Shown one piece after another: positions 1 through 44,077 of a stretch of DNA of 44,077 bases. The DNA is taken from positions 1 to 44,077 of the forward strand of contig NZ_WTYM01000054.1 in assembly GCF_009827435.1 (NCBI RefSeq), given 5' to 3'. The translations under genes and the position numbers were made by a program. This DNA comes from Croceibacterium salegens (GTDB taxonomy: Bacteria > Pseudomonadota > Alphaproteobacteria > Sphingomonadales > Sphingomonadaceae). Below the pieces are notes generated by a model. It ran no database searches, was not told the origin of the DNA, and worked only from the letters and a program-made list of their open reading frames with translations. Position 1 is the first letter of the stretch, and every line of letters begins with the position of its first letter.

Positions 1-699
1 CCCCGCGTGAAGGCGGACGGCAGCGGGGTCGATCTCGCCAACGTCAAGATGAGCATGAACCCGTTCGACGAGATCGCGGTCGAGGAAGCCATCCGCCTCA
101 AGGAAAAGGGCGCGGCCGAGGAAATCATCGCGGTTTCGATCGGCCCGGCCAAGGCGCAGGAAACGCTGCGCACCGCGCTCGCCATGGGCGCCGACCGGGC
201 GATCCTGGTGCAGACCGATGACCAAGTCGAGCCGCTCGCCGTGGCCAAGATCCTCAAGGCCATCGCCGACGAGGAAGCGCCGGGCATCGTCATGCTCGGC
301 AAGCAGGCGATCGACGACGATTCCAACCAGACCGGCCAGATGCTCGCCGCGCTGATGGGGCGGCCGCAGGGCACCTTCGCCAGCAAGGTCGAGGTCTCGG
401 GCGACAGCGTCACCGTGACCCGCGAGGTCGATGGCGGGCTCGAAACCGAGAGCCTGAAGCTGCCGGCGGTGGTGACCACCGACCTGCGCCTCAACGAGCC
501 GCGCTACGCCTCGCTGCCCAACATCATGAAGGCCAAGTCCAAGCCGCTCGCGACCAAGAGCCCGGCCGACTACGGCGTCGACACCACCCCGCGCCTCAAG
601 GTGACCAAGGTCTCCGAACCGCCCGTGCGCCAGGCCGGCGTGAAGGTCGCCAACGTCGACGAACTGGTCGCCAAGCTCAAAGCCCTGGGAGTCGCCTGA
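1..699 (+). CDS. etfB: Electron transfer flavoprotein beta subunit (5' end cut off by window)
   Basis: Beta subunit of the ETF heterodimer, which takes electrons from acyl-CoA dehydrogenases and passes them to ETF-ubiquinone oxidoreductase. The open frame runs to the first base of the window. The visible protein (232 residues) lacks roughly the first 15-20 residues of a normal EtfB of about 249, so the GTG at 7 is not taken as the start. The [17 protein letters not shown] stretch and the [17 protein letters not shown] stretch (AMP-site and recognition-loop region) are typical of the family. The stop overlaps the etfA start by one base (TGATG), so the two are translationally coupled. It would serve the two acyl-CoA dehydrogenases further along the window. 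Confidence 0.96.
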
Positions 700-1628
700 T
701 GAAGACCCTCGTTTACGTCGAACACGACAACCAGCACCTCAAGGACGCGACGCTCGCGACCGTCACCGCCGCGGCCAAGCTCGGCGATGTCGATCTGCTG
801 GTCGCGGGCAGCGGCTGCAAGGCCGTGGCCGATGCCGCGAGCAAGATCGCCGGTGTCGGCAAGGTCCTGCTCGCCGACGATGCCGCCTACGAGCACCAGC
901 TGGCCGAGAACGTCGCGCCGCTCGTCGCCGGCTTGATGGACGGCCATGACGCCTTCCTCTCCCCCGCCACCACGACCGGCAAGAACATCGCCCCGCGCGT
1001 CGCGGCCATGCTCGACGTGATGCAGGTCTCCGACATCATCGGCATCGAGGGCGACAAGACCTTCGTGCGCCCGATCTACGCCGGCAACGCCATCGCCACG
1101 GTCGAATCGAGCGATGCCAAGCTGGTCATCACCGTCCGCGGCACCGCCTTCGACAAGGCCGCCGCGGAAGGCGGCTCGGCAAGTATCGAGAACGTCTCCG
1201 GCCCGGGCGACGCCGGTCTCTCCAGCTTCGTCGGCGCCGAAGTCGCCGCCAGCGAGCGGCCCGAGCTGACCAGCGCCAAGGTGATCGTCTCAGGCGGCCG
1301 CGCGCTCAAGGACGCCGAGACCTTCCAGCAGGTCATCATCCCGCTTGCCGACAAGCTCGGCGCGGCGGTCGGGGCGAGCCGCGCGGCGGTCGATGCGGGC
1401 TATGTCCCCAACGACTACCAGGTCGGCCAGACCGGCAAGATCGTCGCCCCCGAAGTCTACATCGCCGTCGGCATATCGGGCGCGATCCAGCACCTCGCCG
1501 GCATGAAGGACTCCAAGACCATCGTCGCGATCAACAAGGACGAGGACGCCCCGATCTTCCAGGTCGCCGACATCGGTCTCGTCGCCGACCTGTTCCAGGC
1601 CGTGCCGGAGCTGACCAGCAAACTGTGA
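699..1628 (+). CDS. etfA: Electron transfer flavoprotein alpha subunit
   Basis: FAD-binding alpha subunit of ETF, 309 residues, the usual length. The N-terminal half is the Rossmann-like ETF domain. The C-terminal FAD domain is recognised by [15 protein letters not shown], by [21 protein letters not shown] and by the [15 protein letters not shown] and [19 protein letters not shown] blocks. It starts at the ATG overlapping the etfB stop. The ETF pair looks like a core gene of the host: visibly GC-rich and unremarkable in codon use. It ends before a convergent gene (stop at 1756). Confidence 0.97.
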
Positions 1629-1743
1629 GCGGGTATTCACGCGAAGAGTAGCGACCCACGATTCATTGGAATGCCTATACGGATGACATCTGGCATTGCG
1701 GATCACGGAGCCAGGACACACTTTTGGCATCGGGTGCTCGCAA

Positions 1744-1755
1744 TTTTGGCCAAAA
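1744..1755. repeat. Perfect 12-bp palindrome between convergent genes
   Basis: TTTTGGCCAAAA lies directly after the stop codon of the minus-strand binding protein and 115 bases past etfA. It has no loop, so it is a poor classical terminator. It may contribute to 3'-end formation or be chance. The rest of 1629-1743 shows no gene. Confidence 0.3.
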
Positions 1756-2880
1756 CTAAAACTGATCCAGATTCGGCAGTTCGACGGGCCGGCCTGTCGC
1801 GCCCCATGACCCATTCCGCAGCTGCATTGGCTGGATTGCCGTTGCCCCCAAATGTCTATCTGACGCAAACCGGACTGGTGGGAGTATGTTGGTCGTGATC
1901 GTGCCCAATCGTTCGAACGCCCCCACGATATTCTCACGCGTCACTTCACCTGCAATTGAATCGAGCGCGGCGGTAAAAATCTGGGCGTGGGCGTAGGCAG
2001 TCAACGACAGGAAATCCGGTGTCTGGTCCGGAAAATCCTTTGCCAGCCGTTCGCGATATTCCCGCGCCGAGGGCAATTCGGCGGCCGGAGTCGTGGCTAT
2101 TGCGGCGTGTCCCTTCATACCCTCGACCATCGCCCCGCCCGCTTGGGCAATCTGGCTGTTCACATTTGCCGCCCAGCTATACAGCGGAAGCTCCATCCCC
2201 CTTGCCTTAAGGCTTGAGAGCGTCGCCAACAGCTCCGGCCAGTTGACGAGGACGACGATGGCGTCGGGTTGGTGGGCCGCGATTGCATCGGCCATGTTGT
2301 CGCCATCGGTCGACCCCAGTGGCACACCAACACCGATTGCCTGCGCCCCCGGAAGGCAGCAGGATTGAAAGCCCCGCTGGGCAAATTCGGCCATCTCGAC
2401 CGAGATCTCGGGGTAATCGGGATAGAAGATCACGGCCTTGCGATGCCCTTCCAACGCCGCCCATTGTCCCAGCAGGAAGCCTGATTCGTTGAAAGGCGGC
2501 TGCACGCCGAAGACCCCCCAATGCGGCGGATCATACCATTCTCGCGCACCTGCAAAGGGTAACAGTAAGGGCAGCCGACGCGCCTTCAAGTAAGGTAGCG
2601 CAGCTGTCAGCTGCGGTGTGCCATTGGTGTTCAGCAACGCCACAATCCCATCTTCTATGTCGAGCTTGCGGATGGCCTCCCGGGTGACGACGATATCGTA
2701 GTTGCTATCCTCGACGAGCAGTTCGATCGACCTGCCCTGGTGCCCGCCTTGCGCATTGTAGGCGTTGATCCAAGCTGCGGTACCCGCATGGATCTTGCCA
2801 CCGTATTCCCGCAGCGCCGGCAGCCCTGAGAAGGGCGCGACTATGCCGACCTTGATCGACGATCCTTCGACATTCGACAC
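1756..2880 (-). CDS. Orphan periplasmic-binding-fold (branched-chain amino acid type) ligand-binding protein without signal peptide
   Basis: Type I periplasmic-binding-protein fold related to LivJ-type and AmiC-type proteins (Peripla_BP_6). The N-terminus IKVGIVAPFSG, the NTNGTPQLTAALPYLKAR region (about residues 95-115) and SLTAYAHAQIF near the C-terminus are typical. The preferred start is the GTG at 2880, downstream of an AGGAGG at 2892-2897; an ATG at 2916 opens the same frame but has no ribosome site. With either start there is no hydrophobic signal peptide or lipobox, and no permease or ATPase gene lies nearby. It may therefore be a cytoplasmic ligand sensor, as AmiC is, or a binding protein serving a distant transporter. 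Both are inference; the fold assignment is firm. About 374 residues. Confidence 0.8.
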   Translation of the reverse strand: MSNVEGSSIKVGIVAPFSGLPALREYGGKIHAGTAAWINAYNAQGGHQGRSIELLVEDSNYDIVVTREAIRKLDIEDGIVALLNTNGTPQLTAALPYLKARRLPLLLPFAGAREWYDPPHWGVFGVQPPFNESGFLLGQWAALEGHRKAVIFYPDYPEISVEMAEFAQRGFQSCCLPGAQAIGVGVPLGSTDGDNMADAIAAHQPDAIVVLVNWPELLATLSSLKARGMELPLYSWAANVNSQIAQAGGAMVEGMKGHAAIATTPAAELPSAREYRERLAKDFPDQTPDFLSLTAYAHAQIFTAALDSIAGEVTRENIVGAFERLGTITTNILPPVRFASDRHLGATAIQPMQLRNGSWGATGRPVELPNLDQF

Positions 2881-2910
2881 CAGCGCGCACACCTCCTGTT
2901 CGTCGCAGTC

Positions 2911-2933
2911 TTGCATTTTTTGTAATGCGTCAA
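2911..2933 (-). promoter_or_regulatory. Promoter/operator-like motif upstream of the binding protein
   Basis: Read on the minus strand, TTGAC is followed directly by GCATTACAAAAAAT and then GCAA. The AT-rich core has short inverted ends (GCATT...AATGC). The same TTGAC(T)GCATTACAAAAAAT string recurs at 15874-15893 in front of the TetR/epimerase divergent pair. If TTGAC acts as a -35 box, transcription would begin downstream of the ATG at 2916, which supports the GTG start at 2880. Confidence 0.4.
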
Positions 2934-3067
2934 TAAAATATTTTCGAGCCAGTGGAGCGCCTAAGCTAGGAGCAGGTTATCCATTTCTTACATACCCTTG
3001 CCAGCGACTGCAGAAAGAAGCCCCCTTGGGATTCAAGCTGCCCCCGCCAAAGATGGGAATCGATGCC

Positions 3068-3601
3068 ATGTGTTCAGACCAGTCGAAGACAACGGCAACC
3101 GTCGCGCTCGAAGAAGCGGCCGTCGGCCTGACGCTGCAGTGTCTGATCGCGCGGTTTTGGCGAGAAGCCGAGAAAAGCACAGGTGGTCGCGCCGATCTGT
3201 GCTTTGTCGAAGAGGGCAAGTTCATCATCGACGGAATGGTGGAGGCGCTGGGTCGCGAGGCCATCCGCAAGGTAGGCGCTTACCGGCAAGAGCTGGGACG
3301 GCAACAGAACGGGGCACGCCATTCGCGCCATCTCATGTCCAATTTCGATTTCGATCTTGGCGCGCTAGCCACAGAGGGCAAGGCCATTGTACGAGCGGTT
3401 ATGACCCATTTCGGCGGGACGGGTAATCCACCTCTGAAGCTGGAAGCGGCACTGGCGATTTACGACGTCACGATCACGGCAGACCTCCAGCCTGAGGGCG
3501 CCTGGTTGCTGGCATCGCTGCACATGCAGCCAGTGTTCGTCGCCGAAAACCATCCTGCCCGCAACATGCCGCGGGAATACTCGCACCACGGTCGCGACTA
3601 G
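3068..3601 (+). CDS. NTF2-like / SnoaL-type protein
   Basis: About 177 residues with the cone-shaped NTF2-like fold seen in SnoaL cyclases and in beta subunits of ring-hydroxylating dioxygenases. The helix LTLQCLIARFWREAE is followed by the segment with FIIDGMVEALGREAI (residues about 40-60) and the RHLMSNFDFDL block (about 85), the usual order of the family. The start is set at ATG 3068, with GGGA nine bases upstream; ATG 3053 is possible. The open frame extends further upstream to 2765, but that part is antisense to the binding-protein gene and is rejected. It is transcribed alone and converges on the kinase gene. No catalytic residues can be assigned; it may be an isomerase, a dehydratase or an accessory protein. 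Confidence 0.72.
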   Translation: MCSDQSKTTATVALEEAAVGLTLQCLIARFWREAEKSTGGRADLCFVEEGKFIIDGMVEALGREAIRKVGAYRQELGRQQNGARHSRHLMSNFDFDLGALATEGKAIVRAVMTHFGGTGNPPLKLEAALAIYDVTITADLQPEGAWLLASLHMQPVFVAENHPARNMPREYSHHGRD

Positions 3602-3611
3602 GCCAAGCTGC

Positions 3612-4634
3612 TCATGTCCCCAGTGCTATGCGGGCACCTATTTGAGCAAGTGGGCGCGCTTTCGCGCCAACGACTTCTGCATCCTCCGCGCTGGCCTGTC
3701 CCAGCTGTGCCCGCTTCCAGACACCTTGCAGGATGGCTGCAACACGAAAGAGGCTGAACGCCAGGTAGAAGTCCCAATGGGGAATGCCGCTGCGGCCCGT
3801 CCGCTTGCAATAGCGCTGGACGTATTCGCTCTCCTCGGGGATGCCCATGGCGGCACGATCAAGATCGGCGAAACCCCGAAACAATTCTGCGCCGACGCGC
3901 CACACCATGGCATGATAGGCAAAATCGGCCAACGGATCGCCTAGTGTCGACAGTTCCCAGTCCAGAAACGCAACCACCCGTGGCTCGGTCGGATGAAAGA
4001 TCATGTTGTCGAGCCGGAGATCCCCGTGGAAGATCCGGCCAGTCTGCGGCGTAGGAAGGTTTTCCGGAAGCCAGGCAATCAGTTCATCCATGGCCTCGCA
4101 CCGCGCGCCTTCGCTTGCACGGTACTGTCTCGTCCACAACGACACTTGCCGCTCGAGGAAACCGTCGCTGCGGCCGAATGAATCCAACCCAACGGACAAG
4201 GGATCGACGTTGTGCAACGAAGAAACAGCGACGTTCATGGCATCGAAGATCTCCGCCCGCTGGTGCGCCGACAACCCGGGGAGCCGCTGATCGTAGAATA
4301 TCCGACCGTCCACGAAGTCCATGACATAGAATGCGGCACCCAGAACCTGCGGGTCTTCACAAAGGGCGTGGACCCTCGGCACCGGAACGTCACTCTGGGC
4401 CAGCGCGTGCAGCACCTGGAATTCACGTTCGATCGCATGGGCTTTCGGCAAAAGCTCACCGAACGGTTTGCGCCGGAGAACGAAGTCCCCGGCTTCGGAG
4501 CGCACGCGATAGGTTGGGTTGGATTGGCCGAATCCGAACTTCTCCATGGTCGCCGGCCCGCAGAAGCCGGGCACCTGGCGCGCCAGCCAATCTTGTAGTG
4601 CGGGTGGCACTGGCTCTTCGCATCGACCGGTCAC
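3612..4634 (-). CDS. Acyl-CoA phosphotransferase of the LvaA / ACAD10-11 kinase family (APH fold)
   Basis: Aminoglycoside-phosphotransferase-fold kinase, about 340 residues. Visible are the GFGQSNPTYRV nucleotide loop (about residue 36), the catalytic loop HGDLRLDN (about 203-210) and the metal-binding DWELSTLGDPLAD block (about 225-237). Family members such as LvaA of Pseudomonas putida and the kinase part of ACAD10/11 phosphorylate the 4-hydroxyl of 4-hydroxyacyl-CoAs so that a partner acyl-CoA dehydrogenase can eliminate phosphate. It is divergent from exactly such a dehydrogenase (4783-6090). The GTG at 4634 is preferred because GGAGG lies six bases upstream; TTG 4637 is too close. The substrate is inferred from the family, not shown here. 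Confidence 0.82.
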   Translation of the reverse strand: MTGRCEEPVPPALQDWLARQVPGFCGPATMEKFGFGQSNPTYRVRSEAGDFVLRRKPFGELLPKAHAIEREFQVLHALAQSDVPVPRVHALCEDPQVLGAAFYVMDFVDGRIFYDQRLPGLSAHQRAEIFDAMNVAVSSLHNVDPLSVGLDSFGRSDGFLERQVSLWTRQYRASEGARCEAMDELIAWLPENLPTPQTGRIFHGDLRLDNMIFHPTEPRVVAFLDWELSTLGDPLADFAYHAMVWRVGAELFRGFADLDRAAMGIPEESEYVQRYCKRTGRSGIPHWDFYLAFSLFRVAAILQGVWKRAQLGQASAEDAEVVGAKARPLAQIGARIALGT

Positions 4635-4667
4635 CAAAATCCTCCGTCCACAACAAGATTCCTGAAC

Positions 4668-4757
4668 AATGTCCTACGAAGAGGCACCGTAGCAGCACAA
4701 TCACCTAGTTGCCATATAGAAGCTGCTTGCACAATTGCTAACAGATTGTAGGACATT
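4668..4757. promoter_or_regulatory. Symmetric divergent control region with 10-bp inverted repeat
   Basis: AATGTCCTAC (4668-4677) and its exact reverse complement GTAGGACATT (4748-4757) face each other across 70 bases. They lie 33 bases upstream of the kinase start and 25 bases upstream of the acyl-CoA dehydrogenase start. The symmetry suggests one regulator controlling both genes from paired half-operators or by looping. No regulator is adjacent; the nearest are the GntR at 7691 and the TetR at 15821. Confidence 0.5.
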
Positions 4758-4782
4758 ATGGGCGTCATGAAGGGAAAGCTCA

Positions 4783-6090
4783 ATGGAACCCAGTACCCGA
4801 AGTGTTGAACTGGCAGCCAAAATAAATGCGTTCATGGCAGAGCATATCTACCCGAATGAACGGCGCTACTACCTCGAAGCGGAGCGGCTGGGGCCATGGT
4901 CCACCTATCCCGTCGTCGAGGAGCTCAAGCCATTGGCCAAGGCAGCGGGGCTGTGGAACCTCTTCCTTCCGGTGAAGGAATGTCCTGAGGGATTGTCGAA
5001 CGTCGACTACGCGCCGCTGTGCGAAATCATGGGCCGATCATTGTTCGCGCCGGAAGTTTTCAATTGTTCTGCTCCGGATACCGGAAACATGGAAACGATC
5101 CTGCGTTACGGCACGCCGGCGCAGAAGGAGCAATGGCTAACCCCGCTCCTCAATGGAGATATCCGGTCTGCCTTCGCCATGACCGAACCCGACGAGGCTT
5201 CTTCCGACGCAACCAATATCGGCACTTCGATCCTGCGCGACGGCGGTGACTACGTCATCAACGGTCGGAAGTGGTACACCACCAATGCCACCAACCCCGC
5301 GTGCAAGATTATCATCCTCATGGGGAAAAGTGCACCTGACGGCGACGATCCCTATCGACGCCAATCGATGATCCTCGTTCCTCGCAACACGCCGGGTGTC
5401 CGTGTCGTGCGCTCGCTACCGGTGATGGGCTTTTATGGCGTGCCGGACCGGGCTTCCGAAGTCCTGTTCGACAATGTTCGAGTTCCGGCTGACAATATGC
5501 TGCTGGGTGAAGGGTGCGGCTTCGAGATTGCGCAGGGGCGGCTTGGACCGGGCCGGATCCACCACTGCATGCGCCTGATCGGACTGTGCGAAAGGATCCT
5601 CGAACGCATGTGCCGCAGGGCTGAACTGCGCAGCCCATTCGGTCGTCCACTGGCGGATCAGACTGTAACGCTCGAACGCATCGCGGAATCCCGCATCATG
5701 ATTGACCAGGCACGCTTGCTGACAATGAAGGCAGCGTCGATGATGGATACCGTCGGCAACAAGGAAGCCCGTCGGGAAATCGCCATGATTAAGGTGACTG
5801 CCCCGCGGATGGCGCAGCAGGTGATCGATTGGGCAATCCAACTGTTTGGCGGAGGCGGCACCAGCAACGATCACCTCCTGCCCGCAGCATTTGCCACAGC
5901 GCGGTTGCTGCGCTTGGCCGATGGACCGGATGAGGTTCACCGGAACCAGATCGGCCGGCTCGAGATCAAACGCCATCGGGGTACCGATCCGGCAGCAACT
6001 GGCGGCCATGCAGAAGTCCTGTCCATCGATGAGGCCGAATATCAGACCAATGAAGGGCTGTGGCCGCGCCCTGCGGAGTTCACAGAGTGA
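4783..6090 (+). CDS. Acyl-CoA dehydrogenase, ACAD10/11 (LvaC-like) class
   Basis: FAD acyl-CoA dehydrogenase of 435 residues. The order is an N-terminal helical domain, the middle beta domain with [16 protein letters not shown] (about residue 127) and the C-terminal domain with [12 protein letters not shown] and [26 protein letters not shown] near the C-terminus is characteristic of the ACAD10/11-like class. The start is ATG 4783 behind AAGGGAAAG. It is divergent from the kinase and coupled to the next SDR by a four-base overlap. The known family route would be removal of the phosphate from a 4-phosphoacyl-CoA to give an enoyl-CoA; that role here is inferred from the pairing. If the reaction is a true oxidation, electrons would pass to EtfAB. 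Confidence 0.9.
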
Positions 6091-6863
6091 CCGGGCGCCT
6101 CGCAGGCAAGCGCGCACTTGTTACCGGTGCAGCGCAGGGCCTTGGAGCGGCAACGGCAAAAGCGATTGCGCGGGAAGGCGGACGCGTTCTGCTTACCGAC
6201 CTGAACTTGGAAGGGGTTTCATCCGTTACCGCGGAAATCAACCGCGCATACGGAGCAGGCACGGCGTTTTACGCGTGTCACGACGTCGCGAGCGAACACG
6301 ATTGGATCTCGGTGATCGCGCAGGCGGAACAAGACCTTGGCGGATTGTCGGTACTGGTAAACAACGCCGGGATTGTCGTGATGGGTTCGGTCGAGGATAT
6401 CTCCCTCAGCGAGTGGCAGCGTGGCCTCGCCGTAAACACCGACAGCGTGTTCCTCGGAACAAAGCATGCCCTGCGACTGATGCGGGAGTACCAGCCCGGA
6501 TCGATCGTGAATATTTCCTCGATCGCAGGATTGATCGCAGCGCACAACTTCGCGAATTACAACGCTTCCAAGGCTGCTGTCTGGATGCTTAGCAAGTCGA
6601 TCGCTTTGCACTGCGCAAGACTGGGCTGGGACATTCGCTGCAACTCCATCCACCCAACATTCATTCGTACCCCCATCCTGGCAGATCTGGTCGGCGACAA
6701 GGATGAGTCCACCGTACTCGCCAAGCTCGCCCGGCAGGTTCCTCTTGGCAGGCTGGGAGAGGCAGAAGATGTCGCCCACGCGGTCGTTTACCTTGCATCA
6801 GATGAAAGCCGTTTCATGACCGGGGCCGAAATCAAGCTGGACGGTGGAATATCCGCGATGTGA
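6087..6863 (+). CDS. SDR-family NAD(P)-dependent dehydrogenase
   Basis: Classical short-chain dehydrogenase of 258 residues. It shows the cofactor motif [11 protein letters not shown] near the N-terminus, DLNLEG after beta 2 (an acidic residue favouring NAD), VNNAG, the catalytic Ser in NISSIAG and YNASKAA with the Tyr/Lys pair. The start is the GTG at 6087 that overlaps the dehydrogenase stop (GTGA); an earlier in-frame start at 6060 would run into the preceding gene. It probably oxidises a hydroxyl on a CoA-bound or cyclic intermediate; the substrate is unknown. Confidence 0.9.
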
Positions 6864-6909
6864 CCCAAGCCGACAGCAAGAATCTTCCAACTCATCCTGA
6901 GGGGCGAAC

Positions 6910-7689
6910 ATGACAGCGAATTTCAATCTTACCGGGAAAGGGGCCATCGTCACCGGATCCTCGCGCGGGATCGGCAAGTCGATCGCTGAGGCACTGGCCG
7001 CTCACGGAGCAAACGTGGTCATTTCCTCGCGCAAGAAGGATGGCTGCGACCTGGTCGCCGAGCAGATAAACCTCAGGGGGAAAGGAAGCGCCTTCTCGAT
7101 TCCGGCAAATGTCGGCTCGGACGACGATCTAGGTGCCTTGGTGCATGGGGCGCAAGATTGCCTCGGCCAGATCGACATACTTGTCTGTAATGCAGCGTCC
7201 AATCCGTATTACGGGCCCATGGCTGACATATCCGACGCGCAATTCGAAAAGGTATTACAGAACAATCTACTCTCTTCGCACAAGCTCGCCAAGTTAGTCT
7301 CCCCGGCGATGATCAAGCGGCGTAGCGGTTCAATCATCCTCGTCTCGTCGATCGGCGGCTTTCGCGGTTCCGGCGTCATCGGAGCCTACAACATCTCCAA
7401 GGCAGCAGACCTCGCACTCGCCCGCAATCTGGCGATCGACTACGGTCCCAGCGGAGTGCGTGTTAATTGCATCGCTCCGGGCCTGATCAGGACCGATTTC
7501 GCCCGTGCGCTTTGGGAGGACGAAGCAAATCTCGCCCGGGCCTTGACCGGCACTCCGATGGGCCGGATTGGCGAGCCTGAGGAAATTGCCGGAGCTGCCG
7601 TATTCCTCGCTGCCGACGCGTCTCGCTATATGACGGGCCAGGCGATTGTAATCGATGGTGGTTCACTGATTACGGCGGCAGGCATCTGA
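6910..7689 (+). CDS. SDR-family oxidoreductase, DHRS4-like
   Basis: Short-chain dehydrogenase of 259 residues with TGSSRGIGKS at the cofactor site, SSRK after beta 2 (basic residues that favour NADP) and the Ser-Tyr-Lys triad in LVSSIGG and YNISKAA. In place of NNAG it has CNAASNPYYGP, a variant typical of DHRS4-like enzymes. It starts at ATG 6910 behind GAGGGGCG. It is the second SDR in the block and is followed two bases after its stop by the GntR gene, so the two are co-transcribed. Confidence 0.9.
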   Translation: MTANFNLTGKGAIVTGSSRGIGKSIAEALAAHGANVVISSRKKDGCDLVAEQINLRGKGSAFSIPANVGSDDDLGALVHGAQDCLGQIDILVCNAASNPYYGPMADISDAQFEKVLQNNLLSSHKLAKLVSPAMIKRRSGSIILVSSIGGFRGSGVIGAYNISKAADLALARNLAIDYGPSGVRVNCIAPGLIRTDFARALWEDEANLARALTGTPMGRIGEPEEIAGAAVFLAADASRYMTGQAIVIDGGSLITAAGI

Positions 7690-7690
7690 A

Positions 7691-8356
7691 ATGCCCCCCG
7701 GCAAACATACCGGAGAGAAAATCCCGCTTGGCCAAACGCGCGAGCACGTTATGCGGGAGATCATTCGCGGTCTTTACGACGGACAGTTCAAACCCGGACA
7801 AAGAATTAGGGAGTCGCAACTCACCGCCGCCTACAAGATTAGTCGGGGACCGGCCAGGGAGGCCCTCAATGCTCTGGCGGCGATGAACATCTTAACGCTG
7901 ATCCCGCAACGAGGGGCAGTGGTGCGGACGCTGACCATACCCGAGGCGATCGACACTCTTATCGTGGCGCAGAGCTTGATCGGGCTCGCCGCCAGACTTG
8001 CCGCGGAATGTGACAAAAGCGAAACGGCACTGGCGAAGCTCAAGAATGCATCCGAGGTGCTACAGTCGTGCTCGCAACAAACCAGCGAAGCCGATTACGC
8101 TGAGGCACGCGATCGCTTCTACGGGGCGCTTACAACGATGGCCGGGAACGCCGAGCTCAGCAGGTTACTGCCACTCCTCCGTGTTCACCTAATCAGGGTC
8201 CAGTTTGCCTCGATCCTGCGTGCCGACGACCCCGATTGGTATCATGATTACCAAGACATCGCGGATGCCATTGCAGCCGGGAACAAGAAGCAAGCTGAAG
8301 GGGCCGCATGTGCTCATATTGGACGAGCAATCAGAAGGTTACGAGCTCTGTTGTAG
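7691..8356 (+). CDS. GntR-family transcriptional regulator (GntR1, FCD-like)
   Basis: 221 residues. The N-terminal winged helix-turn-helix (about residues 15-75) contains IRGLYDGQFKPGQRIRESQL and SRGPAREALNALA. The C-terminal half is all-helical and effector-binding (FCD/VanR type), ending in HLIRVQFASILRADDPDWY. It is clearly related to the GntR at 27516-28232 (shared GLYxGxFxPGQR, ILPQ(K/R)GAxVR and (L/I)xVH(L/I)(M/I)RVQ). The palindrome at 8443-8464, just after its stop and before the ligase, is the obvious candidate operator. Confidence 0.9.
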   Translation: MPPGKHTGEKIPLGQTREHVMREIIRGLYDGQFKPGQRIRESQLTAAYKISRGPAREALNALAAMNILTLIPQRGAVVRTLTIPEAIDTLIVAQSLIGLAARLAAECDKSETALAKLKNASEVLQSCSQQTSEADYAEARDRFYGALTTMAGNAELSRLLPLLRVHLIRVQFASILRADDPDWYHDYQDIADAIAAGNKKQAEGAACAHIGRAIRRLRALL

Positions 8357-8442
8357 AGCTTGCCCTTCGAAATCTCGACGATCAACTGTAGGTCGCAAGG
8401 CGGCCATCGCCCGATCCCCTCCCCTTTCAAATTTCCAAAGAT

Positions 8443-8464
8443 CGTCATACCTATTGGTATGGCG
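8443..8464. promoter_or_regulatory. Putative GntR1 operator A
   Basis: CGTCATACC-N4-GGTATGGCG, two 9-bp arms with one mismatch, in the 171-bp gap between the GntR1 stop and the acyl-CoA ligase start. The same arrangement recurs at 10211-10232. Confidence 0.6.
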
Positions 8465-8527
8465 ATTCTGGCGAAGCGGAGATTCGCCGTGCGCATGCGT
8501 TCCAAGAGCCGAATTGGAGAGAGAATC

Positions 8528-10198
8528 TTGGCCAAGCATCAGGCCCCGGCAGATCCTTCAGGTGAAGCAACGTCGCAGCAGCAATCCGAACGGGTAGCCT
8601 GCAACTCGGAATTTACAGACATGCTTGCCGCGTTCGAGGCCTGCGTAAGGGAGCGTCCAGACGGTATTGCCGTCTATTATTTCGACCGATCCTTCACCTA
8701 CGCCGAACTTGAGCAGCAATCGCGCACGGCGGCACACTGGCTCATCGATGCTGGAGTCAAACGCGGCGACCGGGTCAGCATCGTATTGCAGAACATGCCC
8801 CAGTTCGTTGTCATGACGATTGCAGCATGGCGAATTGGCGCCATCCCCGTCCCTGGCAACCCGATGTACAAGGGGGCCGAGATGGCCCGGATCTTTGCCG
8901 ATTGCGAACCATCCGTCGTGCTGTGTCTCGACACCTGCCACTCAGAAATGGCCGCAGCCCTCGACATTGCAGAAGTTCCGGCCTGTCTGCTTGTTACGTC
9001 GTCGCGCGCATACCAGTCTCGCAACGACGAACGGGTGATACCGGCGCAAATCCAGATCAACGAAGCCGTGTGGTTCGAAGATGTCCTCGCAATACCCAAC
9101 TCGAAACCGCTCCCCGAGATCGCCTACGAACCTGCCGATCTGGGCCTGATCCTCTACACCTCCGGCACGACTGGCGTTCCCAAGGGAGCCATGATTACCC
9201 ACCACAACCTTGCCTTCAATGGGGAGGCGCTGGACACCTATTGTCATCTCGATGCAGGCAGCCGAATCCTCGCTCTAGCCCCGCTCTTCCACATCACGGG
9301 AATGTCCTGCCATTTTGCCGCCAGCTTGTGCGCCCGCGCTGCAATGATCCTGCAATACCGGGTCGAGCCATCGTTGCTGCTCGACACCATCAAGGAGCAC
9401 CGGCCGACCTATACCATTGGGGCAATTACCGCTTTCAACGCCCTCATGAACGTACCTGGCATCATGCCGGAAGACGTGTCCTCGTTCGACAGGGTCTATT
9501 CCGGCGGGGCGCCGATTCCTCCGAGCCTGCTAAAGGCAATCAAGGACAAGCTGCATATCTCCATCCATTCCGCTTACGGCATGACCGAATCCACAGCGCA
9601 TACCCACATCTCACCATTCGGTGCTGACATTCCCGTCGATCCGACGTCGGGCGCCTTGTCGATCGGCAAGGTGATGCCCTGCACTGCAGCGCGAGTCATC
9701 GGCGATGACGGATTGGAACTTCCATGTGGTGAGGTTGGCGAGTTGCTGCTCAAAGGACCACAAGTCATGGCCGGCTACTGGCGTCGACCCGATGAGACGG
9801 CCTCAGCCCTTCAGGACGGATGGATGCATACAGGCGATGTGGCCTTCGTTGATGCGGACGGCTGGTACTACCTCGTCGACCGGATCAAGGATGTCATTAT
9901 CGCCAGCGGATTCAAGGTCTGGCCGCGCGAAGTGGAGGACGTTCTCTACGAACACCCAGCCGTTCGCGAGGCGGCTGTCGTCGGCGCACCGGATGCCTAT
10001 CGTGGCGAGACGGTTAGGGCATTTGTTTCGTTAGTTCCCGGCACCACAGTTGAACCACAAGACCTGGTGAACCACTGTCGCGATCGGTTGGCCGCATACA
10101 AGGCTCCAAGCTGCGTCGAGATCAGAGGCGAACTTCCCAAGACCGTCACAGGAAAGATTCAACGACTGGCGCTACGCCAGGAATTCGCGGGCAATTGA
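8528..10198 (+). CDS. Acyl-CoA synthetase / AMP-dependent ligase
   Basis: ANL-superfamily CoA ligase of about 556 residues. Present are the P-loop LYTSGTTGVPKGA, SAYGMTES (A5), HTGDVAFVDADGWYYLVDRIKD (A7/A8 with the hinge Asp), SGFKVWPREVEDVLYEHPAV, and the catalytic lysine region PKTVTGKIQR near the C-terminus. The family activates carboxylic acids (fatty, aryl or alkanoic) to CoA thioesters in the cytosol. The frame is open from 8360. TTG 8528 is chosen because GGAGAGAG ends a few bases upstream and because it lies past operator A; ATGs at 8459 and 8495 lack ribosome sites. This is probably the entry step for the block. Confidence 0.9.
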   Translation: MAKHQAPADPSGEATSQQQSERVACNSEFTDMLAAFEACVRERPDGIAVYYFDRSFTYAELEQQSRTAAHWLIDAGVKRGDRVSIVLQNMPQFVVMTIAAWRIGAIPVPGNPMYKGAEMARIFADCEPSVVLCLDTCHSEMAAALDIAEVPACLLVTSSRAYQSRNDERVIPAQIQINEAVWFEDVLAIPNSKPLPEIAYEPADLGLILYTSGTTGVPKGAMITHHNLAFNGEALDTYCHLDAGSRILALAPLFHITGMSCHFAASLCARAAMILQYRVEPSLLLDTIKEHRPTYTIGAITAFNALMNVPGIMPEDVSSFDRVYSGGAPIPPSLLKAIKDKLHISIHSAYGMTESTAHTHISPFGADIPVDPTSGALSIGKVMPCTAARVIGDDGLELPCGEVGELLLKGPQVMAGYWRRPDETASALQDGWMHTGDVAFVDADGWYYLVDRIKDVIIASGFKVWPREVEDVLYEHPAVREAAVVGAPDAYRGETVRAFVSLVPGTTVEPQDLVNHCRDRLAAYKAPSCVEIRGELPKTVTGKIQRLALRQEFAGN

Positions 10199-10210
10199 CA
10201 ACCACTCATT

Positions 10211-10232
10211 CGTCATGCCAAATGGTATGACG
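10211..10232. promoter_or_regulatory. Putative GntR1 operator B
   Basis: CGTCATGCC-N4-GGTATGACG, two 9-bp arms with one mismatch, ending 17 bases before the TTG start of the second acyl-CoA dehydrogenase. A further half-site, GGTATGAC, follows at 10240-10247. A TTGACA at 10194-10199, over the ligase stop, could be a -35 box. Confidence 0.6.
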
Positions 10233-10249
10233 ATTTTGGGGTATGACCA

Positions 10250-12061
10250 TTGCTGATTGACCTTCGTGATATCCGCTTTCTGTTTCGCTGGCTTGAACTG
10301 GACCAGCTCCTTGAGCGTCCGGAATTCTCCGGACACACGATGGACGATGTCGAGGCTATACTGGATCTGGCCGAACGGATAAGCGAGCGCGAGCTCGCGT
10401 CACATCTGCGCGCGGCAGATACCATGGAACCGAGTCTTCGCGCGGACGGTAGTGTTGCCGTATTGCCCGAAGTAGGCGCTGCCGTCCGGTTAATGGCGGA
10501 AGCCGGGATGTTCAGCACCGTATTTCCATCCGAGCATGGTGGTTTGCAACTGCCCCATCTGGTTCATGCTGCTGCGCTTGGCATTCTGATGAGCGGCAAT
10601 CTGTCGACCGCCTCCTTCCCGTTGCTTACGGTCGGCAATGCGCGCCTCCTGACGACCTACGGCAGCCCCGCACAGATTGAGGCTTTCGCCCTGCCCCAGA
10701 TTGCCGGTGAGTCGATGGGCACCATGTGCTTGTCGGAACCGCATGCGGGTTCGTCGCTCGGCGACATCCGCACGCGGGCAATTCTCGAAGGCCAGGATGA
10801 ATTGGGAGCTCGCTACCGGATCACCGGCAACAAGATGTGGATCTCGGGCGGAGATCAGGACTTCTCGGACAACATTGTTCACCTGGTCCTGGCCAAGACG
10901 CTCGCCGACGATGGTCAACCACTTCCGGGATCCCGAGGCATCTCGCTATTCGTCGTTCCCAAAATCTTGCCTGGGGGTGAGCGCAACGATGTCGCGGTAG
11001 CCGGGCTGAACCACAAGATGGGCTATCGCGGCTTGCCCAATTGCGCGCTGAATTTCGGCGAAGGCCAGCAGCAGCCTGCAGGTTCGGCAGGTGCGGTCGG
11101 CTGGTTGGTCGGAGAGATCGGTCAAGGGCTACCGCAAATGTTCCAGATGATGAACGAAGCGCGCACGTCGGTTGGCTTGGCAGGAGCAATGTTGGCTTGT
11201 CGCGGCTACCAGATGTCGCTCGAATATGCTCGCGAGCGAAAGCAGGGACGGACCGTCGGCATAGCGAGCGAAGACCAGGTGCCGATTATCGAACATGCCG
11301 ACGTCAGGCGCATGTTGCTGGCGCAGAAAGCGATATCGCAGGGTGCGCTCGCGCTCGTCCTGTTCTCCGCACGATTGCTTGACGAGGAGAAGACCGCACC
11401 ATCGCTCGCTGAAAGGAAGAAGGCCGCAGCATTGCTGGCCTTGCTAACGCCAGCAACCAAGTCATGGCCAGCTGAGCAGGCGCAGGTTTCGCTTGACCAC
11501 GCACTCCAGATCCATGGCGGCTCCGGCTATACGCGGGATTTCGAGATCGAGCTGCTTTATCGCGACAACCGTCTCAACCCGATTCACGAAGGCACGACTG
11601 GCATCCAGGGGATTGACCTTGTCGGTCGCAAGATCCGCCGTGAGGACGGTGAAACCTTCCGCGTTCTCGCCACAGATATTCGCACAACCTTGGGTGATGT
11701 CCCGCCTGGTTCGCCTTTCGAAGCAGTGGCCAGCGCACTTCACACCGCGCTTGGCGCAGTTGAAGCTGCCGTAGAAGTCCTGCTTGCCGAAACGGATGAA
11801 AAGCGCGCCCTCGCACATGCGACACCGTTCCTGTTCGCCTTTGGCCATCTCGTAGTGGGCTGGCTGTGGCTCGATCAGGCACTGGCTGCCGAAGCTTCGT
11901 TGTGCGATCCGACTGCAGAAGCTGACTTGCTATTTGTCAGGGGGCGCATGCACGCCTGCCGCTATTTTGCAGAAGTCGAACTGCCGAGAGTGGACATATG
12001 GCTCGAGCCGCTCATCAAGGGCTCCAGTCTGGTGCTCGACATGTCGCCTGAAGAATTCTGA
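10250..12061 (+). CDS. Acyl-CoA dehydrogenase, long DmdC-like class
   Basis: 603-residue acyl-CoA dehydrogenase of the long class that includes 3-methylmercaptopropionyl-CoA dehydrogenase (DmdC). LIDLRDIRFLF at the N-terminus matches the class-specific leader. MCLSEPHAGSSLGDIRT (flavin-contacting), HKMGYRGLPNCALNFGE, QIHGGSGYTRDFEIELLYRDNRLNPIHEGTTGIQ (split here only by context) and an extra C-terminal helical domain of about 130 residues follow. A stop at 10244 forces the start to TTG 10250. The large class acts on many substrates, so DmdC activity itself is not claimed. Electrons would go to EtfAB. Confidence 0.9.
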   Translation: MLIDLRDIRFLFRWLELDQLLERPEFSGHTMDDVEAILDLAERISERELASHLRAADTMEPSLRADGSVAVLPEVGAAVRLMAEAGMFSTVFPSEHGGLQLPHLVHAAALGILMSGNLSTASFPLLTVGNARLLTTYGSPAQIEAFALPQIAGESMGTMCLSEPHAGSSLGDIRTRAILEGQDELGARYRITGNKMWISGGDQDFSDNIVHLVLAKTLADDGQPLPGSRGISLFVVPKILPGGERNDVAVAGLNHKMGYRGLPNCALNFGEGQQQPAGSAGAVGWLVGEIGQGLPQMFQMMNEARTSVGLAGAMLACRGYQMSLEYARERKQGRTVGIASEDQVPIIEHADVRRMLLAQKAISQGALALVLFSARLLDEEKTAPSLAERKKAAALLALLTPATKSWPAEQAQVSLDHALQIHGGSGYTRDFEIELLYRDNRLNPIHEGTTGIQGIDLVGRKIRREDGETFRVLATDIRTTLGDVPPGSPFEAVASALHTALGAVEAAVEVLLAETDEKRALAHATPFLFAFGHLVVGWLWLDQALAAEASLCDPTAEADLLFVRGRMHACRYFAEVELPRVDIWLEPLIKGSSLVLDMSPEEF

Positions 12062-12069
12062 ACGGAGAA

Positions 12070-12915
12070 ATGATGTCACTCGCCGGAAGAACGCTGTTCA
12101 TCACCGGGGGGAGCCGCGGGATCGGCCTCGCCATAGCCCTTCGCGCTGCCCGAGATGGAGCCAACGTCGTCATCGCCGCCAAGACGGCAGAGCCTCACCC
12201 GAAACTAGAGGGTACGATCTATTCGGCAGCGCAGGCGATTGAGGAGGCGGGCGGCAATGCGCTCCCGCTGTTGCTCGATGTGCGCGATGGTGATGCAGTG
12301 GAGACTGCCGTCAATGAGGCGGCAAGGCACTTTGGCGGAATCGACATCTGCGTAAACAATGCTTCCGCCATCAATCTTTCCAAGAGTGAAGACATCGAGG
12401 CAAAGCGGTTCGACCTGATCCAGCAGATAAACATGCGTGGGACCTTCCTGGTGTCACGCGCTTGTGTTCCGCACCTGCGCCAATCGACCAATGCGCACGT
12501 CCTCAACCTGTCGCCGCCGCTCACGATGCGAGCGGACTGGTTTGCGCAGCACCTGCCCTACACCTTGTCGAAATACGGCATGTCAATGGTAGCCTATGGC
12601 ATGGCGGCGGAATTTGCCGCTGACGGGATCGCATTCAACGGCCTGTGGCCACGCACCACCATTGCCACTGCGGCAGTAGAACATGCGCTCGGCGGAGAGG
12701 AACTCATGCGTCGATCGCGCCGCCCGGAGATCATGGCCGATGCGGCCTATGCAATTTTTCAAAGGGATGCCCGCACGTTCACTGGCAACTTTGTGCTCGA
12801 TGAAGACGTGCTGCGCGAAGAAGGCGTAACGGATTTCTCAGCTTATCGCTACGATCCGGAATCTGCGCTTGAGATCGACATTTTCGTCGCTCCCGAAGAG
12901 CCGTTACCCACCTGA
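12070..12915 (+). CDS. SDR-family oxidoreductase, HSDL2-like
   Basis: 281-residue SDR resembling the dehydrogenase part of hydroxysteroid dehydrogenase-like 2. It has TGGSRGIG at the cofactor site, AAKTAEPHPKLEGTIYSAA after beta 2 (the characteristic HSDL2 insertion), VNNAS, NLSPPL with the catalytic Ser, and YTLSKYGM with Tyr/Lys. The WPRTTIATAAV segment replaces the usual PG motif, also typical of this class. The start is ATG 12070 with GGAG just upstream; ATG 12073 is equivalent. It follows the dehydrogenase by eight bases and is probably in the same transcript. It ends convergent with the MDR gene. Confidence 0.88.
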   Translation: MMSLAGRTLFITGGSRGIGLAIALRAARDGANVVIAAKTAEPHPKLEGTIYSAAQAIEEAGGNALPLLLDVRDGDAVETAVNEAARHFGGIDICVNNASAINLSKSEDIEAKRFDLIQQINMRGTFLVSRACVPHLRQSTNAHVLNLSPPLTMRADWFAQHLPYTLSKYGMSMVAYGMAAEFAADGIAFNGLWPRTTIATAAVEHALGGEELMRRSRRPEIMADAAYAIFQRDARTFTGNFVLDEDVLREEGVTDFSAYRYDPESALEIDIFVAPEEPLPT

Positions 12916-12924
12916 CAAGTAAGT

Positions 12925-13944
12925 TCAAGGCCGCACAACGAGCTTGCCCACGGCAGTGCGGTTCTTCAGCGCAGCAATTGCCAGGCCGCCGCGCTCCAGT
13001 GGGAAAATCGTGGGTGCCGGAGGGGCGATCTGTCCGTCACCAAGGAGCTGCAAGAGTTCGCGCAACATGGCTTTCGATCCATCGGGATCGGCTTTCATGG
13101 CAGCACCCCAGAAGACTCCCACCAAAGCGCATTGCTTGAGCAAAACAAGATTCAATGGGACCCGTGGTATCCCACCCGCGAAGCCCACCACCAGGTAACG
13201 CCCGCCCTGGCGCATCCGTCTGATCAGAGGTTCTGCGTACATGCCGCCAACAGGATCGTAGGCGACATCCACTCCATCGGGACATTGGGTCGCAAACAGC
13301 CTGGCAAGTACAGCTTGGTCTTCGACGTTCGTAGGATACTCGAACACGACATCGGCGCCCGCCTTGCGGGCGATACCGGCCTTGGCCGAACTTGAGACGC
13401 CCGCCACAACCCGCGCACCCAGCATCTTTCCCAGTTCGACGGCAGCCAAGCCGACGCCACCCCCGGCGCCGAGGACGAAAAGTGTCTCCCCGGCCCGCAG
13501 CGCCGCCCTGTCCCGAAGCGCGTGATAGCTCGTGCCGTACGTGAGCAACGAGGCAGCCGCAGTTTCGAAGGCAACATTGGCTGGCAATTCAATCAGTGCG
13601 GAAGCGTCCGCGACCACAAAGTCTGCCAGTCCGCCGTGGTCTACTTGCAAGACCACGCGCATTCCCAAGCTCCAGCCGACCACGCCGTCACCCACGGCAT
13701 CGATCGTTCCCGCAATCTCGATCCCCGGTGCAAAAGGTCTTTCGATCGTGAACTGGTAGCGGTCCTCGATCATCAGGACGTCCGGATAGTTGATCCCGCA
13801 GGCGGCAACCGTGACCCTTACCTGGCCTGCCTCCGGATCCGGCACCGGGGCTGTGACCAGCGAAAGGCTGGACGCATCGCCCGGCACGAGGCTAGCCAGA
13901 AGGCGCATGATGGAAGGCGAACGATTCGGCGTCATTTCGGTCAA
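12925..13944 (-). CDS. Zinc-free MDR oxidoreductase, NADPH:quinone reductase type
   Basis: Medium-chain dehydrogenase/reductase of about 339 residues without the structural or catalytic zinc cysteines. The catalytic domain contains AACGINYPDVLMIE and the cofactor domain LGAGGGVGLAAVELGK (about residue 155). The TTG at 13944 is six bases past AGGTGAGAG; ATG 13935 is an alternative. It lies 40 bases downstream of a second MDR gene on the same strand, probably in one operon. Members reduce quinones or alpha,beta-unsaturated carbonyl and enoyl-CoA substrates; the actual substrate is unknown. Confidence 0.88.
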   Translation of the reverse strand: MTEMTPNRSPSIMRLLASLVPGDASSLSLVTAPVPDPEAGQVRVTVAACGINYPDVLMIEDRYQFTIERPFAPGIEIAGTIDAVGDGVVGWSLGMRVVLQVDHGGLADFVVADASALIELPANVAFETAAASLLTYGTSYHALRDRAALRAGETLFVLGAGGGVGLAAVELGKMLGARVVAGVSSSAKAGIARKAGADVVFEYPTNVEDQAVLARLFATQCPDGVDVAYDPVGGMYAEPLIRRMRQGGRYLVVGFAGGIPRVPLNLVLLKQCALVGVFWGAAMKADPDGSKAMLRELLQLLGDGQIAPPAPTIFPLERGGLAIAALKNRTAVGKLVVRP

Positions 13945-13984
13945 TTGATACTCTCACCTGGCAGGGTACGTGACGTGGACAACG

Positions 13985-14962
13985 TCAAGGAATGAGGATC
14001 ACCGATCCGGTGGTAGCGCGAGCCTCGATGTCGCGGTGGGCGCTTGCCACGTCGTCGAGAGCGTACTTGTGATTGATCGAGATGGAGATCTTGCCAGTCA
14101 CGACCAGATCGAACATTTCGGCAACCAGCGATGCCCGCTCGTCAGGATCAGCGAGATAGTCGAACAGCGATGGACGCGTCATGTAAAGGGACCCCCTCAT
14201 GGCGAGCGCCGGCGGGCTGATATCGGGAGCCGGCCCGGAAGCAGCACCAAAGATGACCAGCAATCCTCGCCGCCGCAGGGCATTGAGCGAACCTTCCACG
14301 GTATCCTTGCCGATACTGTCGTAGGCCACGGCGACCCCGGCACCACCTGTCAATTCCTTCACTCGTGCGGCGATATCGTCCCGTCCGTTGACCAGGACGT
14401 GGTCACAGCCAGCCCCAAGTGCTGTCGCGATCTTTCCCTCGCTCCCGACGGTGCCGATGACCTTCAAGCCGATGGCCTTGGCCCATTGCACCGCGATTTG
14501 ACCCACACCCCCCGCTGCCGCGTGGAACAGAATCGGATCACCTTCGGACAGGAAAGGCCAGATACGCCGGATAAGGTAACCAGCCGTCAGCCCGGCCGAC
14601 ATCATCCCTGCTGCCGTTTCCACGTCGATCGATGGCGGCAACTTCGAAAGCAGGGCGGCTGGCACAATCCGCTCGCTTGCATAAGATCCATTCGGACTAC
14701 CACCGTAGGCAACGCGATCGCCGGGAGCGAAGACCGCTACTCCCTCCCCCACGGCCTCGACAATTCCTGCCGCTTCCGAGCCCAAGCTGCTCGGCAAGGG
14801 AGCAGGAATACCTCCCTTGCGCAATGTGATATCAACGAAATTGACGCCGATCGCTTGTTGCCGAACAAGGACCTCTCCAGCAGCAGGGGCAGGCATCACG
14901 ATGTCCTCCAGCTTGAGAACATCGGGCCCACCGGTTTTGTAAAACCGAACGATCTTCGCCAT
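13985..14962 (-). CDS. Quinone oxidoreductase (MDR family, QOR type)
   Basis: About 325 residues. The MAKIVRFYKTGGPDVLKLED start, GVNFVDITLRKGG and HAAAGGVGQIAVQWAKAIG (cofactor loop) are typical of QOR/zeta-crystallin. No zinc ligands are present. ATG 14962 matches the family N-terminus; the frame extends nine codons upstream. It is paired with the MDR gene downstream. The TetR gene 181 bases upstream on the same strand is a candidate regulator. Confidence 0.92.
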   Translation of the reverse strand: MAKIVRFYKTGGPDVLKLEDIVMPAPAAGEVLVRQQAIGVNFVDITLRKGGIPAPLPSSLGSEAAGIVEAVGEGVAVFAPGDRVAYGGSPNGSYASERIVPAALLSKLPPSIDVETAAGMMSAGLTAGYLIRRIWPFLSEGDPILFHAAAGGVGQIAVQWAKAIGLKVIGTVGSEGKIATALGAGCDHVLVNGRDDIAARVKELTGGAGVAVAYDSIGKDTVEGSLNALRRRGLLVIFGAASGPAPDISPPALAMRGSLYMTRPSLFDYLADPDERASLVAEMFDLVVTGKISISINHKYALDDVASAHRDIEARATTGSVILIP

Positions 14963-15143
14963 GAGAAGCCCCACAAAGCGTGCTGGCAAGCACTAGACAC
15001 CCACGACAAGCGGGAACGCCATATGGTGACACTTTTCTTTAAGTCCATCAAGAAAATCGAAATGGCAATAGCAGACGAGCATCGACGGGTTTAACATCAA
15101 AGTTCGCATGTGCGCTTTGGCCATCCCACAGCACCCGCGACGT

Positions 15144-15821
15144 TTAGCCCAGGTCGGGATCGCCACCTATCCCTTGCCGCAGTCCAGCCAGCATCGCATT
15201 GAGGCTAAACTCGAAGCGCGCCTCGTATGGCTCTGACATTGCCAGTGCAAACGCATAGGAAAAACGCGGGGCCAGTTCCTTGAAATCACCGCTCGGCACT
15301 GCCTGCGGTCCGGCCAATCGCTCTGGATTGCGGCCCTGCTCTTCGCGGCTTGCCCAGGCATAAACGAATTCGTGCACTGCCAGATTGGCCCACAATGCTT
15401 TCAGCGGTTCGAAACCCTCACGCTCGGCCATGACCTGCGCGACCTCCCATTGTTCGATCAACGGCGGCGCATTCGATAGCGGCCGGTTCATCAGAATGGT
15501 CGCCAGTCCCGGCGTTCGCCGATATTGTTCCAGCAGCACGCGGGCGCGGCTTCGCCACCACTGCTCCCAGCTGCAATCCTCGATCATGGCCTTGGGGTCA
15601 GCCTGTTCGAGCACTTCCGCCGCGAGATGCAAGAGTTCGTCGCGATCCTTGACGTGGTTGTACAGGGTCTGAAGCGAGACGTTCAGGCGCTGGGCGATTT
15701 CTCCAAGCCTCAGATTCGTGAAGCCCATCTCGGACGCAACTTCGGCAAGCTTCTCCCTTGTAATCTTCTGCGGTCGACCGCGACGCGCCTTTGGTGAAGT
15801 CAACCTAATACTCCCATGCAT
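15144..15821 (-). CDS. TetR-family transcriptional regulator
   Basis: 225 residues. The N-terminal helix-turn-helix (about residues 20-65) has LRLGEIAQRLNVSLQTLYNHVKDRDEL split over helices 2-3, preceded by a basic KARRGRPQK arm. The C-terminal ligand domain is not assignable. The start is uncertain: ATG 15821 has no clear ribosome site, while TTG 15803 has GGGAG seven bases upstream. It is divergent from the epimerase-like gene at 16074; the shared motif at 15874-15893 lies between them. It may control both directions and, through the same motif, the orphan binding protein at 2880. Confidence 0.9.
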   Translation of the reverse strand: MHGSIRLTSPKARRGRPQKITREKLAEVASEMGFTNLRLGEIAQRLNVSLQTLYNHVKDRDELLHLAAEVLEQADPKAMIEDCSWEQWWRSRARVLLEQYRRTPGLATILMNRPLSNAPPLIEQWEVAQVMAEREGFEPLKALWANLAVHEFVYAWASREEQGRNPERLAGPQAVPSGDFKELAPRFSYAFALAMSEPYEARFEFSLNAMLAGLRQGIGGDPDLG

Positions 15822-15873
15822 TCAAGGACGAGCTCTCCGTACGCAGCGCTCACCACAGGGTCATAAACTTAAT

Positions 15874-15893
15874 TTGACTGCATTACAAAAAAT
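15874..15893 (+). promoter_or_regulatory. Motif shared with the binding-protein promoter
   Basis: TTGACT followed by GCATTACAAAAAAT in the 252-bp divergent region between tetR and the epimerase-like gene. It matches 2911-2933 (minus strand) except for one extra T. No good -10 box follows at the expected distance, so an operator role is as likely as a -35 role. Confidence 0.4.
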
Positions 15894-16073
15894 AGCCATC
15901 GTACCCAGATCAAGGAGGACTCAGGCTGTTCAACGCAATCGGTTGCTAGTCACGAAACCACAGTTGTCTGCGGATGGTCAACCAGCCGCCAGGCGTGGCA
16001 CGCTCTCAGGGATCGACATTGGCGACAGTCCAGACCGACAGATCAGCCGAAACTGCAAACAGGAGCAAGGTAG

Positions 16074-16823
16074 ATGAGGATCGCACTGGTTGGGGCGACC
16101 GGCTTCATAGGTTCAAAGGTGCTCACGGAGGCATCCCGACGGAAACACACAGTAACCGCCATTACCCGCAACTCCGACAATGTCCCGCGACTGCCAGGTG
16201 TGACCGCTTGCCAGGCCGACATCCAGTCGCGTTCGCAAGCCGTGAGTGCGTTCAAGGATCACGATATTGTGGTCAGTTGCTTCAACGCGGGGCACCATCC
16301 CTCCCCCGGGCAAAACGTATACAAGGACACGATCAACGGCGTGGTCAACATAATCAAGGCAACCAAGGCTGCTGGAGTGAATCGGCTCCTGTTCGTGGGC
16401 GGCGCCGGCGCCTTGTACATCGAGCCGGGCGTGCAGTTGATCGACATCTTCCCGGGCATTGGCGATGGCGAAGTCAGCGGACACGAATGGCCGGAAGATC
16501 TTTCGAGCATGATGCCGCCTGAATTCGCGCTCTGGGACGAGATCATGCCTGACGAAACCAGGCATGAGCACATCCAGCCTTTGGTCCACGCGCTGATGTT
16601 TTTCGAACATGACCGCACTTACGACTGGTCATTCTTTTCGCCGCCCGCAGGTCTCCATCCCGGAGCACCGCGGGGAAGCTATCAAGTCGGCACCAATCAG
16701 GTGCCGATGGATGGTTCCAGTTATGCCGGATTATCTCTGGACGACGCTGCATTGGCCATCGTCGATGAAGTCGAGGCCAAAGCCCACAACCATGAGCACT
16801 GGACGGCTTTCCTGTCGTCCTGA
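16074..16823 (+). CDS. NAD(P)-binding epimerase/NmrA-like protein
   Basis: 249 residues with an N-terminal GATGFIG nucleotide-binding loop directly after MRIALV, the arrangement of atypical SDRs that bind NAD(P)H (NmrA/UDP-sugar epimerase-like). LLFVGGAGALYI occupies the position of the active-site strand. The typical YxxxK is not evident, so it may be a reductase of another kind or a redox sensor. ATG 16074 follows AGGAGCAAGGTAG. It is transcribed alone, divergent from the TetR gene. Confidence 0.8.
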   Translation: MRIALVGATGFIGSKVLTEASRRKHTVTAITRNSDNVPRLPGVTACQADIQSRSQAVSAFKDHDIVVSCFNAGHHPSPGQNVYKDTINGVVNIIKATKAAGVNRLLFVGGAGALYIEPGVQLIDIFPGIGDGEVSGHEWPEDLSSMMPPEFALWDEIMPDETRHEHIQPLVHALMFFEHDRTYDWSFFSPPAGLHPGAPRGSYQVGTNQVPMDGSSYAGLSLDDAALAIVDEVEAKAHNHEHWTAFLSS

Positions 16824-16898
16824 CCCAAGTTCTGCTGGTGGTTGAAGGAGTCGGTGATCTCGCATGTTAATGTGGCGCTGACACAACCCCTACGTCGC

Positions 16899-16934
16899 TT
16901 GATATTTTTTTAATGCTATCTAAAAATATATCAG
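16899..16934. promoter_or_regulatory. 36-bp AT-rich inverted repeat containing a TATATCA site
   Basis: Arms 16899-16912 (TTGATATTTTTTTA) and 16921-16934 (TAAAAATATATCAG) pair at 12 of 14 positions around an eight-base spacer, 44 bases before the cupin start. The right arm contains ATATATCA, a variant of the TGATATATCA element found elsewhere in the window. Confidence 0.55.
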
Positions 16935-16978
16935 TTCGGTGCTGACATCGCCGCCACACCTTTCAAGAGGAGCCTAGC

Positions 16979-17473
16979 ATGCCAGGTCAAGTCTACTCCG
17001 GTACGGTCGCCGACCTTCCCCGCGAAAGCCGGTTCGGAAACAAGTATCATCGCACAGGTCTAGCGATGGACGCAGCCAACGTCTGCTTCGTCTGGCTCGA
17101 TCCCGATGCATTTGCCGAGGTTGCGGCGGCGGACGGAACCGCTCCTTGTCATTCGCACCCATTCGACATGATGATCTATGTCCTCGAAGGCAATTTGCGT
17201 TTCCGGGCCGGCGACAAGGATCATTACCTCGCTGGAGGCGACTTCATCTACGTGCCACGTGACGTCCCTCACGGCGGCCGCCCAGCAGACCACAAGCCCG
17301 TCCATCTCATGGAGATGTTCGCACCGCTGCGCACTGATTACCTCTACATCTGCGAGCACCAGCTCGGCTACAAGCAGGCGCCCCGCAATCCCGACGGTTC
17401 ACGCGTCGATACCCGCAGCGTGCTGGAAGCTGCAGCTGACATGGGAGACTCGTTACTTCAGCCGCAGGACTAA
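16979..17473 (+). CDS. Single-domain cupin protein
   Basis: 164 residues with one cupin barrel. The first motif is HSHPFDMMIYVLEGNLRF (His, His, then the Glu of LEG) and the second is PRDVPHGGRP with its His, giving a plausible 3-His/1-Glu metal site. The C-terminal tail of about 50 residues (LGYKQAPRNP) is outside the barrel. ATG 16979 is preceded by AGAGGAG. It lies nine bases upstream of the CocE-type hydrolase and so shares its transcript. The reaction is unknown; metal-dependent isomerase, dioxygenase or binding roles are all possible. Confidence 0.85.
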   Translation: MPGQVYSGTVADLPRESRFGNKYHRTGLAMDAANVCFVWLDPDAFAEVAAADGTAPCHSHPFDMMIYVLEGNLRFRAGDKDHYLAGGDFIYVPRDVPHGGRPADHKPVHLMEMFAPLRTDYLYICEHQLGYKQAPRNPDGSRVDTRSVLEAAADMGDSLLQPQD

Positions 17474-17482
17474 GGGCCTGCC

Positions 17483-19222
17483 GTGGCCATCCTGATCGAA
17501 CGCGACGTTACCTGCGAAATGCGCGATGGCACCGTCCTGCGCGCAAACGTCTTTCGCGACCCACAGGCCGGACCGGCACCAGTGCTCTTGTTCCGCACGC
17601 CCTACGACAAGAACGCAGGCGCCATAACCTACATGGCACTGGACCCGATGCGGGCGGTGGAAGCCGGGTACGTCGTGGTGCAGCAGGATACGCGCGGACG
17701 TGGCACTTCCGAGGGAGTGCATACACCGTGGCTCGATGAATTCGAGGACGGCTACGACAGCGTTGAATGGGCGGCAAGCCAGCCGTGGGCGAATGGCAAG
17801 GTGGGAGCCTATGGCATTTCCTACCATGGGCTCACCGCATGGGCAGCTGCGGTAATGGCCCCCCCCTCCTTGCGCGCGATCGCTCCGTCGCAAGCACCAT
17901 GTGACCTGTTTGATGCATTCTGGCGGCAAGGTGCCTTCGAATTGGGGACGTTTACGCAATGGGCGCTACGCGTCATGGGGCCAACCGAGTTGTTGCGAGC
18001 TCGCAGAAGCTCGCCCGCTGAGGAGCGCGGTGCCGAATTCCTTCGTCTGATCGACGAACTCGACAAATACGAGGAGCTGGTTCGATCGCTGCCGCTTTGT
18101 GCGATGGCACCCTGTGCCTCTCATGAACCCTACTTCTCATTTATTGCGGACACGCTTGAACACAGGACACCTGACGACTTCCTGTCAGACCGTTCGGTCT
18201 CTGGACGCCATGCCGAGGTCCAGGTTCCGGTGATGATCACGGCAGGGTGGCACGACGTCCTCCTGCGCTCTGACCTGGCGCACTATTCGGCAATGGCGAC
18301 ACGTGTGGCTGGGACGGAAACGAAACTTCCAGTCCAGCTGACCATCGGCCCATGGGTGCATGGCCAGGGAATGCACCTCTCGGCGGGTGGCGAAGTCGAC
18401 TATGGCTATCGCGCTTCGGGCCTTTCAATGGATCTGACCGAGGATCTCACCACCTATCATCTGCGCTGGTTTGACCGGTGGCTGAAGGACAAGGAACACC
18501 CGGCGACAGCACCGGTGAGAATCTTCGTCATGGGAATCAACCACTGGCGCGATGAACAGGAATGGCCGCTTGAAAGGGCCAAGCTCACACCGTGGTTTTT
18601 TCATGGCGATGGAAGCTTGTCGCCCGAATCCCCGACAGTCGGCAGCGAACCGAGGTCATTCGAATTCGATCCGGCAGACCCTCTCCCGACGCTCGGCGGG
18701 GCAACGCTCATGCCGACCATCTATCCCAAGGGTGCGATAGCCCAGAACCAGTTGCATGGCCGATCCGATCTGCTGCTCTACACTTCTGCTCCGTTGGATG
18801 AGCCACTCGAGGTGACCGGTCCGATAAGCGTCAGGCTCTGGGCTTCAACCAGCGCGCGGGATGCTGACTGGGTTATCAAACTTTGCGACGTCCACCCCGA
18901 AGGGCGCAGCTTCAGCGTCTGTGACGGCATCGTGCGCGCCAGTCGGAGGTCTCGTGACTGGCGTGAACCGCGCCCGCTGACACCGCATGATATTGTCGAA
19001 TACGAAATAGACCTCGCGGCGACCTCGATGGTCTTCCTGCCCGGACACCGAATGCAAGTGCTCGTCACCTCGAGCGATTTCCCGCGATACGATCGCAATC
19101 CCGGTACAGGCGAGCTTGGTCTTGATGCGGCCCAACTAAAGTCGGCGGTCCAGATCATCTACGGCGATGCGGAGCATCGCTCACACATTCTGCTTCCGGT
19201 CATCCCGCAACGAGAGCGATAA
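17483..19222 (+). CDS. CocE/NonD-family serine hydrolase (S15 peptidase fold)
   Basis: 579-residue alpha/beta hydrolase of the CocE/NonD/X-prolyl dipeptidyl-peptidase family, which includes cocaine esterase and glutaryl-7-ACA acylase relatives. The nucleophile elbow GISYHG puts the serine at about residue 113. RTPYDKNAG lies in the oxyanion region and QDTRGRGTSEG follows. The C-terminal jelly-roll domain starts near EPLEVTGPISVRLWASTS and includes PGHRMQVLVTSSDFPRYDRNP. The start is GTG 17483. No signal peptide, so it should be cytoplasmic. It probably cleaves an ester or amide intermediate; the substrate is unknown. Confidence 0.92.
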   Translation: MAILIERDVTCEMRDGTVLRANVFRDPQAGPAPVLLFRTPYDKNAGAITYMALDPMRAVEAGYVVVQQDTRGRGTSEGVHTPWLDEFEDGYDSVEWAASQPWANGKVGAYGISYHGLTAWAAAVMAPPSLRAIAPSQAPCDLFDAFWRQGAFELGTFTQWALRVMGPTELLRARRSSPAEERGAEFLRLIDELDKYEELVRSLPLCAMAPCASHEPYFSFIADTLEHRTPDDFLSDRSVSGRHAEVQVPVMITAGWHDVLLRSDLAHYSAMATRVAGTETKLPVQLTIGPWVHGQGMHLSAGGEVDYGYRASGLSMDLTEDLTTYHLRWFDRWLKDKEHPATAPVRIFVMGINHWRDEQEWPLERAKLTPWFFHGDGSLSPESPTVGSEPRSFEFDPADPLPTLGGATLMPTIYPKGAIAQNQLHGRSDLLLYTSAPLDEPLEVTGPISVRLWASTSARDADWVIKLCDVHPEGRSFSVCDGIVRASRRSRDWREPRPLTPHDIVEYEIDLAATSMVFLPGHRMQVLVTSSDFPRYDRNPGTGELGLDAAQLKSAVQIIYGDAEHRSHILLPVIPQRER

Positions 19223-19224
19223 CG

Positions 19225-19376
19225 ATGGCTAACGATTACGCCGACGAACAACTGCTGGACCTGATAGACCTCTGCAGGAAGCGCGTGGACCCGGCGCAAA
19301 GATCGTAGCGGTGGCCGGCCCCATAACGGCACCTGAGTTCGCCAACGCCGATTTTTACCGGTCTCTCGGTTTCTAA
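19225..19376 (+). pseudogene. Possible frameshifted remnant in the 311-bp gap
   Basis: The gap 19223-19533 holds no complete gene. A 27-codon frame (19225-19308, MANDYADEQLLDLIDLCRKR) begins behind a purine-rich site. A second frame then continues with GAKIVAVAGPITAPEF and ends FYRSLGF at about 19376. Reading across a single frameshift would give one short protein start, so this may be a decayed gene, but no family is recognised. The remaining bases to 19480 contain only short, stop-ridden frames. Confidence 0.25.
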
Positions 19377-19482
19377 CCTCACCGGGCGTGACCGGAACGC
19401 TCGCGTGGACCTTACGCGCATCGGATCGGCGATGGCGCGCATCGCATCGTAACTGGCGGGGGCGCGGTGAAGGCCGATGCGC

Positions 19483-19512
19483 TTGCGCAATTTTGCGTCG
19501 TCTAATATATCA
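19483..19512 (+). promoter_or_regulatory. Promoter-like element with TGATATATCA variant
   Basis: TTGCGC (19483-19488), 17 bases, then TATATC (19506-19511) form a reasonable sigma-70-type promoter. The -10 box lies within TAATATATCA (19503-19512), which differs by one base from the palindrome repeated in the window. It is 21 bases before the two-cupin gene. Confidence 0.5.
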
Positions 19513-19533
19513 GACTCGAGAGAGAGATGAAAG

Positions 19534-20676
19534 ATGGAGAGTTCGATGGGTTATCCGGATCAAGCGGTAGTTGAGCGCACTGAAAGGCGGACGAATGCCC
19601 CGGTCGCGTTGTCGAGCATTACAGTCAGGACGAAGAAGGATCTCGAAGCACTGCGTGACGCCTGGGCCGGAACCGATGGCAACCCAAAGATCCTCGCTTC
19701 CACGGCCGGTTGCGAAGATTTGAGCTTCTCCGGCCTGGACATCAAATGCGTTCTGCGCGGTGAAGAAAGCAGTGGCCGCAACAGCGTCCACAACATCGTG
19801 CTTGCGCCTGGAGCGGAAATTCCCGCGCACGGACTTGATCATGGCGATGCTTACTGGGTTGTCGCCGGCGGAGAGGTAGAACTGACAATCGGTTCGAAAA
19901 CAGCAGTGCTTGGCAATGCGGGCTTTGGTTTTGCCCCCCCGCATACAACGCAAGCAGTCGCGAACCGGTCGAATGCCCCCGCCGAAGTATTTGTGATCCA
20001 CTTGCCAGCCGGCATCGAACGAGGCTTCGCATTGGCTAAGGCGAAATATGCCGAAAGCGGCGCTGATACCGTGCGTGAGGCATGGGCATTGCTCGAGCCA
20101 CTTGGGCTCAAGCTGACAGACAGCCAACCACTCGCCAACGATGATCGCGTGAATTGCCAACAGCACCGTGTTGACCGGAAGATTTCGACGTTGGATGACC
20201 TTGTCGCGCTGCGTGCAGATTGGGCGCAGCTAGAGCCCATCCCGAAGCTGGTCGTGGATCCACGGGAATGCCGCAATATCGCTGCGATGGGGCAAGAAGC
20301 GCGCCTCCTGCTTTCGCCAGAGGAATCGCGCGGCGCGGCGTCCGCATTCTGCAATATTATCCATGGCGGCGTCGACGTCCCGGCACACCATCAGCCAACT
20401 GAGGAAGAGACCTTCATCATCCTGCGGGGTGATATTCGGCTAAGGATCGGCAACCAGACTGCCGAACGAGTGAGCCCGGGAGCCTTTGGATTTGCGCCGC
20501 GCTTTGGGACCCATGCCTTTACTCATCTGGGCGAAGGCGAGAGCTTCGTGTTCTCCATCAACACGCCGGGTGGACACGATCGCGGGTTTGAAATCGGCCT
20601 GACCGAGGGTGGCAAGCCCGAATTCCCGCAAATCATAGAAGCTCACGGCTTCACCTTCCACGGACCAGGCCATTAG
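19534..20676 (+). CDS. Two-cupin (bicupin) protein with tandem duplicated halves
   Basis: 380 residues made of two homologous halves. Half 1 (about 20-190) has PAHGLDHGDAYWVVAGGEVE as its first cupin motif. Half 2 (about 205-380) has PAHHQPTEEETFIILRGDIR and is preceded by a parallel leader (ISTLDDLVALRADWAQ against TVRTKKDLEALRDAWAG). Half 2 keeps a more normal His/Glu motif; half 1 has altered spacing. It resembles ring-cleaving bicupins only in size and lacks the gentisate dioxygenase signatures. ATG 19534 is just after GAGAGAGATGAAAG. It is transcribed alone and ends at the hairpin at 20699. Confidence 0.75.
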   Translation: MESSMGYPDQAVVERTERRTNAPVALSSITVRTKKDLEALRDAWAGTDGNPKILASTAGCEDLSFSGLDIKCVLRGEESSGRNSVHNIVLAPGAEIPAHGLDHGDAYWVVAGGEVELTIGSKTAVLGNAGFGFAPPHTTQAVANRSNAPAEVFVIHLPAGIERGFALAKAKYAESGADTVREAWALLEPLGLKLTDSQPLANDDRVNCQQHRVDRKISTLDDLVALRADWAQLEPIPKLVVDPRECRNIAAMGQEARLLLSPEESRGAASAFCNIIHGGVDVPAHHQPTEEETFIILRGDIRLRIGNQTAERVSPGAFGFAPRFGTHAFTHLGEGESFVFSINTPGGHDRGFEIGLTEGGKPEFPQIIEAHGFTFHGPGH

Positions 20677-20698
20677 CCTGGAGCACTCCGATCAGATC

Positions 20699-20724
20699 GG
20701 CCGCCGTCCCTGCGGGCGGCGGCC
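20699..20724. terminator. GC-rich hairpin between convergent genes
   Basis: GGCCGCCG, ten bases, CGGCGGCC: a perfect 8-bp stem with a possible inner CCC/GGG pairing. It lies between the convergent two-cupin and VOC genes. It has no T-tract, so it would be a non-canonical bidirectional transcription stop. Confidence 0.6.
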
Positions 20725-20791
20725 TATCAGAGCACTGCTGAGGTGAACCCTAGTCATCGACTTCGATGCTGCGGCCTCGAAACCCAGCGCA

Positions 20792-21226
20792 TCAAGGCTC
20801 TTCGATCAGATCGGTCATCATCCCGGGATGGAATTCCTGCGACGGGTGGGTTGCTCCGTGTTCGTCTGACAGCTGGAAGACGACTCCTACACCACCCTGA
20901 CGACGGGTGAAGTTGCAGCGCACATCCCCCACCCGCACTGGCTTTTCCCAGACCATCGCGACATCGTGGTCCTGCAATCGCTGGACCGTCGTATCTAGGT
21001 CATCCACCGTGATCGCAATATGATCGAGACGGCCAAAAGTCTCTCCGTAAAGTCGCCCCGGGTCCTCGGTAATCTGAAGCGTGAAGTTCTCGAACTCGAG
21101 GTAGAGATTGCGCACTTCATCGGATTCGACCTTTGCCGATGTCACGCCGAATACATCGGCAAAGAATTTCACCGCACGATCGAGATCCGGCACCGAAATC
21201 CCCACGTGGTGTACCTTAGCCGCCAT
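20792..21226 (-). CDS. VOC-family (glyoxalase/bleomycin-resistance fold) protein
   Basis: 144 residues. VHHVGISVPDLDRAVKFFADVFG begins the first beta-alpha-beta-beta-beta module and LDHIAITVDDLDTTVQRL the second. Metal-ligand candidates are the His of HHVGI and the His of LDHIAI. Methylmalonyl-CoA epimerases, lactoylglutathione lyases and extradiol dioxygenases share this fold; the length fits an epimerase or isomerase best. ATG 21226 has GAGGAGACGGCGC upstream. It is the last gene of the minus-strand block, 17 bases after the NTF2-like gene. Confidence 0.85.
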   Translation of the reverse strand: MAAKVHHVGISVPDLDRAVKFFADVFGVTSAKVESDEVRNLYLEFENFTLQITEDPGRLYGETFGRLDHIAITVDDLDTTVQRLQDHDVAMVWEKPVRVGDVRCNFTRRQGGVGVVFQLSDEHGATHPSQEFHPGMMTDLIEEP

Positions 21227-21243
21227 GCGCCGTCTCCTCTCGA

Positions 21244-21744
21244 TCAAGCGTCGCTTGCTACCTTGTCATCGTGCCGGCCTTCCACCAGGACTGCTACCGT
21301 GTAGGGCTCGTTGCCAATGAACAAGGGCTCAGCTGACAGCGTCTTGATGCTCCAACGCCCTTCCGAGCTGCGCACAAGATCACATTCCACGCGTGAAACC
21401 AGGCTGGGCCCACCAAGTCCGGTGATCGGTGGCGGCCCATCCGAAGCATAGTTCGTCACCACGAAGCAAGTACGGGCACGATCTTCACCATGCGGCCAAA
21501 CCTGCAAGTTCGACGTCATGTGGCAGGTCGTGCGAACTCCGCGTTCCGCACGATAGCGATAGAAATCCACAATCCCCGCATGGCCTTTGAAAGTCTTGTC
21601 AGACCCGACGTTGAGCACGCAGTCCTCGGTGTAGAATTGAGGCGCCCCTTGCCCGCGGTTGCGATCAACATCTGCCCAGTAGTCCGCAATAAAAAGCTGT
21701 ATCTCTGCTGCGAACCGCACGGTTCTTTCATCGATCATGCGCAT
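21244..21744 (-). CDS. NTF2-like / SnoaL or dioxygenase beta-like protein
   Basis: About 166 residues. The N-terminal helix AEIQLFIADYWADVD is followed by QFYTEDCVLNVGSDKTFKG, a pattern typical of SnoaL-like and ring-hydroxylating dioxygenase beta-like folds. ATG 21744 is chosen for GGAGG eight bases upstream; the frame extends 21 codons upstream to 21807. No dioxygenase alpha subunit is adjacent, so a stand-alone role (isomerase, dehydratase) is more likely. It sits between the epoxide-hydrolase-like and VOC genes. Confidence 0.75.
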   Translation of the reverse strand: MRMIDERTVRFAAEIQLFIADYWADVDRNRGQGAPQFYTEDCVLNVGSDKTFKGHAGIVDFYRYRAERGVRTTCHMTSNLQVWPHGEDRARTCFVVTNYASDGPPPITGLGGPSLVSRVECDLVRSSEGRWSIKTLSAEPLFIGNEPYTVAVLVEGRHDDKVASDA

Positions 21745-21853
21745 TTGGCGAACCTCCCCGAGATAGCGGCGTCTCCCGTACGAAAACGTCATCTGCCTTT
21801 CAGGCAAATTCTAGCGCGCGAGGAGCGAATGGGGAACACGTAATTTGATATGA

Positions 21854-22834
21854 TTAAAATAAATCAAGCGGACGGGGACTCGGGTCAAGCGACTGCCAAC
21901 CCGAACGATCCAGCCAACCGAGCAAAAGGGCGTTGAGTTCGCCGGGACGCTCGTGTTGCGTCCAGTGACCGCAATCGGCGATCACATGCCGTTCCAGTCT
22001 TCTAACATACCGTTCCATGCCAATCGTCGTGGCGGGTGGCAGAAAGAAATCGTCGGCGGCAGAGATCATCAACGCGGGCACATCGATGAGATCGGTCGTG
22101 CCTTCGCTGTCGAGCCAATTGCGATGCAGGTTTCGATACCAGTTCAGCGGCCCGGCAAACCCGTTCCGACTGAACGCATCGATGTAGACCTGCAATTCTG
22201 CTTCGCTCATGATCGGCTCACCCATGACCTCTGGTTCGCCGACAAACAGCGTCATCGGCAAGCATCGCAGATGAGCGGGGGCGCTATCGAATTCTGCCAA
22301 TGTGAGGGATGATCGGCGCATCAGTCCACGAAAGGTCGCCGCCACGTCGGCCTCAAGCAGGCGTTCTCCCTCGCCTGGCACCTGGAAGCGAACCATGTAG
22401 TTGTCCTCGCCCCGGTACCGGCGCATCGTCTCGGCCAGATCGACCGTGCCGCGATGGGTATAGGGGGTATTGAGGCTGGCTACGCCAAGTACGCGATCGG
22501 AATGTTCTCGTGCGATCCACCAGGCAAGCATGCCGCCGAAGTCATGCCCCACGATCACGGCCTGTGCGATCTCCAGCGAGTCCAGCAGCCCGATCACATC
22601 GAGGGCAAGATTCCGCATGGAGTAAGCGGCCAGATCTCCGACAGGCCCAGTGTCGCCGTATCCGCGCAGGTCCGGAGCAATCGTTTGCCAGCCCTTGGCG
22701 GCCAGTGCAGCGATCTGCGAACGCCAGGAATAGGCCAGCTCGGGGAATCCGTGCAGGAGAACAACCGGTGCCCCCCTCCCCGCCTCGAAATAGGCGATAG
22801 AAAGGTTGTTTGCGTCGACCTTCTTCTTGATCAC
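21854..22834 (-). CDS. Alpha/beta hydrolase, epoxide hydrolase type
   Basis: About 326 residues. HGFPELAYSW gives the oxyanion HGFP motif. The nucleophile elbow is GHDFGG, so the nucleophile is Asp (about residue 98), as in epoxide hydrolases and haloalkane dehalogenases, not Ser. NWYRN in the cap contains the epoxide-activating Tyr region, and DCGHWTQHERP supplies the catalytic His. GTG 22834 fits the GTGAGG ribosome site better than TTG 22843. No signal peptide. It would hydrolyse an epoxide formed upstream, or a related ester; the substrate is not known. Confidence 0.88.
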   Translation of the reverse strand: MIKKKVDANNLSIAYFEAGRGAPVVLLHGFPELAYSWRSQIAALAAKGWQTIAPDLRGYGDTGPVGDLAAYSMRNLALDVIGLLDSLEIAQAVIVGHDFGGMLAWWIAREHSDRVLGVASLNTPYTHRGTVDLAETMRRYRGEDNYMVRFQVPGEGERLLEADVAATFRGLMRRSSLTLAEFDSAPAHLRCLPMTLFVGEPEVMGEPIMSEAELQVYIDAFSRNGFAGPLNWYRNLHRNWLDSEGTTDLIDVPALMISAADDFFLPPATTIGMERYVRRLERHVIADCGHWTQHERPGELNALLLGWLDRSGWQSLDPSPRPLDLF

Positions 22835-22912
22835 AAGCGCCAAGCCTCACGGCCAGTGCAGGTCAACGTTGCGCGGCCTTCCGCCGTAAGGGTGTCGCGC
22901 GAGAAACCCACC

Positions 22913-25900
22913 CTAGGCCACTTGCGACATGTTCAGGGGACCTGACTGGCTGTCCAGCTCGTCAAGGGCCGCAGCCAGCCTTGATCGATAGGCTGCGACC
23001 GCAGCTTCCTTGACATGCCCGAAGCCACGGATCGTCATAGGCAAGGCCAAGACTTCGGTGATAGCCGCAAGGTTGTCCAGCCCGACCCGCCGCATCATCG
23101 CATCAAGAAGCTTTTCGTATTCTACGATCAGGGCACGCTCCATCCTCCTCTCAGCCGTGCGACCAAAGGGATCTAATGCTGTCCCGCGCAGACCCTTGAG
23201 CCGGGCTAGCAGTCCAAATGCGTGCATCATCCATGGCCCGAACCGGGCTTTGCGGAGATGTCCGGTTGCCTTGTCGCGCCGAGCGAAGAGGGGCGGAGCA
23301 AGGTGAAAGTACAGCTTGTAATCGCCATCGAACTGCGTCTTGAGTGAGTCATCGAACGCGGCAGAATGCTGAAGCCGAGCAACTTCGTATTCGTCCTTGT
23401 AGGCCATCAGCTTGAAAAGGGAGCGGGCGGCAGCAATCGTCAGCGAACCATCGCCGCCCAGTTCCTGATCCTTGGCGGCAACCTTGGCGATCAGGGCGCG
23501 GTATCGATCCGCATAAGACCTGTCCTGATAGTCGGTGAGGAACAGGGCCCGCTGTTCGACGACCTGTTCCGGCACTTCGGGTTCGGGTTCGCCAAGGCCA
23601 GCTGCACGCAAGACTGATGCAGTGTCGACAGCGAGCCGCCGGCCCCACTCGAACGCCGCCATGTTCATGCCTACCCCGACGCCATTAAGCTGTACTGCGG
23701 CGGCAAAGTCCGTGAGGTCCAATACCATCCAGCCCTTCTGGAAAGCAAAGCCTACCATCATCAGATTTGACCCGATGGCATCACCCAGCAACCTTTCAGC
23801 AAGTCGTGTGAAGGGAAACGCCACGAACCGCCCTTCTCCGGCGACCTTGGCAATGCGCCGCGCCAGAAATGTACCGTCGGGGATAGCCGATGGATCCTGC
23901 GTAAAGTCTCCTGTGATGGCGACGTCGGAGTTTACCAAGACGTTGGTGCTAACGGGGTTGATGGCGGCAATCACGTCCCGTGCATTGCCGACGATCTCAT
24001 CACAGACGACGACGAGGTCAGCCTCTCCGGGAGGAATGCGCAGCGCGGTGATCTCATCTCCGCCGATATGCACGTGGCTTGTCACGGCCCCGCCCTTTTG
24101 GGCCATGCCGACCTGGTCAAGAACTGCGACCTTGCGCCCGCCCATGTGCCCAGCCATCGACAGCAAGGCACCGATTGTGACCACGCCTGTACCGCCGACA
24201 CCCGCCACAAGCAGCCGTTGGTGGGCAGGCATGGGTATTCCCGGCTCAACGAGCAGCGGTAAATCCGGGATAGGCGCAATCGCCTTGGGCTTGCGCACCT
24301 GCCCACCCTCGACGGTGACGAAACTGGGGCAGAAGCCGTTGAGGCAACTGAAATCCTTGTTGCAACTTGACTGATTGATGCGCCGCTTGGTGCCGAACCC
24401 GGTCTGGACCGGCTCTACCGACAGGCAATTCGACTTTGCCGAGCAGTCGCCGCAGCCCTCGCAAACGAGTTCATTGATGAACACTCGCTGCGCAGGCTCG
24501 GCCAGCTTGCCCCGCTTGCGCAAGCGCCGCTTTTCGGTGGCGCACATCTGTTCGTAGACCAGCACGCTGACACCCGGCGTATCGCGCAGTTCCAATTGCA
24601 CCGCATCGAGATCGTCACGATGCTCTATGCGATCAGCCAGGCCCCGCACCGGATCACCCGCAGTATAACGATCCGGATCGTCCGTCGATACGATGATCGT
24701 CTTGACCCCTTCCGCACGCAACTGCTGGAGGAGTTGAGCAACCGACAACTCGCCATCGACAGCCTGCCCTCCGGTCATGGCGACGGCACTGTTGTACAAG
24801 ATCTTGAGCGTAAGATTGATATTTGCGGCCACGGCCTGCCGAATCGCCAGAAGCCCCGAATGGAAATATGTGCCGTCTCCCATGTTGGCGAACATGTGCT
24901 TCTCGTCGGTGAACTGCGAAAGTCCAACCCAGTGCACGCCCTCGCCCCCCATCTGGGCAAAGCTGGTCGTACGTGGCCGGTTATAGGCTGCCAGCCCGTG
25001 GCAGCCGATACCGGCAGTGCCACGACTTCCTTCAGGCACCACGGTTGAGCGGTTGTGCGGGCAGCCAGAACAGAAGAACGGTTTTCGAATGGCTGGCGGA
25101 ATCGCAAACTCCGCCTGTGCTGCAAGAAGCCCTGCCAGTTCATCAACCCGATCCTCCAGCCCGGCACCTAGCGCCCCGAGCAGTCGACCAAGTTCGCAGG
25201 CAATCTTTTCCGGCGTCAAATCCAGTGTTGTCGGGAATAGCACCGTTCCGTCGCTGTGGCGCTTGCCAACAATCTCTGGCGCACCGTCACGACCGTAGCA
25301 AATGGCCTTGGCCTGCTGCTCGATCAGACCGGTCTTCTCTTCGACGACCACGAGCTGCTCAAGTCCAAGTGCGAATGTCCGCATTCCCTCCGGCTCGAGC
25401 GGCCAGATCAGGGCCGGCTTGTAGAAGGCAATGCCCAGCTTCCTTTGCGCAGCCTCGTCCAGCCCGAGCAAGCGCATCGCTTCCCGTACGTCGAGCCAAG
25501 ACTTGCCGGCAGCGACAATGCCGATGCGCGAGCCGTCGTCACGCAATATGCTTCGATCGAGCCGGTTCGCCCGGACATATTCCAGTACAGCTGGCAGGCG
25601 ATAGGCCTGCTGTAGCATTTCCTGATCCTGCGGAGTCATCGGCCAACGATTGTGCAGCCCCCCCGGAGGAGCCACAACCGGAGGCAGGACAGGATCGTCA
25701 GCAAGTTCACTACCGTCAACTGCGCGTGTGGAATCCGCGACCTCAGTCAGGATCTTGAGCGCGATCCAAGAACCGGTGTGGCGCGAACATGCGAATCCAT
25801 GCAGGCCAAACTCCACGATCTCTCGAGGATCTGCGGGATAGAAAAGCGGCACCTGGACGCTGGCGACAGTGTCGTCACTGTAGCAGATTATGGAGGACGA

Positions 25901-26344
25901 CTTCGCGAGGTGATCATCGCCGACAGCCAGCACCACCCCGCCAAAGGGTGAACTACCCTGATAATTGCCATGCCGGATCGCATCCGAAGCACGGTCGAAT
26001 CCCGGCCCCTTGCCGTACCAGAGCGAGTAAACTCCCTGGACACGCGCACCGGGCGACTGTTCTATTTGCTGGGTGCCTGCAATGGCGGTGGCCCCGAGTT
26101 CCTCGTTGACGGCCGGCATGACCTTTATGTCGAGGCCTGCCATGCTGTCCCTGGCACCCTGGAAAGCTGTATCCAGCGTGCCCAAGGGTGAGCCACGATA
26201 ACCGCTGACGAAGCCGCCGGATTTGATACCAGCTGCCTTGTCACGCTCGGCCTGCAGGATCATCAACCGAACAAGTGCCTGAACCCCGGTAATCAGGATT
26301 GAACCGTCGCGCCTTGTATAGCGGTCGTTTAGCTGGACGGTCAT
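22913..26344 (-). CDS. Indolepyruvate ferredoxin oxidoreductase family protein (fused 2-oxoacid oxidoreductase)
   Basis: 1143-residue fused protein. The N-terminal pyrimidine-binding domain starts MTVQLNDRYTRRDG and has GYRGSPLGTLD. The TPP-binding domain contains FCSGCPHNRST and NMGDGTYFHSGLLAI. Cysteine clusters CEGCGDC and CNKDFSCLNGFCP probably bind Fe-S, followed by the gamma-type domain VAGVGGTGVVTIGALL. These enzymes decarboxylate aryl- or branched 2-oxoacids to acyl-CoA with ferredoxin as electron acceptor. ATG 26344 matches the family start; the frame extends 13 codons upstream. It is the second gene of the block that begins with the FAH-family gene. No ferredoxin gene is in the window. 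Confidence 0.93.
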   Translation of the reverse strand: MTVQLNDRYTRRDGSILITGVQALVRLMILQAERDKAAGIKSGGFVSGYRGSPLGTLDTAFQGARDSMAGLDIKVMPAVNEELGATAIAGTQQIEQSPGARVQGVYSLWYGKGPGFDRASDAIRHGNYQGSSPFGGVVLAVGDDHLAKSSSIICYSDDTVASVQVPLFYPADPREIVEFGLHGFACSRHTGSWIALKILTEVADSTRAVDGSELADDPVLPPVVAPPGGLHNRWPMTPQDQEMLQQAYRLPAVLEYVRANRLDRSILRDDGSRIGIVAAGKSWLDVREAMRLLGLDEAAQRKLGIAFYKPALIWPLEPEGMRTFALGLEQLVVVEEKTGLIEQQAKAICYGRDGAPEIVGKRHSDGTVLFPTTLDLTPEKIACELGRLLGALGAGLEDRVDELAGLLAAQAEFAIPPAIRKPFFCSGCPHNRSTVVPEGSRGTAGIGCHGLAAYNRPRTTSFAQMGGEGVHWVGLSQFTDEKHMFANMGDGTYFHSGLLAIRQAVAANINLTLKILYNSAVAMTGGQAVDGELSVAQLLQQLRAEGVKTIIVSTDDPDRYTAGDPVRGLADRIEHRDDLDAVQLELRDTPGVSVLVYEQMCATEKRRLRKRGKLAEPAQRVFINELVCEGCGDCSAKSNCLSVEPVQTGFGTKRRINQSSCNKDFSCLNGFCPSFVTVEGGQVRKPKAIAPIPDLPLLVEPGIPMPAHQRLLVAGVGGTGVVTIGALLSMAGHMGGRKVAVLDQVGMAQKGGAVTSHVHIGGDEITALRIPPGEADLVVVCDEIVGNARDVIAAINPVSTNVLVNSDVAITGDFTQDPSAIPDGTFLARRIAKVAGEGRFVAFPFTRLAERLLGDAIGSNLMMVGFAFQKGWMVLDLTDFAAAVQLNGVGVGMNMAAFEWGRRLAVDTASVLRAAGLGEPEPEVPEQVVEQRALFLTDYQDRSYADRYRALIAKVAAKDQELGGDGSLTIAAARSLFKLMAYKDEYEVARLQHSAAFDDSLKTQFDGDYKLYFHLAPPLFARRDKATGHLRKARFGPWMMHAFGLLARLKGLRGTALDPFGRTAERRMERALIVEYEKLLDAMMRRVGLDNLAAITEVLALPMTIRGFGHVKEAAVAAYRSRLAAALDELDSQSGPLNMSQVA

Positions 26345-26473
26345 TGCTTGCAAACTCCAGTCGATTGCGCGCCTGTTTTCCATGGAACGAGAGAGGACTG
26401 CGGTAGAACGGCTGCGACTGGCCAGCGACCTGGCACCGCCCTGATGGTTGTGCGGTGACGCGCCATGACTCCC

Positions 26474-27307
26474 TCAAGCTTCAGCCACCGCCGTGTTGGC
26501 CAGTACGCCGATGCTGGACACCTCCACTTCCACCAGGTCGCCCGGCTTTATGTAGAGTTGCGGAGTCCGGGCGAAGCCGACACCAGCCGGAGTGCCCGTA
26601 GAGATCACGTCGCCGGGTGCCAATGGCGTCCACCGCGAAATATACTCGATGGCGGTTGGGATATCGTAGATCATGTTTTCCACAACCGACGACTGGACCT
26701 CTTCGCCGTTCAGGCGCGTCTTCAGAGTCAGCTTGCGGTAGTCTGGGATTTCGTCGGAAGTCACAATCCACGGCCCCACCGAGCCCGAGGCATAGAAGCA
26801 CTTACCCGCCGTTACCGAATGCCCCTGGTAATCGCGCACGCTGCCATCCATGAGGATGGTGAACCCAAAGAGATGGCTCAGCGCCTCCGACTTCCGGATG
26901 TGCCGACCGCCCTTGCCGATCACGATGGCAATTTCGCCTTCGTAATCGAAAGCATCGGAAACGGTCGGCCTTACAATGGGCGATCCGGCGCCGACCATGG
27001 TGTCGGGGAACTTCGTGAAGAGCGAAGGATAGGGCGAGACATTTTCGTTCCCGACTTCCGAAACGTGATCACGATAATTGAGACCGAGGCAGATCAGCTT
27101 GTTGCTGCCACCAATCGGCGGAAGGAAGCTCAGTTCAGAAAGCGGAATTGCGGCAGCGTTCTGCGCGCTGGCGGGGTCGAGGGTCGGCGGCACAAAGCTA
27201 TCACGCGCTGGATCGCCTGTGCGCCAATCTTCGCAGGGATACGCGACTCCGCCCTGAATTCTCGCGGTCGCGTACCCGTAACCGTTGGAAACCCGCGCAA
27301 ATTTCAT
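26474..27307 (-). CDS. Fumarylacetoacetate hydrolase-family protein
   Basis: 277 residues. An N-terminal domain of about 70 residues is followed by the FAH barrel: LGLNYRDHVSE, FTKFPDTMVGAGSPI, DYEGEIAIVIGKGGRHI (metal-binding Glu residues), LMDGSVRDYQG (metal-binding Asp) and GDVISTGTPAGVGF. Family members hydrolyse C-C bonds of acylpyruvates, decarboxylate or isomerise oxo-dicarboxylates, or hydrate 2-oxopentadienoates. The start is ATG 27307 behind GGGAGAG. It is the first gene of the minus-strand block, with a TGATATATCA site 95 bases upstream. The exact reaction cannot be told. Confidence 0.9.
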   Translation of the reverse strand: MKFARVSNGYGYATARIQGGVAYPCEDWRTGDPARDSFVPPTLDPASAQNAAAIPLSELSFLPPIGGSNKLICLGLNYRDHVSEVGNENVSPYPSLFTKFPDTMVGAGSPIVRPTVSDAFDYEGEIAIVIGKGGRHIRKSEALSHLFGFTILMDGSVRDYQGHSVTAGKCFYASGSVGPWIVTSDEIPDYRKLTLKTRLNGEEVQSSVVENMIYDIPTAIEYISRWTPLAPGDVISTGTPAGVGFARTPQLYIKPGDLVEVEVSSIGVLANTAVAEA

Positions 27308-27401
27308 CGTACTCTCCCAAAGCCGCCGGCATGGCGTGGGGAACAGGAGATCCCTTCCCCTCCTAGGGTCTCATACAACGCGCCACCAGACTCTTGCAAG
27401 G

Positions 27402-27411
27402 TGATATATCA
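27402..27411. promoter_or_regulatory. TGATATATCA palindrome upstream of FAH-IOR operon
   Basis: Exact 10-bp palindrome 95 bases upstream of the FAH-family start, in the 208-bp gap before the GntR2 stop. Same element as at 34691, 35963 and 43306. Confidence 0.6.
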
Positions 27412-27515
27412 GATCGATTGAGGTCAGGAGACGCAAAACTGGCATTGATCTGGCAGCAGGGGAATCGAAGCGGCAGGATCCACGCCTAGCCTACAACGAC
27501 CAAGTGCAGGACGTC

Positions 27516-28232
27516 CTATTCGCCTGGTTCGAATGCGCGATCGGGAAGCTGGGCGATACGTCCGATGGTTCGCTGGACGTGCTGCCGCCCAGCATGCTCG
27601 GCCGCATGGGCATCGCCCGACACGATCGCTTCGTGGAGCAAACGGTAGTCTGCCGGATTCGCGGCGTCGGCCGCATGATCAAAGGCTCGCAATTGCACCC
27701 GCATGATGTGTACTTGGATCGCGGGAAAGATCCTTTGCAACTCGCGGTTGCCGCCCATCGCAATCACGGAGCGATAATAGGCTTCGCGCGCCGCAAGAAA
27801 CCCGGCAAAATCCTCATCGAACTTGCACGCCATCAGTATCTCGTATTCCCTCTGCAGCTGCGCGCGGCGCTCAGGGTCGGCCATTGCACCAGCGCTACCA
27901 CGGGCGCCCAACCCCAGCATGACCTCGACCAGGTCCAGGATCTCCACTACTTCGCGGCGGGTCATTCGTCGAACCTGCGCGCCCTTTTGCGGAAGGATGC
28001 GGATAACCCCCGTCGAAGCCAGGCGCTGCAGCACTTCGCGGATCGTCCCGCGCCCAACATCGAATTGCCGCATCAGGTCGGGCGCCACCAGCCGCTGGCC
28101 GGGAACAAACCTGCCCTCATATAGTCCGCGGAGAATGCCGCGATGCACTCGTTCAAAGGGAGAGTGTTGCTTCTCGCGTTCCTCATCACGACCGATGGTG
28201 GCTAGGACGTCGGTGTCATGGGCAACGGACAT
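27516..28232 (-). CDS. GntR-family transcriptional regulator (GntR2, FCD-like)
   Basis: About 238 residues. The winged helix-turn-helix (about residues 25-90) has ILRGLYEGRFVPGQRLVAP and GRGTIREVLQRLAS, and the C-terminal helical ligand domain contains IQVHIMRVQLRAFDH. It is a clear paralogue of GntR1 at 7691. ATG 28232 is taken because the upstream ten codons are unsupported. It follows hbd by 122 bases on the same strand and may be expressed with it. The half-site repeat at 29229-29249, upstream of hbd and the thiolase, is the likely target by analogy with GntR1. Confidence 0.9.
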   Translation of the reverse strand: MSVAHDTDVLATIGRDEEREKQHSPFERVHRGILRGLYEGRFVPGQRLVAPDLMRQFDVGRGTIREVLQRLASTGVIRILPQKGAQVRRMTRREVVEILDLVEVMLGLGARGSAGAMADPERRAQLQREYEILMACKFDEDFAGFLAAREAYYRSVIAMGGNRELQRIFPAIQVHIMRVQLRAFDHAADAANPADYRLLHEAIVSGDAHAAEHAGRQHVQRTIGRIAQLPDRAFEPGE

Positions 28233-28354
28233 AATCGGCCTTTTGTTGTTGTCCGGCACCACTCGGTTTCAATGGCCGGGTATGGATGCTTCAATGCACA
28301 ATCTAGCTTGTGAAGCAAACCGCTCACTCTGCTACCGGAAGTGCGGCCGGCAAG

Positions 28355-29203
28355 TCAGGAAGCCAGCCAGCCGGGCTTGCCTTTGCCTCCTCCAAAGCCA
28401 GCACGGACGCGTTGCTTCAGCAATGCAGGAGGGCGGAAGCGCTCGCCGTAGGCTTCCTGCATGATCTCCTGTGCTTGGACGCAGAGCGTCGAGGTAACCG
28501 CGTCCATCAGCGCGAACGGTCCGATAGCGTGACCGAGACCGAGCTTAGCGGCCATGTCGATATCCTCTGGCGTCGCTACTCCCTCTTCGACCAATCGGAC
28601 CGCCTCGATGATCATGGCGTGCAGCATGCGGTTTACGGCAAAACCGGGCACATCCTTTACGTCAATTGCGCTCTTGCCGATGCTCTCCATCAGCGACCGG
28701 GTCTCTGCCACAGTCTCCGGCAGGGTCTCGAAACCGGGAATGACCTCGACCAGAGGCATCCGCGATACCGGCGAAAAGTAGTGTGTTCCGATAAAGCGTC
28801 CACGCCGATCCGGCGGCAACGCCGCCGCCAGCGTAGAAATCGGGATGGTAGAAGTGTTTGTCGCGATCAAGGTGTCCGGATTGCTGATTTCAGCTAGCGC
28901 CTGCAAAACATCGAACTTGACCGCCTGATCTTCGAACACTGCTTCGGTAAGCACTTCGCTGCCGGCCAGGTCCGTACACCCGGTGCAATAGCTCAGGCGA
29001 TCCAGCGCCAGCTTCGCGGACTCGTCGTAGCGGCCGGCAGCGATCCCCTTGTCGACGATTGTCGCCACACGTTTGCGAGCCTTTTCCAGCGCCTCGTCGC
29101 AACGATCGGAAATGATTACACGCGATCCGGCCAACGCAAAGACCAGTGCAATCTCCGCTCCCATCAAACCTGCACCTACAACTCCAACGCGAATTCCTTG
29201 CAT
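28355..29203 (-). CDS. 3-hydroxyacyl-CoA dehydrogenase (HBD type)
   Basis: 282 residues, the normal size for a stand-alone 3-hydroxybutyryl-CoA dehydrogenase. GVVGAGLMGAEIA is the NAD loop at the N-terminus. IGTHYFSPVSRMPLVEVIPG contains the catalytic His and the Pro-Val pair, and DVPGFAVNRMLHAMIIEAVRLVEEG follows at the domain boundary. ATG 29203 has GAGGTGA four bases upstream; the frame runs on to 29347 without support. It is divergent from the thiolase. It oxidises 3-hydroxyacyl-CoA to 3-oxoacyl-CoA with NAD. Confidence 0.93.
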   Translation of the reverse strand: MQGIRVGVVGAGLMGAEIALVFALAGSRVIISDRCDEALEKARKRVATIVDKGIAAGRYDESAKLALDRLSYCTGCTDLAGSEVLTEAVFEDQAVKFDVLQALAEISNPDTLIATNTSTIPISTLAAALPPDRRGRFIGTHYFSPVSRMPLVEVIPGFETLPETVAETRSLMESIGKSAIDVKDVPGFAVNRMLHAMIIEAVRLVEEGVATPEDIDMAAKLGLGHAIGPFALMDAVTSTLCVQAQEIMQEAYGERFRPPALLKQRVRAGFGGGKGKPGWLAS

Positions 29204-29228
29204 ATCGTCACCTCGGACTTGAATTTCA

Positions 29229-29249
29229 GTATGACGGTCTTGTATGACG
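29229..29249. promoter_or_regulatory. Direct repeat of GTATGACG between hbd and thiolase
   Basis: GTATGACG at 29229-29236 and again at 29242-29249, 13 bases apart, in the 91-bp divergent region. The second copy continues as GTATGACGATT, identical to bases 10225-10235 next to operator B. Probably the binding site of GntR2 or a related regulator. Confidence 0.5.
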
Positions 29250-29294
29250 ATTCGCAGAAACGGGCAACCGTAGCAAACCGGACTCAGCCAGATC

Positions 29295-30503
29295 ATGTCC
29301 AACACTGAAGCTGTCATCGTGTCTGCCGCACGCACCCCGATCGGCAAGGCCTACCGCGGCGCGTTCAACGATACCCAGCCGCAAGCCCTTGCGGGTCATG
29401 CCATCCGGCACGCGCTCGCACGCGCTGGCGTGAATCCGGCCGAGGTCGAGGATGTGATCCTGGGCTGCGCCATGCAGCAAGGTTCCACCGGCTCCAATAT
29501 CGCGCGTCAATCGGCGTTGCGCGCAGACCTGCCGGTTTCAGTCGCGGGCATGAGCATCGATCGCCAATGTGCGTCGGGCCTGATGGCCGTTGCTACCGCC
29601 GCTAAGCAGATTATTCATGACGGCATGGGCGTCGTCGTAGGCGGCGGCGTGGAATCCATTTCGCTGGTCCAGAACGACAAGATGAACCTCTACAGGGCCC
29701 AGGATCCGTGGCTCATCGAGCGGCAGCCCGATCTTTACATGAGCATGCTGGAGACGGCCGAAATGGTGGCCCGCCGCTACGGTGTCAGCCGCGATGCTCA
29801 AGACGAACTGGGTGCTCAATCACAAGCGCGTGCAATAGCCGCGACCAGTGCCGGCACCCTGGCCGAAGAAATCTCTCCGATGACAGTAACCATGGTCGTA
29901 ACCGACAAGGCGACAGGTCAATCCTCCCGCAAGGAAGTAACTGTGGGCGTGGACGAGGGTTTGCGCGAAGGCACGACCAAGGAATCGATTGGGCAGCTTC
30001 CTCCGGCGTACAAGGGCGGCCATGTTCTTGAAGGGGGTGGTTCGGTAACCGCTGGCAACAGCAGCCAGCTGTCCGATGGAGCTGCGGCGTTGGTGCTAAT
30101 GAGCGCACAAGAAGCTACCCGACGCAACCTTACGCCGCTGGGCGCCTATCGCGGGATTGCCGTTGCCGGCTGCGCTCCCGATGAAATGGGCATCGGCCCG
30201 GTATTCGCAGTACCGCGCCTGCTAGATCGTCACGGTCTCACGGTCGATGACATAGGAATTTGGGAGCTGAACGAAGCATTTGCGAGCCAGGTGATCTACT
30301 GCCGCGACCGCCTCGGCATTCCAGATCACCGGCTGAACGTCTCGGGCGGAGCCATCGCAATCGGGCATCCCTACGGCATGAGCGGCGCACGCATGGTCGG
30401 TCACGTCCTGCTCGAAGGCAAACGTCGCGGCGCGCGCTACGGGGTCGTGACCATGTGTGTCGGCGGCGGAATGGGGGCCGCGGGCCTTTTCGAAATCTAC
30501 TGA
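29295..30503 (+). CDS. Thiolase (acetyl-CoA acyltransferase)
   Basis: 402 residues. The nucleophilic Cys is in [17 protein letters not shown] (about residue 90). [24 protein letters not shown] (catalytic His) and [16 protein letters not shown] (second Cys) complete the thiolase signatures. ATG 29295 has only a weak ribosome site. First gene of a thiolase / enoyl-CoA hydratase / MBL hydrolase operon. It would cleave 3-oxoacyl-CoA in the degradative direction, judging by its beta-oxidation neighbours. Confidence 0.95.
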
Positions 30504-30513
30504 GGAAAGTGCG

Positions 30514-31287
30514 ATGGACACCGTACTTTATGAAATCGCGCGCCCGCATGTCGCGCTGGTGACTATCAACAGGCCAGACGCGCGCAACGCGGTGAACTCG
30601 CAAGTAGCGATCGAGCTCGATGCAGCGGTCAAGCGTGCCGAGCGGGATCCGGATGTCTGGGCCGTCGTACTGACAGGTGCCGGAGGGGTGGCATTCTCAG
30701 CCGGAGCAGACCTGAAAGAGGTCGCTAACGGTAACATCGACGGATTGTACACGCCTGAAGGACAATTTGCCGGATTCGTTAAACACAAGCGCGAAAAGGC
30801 CTGGATCGCCGCGGTGGAGGGTTTCGCGCTCGCCGGTGGCTGCGAGCTGGCACTAGCCTGCGACATGATTGTCGCATCGGAGCCATCGTCATTCGCGCTT
30901 CCCGAGGTTACTCGCGGACTGGTTGCCGCGGCCGGCGGTGTATATCGTCTAGTACGCGCCATACCGAAGGCGCTCGCGCTGGAGCTTATTGCAACCGGCG
31001 ACAGGATATCGGCCCAACGCGCCGCCGATCTCGGACTAATAAATGCCGTCACGCCGGCGGGTGACGCGCTTGCAGGCGCGCTGACGCTGGCGGAGCGCAT
31101 TTGCGCCAACGCGCCGATCGCGGTCCGAGAGAGCCTCAATGTTGCTCGAATGGCGCTCGATCTTGACGATGACGAGCTGTTCGAGCGTGGGCTGGCCGCC
31201 CAAGACAATGTCCGGACAACCGTAGACTTCAAGGAAGGCCCGCGAGCCTTCGTGGAGAAGCGGGCTCCGATTTGGACGGGCCGATAG
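30514..31287 (+). CDS. Enoyl-CoA hydratase/isomerase (crotonase family)
   Basis: 257 residues. VAFSAGADLKEV holds the first oxyanion-hole segment, GFALAGGCELALACDMIVAS the second, and LPEVTRGLVAAAGG carries the single catalytic Glu. The second canonical Glu is not obvious, so isomerase or hydratase activity cannot be separated. ATG 30514 is behind TGAGGAAAG; the frame opens 19 codons earlier inside the thiolase and that part is rejected. It follows the thiolase by ten bases. Confidence 0.92.
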   Translation: MDTVLYEIARPHVALVTINRPDARNAVNSQVAIELDAAVKRAERDPDVWAVVLTGAGGVAFSAGADLKEVANGNIDGLYTPEGQFAGFVKHKREKAWIAAVEGFALAGGCELALACDMIVASEPSSFALPEVTRGLVAAAGGVYRLVRAIPKALALELIATGDRISAQRAADLGLINAVTPAGDALAGALTLAERICANAPIAVRESLNVARMALDLDDDELFERGLAAQDNVRTTVDFKEGPRAFVEKRAPIWTGR

Positions 31288-31302
31288 TTGAGAGGATATT
31301 CG

Positions 31303-32400
31303 ATGCTAAAGAAGGCGATCATTGCCGCCGCAATAGCCACCTCGCTGGCCAGTTCGACTGTTGCTGCACAGGAAGACACCGCCACTGTCGAGATAGTTAC
31401 CCTTGGCACAGGAGGAGGCCCGACACTCCGCGCCAACCGCAGCCAGGCCGCTTCGCTCGTGCGCGTTGGCGAAGCATATTACCTCATGGATGCAGGGATC
31501 GGTACATCGCGCCAGATGACGCTTGCCGGTGTACAGGCACAGATGCTCAATGCCGTCTTCATCACGCACAATCATGCCGACCACAGCCAGGACCTCGTCA
31601 ACATCGTCGGGGCACGACTGCTAGCACGAATGGGTGAGGCCCGTCGGGAAGAGCCCCTTGCGATCTACGGTCCTCCCGGCATCCGGGCCATGGTCGATGA
31701 AGCCGTGGCCTATGCGCTTGCTGGCCCGCTCGAGAATTTCCAACTTTTCACGGGCGAAATCCCGGATCCTGCCGGCACTTTCGAAGTGTACGAGATTTCC
31801 ACAGACGGTGTGATACTGGACACAGATGGCCTGACTGTCGAAGCGATCGAGAACTCACATTACCAGCTTCTCCCCGCCAACCAGCGGGAGACGCAGAAGT
31901 CCTATAGCTATCGCCTCCAGACCGATGCCGGCGTCATCGTGTTCACGGGCGACACCGGCCCCGACGGGGCATGGACCGAAATACTGCGGAACGCGGACGT
32001 CGTCGTGGCGGAATCTTCGAATGTGGAGGCCATTCGCGCAATGATGGCGCGGGCGGCATCAGTGTCCGCTGACGTCGATCCTGTCATTGCAAACGCCAAC
32101 CAGGCGCGTCTCGAATTGCTGATCAACCATTCGACCCGGCAGCACATTCCCGCCGACCAACTCGGCGAGTTGGCGCAGGGAATGGGCGTTCGTGCATTGA
32201 TTCTCAATCATTTCGGACCGGAGACCGACATCGTCGGCACCGACCAGAACGTGGCGCAGGTGCGTCGCGCATACCTGGGACAAATCGAGGTCAGCGAAGA
32301 TCTGGCGCAGTATTGCCTGCGGCGGTCACCCACGGAAGGGATAAGTACTCTGACGACCTGCCCATCATCGGCAGGTTCCGATGATCGAGGCAATCAGTAG
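31303..32400 (+). CDS. Exported metallo-beta-lactamase-fold hydrolase
   Basis: 365 residues. The N-terminus MLKKAIIAAAIATSLASSTVAAQ is a Sec signal peptide with probable cleavage after AQ or VAA. VTLGTGGGP and the metal motif HNHADH (about residue 88) place it with the RNase Z/AtsA-like MBL hydrolases. VFTGDTGPDGAW carries the bridging Asp, and LNHFGPETD lies near the end. The start is ATG 31303 behind GAGAGGATATT. Likely a periplasmic lactonase, arylsulfatase-like or ester hydrolase, unusual as the third gene of a cytoplasmic beta-oxidation operon. It may act on the substrate before uptake. Confidence 0.88.
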   Translation: MLKKAIIAAAIATSLASSTVAAQEDTATVEIVTLGTGGGPTLRANRSQAASLVRVGEAYYLMDAGIGTSRQMTLAGVQAQMLNAVFITHNHADHSQDLVNIVGARLLARMGEARREEPLAIYGPPGIRAMVDEAVAYALAGPLENFQLFTGEIPDPAGTFEVYEISTDGVILDTDGLTVEAIENSHYQLLPANQRETQKSYSYRLQTDAGVIVFTGDTGPDGAWTEILRNADVVVAESSNVEAIRAMMARAASVSADVDPVIANANQARLELLINHSTRQHIPADQLGELAQGMGVRALILNHFGPETDIVGTDQNVAQVRRAYLGQIEVSEDLAQYCLRRSPTEGISTLTTCPSSAGSDDRGNQ

Positions 32401-32416
32401 GTGCGAAGCAGCCGTT

Positions 32417-33277
32417 TCAGGGTTCAGCAAAGACTGCCACGCCACGATCAAGTACGATCGTCTTCCGCGCGGGAACACTTACCCTGAAGGCGCGCGCGCT
32501 GTCGCTGGTTTTCCAGATCTCCACCTCAAGACGGTCGCCAGGATATACCGGTGCGGTGAAGCGGCATTGCAACTTGCGCAAGTTGAACCCGTTATCCGGC
32601 AAGGCCGCCTGGAGAATTGCTCGACAGGCATAGCCATAGGTGCACAGCCCGTGCAGGATCGGCGAGGGAAATCCTGCCGCCTTCGCAACCTCGGGATCGT
32701 AATGCAGCGGATTGCCGTCCCCCGAAAGCCGATACAACAGGGCCTGTTCGGGCCGGGTCGCAAGCGTGACCTGCACGTCCGGTGGCCCGTCCGGGACTAT
32801 CGGCAGGATTTCAAGTTGCTGCCCCGCCGACCCGCAGCCGCCATCTCCACGAAGATAGGAAATTTGCCGGACCCGCGCGATCAACCGATTGTCTGGCTCA
32901 CTGTAAATGAGCCGTTCGGCGCGCAGGAAAGCTCCTTTGTTCGCTCCCTTGTCGACAATCGCATCAATGCGAAGCTCACCCCGAACATGACCTTCAATCG
33001 GCAAAGGCGCATAGAAATCACACGATTGTTCCGCATGCAGGATCTGCTTCCAGTCGATGCTGTAGCGTGGTTCCATTTGCCAGAAGCCCGGATAGGCAAG
33101 GACGACCGCCATCGTCGGCAATGCGACGAGGCGGTCTTCGCAAACGTAGAATAGTTCGCGCTCGTCACCCTGCTGACCGGCGCCGACACCCAGAGCATAG
33201 AGGATCGTATCGCGGCGCTCGAAACGATGGCGGATGGTTTCTGGAGGCAGGCCGACCAGGTGGTGCGGATCGATCAT
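32417..33277 (-). CDS. MaoC-family enoyl-CoA hydratase 2
   Basis: 286 residues in a double hot-dog arrangement, like the hydratase-2 part of HSD17B4. The hydratase signature YRLSGDGNPLHYDPEVA with GFPSPILHGL (Asp-x4-His catalytic pair) lies in the C-terminal half, and the N-terminal half is the degenerate hot-dog. ATG 33277 follows TGAGGAACTTCGA. The frame opens 122 codons further upstream, but that part overlaps the SDR in another frame and is rejected. It follows the truncated SDR by 17 bases and is third in the GntR3 transcript. Confidence 0.92.
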   Translation of the reverse strand: MIDPHHLVGLPPETIRHRFERRDTILYALGVGAGQQGDERELFYVCEDRLVALPTMAVVLAYPGFWQMEPRYSIDWKQILHAEQSCDFYAPLPIEGHVRGELRIDAIVDKGANKGAFLRAERLIYSEPDNRLIARVRQISYLRGDGGCGSAGQQLEILPIVPDGPPDVQVTLATRPEQALLYRLSGDGNPLHYDPEVAKAAGFPSPILHGLCTYGYACRAILQAALPDNGFNLRKLQCRFTAPVYPGDRLEVEIWKTSDSARAFRVSVPARKTIVLDRGVAVFAEP

Positions 33278-33294
33278 TCGAAGTTCCTCAGTAC

Positions 33295-33834
33295 CTAACC
33301 GTAACGACCACCGGTGACATGCAGGACGTCGCCGGTGATGTACCCGGCAGCCTCCGAAGCCAAGAACGTTATGGCAGCAGCTACGTCTTCCACCCGGCCT
33401 AGGCGAGGCAGCGGCAAGCTGGCCTCTGCATTCGCCTTTATCTTTTCGAAATGTCTTAGGCCCCTGACCGCCGGAGTATCGACAATTCCGGGAGCCACCG
33501 CATTCACAGTGATGTTGTGACGTCCGTTTTCCAGGGCCATCGAGCGCGTGAGGCCAAGTAACCCCGCCTTGGCCGACGAGTAGTTGGCCTGTCCCGGATT
33601 GCCCAGATACGCGCGTGAGGCAATGTTGATAATCCGTCCCCATTGACGCTCAATCATGAAAGGCAGGACGGCCTTCGTGCACAGGAAGGCGCCTTTCAGC
33701 ACGACGTCGACGACGGCATCCCAATCGTCCTCATCCATCTTGCCGATGTGGCTGTCGCGGGTTAACCCGGCATTGTTGACCAGGATATCGACCGGCCCCT
33801 TATCATTTGCGGCATTGCATTCGCATTCGGACAC
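33295..33834 (-). pseudogene. N-terminally truncated SDR (FabG/PhaB-like)
   Basis: Only about 179 residues against about 245 for the family. It begins within the segment before VDILVNNAG and keeps GRIINIAS (catalytic Ser), YSSAKAG (Tyr/Lys) and the C-terminal end YITGDVLHVTGGRYG. The first 60-70 residues, with the TGxxxGxG cofactor loop, are absent: a TGA lies in frame five codons upstream of the first usable GTG at 33834, and the GntR3 gene ends 50 bases away. The missing part has apparently been deleted at about 33835-33884. Without the nucleotide loop it is unlikely to be an active dehydrogenase, although the downstream frame is intact. Confidence 0.8.
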
Positions 33835-33884
33835 CGGATCGTCGGTTCAGGCGGCGCGCTCGGCCGATCGAATGACCGCAAGCC

Positions 33885-34583
33885 TCAGAGCGTGACGGCT
33901 TTCTGGTCGGAAATCTCGCTCAGGATGCCGGAATACGAGGTCGTAATACCAAGAGAAATGCGTGCCTCCGCGGTATCCGGGTCGCGGAGCCATGACAGGT
34001 CGTTCCAGAATTCCAGCTGCGCATCCGACCATTCCTTGCCCCGCTCCGTCAGCAGATAAAGGGTGAATATTCGGTGCTGCTCGCTCATCAGGCGCTTGTT
34101 GAGAAAGATCAGGTCGCGGTTGTCGGATGCTTCGGCGAAAAGGCCAAAGGCAGCATTTGACTGGTCCATGATCGCGTCGACATCGTTATGAACATTCCTC
34201 GACTGGACGATCTTCTTGAGCCGTTGCCAATGTTCTTCGGTAAAATTCTCGGCAGCACGGCGAACCATTAGTGGCCCAACCAGCTTAAAGACGTCGTAAA
34301 GATCGCGCACTGTCTTCGGCGTGACTTCGGTGACTCGATAACCGCTTCGCGGCAGGGTTTCGACAAGGCCTTCAAGGTCGAGACGGGCAAGAGCCTCGCG
34401 CACCGGCGTGCGCCCAAATTCTGTTCGGGCCACCAATTCCTTCTCGGTGATGCGTACGCCTGGGGCGAGATCGCAATGCACAATCAGTTTGCGCAAAGCC
34501 AGGTAGCATTCGTCTGCAAGGCTCAGACGCTCGCCTTGATCGGACGCCTGCTTGCTACCTCGTGCCCGGGATCCAACTGCCAT
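33885..34583 (-). CDS. GntR-family transcriptional regulator (GntR3)
   Basis: 232 residues. Winged helix-turn-helix with LRKLIVHCDLAPGVRITE and RTPVREALARLDLEGLVETL (about residues 25-85), then an all-helical C-terminal domain of FCD type. It is less similar to GntR1 and GntR2 than they are to each other. ATG 34583 has AAGGAGCG upstream. Its promoter carries an exact TGATATATCA at 34691-34700, suggesting autoregulation; it is the best candidate to control the other copies of that element. Confidence 0.9.
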   Translation of the reverse strand: MAVGSRARGSKQASDQGERLSLADECYLALRKLIVHCDLAPGVRITEKELVARTEFGRTPVREALARLDLEGLVETLPRSGYRVTEVTPKTVRDLYDVFKLVGPLMVRRAAENFTEEHWQRLKKIVQSRNVHNDVDAIMDQSNAAFGLFAEASDNRDLIFLNKRLMSEQHRIFTLYLLTERGKEWSDAQLEFWNDLSWLRDPDTAEARISLGITTSYSGILSEISDQKAVTL

Positions 34584-34690
34584 AATCGCTCCTTCAAGGT
34601 CCACAACTACTGGAGCCACCAAATTCCATCAACTGGCCACACGGTCATGCAATCTGCCAGCACCCTTCACCACGAAAGACAATCAAATTT

Positions 34691-34700
34691 GATATATCAT
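34691..34700. promoter_or_regulatory. TGATATATCA palindrome upstream of GntR3
   Basis: Exact palindrome, 108 bases upstream of the GntR3 start and just past the 3' end of the serine hydrolase. Fits autoregulation. Confidence 0.6.
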
Positions 34701-34708
34701 GCCTCTTT

Positions 34709-35887
34709 TCAGCCGCTGCGAAATTTACAGACAGCAGCTTCAATTTCTGCATGTGTCTCGTCTGCGACTGCGCCAATGCCGGGCACCAACATGACGAGTA
34801 CCGCGTCCAGCTGCGGTATGGCCCAGGCGCGACGGGTGCCAATCCCGTCCCAACCGAAGCTGCCGATCGGAAGCGAAATGTCGGCCACAGCGGCTTCGAC
34901 GATTGCCACCCCGTATCCATAGGTTAGCCCGGGAACTGTTTTTGGATCGAGGGTTGCGTACTGCCCCGCCCGGACACCAGGAAAACCAAGCGCTCCGATC
35001 TGATTGCGCCTGATCATCTTGCGCGCTTCGGGAGCCAGGATTGATGCCGCATGGCGATCACCAGACAGAAGCAAATCAACGAATTGCGCATAATCCCGCG
35101 CGGTTGAGATCAAGCCCGCCGATCCCGAAAGATATCCAGGGCGCAATACCGGAACATGCATGAGCGACCCGCAGGGCAAAATGCGTTCTTGATCGGCATG
35201 TCCCAAGCCAAACATGGTGTCCCGCATGTCGAGGGGATCGAAGAATTGCTTCGTGGCAAAGTCGGCGAAGCTTGACCCGCTGACAAGCTCGACGATGCGG
35301 CCAAGAATGTCGAACCCGGCTGCGTTGCTATAGCTCCAACGAGATCCTGGCTCATAATCCAGACTCACGGAGCCAAGCTTTTTGACCCACGAAGCGAGGT
35401 CGTCTTCCGGTTCGATCGCGGGCAGATCGGGATTGAATATCCCGATCGTTTGCAGTCCAGACGTCATGGTTAGGAGGTGGTGGACTCTGATCTCCTCGCT
35501 GGCGTCAATGAAAAGATATTGGGGCTGCGCCGGCAGTGGGCCGAATCCGGGATAGAATTCCGGAGGAGCCTCACCCTCTACCAAGTAGCGAACCCTGCGA
35601 GTGGACGAAAAGGATGGAATCCAGCGCGAAACGGGATCATCGACGGAGAGGCGCCCCTCGGCAACGAGCTGGGCAACGCAGGCTGCTGTCACAACCTTTG
35701 TCAGCGAGAAAATCGGAAAGATGCTGTCGGCTTCAAGCTGGAAGGATGGATCGACATCGGCTGTGCCTTGCACATCGATCAATTCCTCTACCCCGTTTCG
35801 CATAAACAGGGTGATCGCGCCGCTGATACTTCCTTTGTCGACGTGACGAGCGATGATCCCAGCGACTTCCTGACCTAGTGCCCGCAT
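34709..35887 (-). CDS. Beta-lactamase-fold serine hydrolase / esterase (class C-like)
   Basis: 392 residues. FSLTKVV supplies the Ser-x-x-Lys catalytic pair near residue 60, and YSNAAGFDILG supplies the Tyr-x-Asn motif. GYGVAIVEA near the C-terminus is the likely strand beside the active site. Such EstB-like proteins are esterases or lactone/amide hydrolases more often than antibiotic resistance enzymes. No signal peptide, so it is cytoplasmic, unlike true beta-lactamases. ATG 35887 is preferred: the G-tract/GAG serves as ribosome site six bases upstream. Divergent from the LLM operon. Confidence 0.88.
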   Translation of the reverse strand: MRALGQEVAGIIARHVDKGSISGAITLFMRNGVEELIDVQGTADVDPSFQLEADSIFPIFSLTKVVTAACVAQLVAEGRLSVDDPVSRWIPSFSSTRRVRYLVEGEAPPEFYPGFGPLPAQPQYLFIDASEEIRVHHLLTMTSGLQTIGIFNPDLPAIEPEDDLASWVKKLGSVSLDYEPGSRWSYSNAAGFDILGRIVELVSGSSFADFATKQFFDPLDMRDTMFGLGHADQERILPCGSLMHVPVLRPGYLSGSAGLISTARDYAQFVDLLLSGDRHAASILAPEARKMIRRNQIGALGFPGVRAGQYATLDPKTVPGLTYGYGVAIVEAAVADISLPIGSFGWDGIGTRRAWAIPQLDAVLVMLVPGIGAVADETHAEIEAAVCKFRSG

Positions 35888-35893
35888 TCGACT

Positions 35894-35905
35894 CCCCCCC
35901 CCCCC
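35894..35905. repeat. Twelve-base C:G homopolymer tract at a translation start
   Basis: Twelve consecutive C on the plus strand (G on the coding strand) directly precede the AGTCGA-ATG of the serine hydrolase. The tract forms its ribosome-binding region and lies inside the divergent promoter region. Such tracts are prone to slippage. An assembly or read error in length is possible. Confidence 0.7.
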
Positions 35906-35943
35906 GCTCCGCTTCTTCTGGTACGCTTCGGTCGAATAGGACC

Positions 35944-35972
35944 TTGCGCGAGTGGCTGCAACTGATATATCA
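35944..35972 (+). promoter_or_regulatory. Promoter-like element with exact TGATATATCA, upstream of LLM operon
   Basis: TTGCGC (35944-35949), 16 bases, then TATATC (35966-35971), inside the exact palindrome TGATATATCA (35963-35972). It is 36 bases before the GTG start at 36009 and 75 bases from the divergent hydrolase start, so it can serve both directions. Confidence 0.55.
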
Positions 35973-36008
35973 ATGGCAGAATCGAGAGTTGGAGCAGGAG
36001 AGTTCGTC

Positions 36009-37178
36009 GTGATCAAGGTTTGGGATTTCGATTTCAATCAGGTGCCAGGCAAAGCCGCCCCTGACTATGATGACCACGAGGTGGTCCAACGGGCCTTCGA
36101 TCACAACCTGGATCTTATGGTCAGCCTCGAAGGGCGCGGCTTCGAAGGCGTGTTCTACAGCGAACACCATTTCATAGCTGCAATGAGCCCCTGTCCGAAC
36201 CTGTTGATCGCTGCATTGGCGGCAAAGACCGAAAAGATGAAGATCGGCGTCATGGGTAATGTTCTGGCATTCCACCAGCCCTGGCGGCTTGCGGAAGAAC
36301 TCAACATGCTCGACTACCTTACGCATGGCCGGCTTGAGGTCGGTGTGGCGAGTGGGGTGCCGCCTGAATTCCGCTTCGTGGGCATCCCGGTAGAGGACGT
36401 CCGTCCGATGTACATCGAAGTACTCGATTTCCTGCAGTCCGCATACGAGCGGAAGTTCGTCACTCTCAAGGGCAAGTTCTTTGACCTCGAGGCCGTTCCG
36501 GTCATGCCCCGCCCACGCAAGGAGCAACGCCGCCGGCATTGGATGACGATCTACTCTGAAAGGTCCTGCCGGGATGCTGCGCAGCGGAACTTTAAGGTCT
36601 GCACGGGGTATCAGCCGGTTGAAACTGCTGCGATCGCGTTCGATGCCTATCGTGAGGAGGCTGCCCAACATGGCAGGTCTGTGGGGCCGGACGATATCGG
36701 GGTCCGCAGGCAGGTCTTGATCTGGGATACCCAGGCGGATGCCGAGGCATTGGCCGCAGAGCTCGAAGCGAGCAACAAGGCGCGCATGGCGTCTATATTC
36801 CAGGACATGTTCGCACGCTTGGCAAAAGAAGGCGTCGCCATACAGGACGCCATGAAACCGGCAGGTTCGGTAAAGGATTCAGGGGTCATGGACGCCGCCG
36901 CGGTTCCGCGTGCGGAAAAAAATCTGACCCCGGGAGCGCCAAAGGTTGACCCCACCGGCGCGCTCCAGGTCAGCCCCGACGAATATATCACCGGTTCGCC
37001 TGAAAGCGTTGCCGAGCAGATCATCGATCAGTGCCGTCGGCTCGGCGCGGGCAACATTATGGCCTATCACGCGCCGACAATGGACGAGGCGCAGATCGCG
37101 CGGAACTATGCCCTTTGGGAAAAGGTCATTCCGATCGTGAACAAGGCCGACGTCTTGAAGGCTCCAGCCGCCGCCTAA
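36009..37178 (+). CDS. LLM-class (luciferase-like) flavin-dependent monooxygenase
   Basis: 389 residues with the bacterial-luciferase-like barrel. FYSEHHF near residue 50, GVMGNVLAFHQPWRLAEELNMLDYLTHGRLEVGVASG over two strands (about 75-115), and the C-terminal QIIDQCRRLGAGNIM are typical. These enzymes use FMNH2 supplied by a separate reductase, here the flavin reductase two genes on. GTG 36009 has GGAGCAGGAGAG upstream; an ATG at 35973 lies right against the palindrome with no ribosome site. It leads a six-gene run. The oxygenation product (ester, lactone, cleaved C-S or C-N bond) is unknown. Confidence 0.92.
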   Translation: MIKVWDFDFNQVPGKAAPDYDDHEVVQRAFDHNLDLMVSLEGRGFEGVFYSEHHFIAAMSPCPNLLIAALAAKTEKMKIGVMGNVLAFHQPWRLAEELNMLDYLTHGRLEVGVASGVPPEFRFVGIPVEDVRPMYIEVLDFLQSAYERKFVTLKGKFFDLEAVPVMPRPRKEQRRRHWMTIYSERSCRDAAQRNFKVCTGYQPVETAAIAFDAYREEAAQHGRSVGPDDIGVRRQVLIWDTQADAEALAAELEASNKARMASIFQDMFARLAKEGVAIQDAMKPAGSVKDSGVMDAAAVPRAEKNLTPGAPKVDPTGALQVSPDEYITGSPESVAEQIIDQCRRLGAGNIMAYHAPTMDEAQIARNYALWEKVIPIVNKADVLKAPAAA

Positions 37179-37272
37179 ACACAGAGGCGGTGCAACCTTC
37201 GGCGGGTCTCTCATGTTGGCCAGGTCTGACCGGGCCATCCGAGCTCCCGCAAAGAGAATGAGAGGACAAACA

Positions 37273-38064
37273 ATGGCTCCAGGCAGCAAGTTCACCCGGC
37301 ATAGCGTTGCGTGCTTCGGATATGACATTCCCTATGCCGAAGCAGGCAGTGGCGATGTAATCGTCAGCCTGCCGGGATCCGCTGGTTTGGAGATGTCAAC
37401 GGCGAAGGATATCCTTGCCGAAAGCTATCGGGTTATCGAATTGGACCCTCCAGGTTGGGGGGATACCCCCGCGCTTGCAGCCGAAATGAAGCAGCGGCAT
37501 CTGGCAATCGTGCTTGCCGAGGTAATCGCCGATCTTGGGATCGCTCGCTACCATCTCATTGGCACGTCGATGGGCGGGGCAAATGCCTACTGGCTCGCTG
37601 CACAATTTCCCGAGCGGGTCAAATCCCTTACGCTGGAAGCACCGATGGTCTTCCACCGGCAGGAGGATCTGCACAATCCAGACGAGGGGTTCATTCAGGC
37701 CCTGCGAGCGGGTGCCCCTGCCCCCGACGTTTCTGGCTACCCTGCCCCTCCCCCACACCCGCGCAAGCCCTGGGCCGATGCCAACTTCTTCCGCGACCAA
37801 ATGCGAAAGCGGTTCAAGATGATGGCCAAGACCGATTACCCCGGCGACAATTCCGCGCTCGAGGAATTTGCGCACCGAGGCAAAGTCCCAACCACCTTGC
37901 TGATTGGATCCGAAGACGAAATCCTGAAGCAAAGCTTTGCCGATCAATTCCAGGTTACGGTGCCCCATGCGCATGTCGTGCGCATCGAGGGGGCAACGCA
38001 CGATATCCAAAACACCGCTCCGGAGGCGTTTGTCGCCGCAATGCAAGCACAGGTATGCGGCTAG
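37273..38064 (+). CDS. Alpha/beta hydrolase with Ser nucleophile
   Basis: 263 residues. SLPGSAGLE replaces HGxP at the oxyanion region, LDPPGWGDTP follows, and the nucleophile elbow is IGTSMGGAN (Ser about 101). The acid is in GSEDEIL and the His in EGATHDIQN. ATG 37273 is behind GAGAGGACAAACA. In the LLM operon, 94 bases after the monooxygenase; a plausible role is hydrolysis of the ester or lactone the LLM enzyme makes. Confidence 0.88.
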   Translation: MAPGSKFTRHSVACFGYDIPYAEAGSGDVIVSLPGSAGLEMSTAKDILAESYRVIELDPPGWGDTPALAAEMKQRHLAIVLAEVIADLGIARYHLIGTSMGGANAYWLAAQFPERVKSLTLEAPMVFHRQEDLHNPDEGFIQALRAGAPAPDVSGYPAPPPHPRKPWADANFFRDQMRKRFKMMAKTDYPGDNSALEEFAHRGKVPTTLLIGSEDEILKQSFADQFQVTVPHAHVVRIEGATHDIQNTAPEAFVAAMQAQVCG

Positions 38065-38162
38065 GGCTGGACCACGCAGGATCGGCAGTTCGTTCGGCGT
38101 CGCAATACCAACGCAGCCGCGTGCAGAAATTGACGTTCTCCGTGCGAGCAAGGGAGTGCGAA

Positions 38163-38669
38163 GTGGTCGATTCTAGTCTCTTTCGAGAAGGCATGAGGCG
38201 ACTTGCAGCGTCGGTCCATGTCGTTACGTGTGACCACGCAGGCGATCGGCTCGGTTGTACTGCGACCGCAGTCTGTTCGTTGTCAGATCAGCCTCCCTCA
38301 CTACTTGTTTGCCTGAACCAGAAGAGTCAGACGGCATCCGGTATCAAGGCAAGCGGACGTTTTGCTGTGAATGTCTTGGCCTCGGACGATCGGGCCGTGG
38401 CAGCCCACTTTGCCAGCCGGGCATCGTCTGCTGAGAAGTTCGCTCGAGGTGAATGGTTGGCTGCTCCTAACGGGGCTCCCCTGCTGTCATCCGCATTGGT
38501 GTCGTTTGCATGTTCCGTCGAAGACATTGTCAGCGCCGGGAGCCACTGGATGATTGTCGGCAGTATTGAGGCAATTTCATTGGGAGATGAGGAGCGTGCA
38601 TCACTCCTCTACTCGCATGGGAATTACGGCAGCTTTTCCTCGCGGTCCCCACAAGAACTACAGGCGTAG
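38163..38669 (+). CDS. Flavin reductase (FMN reductase-like domain)
   Basis: 168 residues. FREGMRRLAASVHVVTC at the N-terminus, GCTATAVCSLSDQPPSLLVCLNQKSQTA split over the flavin site, FAVNVLA, and a terminal YSHGNYGSF are typical of short-chain flavin reductases. GTG 38163 has AGGGAG six bases upstream; the longer frame from 37455 is antisense-type noise inside the hydrolase. It probably provides FMNH2 to the LLM monooxygenase. Five bases separate its stop from RibBX. Confidence 0.92.
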   Translation: MVDSSLFREGMRRLAASVHVVTCDHAGDRLGCTATAVCSLSDQPPSLLVCLNQKSQTASGIKASGRFAVNVLASDDRAVAAHFASRASSAEKFARGEWLAAPNGAPLLSSALVSFACSVEDIVSAGSHWMIVGSIEAISLGDEERASLLYSHGNYGSFSSRSPQELQA

Positions 38670-38674
38670 GTGAC

Positions 38675-39829
38675 ATGACAGCCCCAACCAAAGCGAAATT
38701 CGAATTGTCGACTCCCGAGGAGATAATCAACGAAGCTCGCAACGGCCGCATGTTCATCCTGGTGGACGACGAAGATCGGGAGAACGAGGGAGATCTCGTC
38801 ATACCTGGGCAAATGGCAACGCCTGATGCTATAAACTTCATGGCCACCTATGGCCGCGGACTGATTTGTCTCGCCCTGACAACGGAGCGAGTTGAGCAAC
38901 TCGGCCTCAGGCCCATGAGTCCTATGAACGGGACCCGGCATGAAACAGCCTTCACGGTCTCGATCGAAGCGCGAGCGGGCGTGACTACTGGAATTTCTGC
39001 GGCAGATCGTGCACGCACCATTGCCGTCGCAGTCAATTCGGCGATGGGACCTGATGATATCGTCACACCTGGTCACGTATTTCCACTTGCGGCACGAGCC
39101 GGCGGGGTGCTCACGCGCGCGGGACATACTGAGGCGGCAGTCGATGTCGCTAGGCTCGCGGGACTTGATCACTCAGGCGTCATATGTGAGATTCTGAAAG
39201 ACGATGGGACGATGGCCAGAATGCCGGATCTCATCCAGTTCAGCGAGCGTCATGGCCTTCGTATTGGCACAATTCGCGATCTGATTGCCTATCGCCGGAA
39301 ATTTGACAGCAATATCGAGAAGATATCCGAGTTTGCTTTCGAGTCCCATTTTGGCGGCAGTTGGAACGCCATCGGATTCTCCAACAAGGCAACCAAGGCC
39401 CAGACGCTTGCGCTCGTCAAAGGCAAACTGGACGCAACAAGTCCAACGTTGGTGCGGATGCACCAGATGAGCTTGATCTCGGATTGTCTCGGCGGAAAAG
39501 GCGACCGCGAGGGCTTGCTGCTGAGATCAATGGAAATAATCGCAGAAGCGGGATCGGGCGTCATCGTCGTCCTGAACCGAGCCACACCCGACTATATCTC
39601 AACGGTCATGCAAGCACGGCAAGAGGGATTGGATCCAGTGGAAATGCATGCCTTGCGCGACTACGGCATGGGCGCGCAGGTGCTCGCTGAGCTAGGCGTC
39701 CACGAGATGATCTCGCTTTCGAATTCCCCGACGAGCCCGATTGCTCTCGCAGGCTACGGTTTGTCGATCGTGGGGCAGAGACCAATCCCGCCTCTTCATT
39801 TCCCTGCTGACCTAGAAGCAGCGGAATAA
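38675..39829 (+). CDS. RibB with degenerate GTP cyclohydrolase II half (RibBX type)
   Basis: 384 residues. The N-terminal 3,4-dihydroxy-2-butanone-4-phosphate synthase domain (1-205) is intact: [15 protein letters not shown] and [10 protein letters not shown]. In the C-terminal GTP cyclohydrolase II-like half, the zinc-binding Cys-x2-Cys-x-Cys segment (normally SLRCDCG) is not present after VRMHQMSL, so that activity is probably lost. Such RibBX proteins are known in alphaproteobacteria. ATG 38675 has AGGTGAC upstream. In the flavin operon it would raise FMN supply for the LLM/reductase pair; a housekeeping copy is expected elsewhere. Confidence 0.9.
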
Positions 39830-39907
39830 ACGTGAATTCCCTGTCGATGCCAGATTACCTGATCAGATGTCTGGGCAGAGGCAATTACGAGGGGACAGGA
39901 AATCGGA

Positions 39908-40498
39908 ATGTCGTCACCGGTGAATGATGAGGCTCTCAATCGCTTGTTCCGAACTGCCCGAACGCATTATATCTGGTCGGAGCGCCCAATCGCGAATACG
40001 GACCTGAGGCAGCTCTACGATCTCCTCAAGTGGGCACCCACAAGTACCAACGCCAATCCAGGCAGGTTTGTCTTCGCCAAGAGTGACACCGCCAAGGCAC
40101 GCATAGCCAATTGCTGCGTACCAACGAACCAGGCCAAAGTCCTTGGATCTGCATGCTGCGCGATTATCGCGTGGGATACCGACTTTCCGGAGTTCCTGCC
40201 GAAACTGGTTCCCCATGCTGACGCACAGGCAATCTATCGTGGCAAACCGGACCTGATAGAGGAGACCGCGTTCCGCAATTCCTCGTTGCAAGGCGCTTAC
40301 CTGATCCTTGCCGCCCGTGCGATTGGTCTCGATGCGGGGCCGATCTCCGGTTTCGACAATGCTGCACTGGACCGGGAGTTCTTCCCTGACGGGCGCTGGC
40401 GTTCCAACTTCCTGTGCAATCTGGGATACGGCGATCCCGAAAAGCTGTTTCCCAGAAACCCGCGCCTGGACTTCGACCAAGCCTGCATTGAAGCATGA
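39908..40498 (+). CDS. Nitroreductase-family protein (RutE/malonic semialdehyde reductase-like)
   Basis: 196 residues, the size of RutE/HadB-type enzymes. FRTARTHYIWSERPI is near the N-terminus, LYDLLKWAPTSTNANPGRFVF contains the flavin-contacting Ser/Asn motif, and GPISGFDNAALDREFF with FLCNLGYGDP at the end is characteristic of this subgroup. Family function: FMN-dependent reduction of semialdehydes or enals. ATG 39908 lies behind GGGGACAGGAAATCGG. Its stop overlaps the Rieske gene start. Confidence 0.88.
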   Translation: MSSPVNDEALNRLFRTARTHYIWSERPIANTDLRQLYDLLKWAPTSTNANPGRFVFAKSDTAKARIANCCVPTNQAKVLGSACCAIIAWDTDFPEFLPKLVPHADAQAIYRGKPDLIEETAFRNSSLQGAYLILAARAIGLDAGPISGFDNAALDREFFPDGRWRSNFLCNLGYGDPEKLFPRNPRLDFDQACIEA

Positions 40499-41553
40499 GT
40501 TTCAGCGCGAGACCAAGATCCATGTTTGTTCAGAACAGCTGGTATGTCTTTGGCTGGAGCCACGAAGTAGCGGAGCCGAAAGGGTTGCTTGGCCGCGTCA
40601 TCATCGGGCAGCCAATTGTCGTTTGGCGCGATGGGGAAGGCGTCCTGCACGCAATGGAGGATCGATGTCCGCATCGTCATGCACCAATGTCCAGGGGAAA
40701 GGTGCACGGCGACACAATCCGCTGCATGTACCACGGAATGACATTCAGTACCCGAGGTGAGTGCGTTGACATGCCATTGGTGCAGCCGGCCCCCGACTGC
40801 AGGCTTCGGACGTATCCCGTTACTGAGCGGGACGATTGGATTTGGGTTTGGACCGGCGAGCCGGGTGGAGAAGCGGCCATCGAAGTTCCGCGAGCCATCG
40901 GCATTAACGCCCCTGGACGCCCGATGATGGCATCTCAAATCGAGTACGATGCCCACTACCAACTGTTGCACGACAACCTGTGCGATCTTTCACATGTCGA
41001 TTTCGTGCATAGGGAATCCCTGAAGCGGGCGACGGGCGCAGATTGGGCGGAAACTGCGCCGCGAATAACGCACCGCGATCGGGGACTCAGGTTCGAGCGC
41101 TGGTTCGAGGAAGCCGAGCTGCCCGGCAAGCCAGAGCTAAAGGTGGATACCTGGATCGAGATCGATTTCACCTTTCCGGGAATATTCGTCATGCAAGGCG
41201 AACGGCACGCGGCGGGAACCGCCGCAGCCTGCAATCGACAGCGCCCACTCGGCATTGAACCGCTGATGCGCAATTTCGAGCAGCAAGCCGTCACCCCGGT
41301 AGGTGCAAACAGAACCGCATATTTCTACGCAACCGGCCTGTCCGGGAACACGTCCGAAACTGACGCTCACGTGACTCGAAGAATGGCAGTGGTCAACGCC
41401 GCATTCGAGGAAGACCGGCAAATGATCGAGGCGCAGCAGCAGATCTGGAATTTGACGTCGGCTGACCACACGAAACACTTCTTGCCGCAAGACAAGGGGC
41501 CGTTCCTGATGCGCAAGTTGGTCGATAAGCTGTTGAAGGCCGAACGCGGCTGA
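40495..41553 (+). CDS. Rieske non-haem iron oxygenase, VanA-type O-demethylase/monooxygenase alpha
   Basis: 352 residues (343 if ATG 40522 is used, which fits the family start MFVQNSWYVFGW). The Rieske cluster is CPHRHAPMSRGKVHGD followed by CMYHGM (Cys-x-His, Cys-x2-His). The mononuclear iron site lies in NLCDLSHVDFVH (about residues 160-175). VanA-like enzymes demethylate methoxy-aromatics or hydroxylate rings. ATG 40495 overlaps the nitroreductase stop as ATGA. No VanB-type reductase or ferredoxin follows, so its electron donor must come from elsewhere, possibly from the flavin reductase (speculative). Last gene of the LLM operon; convergent with the next SDR. Confidence 0.92.
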   Translation: MSFSARPRSMFVQNSWYVFGWSHEVAEPKGLLGRVIIGQPIVVWRDGEGVLHAMEDRCPHRHAPMSRGKVHGDTIRCMYHGMTFSTRGECVDMPLVQPAPDCRLRTYPVTERDDWIWVWTGEPGGEAAIEVPRAIGINAPGRPMMASQIEYDAHYQLLHDNLCDLSHVDFVHRESLKRATGADWAETAPRITHRDRGLRFERWFEEAELPGKPELKVDTWIEIDFTFPGIFVMQGERHAAGTAAACNRQRPLGIEPLMRNFEQQAVTPVGANRTAYFYATGLSGNTSETDAHVTRRMAVVNAAFEEDRQMIEAQQQIWNLTSADHTKHFLPQDKGPFLMRKLVDKLLKAERG

Positions 41554-41641
41554 TCACATACACAGAAGGCGGACATTGCTCCCGGTTGCAGCGATCGTCC
41601 GTAGAACGACGAGGCCGAAGGCGGGCACTATTCATCCGCGA

Positions 41642-42388
41642 TCAGAGCTGCGCCTCGCCGCCATCGACGGGGTAATCGGCCCCGGTCACAAAGCTGGATT
41701 CCGGCGACAGCAGGAAGGTGGCCACAGCAACCGCCTCCTCGACCCCGCCGACTCGTCCCAACGGTATCATCTTTTTGAGCACTGCCTCCATCTCGGCCTG
41801 CTGTTCAGCCGGAAGCGCACCACCGCCGTGGAAATCCGTGGCGATCGGGCCAGGACTGATCGTGTTCACCCTTATGCCCTGAGCAAGCAATGCGCGCGCA
41901 AGAACCAGAGCAATGGAACGGATTGCACCTTTCGAACCGGCATAGAGCGCCGCTTCCGGCGTTCCCTTCAACTTGGCGCCTGAACAGGTAAGCAGCATCG
42001 AGCTGCCACTCTTCATCAGCGGTGCCAGCGACTGCGCACCGAAAAGCACGCCAGCAACGTTTAGTTCGAAAGTCTCCCGGAAGCTGTCCAGGGTTATCGA
42101 GCCAAGAGGTGAAGGAATACCGATGCCTGCATTCAGAAACACCCCGTCGATCTTCCCGAATTGCTGTTTGACCTTTTCTGCCAGCGCATCCGCCTCAGCT
42201 TGCTCCCGGGCGTTGTTGCGAACCCCTGTGATATTTGGATGCAGGTTGGATACGGCAGCGAGACGCTCTGGGTTCAAGCCGGTGACCAGAACCTTGCCGC
42301 CTTCCTCTGCAATCCGCAAAGCGGTTGCCTTACCGATGCCATTTGATCCGCCGGTCACGACATAGGAGCGATCTGTGAATCTGCCCAT
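41642..42388 (-). CDS. SDR-family oxidoreductase
   Basis: 248 residues. TGGSNGIGKATALR at the cofactor site, LNAGIGIPSPLGSI in place of NNAG, LLTCSGAKLKG with the catalytic Ser, and YAGSKGAIRSIALVLA with Tyr/Lys. The C-terminal end SFVTGADYPVDGGEAQL is normal. ATG 42388 has CTGGAG upstream. Last gene of the cupin / NTF2-like / SDR operon; substrate unknown. Confidence 0.92.
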   Translation of the reverse strand: MGRFTDRSYVVTGGSNGIGKATALRIAEEGGKVLVTGLNPERLAAVSNLHPNITGVRNNAREQAEADALAEKVKQQFGKIDGVFLNAGIGIPSPLGSITLDSFRETFELNVAGVLFGAQSLAPLMKSGSSMLLTCSGAKLKGTPEAALYAGSKGAIRSIALVLARALLAQGIRVNTISPGPIATDFHGGGALPAEQQAEMEAVLKKMIPLGRVGGVEEAVAVATFLLSPESSFVTGADYPVDGGEAQL

Positions 42389-42411
42389 TTTCAACTCCAG
42401 TTTTCCTGCGG

Positions 42412-42846
42412 TTACTTGGCGGGCTCGAGCACGGGACTGGCCGCGTAACGCGAGATCTTCCAACCAGACGCAGTCTTCGTCAGGTCGATGCTCCAGTCTC
42501 CGGCTGCCTGGGGGGTCCCCGGAAGGACGCGAGGCAAGGTATCGCCCTCGCTCCTCGGAACCCGGTAAACCAAAATGTAGGCTGTAGCCGTCGCCGCGCC
42601 GACACCAGTGGGCGTTACCAGCAGGTTAGACATGATATGGCGCGTGGCGATTGACGCCGGACGTCTCTCCAGGAATCCATGCGCGGCGGAACCTTCAAGG
42701 ACCTCGCCTCCGGGAGTATGGATGCAAGCATCGACAGTAAACATGCCCGCAGCATCCTGGTTGCGCCCCTCATCGAGGGCGGAGCATAGCCGCACCAGAA
42801 GGTCCGAACATTCGATCTTACAGGCCAGATCGTCGATCGTGGTCAT
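42412..42846 (-). CDS. NTF2-like / SnoaL-type small protein
   Basis: 144 residues. The helix IECSDLLVRLCSALDEGRNQDAA is followed by FTVDACIHTPGGEVLEG and RHIMSNLLVTP, the NTF2-like pattern. The start, ATG 42846, is placed two bases before the cupin stop, giving translational coupling; the frame extends to 42975 in an overlap that is rejected. Possibly an isomerase or a dehydratase; third NTF2-like protein of the window. Confidence 0.8.
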   Translation of the reverse strand: MTTIDDLACKIECSDLLVRLCSALDEGRNQDAAGMFTVDACIHTPGGEVLEGSAAHGFLERRPASIATRHIMSNLLVTPTGVGAATATAYILVYRVPRSEGDTLPRVLPGTPQAAGDWSIDLTKTASGWKISRYAASPVLEPAK

Positions 42847-42847
42847 T

Positions 42848-43216
42848 TCAGTCCTCCAGCGCGATGAAGATGCTGTTGCGTGGGAGGCCATCGAACGCCT
42901 TTGACTTGTGGCCCTGTCCAAAGGTGTCCTCGACCAGCACGATGTCGCCTGGGTGGATGAGACGCGCTTCGCCATCGCTTGCGGTCAACTCGGCGACCCC
43001 ACCGCTCAGGGTAACGACGAGCTGGCGTCGCGGAGCTGGATGCCAGCCAAGATCCTGGTTTTCTTCGGTCTGCCGAAACCACAAGCCAGACGTCTTCAGA
43101 GGCTCCGAGAGCGCACCACCCATCGGGTGGGCATTTAGTGGAATCTTGATGTCACGGAAGTGAGAGACACCTTCCTCATCCGCCCAGAGATTTATTACCT
43201 CAACCAATTGTTCCAT
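42848..43216 (-). CDS. Small cupin protein
   Basis: 122 residues. HPAPRRQLVVTLSGGVAEL is the first cupin motif (degenerate, no clear His-x-His) and PGDIVLVEDTFGQGHKSK the second with one His. The metal site is incomplete, so catalytic activity is doubtful; it may bind a small ligand. ATG 43216 has a weak ribosome site. First gene of its three-gene operon with a TGATATATCA promoter element 90 bases upstream. Confidence 0.78.
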   Translation of the reverse strand: MEQLVEVINLWADEEGVSHFRDIKIPLNAHPMGGALSEPLKTSGLWFRQTEENQDLGWHPAPRRQLVVTLSGGVAELTASDGEARLIHPGDIVLVEDTFGQGHKSKAFDGLPRNSIFIALED

Positions 43217-43305
43217 TATTCGGTGCCCAATTCTGAAGGGTGATAAATAGGGTGATGGGCCTGAATGCGCCCATAAGCGGTTCACGCCCTAGCAATCGCT
43301 CATTC

Positions 43306-43334
43306 TGATATATCACAGATTTACGGGTGATCAA
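43306..43334 (-). promoter_or_regulatory. Promoter-like element with exact TGATATATCA, upstream of cupin operon
   Basis: On the minus strand TTGATC (43334-43329), 16 bases, then TATATC (43312-43307), inside the palindrome TGATATATCA (43306-43315). It is 90 bases from the cupin start. Same arrangement as at 35944-35972. Confidence 0.55.
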
Positions 43335-43348
43335 TGGATTTGGCCATA

Positions 43349-44077
<729 letters not shown>

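Follow-up and report, generated by a model that had tools for sequence, protein, structure and literature searches.

A rare palindrome as the putative operator of the FCD-type regulator GntR3 in a catabolic island of Croceibacterium salegens

Atu1419 of Agrobacterium fabrum, a GntR/FCD regulator of the VanR group, represses a region for the catabolism of hydroxycinnamates, which are aromatic compounds. Its operator, ATGTATACAT, is reported to be a 10-bp perfect palindrome present in its own promoter and in that of a target, with autorepression, and a G3-to-A change in this operator abolishes binding (PMC7797058). FadR-type GntR sites, as described in PMC4494728, follow the consensus TKGT/ACMA with a GT...AC core, a few exceptions including BioR (TTATMKATAA) and NanR (direct repeats).

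The window analysed here, a stretch of 44,077 nucleotides of contig NZ_WTYM01000054.1, carries a catabolic island in which the palindrome TGATATATCA recurs upstream of several genes. We consider it highly probable that TGATATATCA represents the putative operator of GntR3, an FCD-type (VanR-like) regulator and most likely the auto-regulated repressor of a dispersed regulon.

Rarity and promoter positions of the palindrome

The candidate operator sites (given without strand) and the genes of interest are as follows.

16899–16934: inverted repeat before cupin1–CocE, its ends TGATAT/ATATCA (doubtful as a site)
19503–19512: putative operator variant TAATATATCA, one mismatch, 21 bp ahead of bicupin
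19534–20676, plus strand: bicupin (Pfam Cupin_2, two stretches)
22913–27307, minus strand: genes for IOR (indolepyruvate ferredoxin oxidoreductase family) and an FAH family hydrolase (ORFs, family matches)
27402–27411: putative operator, exact copy about 94 bp ahead of the FAH–IOR genes (minus strand)
33885–34583, minus strand: gntR3, regulator with GntR winged helix-turn-helix (wHTH) and FCD domains, proposed repressor (Pfam GntR, PF00392, 3.8e-14; FCD, PF07729, 6e-7)
34690–34699: putative operator, exact copy about 106 bp ahead of gntR3, where it would serve autoregulation
34709–35887, minus strand: serine beta-lactamase-fold hydrolase (Pfam Beta-lactamase, 2e-52)
35963–35972: putative operator, exact copy in the gap that separates the serine hydrolase gene (minus strand) from the LLM monooxygenase operon (plus strand)
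36009–38669, plus strand: start of the LLM operon, with LLM monooxygenase, alpha/beta hydrolase and flavin-reductase-like genes (ORFs, LLM families)
41642–43216, minus strand: cupin2, SnoaL/NTF2-like and SDR genes (ORFs, family matches; SDR label by eye)
43306–43315: putative operator, exact copy about 90 bp ahead of the cupin2–NTF2–SDR genes (minus strand)

Distances from operator to gene are approximate, the starts of gntR3, cupin2 and the cupin gene of Croceicoccus bisphenolivorans H4 (see below) being uncertain by 1–3 bases. The open frame of gntR3, whose start codon is uncertain, extends to 34622; the GTG at 36009 is the start chosen for the LLM gene, and the flavin reductase was labelled by eye. 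The label of cupin2, which had no match in Pfam or NCBIfam, is taken from the original prediction.

Four exact copies of TGATATATCA are present in the window. The original prediction had placed three of them correctly (27402–27411, 35963–35972 and 43306–43315) and the fourth at 34691–34700, where the true site is 34690–34699. It rightly held that all four lie in gaps between genes and that chance copies would be unusual, 0.01 copies being expected in the window and none of 100 dinucleotide shuffles reaching four. The 18 listed intergenic gaps (2,294 bases, 54% GC) are AT-richer, and 0.002 copies are expected there; at intergenic composition, 0.3 copies are expected per 0.36 Mb of such DNA. The 3.64-Mb genome contains six exact copies, four of them inside the window (binomial p = 3e-7, the window being 1.2% of the genome). 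At up to one mismatch, 13 copies were found genome-wide, compared with three for a reversed-pattern control; five of the 13 fall in the window, and seven in its contig and a second contig together. Because TGATATATCA is rare genome-wide and concentrated in the promoters of the island, these data support its reading as the mark of a regulon. The original prediction had called for such a count and had named a motif frequent throughout the genome as the outcome that would speak against it; the distribution of the six copies, enriched in island promoters, is the reverse.

On the second contig, one exact copy precedes a GH3–sulfatase pair, and a one-mismatch copy precedes the gene for a TonB-dependent receptor. 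The regulon was originally drawn with six promoters; the regulon itself is supported, and it also extends to the second contig, whereas one of the six sites, 16899–16934, is doubtful. The inverted repeat claimed there does exist (13-nt arms, 92% complementary), but its better half matches the motif only at two mismatches, and matches of that quality are about as frequent in the window as chance would give (10 at up to two mismatches against 7.9 expected). The variant at 19503–19512 was borne out, with one mismatch to TGATATATCA and flanks that lengthen the dyad to GTCTAATATATCAGAC.

Three copies had further been claimed to overlap a −10 box spaced 16–17 bases from a −35 box. This overlap turned out to be weak: hexamer scoring of the exact copies reached 6–8 of 12 matches at best, compared with 9 of 12 for the doubtful site at 16924, and a consensus promoter scan of 34500–36100 found no promoter at either exact copy there. 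That the palindrome is a mere extended −10 promoter element (TGn-TATATC) and no operator is, in our estimate, very improbable. TGATATATC does look like an extended −10 sequence, and the palindrome sites lie some 10–160 bp upstream of start codons; a core promoter element, however, would be common, whereas this genome has just six exact matches and 13 when one mismatch is allowed. The dyad keeps both of its halves (in sites picked by similarity), −35/−10 pairs are weak at the palindrome sites, and in the spacer between gntR3 and a monooxygenase gene in four genomes an invariant TTGAC stands about 22 nt upstream of the invariant 10-mer, which is the wrong spacing for a −10 box paired with it. 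The palindrome shows neither a convincing −35 box at 16–18 nt nor the general use across the genome that marks a core promoter.

Linkage to the GntR3 family and conservation in H4

The AlphaFold model of GntR3 (pLDDT 82) has the helices and wing strands of a GntR wHTH in its N-terminal part (PF00392) and an all-helical C-terminal domain with FCD fold matches (PF07729), and its top PDB matches are FCD-type GntR regulators. The motif was found in the gntR3 promoter region of all six distinct genomes in which the family was found (the window organism, H4, G318, G325, G328 and G382), as an exact copy in five and with one mismatch in H4 (TGATATATCG). GntR3 is thus predicted to regulate its own gene. 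The other four loci have different neighbours and carry an exact TGATATATCA in the gntR3/monooxygenase spacer; island genes were not found there in the stretches and searches examined. In G318, G325 and G328, the copy in the gntR3/FAD-monooxygenase spacer is the sole exact one of the genome and may serve only the divergent monooxygenase gene. Four family members share 50–60% identity with the window GntR3 in the wHTH and 25–26% in the FCD domain.

In one search, an exact TGATATATCA was present at 5/5 GntR3-family loci versus 0/25 other GntR loci, one of which has a one-mismatch copy; the 49 rows of this search gave these 30 loci, 19 rows without a locus being left out, and duplicate genome handles (G325/G036, G318/G351 and G314/G412) were matched by coordinates and counted once. 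Among the 10 Croceicoccus genomes lacking a homolog of GntR3 at E 1e-20, one has an exact copy; none of four congeners has any. Because the word adjoins relatives of GntR3 in five other genomes, GntR3 very probably reads TGATATATCA. The choice of GntR3 as best candidate regulator, already made in the original prediction, is supported by this linkage and by the promoter copy in both island genomes.

Most of the island recurs in H4, where the two exact copies of the genome, both inside the island, precede the orthologous LLM gene and the ABH2–serine hydrolase genes, and one-mismatch copies precede gntR3, the TonB receptor gene, a second LLM gene, a sulfatase gene and a cupin gene (the H4 count of 7/21 does not include TGATTTATCA at 2521, which lies beyond the island). 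Conservation across genera therefore covers the LLM, TonB receptor and gntR3 genes and the serine hydrolase/ABH2 unit, and the TonB-receptor sites of the two organisms share a common variant, TGATATATCT, inside a conserved block.

Several observations stand against the assignment to GntR3. The operator lacks a GT...AC core, and the H4 gntR3 copy has one mismatch; between the window and H4, GntR3 shows the lowest conservation among the four island regulators (34–37% versus 57–62% for the other three); the H4 bicupin-1, FAH and cupin2 genes have no upstream copy within one mismatch, operon order differing there; and some genomes for which no GntR3 is known carry exact copies, namely 17 of 35 more distant relatives (1–5 copies each) and genome G316.

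The presence of copies in these relatives and the AT-richness of intergenic DNA would suit an origin of the palindrome by chance, as AT-rich words in AT-rich spacers. With so few copies expected in the listed gaps, with copies in the same places ahead of orthologs in a second genus and with linkage to one regulator family, we regard this as having negligible probability; the comparative data already contradict it.

It is unlikely, although the least unlikely of the alternatives, that the TetR regulator encoded at 15144–15821 binds TGATATATCA and that gntR3 is merely another target. A TetR ortholog (58–61%) is present in the H4 island, with a two-mismatch GATATAT doublet between its gene and a divergent operon running to FAH–IOR. 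The TetR promoter of the window (15822–16073), on the other hand, has no match to TGATATATCA within two mismatches, and TetR homologs at E 1e-30 were found in only one of 298 family genomes, the source genome itself; G036 (the same genome as G325) is among those without one, yet its gntR3 locus carries the palindrome. The 298-genome sets of the separate homolog searches were taken as identical, as inferred from handle numbers, and neither bicupin nor TetR homologs were found in the other 297 genomes at the cut-offs used.

A second motif and the search for relatives

A second motif, containing GTATGACGAT, was found at other genes of the island.

8441–8466, no strand: second motif ATCGTCATACC-N4-GGTATGGCGAT, outside the GntR3 regulon, upstream of acyl-CoA synthetase
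10210–10249, no strand: second motif TCGTCATGCC-N4-GGTATGACGA with one more half-site, ahead of acyl-CoA dehydrogenase 2
27516–28262, minus strand: gntR2, the preferred candidate for the second motif but not for TGATATATCA (context of the G175 homolog)
29230–29251, no strand: half-sites of the second motif between the genes for hydroxyacyl-CoA dehydrogenase and thiolase, with GTATGACGAT at 29242

In both the window and H4, the genes for acyl-CoA synthetase, acyl-CoA dehydrogenase 2 and hydroxyacyl-CoA dehydrogenase have GTATGACGAT, exact or with one mismatch, in front of them; it is this motif, not TGATATATCA, that covers the CoA-thioester genes of the island. It probably belongs to GntR2 or GntR1. 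That either of these binds TGATATATCA is quite improbable, less so than the −10 reading and more so than the TetR reading. In its favour, both are encoded in the island as GntR proteins of the FCD type, with conserved counterparts in H4. In G175, however, the homolog of GntR2 (55%) is about 350 bp away from a GTATGACGAT site before the acyl-CoA dehydrogenase 2 ortholog, with no TGATATATCA in the surrounding 79 kb, and G036 keeps the palindrome without a GntR2 homolog at E 1e-30. G175, reached via GntR2, was accordingly set aside as a relative of the palindrome regulon and led to the second motif instead.

A scan of genome contigs gave two loci with the LLM query and no match with the GntR3 query. 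Sphingobium chlorophenolicum was rejected as a relative of the regulon, its LLM gene (57%) lying beside a different GntR gene; the 17.8-kb LLM locus has only one TGATATTTCA, and the genome has one exact copy elsewhere and 29 copies at up to one mismatch versus 19 for the control. In the plasmid collection (tblastn and megablast), the best among the matches listed were 37% for GntR3, 42% for GntR2 and 35% for LLM, none of them useful, with no bicupin match at E 1e-5 and no syntenic plasmid.

Proposed regulon and comparison with known regulators

We infer that a GntR3 dimer would read the 10-bp dyad, weakly extended to CTGATATATCAG, near the promoters of the bicupin, FAH–IOR, LLM/serine hydrolase and cupin2–NTF2–SDR units and of its own gene, and likewise at the GH3–sulfatase pair and the TonB-dependent receptor gene on the second contig. 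Repression is more plausible than activation, and would most likely be lifted once a metabolite of the pathway, which is probably a carboxylic acid, occupies the FCD domain and frees GntR3.

This proposal supplies a regulator, an operator and a list of targets for the catabolic island, of which our literature search found no description. It ties outer-membrane uptake (the TonB receptor) and deconjugation (GH3 and sulfatase) to the degradation genes; the motif could be used to locate further pathway members on other contigs, and the substrate could be sought through compounds that release GntR3. In the literature, as far as the retrieved portions go, the only match for TGATATATCA concerns Entamoeba, matches for GATATATC with GntR are unrelated, broader searches on GntR regulators and the portions of PMC4494728 and PMC7797058 used here showed no matching operator, and PMC12502722 and PMC5343134 have no bearing on the island.

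We lean, with some reserve, towards GntR3 as founder of a small subfamily of FCD-type GntR regulators that has a recognition code of its own, in which the half-sites are TGAT|ATCA instead of TKGT|ACMA and the same regulator–operator pair is joined to different catabolic genes in different genomes. The half-sites are kept where Arg-Thr of the recognition helix (GRTPVREAL) becomes Ala-Met (GAMPVREAL), so the canonical Arg–guanine contact would not be the reader. An operator off the GntR consensus combined with a varying recognition helix makes for a compact case in which to test DNA recognition by GntR proteins.

As a comparatively assigned putative operator, TGATATATCA resembles the operators of the FadR subfamily, as described in PMC4494728, in being a short AT-rich palindrome near catabolic promoters with the regulator gene among the targets. 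It does not have their GT...AC core (TKGT/ACMA), which does not exclude GntR membership, BioR and NanR deviating too in the same account. AlkR (VanR, 9isw), PmiR (7xp0/7xp1), TM0439 (3sxy) and McbR (4p9f) are among the nearest folds to the GntR3 model, at about 20–22% identity. Like Atu1419, GntR3 is an FCD-type GntR protein, with a sequence match to 6z74 (E 8e-7) and a similar fold. The Atu1419 operator has an essential G at position 3 in the account drawn on here, where TGATATATCA has A, and the proposed GntR3 regulon is larger than that of Atu1419 and spread over two contigs.

The palindrome in the window and in the genome

Four exact copies of the 10-bp palindrome TGATATATCA were identified in the 44,077-base window (0.01 in shuffled sequence), and all four are located between genes, as originally predicted; three of the predicted start positions were right, whereas the copy placed at 34691 starts at 34690. 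The base composition of the intergenic DNA does not explain these copies, because only 0.002 are expected in the 2,294 listed intergenic bases (54% GC). The inverted repeat at 16899-16934, which had been listed as a variant, is real, but its assignment as a TGATATATCA-type site is doubtful because its likeness to the palindrome, at two mismatches, is no better than chance within the window.

Palindrome sites in the window and on C56, a second contig of the same genome
27402, exact copy
34690, exact copy
35963, exact copy
43306, exact copy
19503, one mismatch; bicupin start 21 bp downstream
C56, exact copy; ~141 bp upstream of a GH3 glycosidase-sulfatase pair
C56, variant TGATATATCT; ~107 bp upstream of a TonB-dependent receptor

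The original prediction depended on the motif being infrequent genome-wide, and the genome (3.64 Mb, 63 contigs, of which the window makes up the entire contig C48) indeed contains six exact copies, four of which are in the window. Within one mismatch there are 13 copies, namely five in the window, two on C56, and six scattered: an exact copy in or beside frames resembling, by eye, a conjugation region (C46), copies within long reading frames (C12 and C23), and copies at or upstream of the starts of other genes (C15, C40, and C51). No island genes were seen beside these six copies by inspection of the 3-kb loci. The end of C56 (L008, 9929-19549), which carries two regulon sites, encodes the GH3 glycosidase, the sulfatase, the TonB-dependent receptor, a metallo-beta-lactamase-fold protein, and, by eye, an aldehyde-dehydrogenase-like frame, and is probably part of the same pathway as the window island. 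The exact word was absent from all four congeneric genomes but was present in 17 of the 35 other relatives counted alongside them (up to five copies each), and is therefore not restricted to genomes with GntR3.

Conservation in Croceicoccus and association with GntR3

Scanning genome contigs with the LLM protein identified Croceicoccus bisphenolivorans H4 (70%) and Sphingobium chlorophenolicum (57%). In H4, 32 of the 41 genes queried from the window are matched at 35% or higher, on one contig (~10-59 kb; L059, L078, and L079) and in a rearranged order; etfA, etfB, and the metallo-beta-lactamase, MaoC, SDR4, flavin reductase, RibB, Rieske, and PobA genes have no match at that level or a paralog only. 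The labels flavin reductase, SDR, GST, DLH, cupin2, and aldehyde dehydrogenase were assigned by eye or taken from the original prediction. In the window, the LLM monooxygenase gene is followed by genes resembling flavin reductase (by eye) and RibB/GTP cyclohydrolase II (38064-39829), as if the LLM operon provided its own reduced flavin. In the H4 island, bicupin is present twice, and genes for a TonB receptor and a sulfatase adjoin LLM.

The whole H4 genome contains two exact copies of TGATATATCA, both in the island, upstream of the LLM and ABH2-serine hydrolase genes, and one-mismatch copies are located upstream of gntR3, the TonB receptor, a second LLM gene, a sulfatase, and a cupin gene. 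Upstream of the TonB receptor, C56 and H4 have the same variant site in common, along with a conserved block, CTGATATATCT-TCTTGCAT. Bicupin-1, FAH, and cupin2 of H4 are not preceded by any copy with up to one mismatch, which counts against the regulon reading; FAH is the last of a same-strand gene run, the first promoter of which contains only a two-mismatch GATATAT doublet.

Island regulators in the window
15144-15821, TetR
27516-28262, minus strand, GntR2
33885-34583, minus strand, GntR3 (proposed regulator)

Because these three regulators and GntR1 are all matched in H4, co-occurrence in this strain cannot discriminate between them. When 14 Croceicoccus genomes were searched with two GntR3 sequences (cut-off E 1e-20), homologs were found in four, H4 and three others (G318, G325, and G328). 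In all three of the latter, a gene for an FAD-dependent monooxygenase adjoins gntR3, and the spacer contains the sole exact TGATATATCA of the genome; one of the 10 Croceicoccus genomes without a GntR3 homolog has the word elsewhere. When five GntR3 sequences were used to search 397 family genomes, five genomes matched at E ≤1.5e-96, separated by a clear gap from the next (1.5e-25). The exact palindrome is present at all five of these loci, whereas the 25 other loci examined from this search contain no exact copy and one one-mismatch copy. At the locus in another genus (G382), it is found both upstream of a TonB receptor and in the gntR3/monooxygenase spacer. The 19-kb surroundings of gntR3 in G382, G318, and G325 contain no matches to the window or C56 queries apart from GntR3 itself and a distant TonB receptor (28%), the latter in two of the three genomes. 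Because these three loci thus keep the palindrome without the other island genes, and G325 has no TetR or GntR2 homolog at E 1e-30, the palindrome tracks GntR3 in the part of the family sampled (298 genomes in the TetR and GntR2 search and 397 in the GntR3 search).

The predicted overlap of the palindrome with -10/-35 boxes is not established: a promoter scan was blank at the two copies covered, and separate scoring gave weak pairs. A conserved TTGAC is located ~22 nt upstream of the palindrome in four gntR3/monooxygenase spacers and is therefore too distant to pair with the palindrome as its -10. The block GATTGCAACCCTTGAC, ~22 nt upstream of the palindrome, is invariant in this spacer of four genomes (L088, 1995-2185, and orthologous spacers).

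A second motif in the ligase and dehydrogenase blocks

A second motif was found by looking for further palindromes in the listed intergenic stretches of the window.

Second-motif sites in the window
8441-8466, TCGTCATACC-N4-GGTATGGCGA; upstream of acyl-CoA synthetase
10210-10249, near copy; upstream of acyl-CoA dehydrogenase 2
29230-29251, half-sites; between the hydroxyacyl-CoA dehydrogenase and thiolase genes

The motif itself, GTATGACGAT, which is paired or in tandem at these sites, occurs five times in the genome, with three copies in the window. The 60 kb of H4 contain five copies of the motif within one mismatch, three of which precede the same genes as in the window (an exact copy for acyl-CoA dehydrogenase 2 and one-mismatch copies for the synthetase and hydroxyacyl-CoA dehydrogenase genes). 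G175, a genome with a GntR2 homolog (55%), contains no TGATATATCA within the 79 kb fetched; one GTATGACGAT is situated ~350 bp from that homolog, upstream of the acyl-CoA dehydrogenase 2 ortholog, and a second copy is ~5 kb away. This operator-like motif is most likely that of GntR2 (or GntR1), an assignment that would explain the palindrome-free ligase and dehydrogenase blocks. G175, with 16 copies of GTATGACGAT against 1-5 per genome in the four others searched, may have a larger regulon with this motif.

GntR3 and known GntR-family regulators

GntR3 comprises a GntR wHTH domain and an FCD domain, and the best matches to its AlphaFold model (pLDDT 82, two-sequence alignment) were FCD-type GntR regulators, including AlkR (VanR) and Atu1419 (VanR). 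The identity of four family members to the window's GntR3 is 50-60% in the wHTH domain but falls to 25-26% in the FCD domain, the pattern that a fixed DNA site and a varying ligand would produce. The TGATATATCA-type sites are located ~10-160 bp upstream of start codons, and the gntR3 promoter region holds one in all six GntR3-family genomes found. By analogy with Atu1419 (PMC7797058), the simplest reading would be that GntR3 represses its own gene until a pathway metabolite releases it, where DNA binding, repression, and the ligand are inferred.

The two operators differ in that the Atu1419 10-mer has G at position 3, the change of which to A abolishes binding (PMC7797058), whereas TGATATATCA has A there, with G in the next outward position. 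The recognition helix is GRTPVREAL in the window and H4 and GAMPVREAL in G318, G325, G328, and G382 (L087, L088, L089, and L098); the latter homologs adjoin the identical 10-mer, and the operator is thus unchanged despite the helix change. Judging from the sequence pattern, the Arg of GRTPVREAL would be the counterpart of Arg45 of Atu1419. The operator consensus of the FadR subfamily is TKGT/ACMA, according to PMC4494728, which also names BioR and NanR as exceptions; because such exceptions are already known, the TGATATATCA operator is a variant within the known GntR range and not a new kind.
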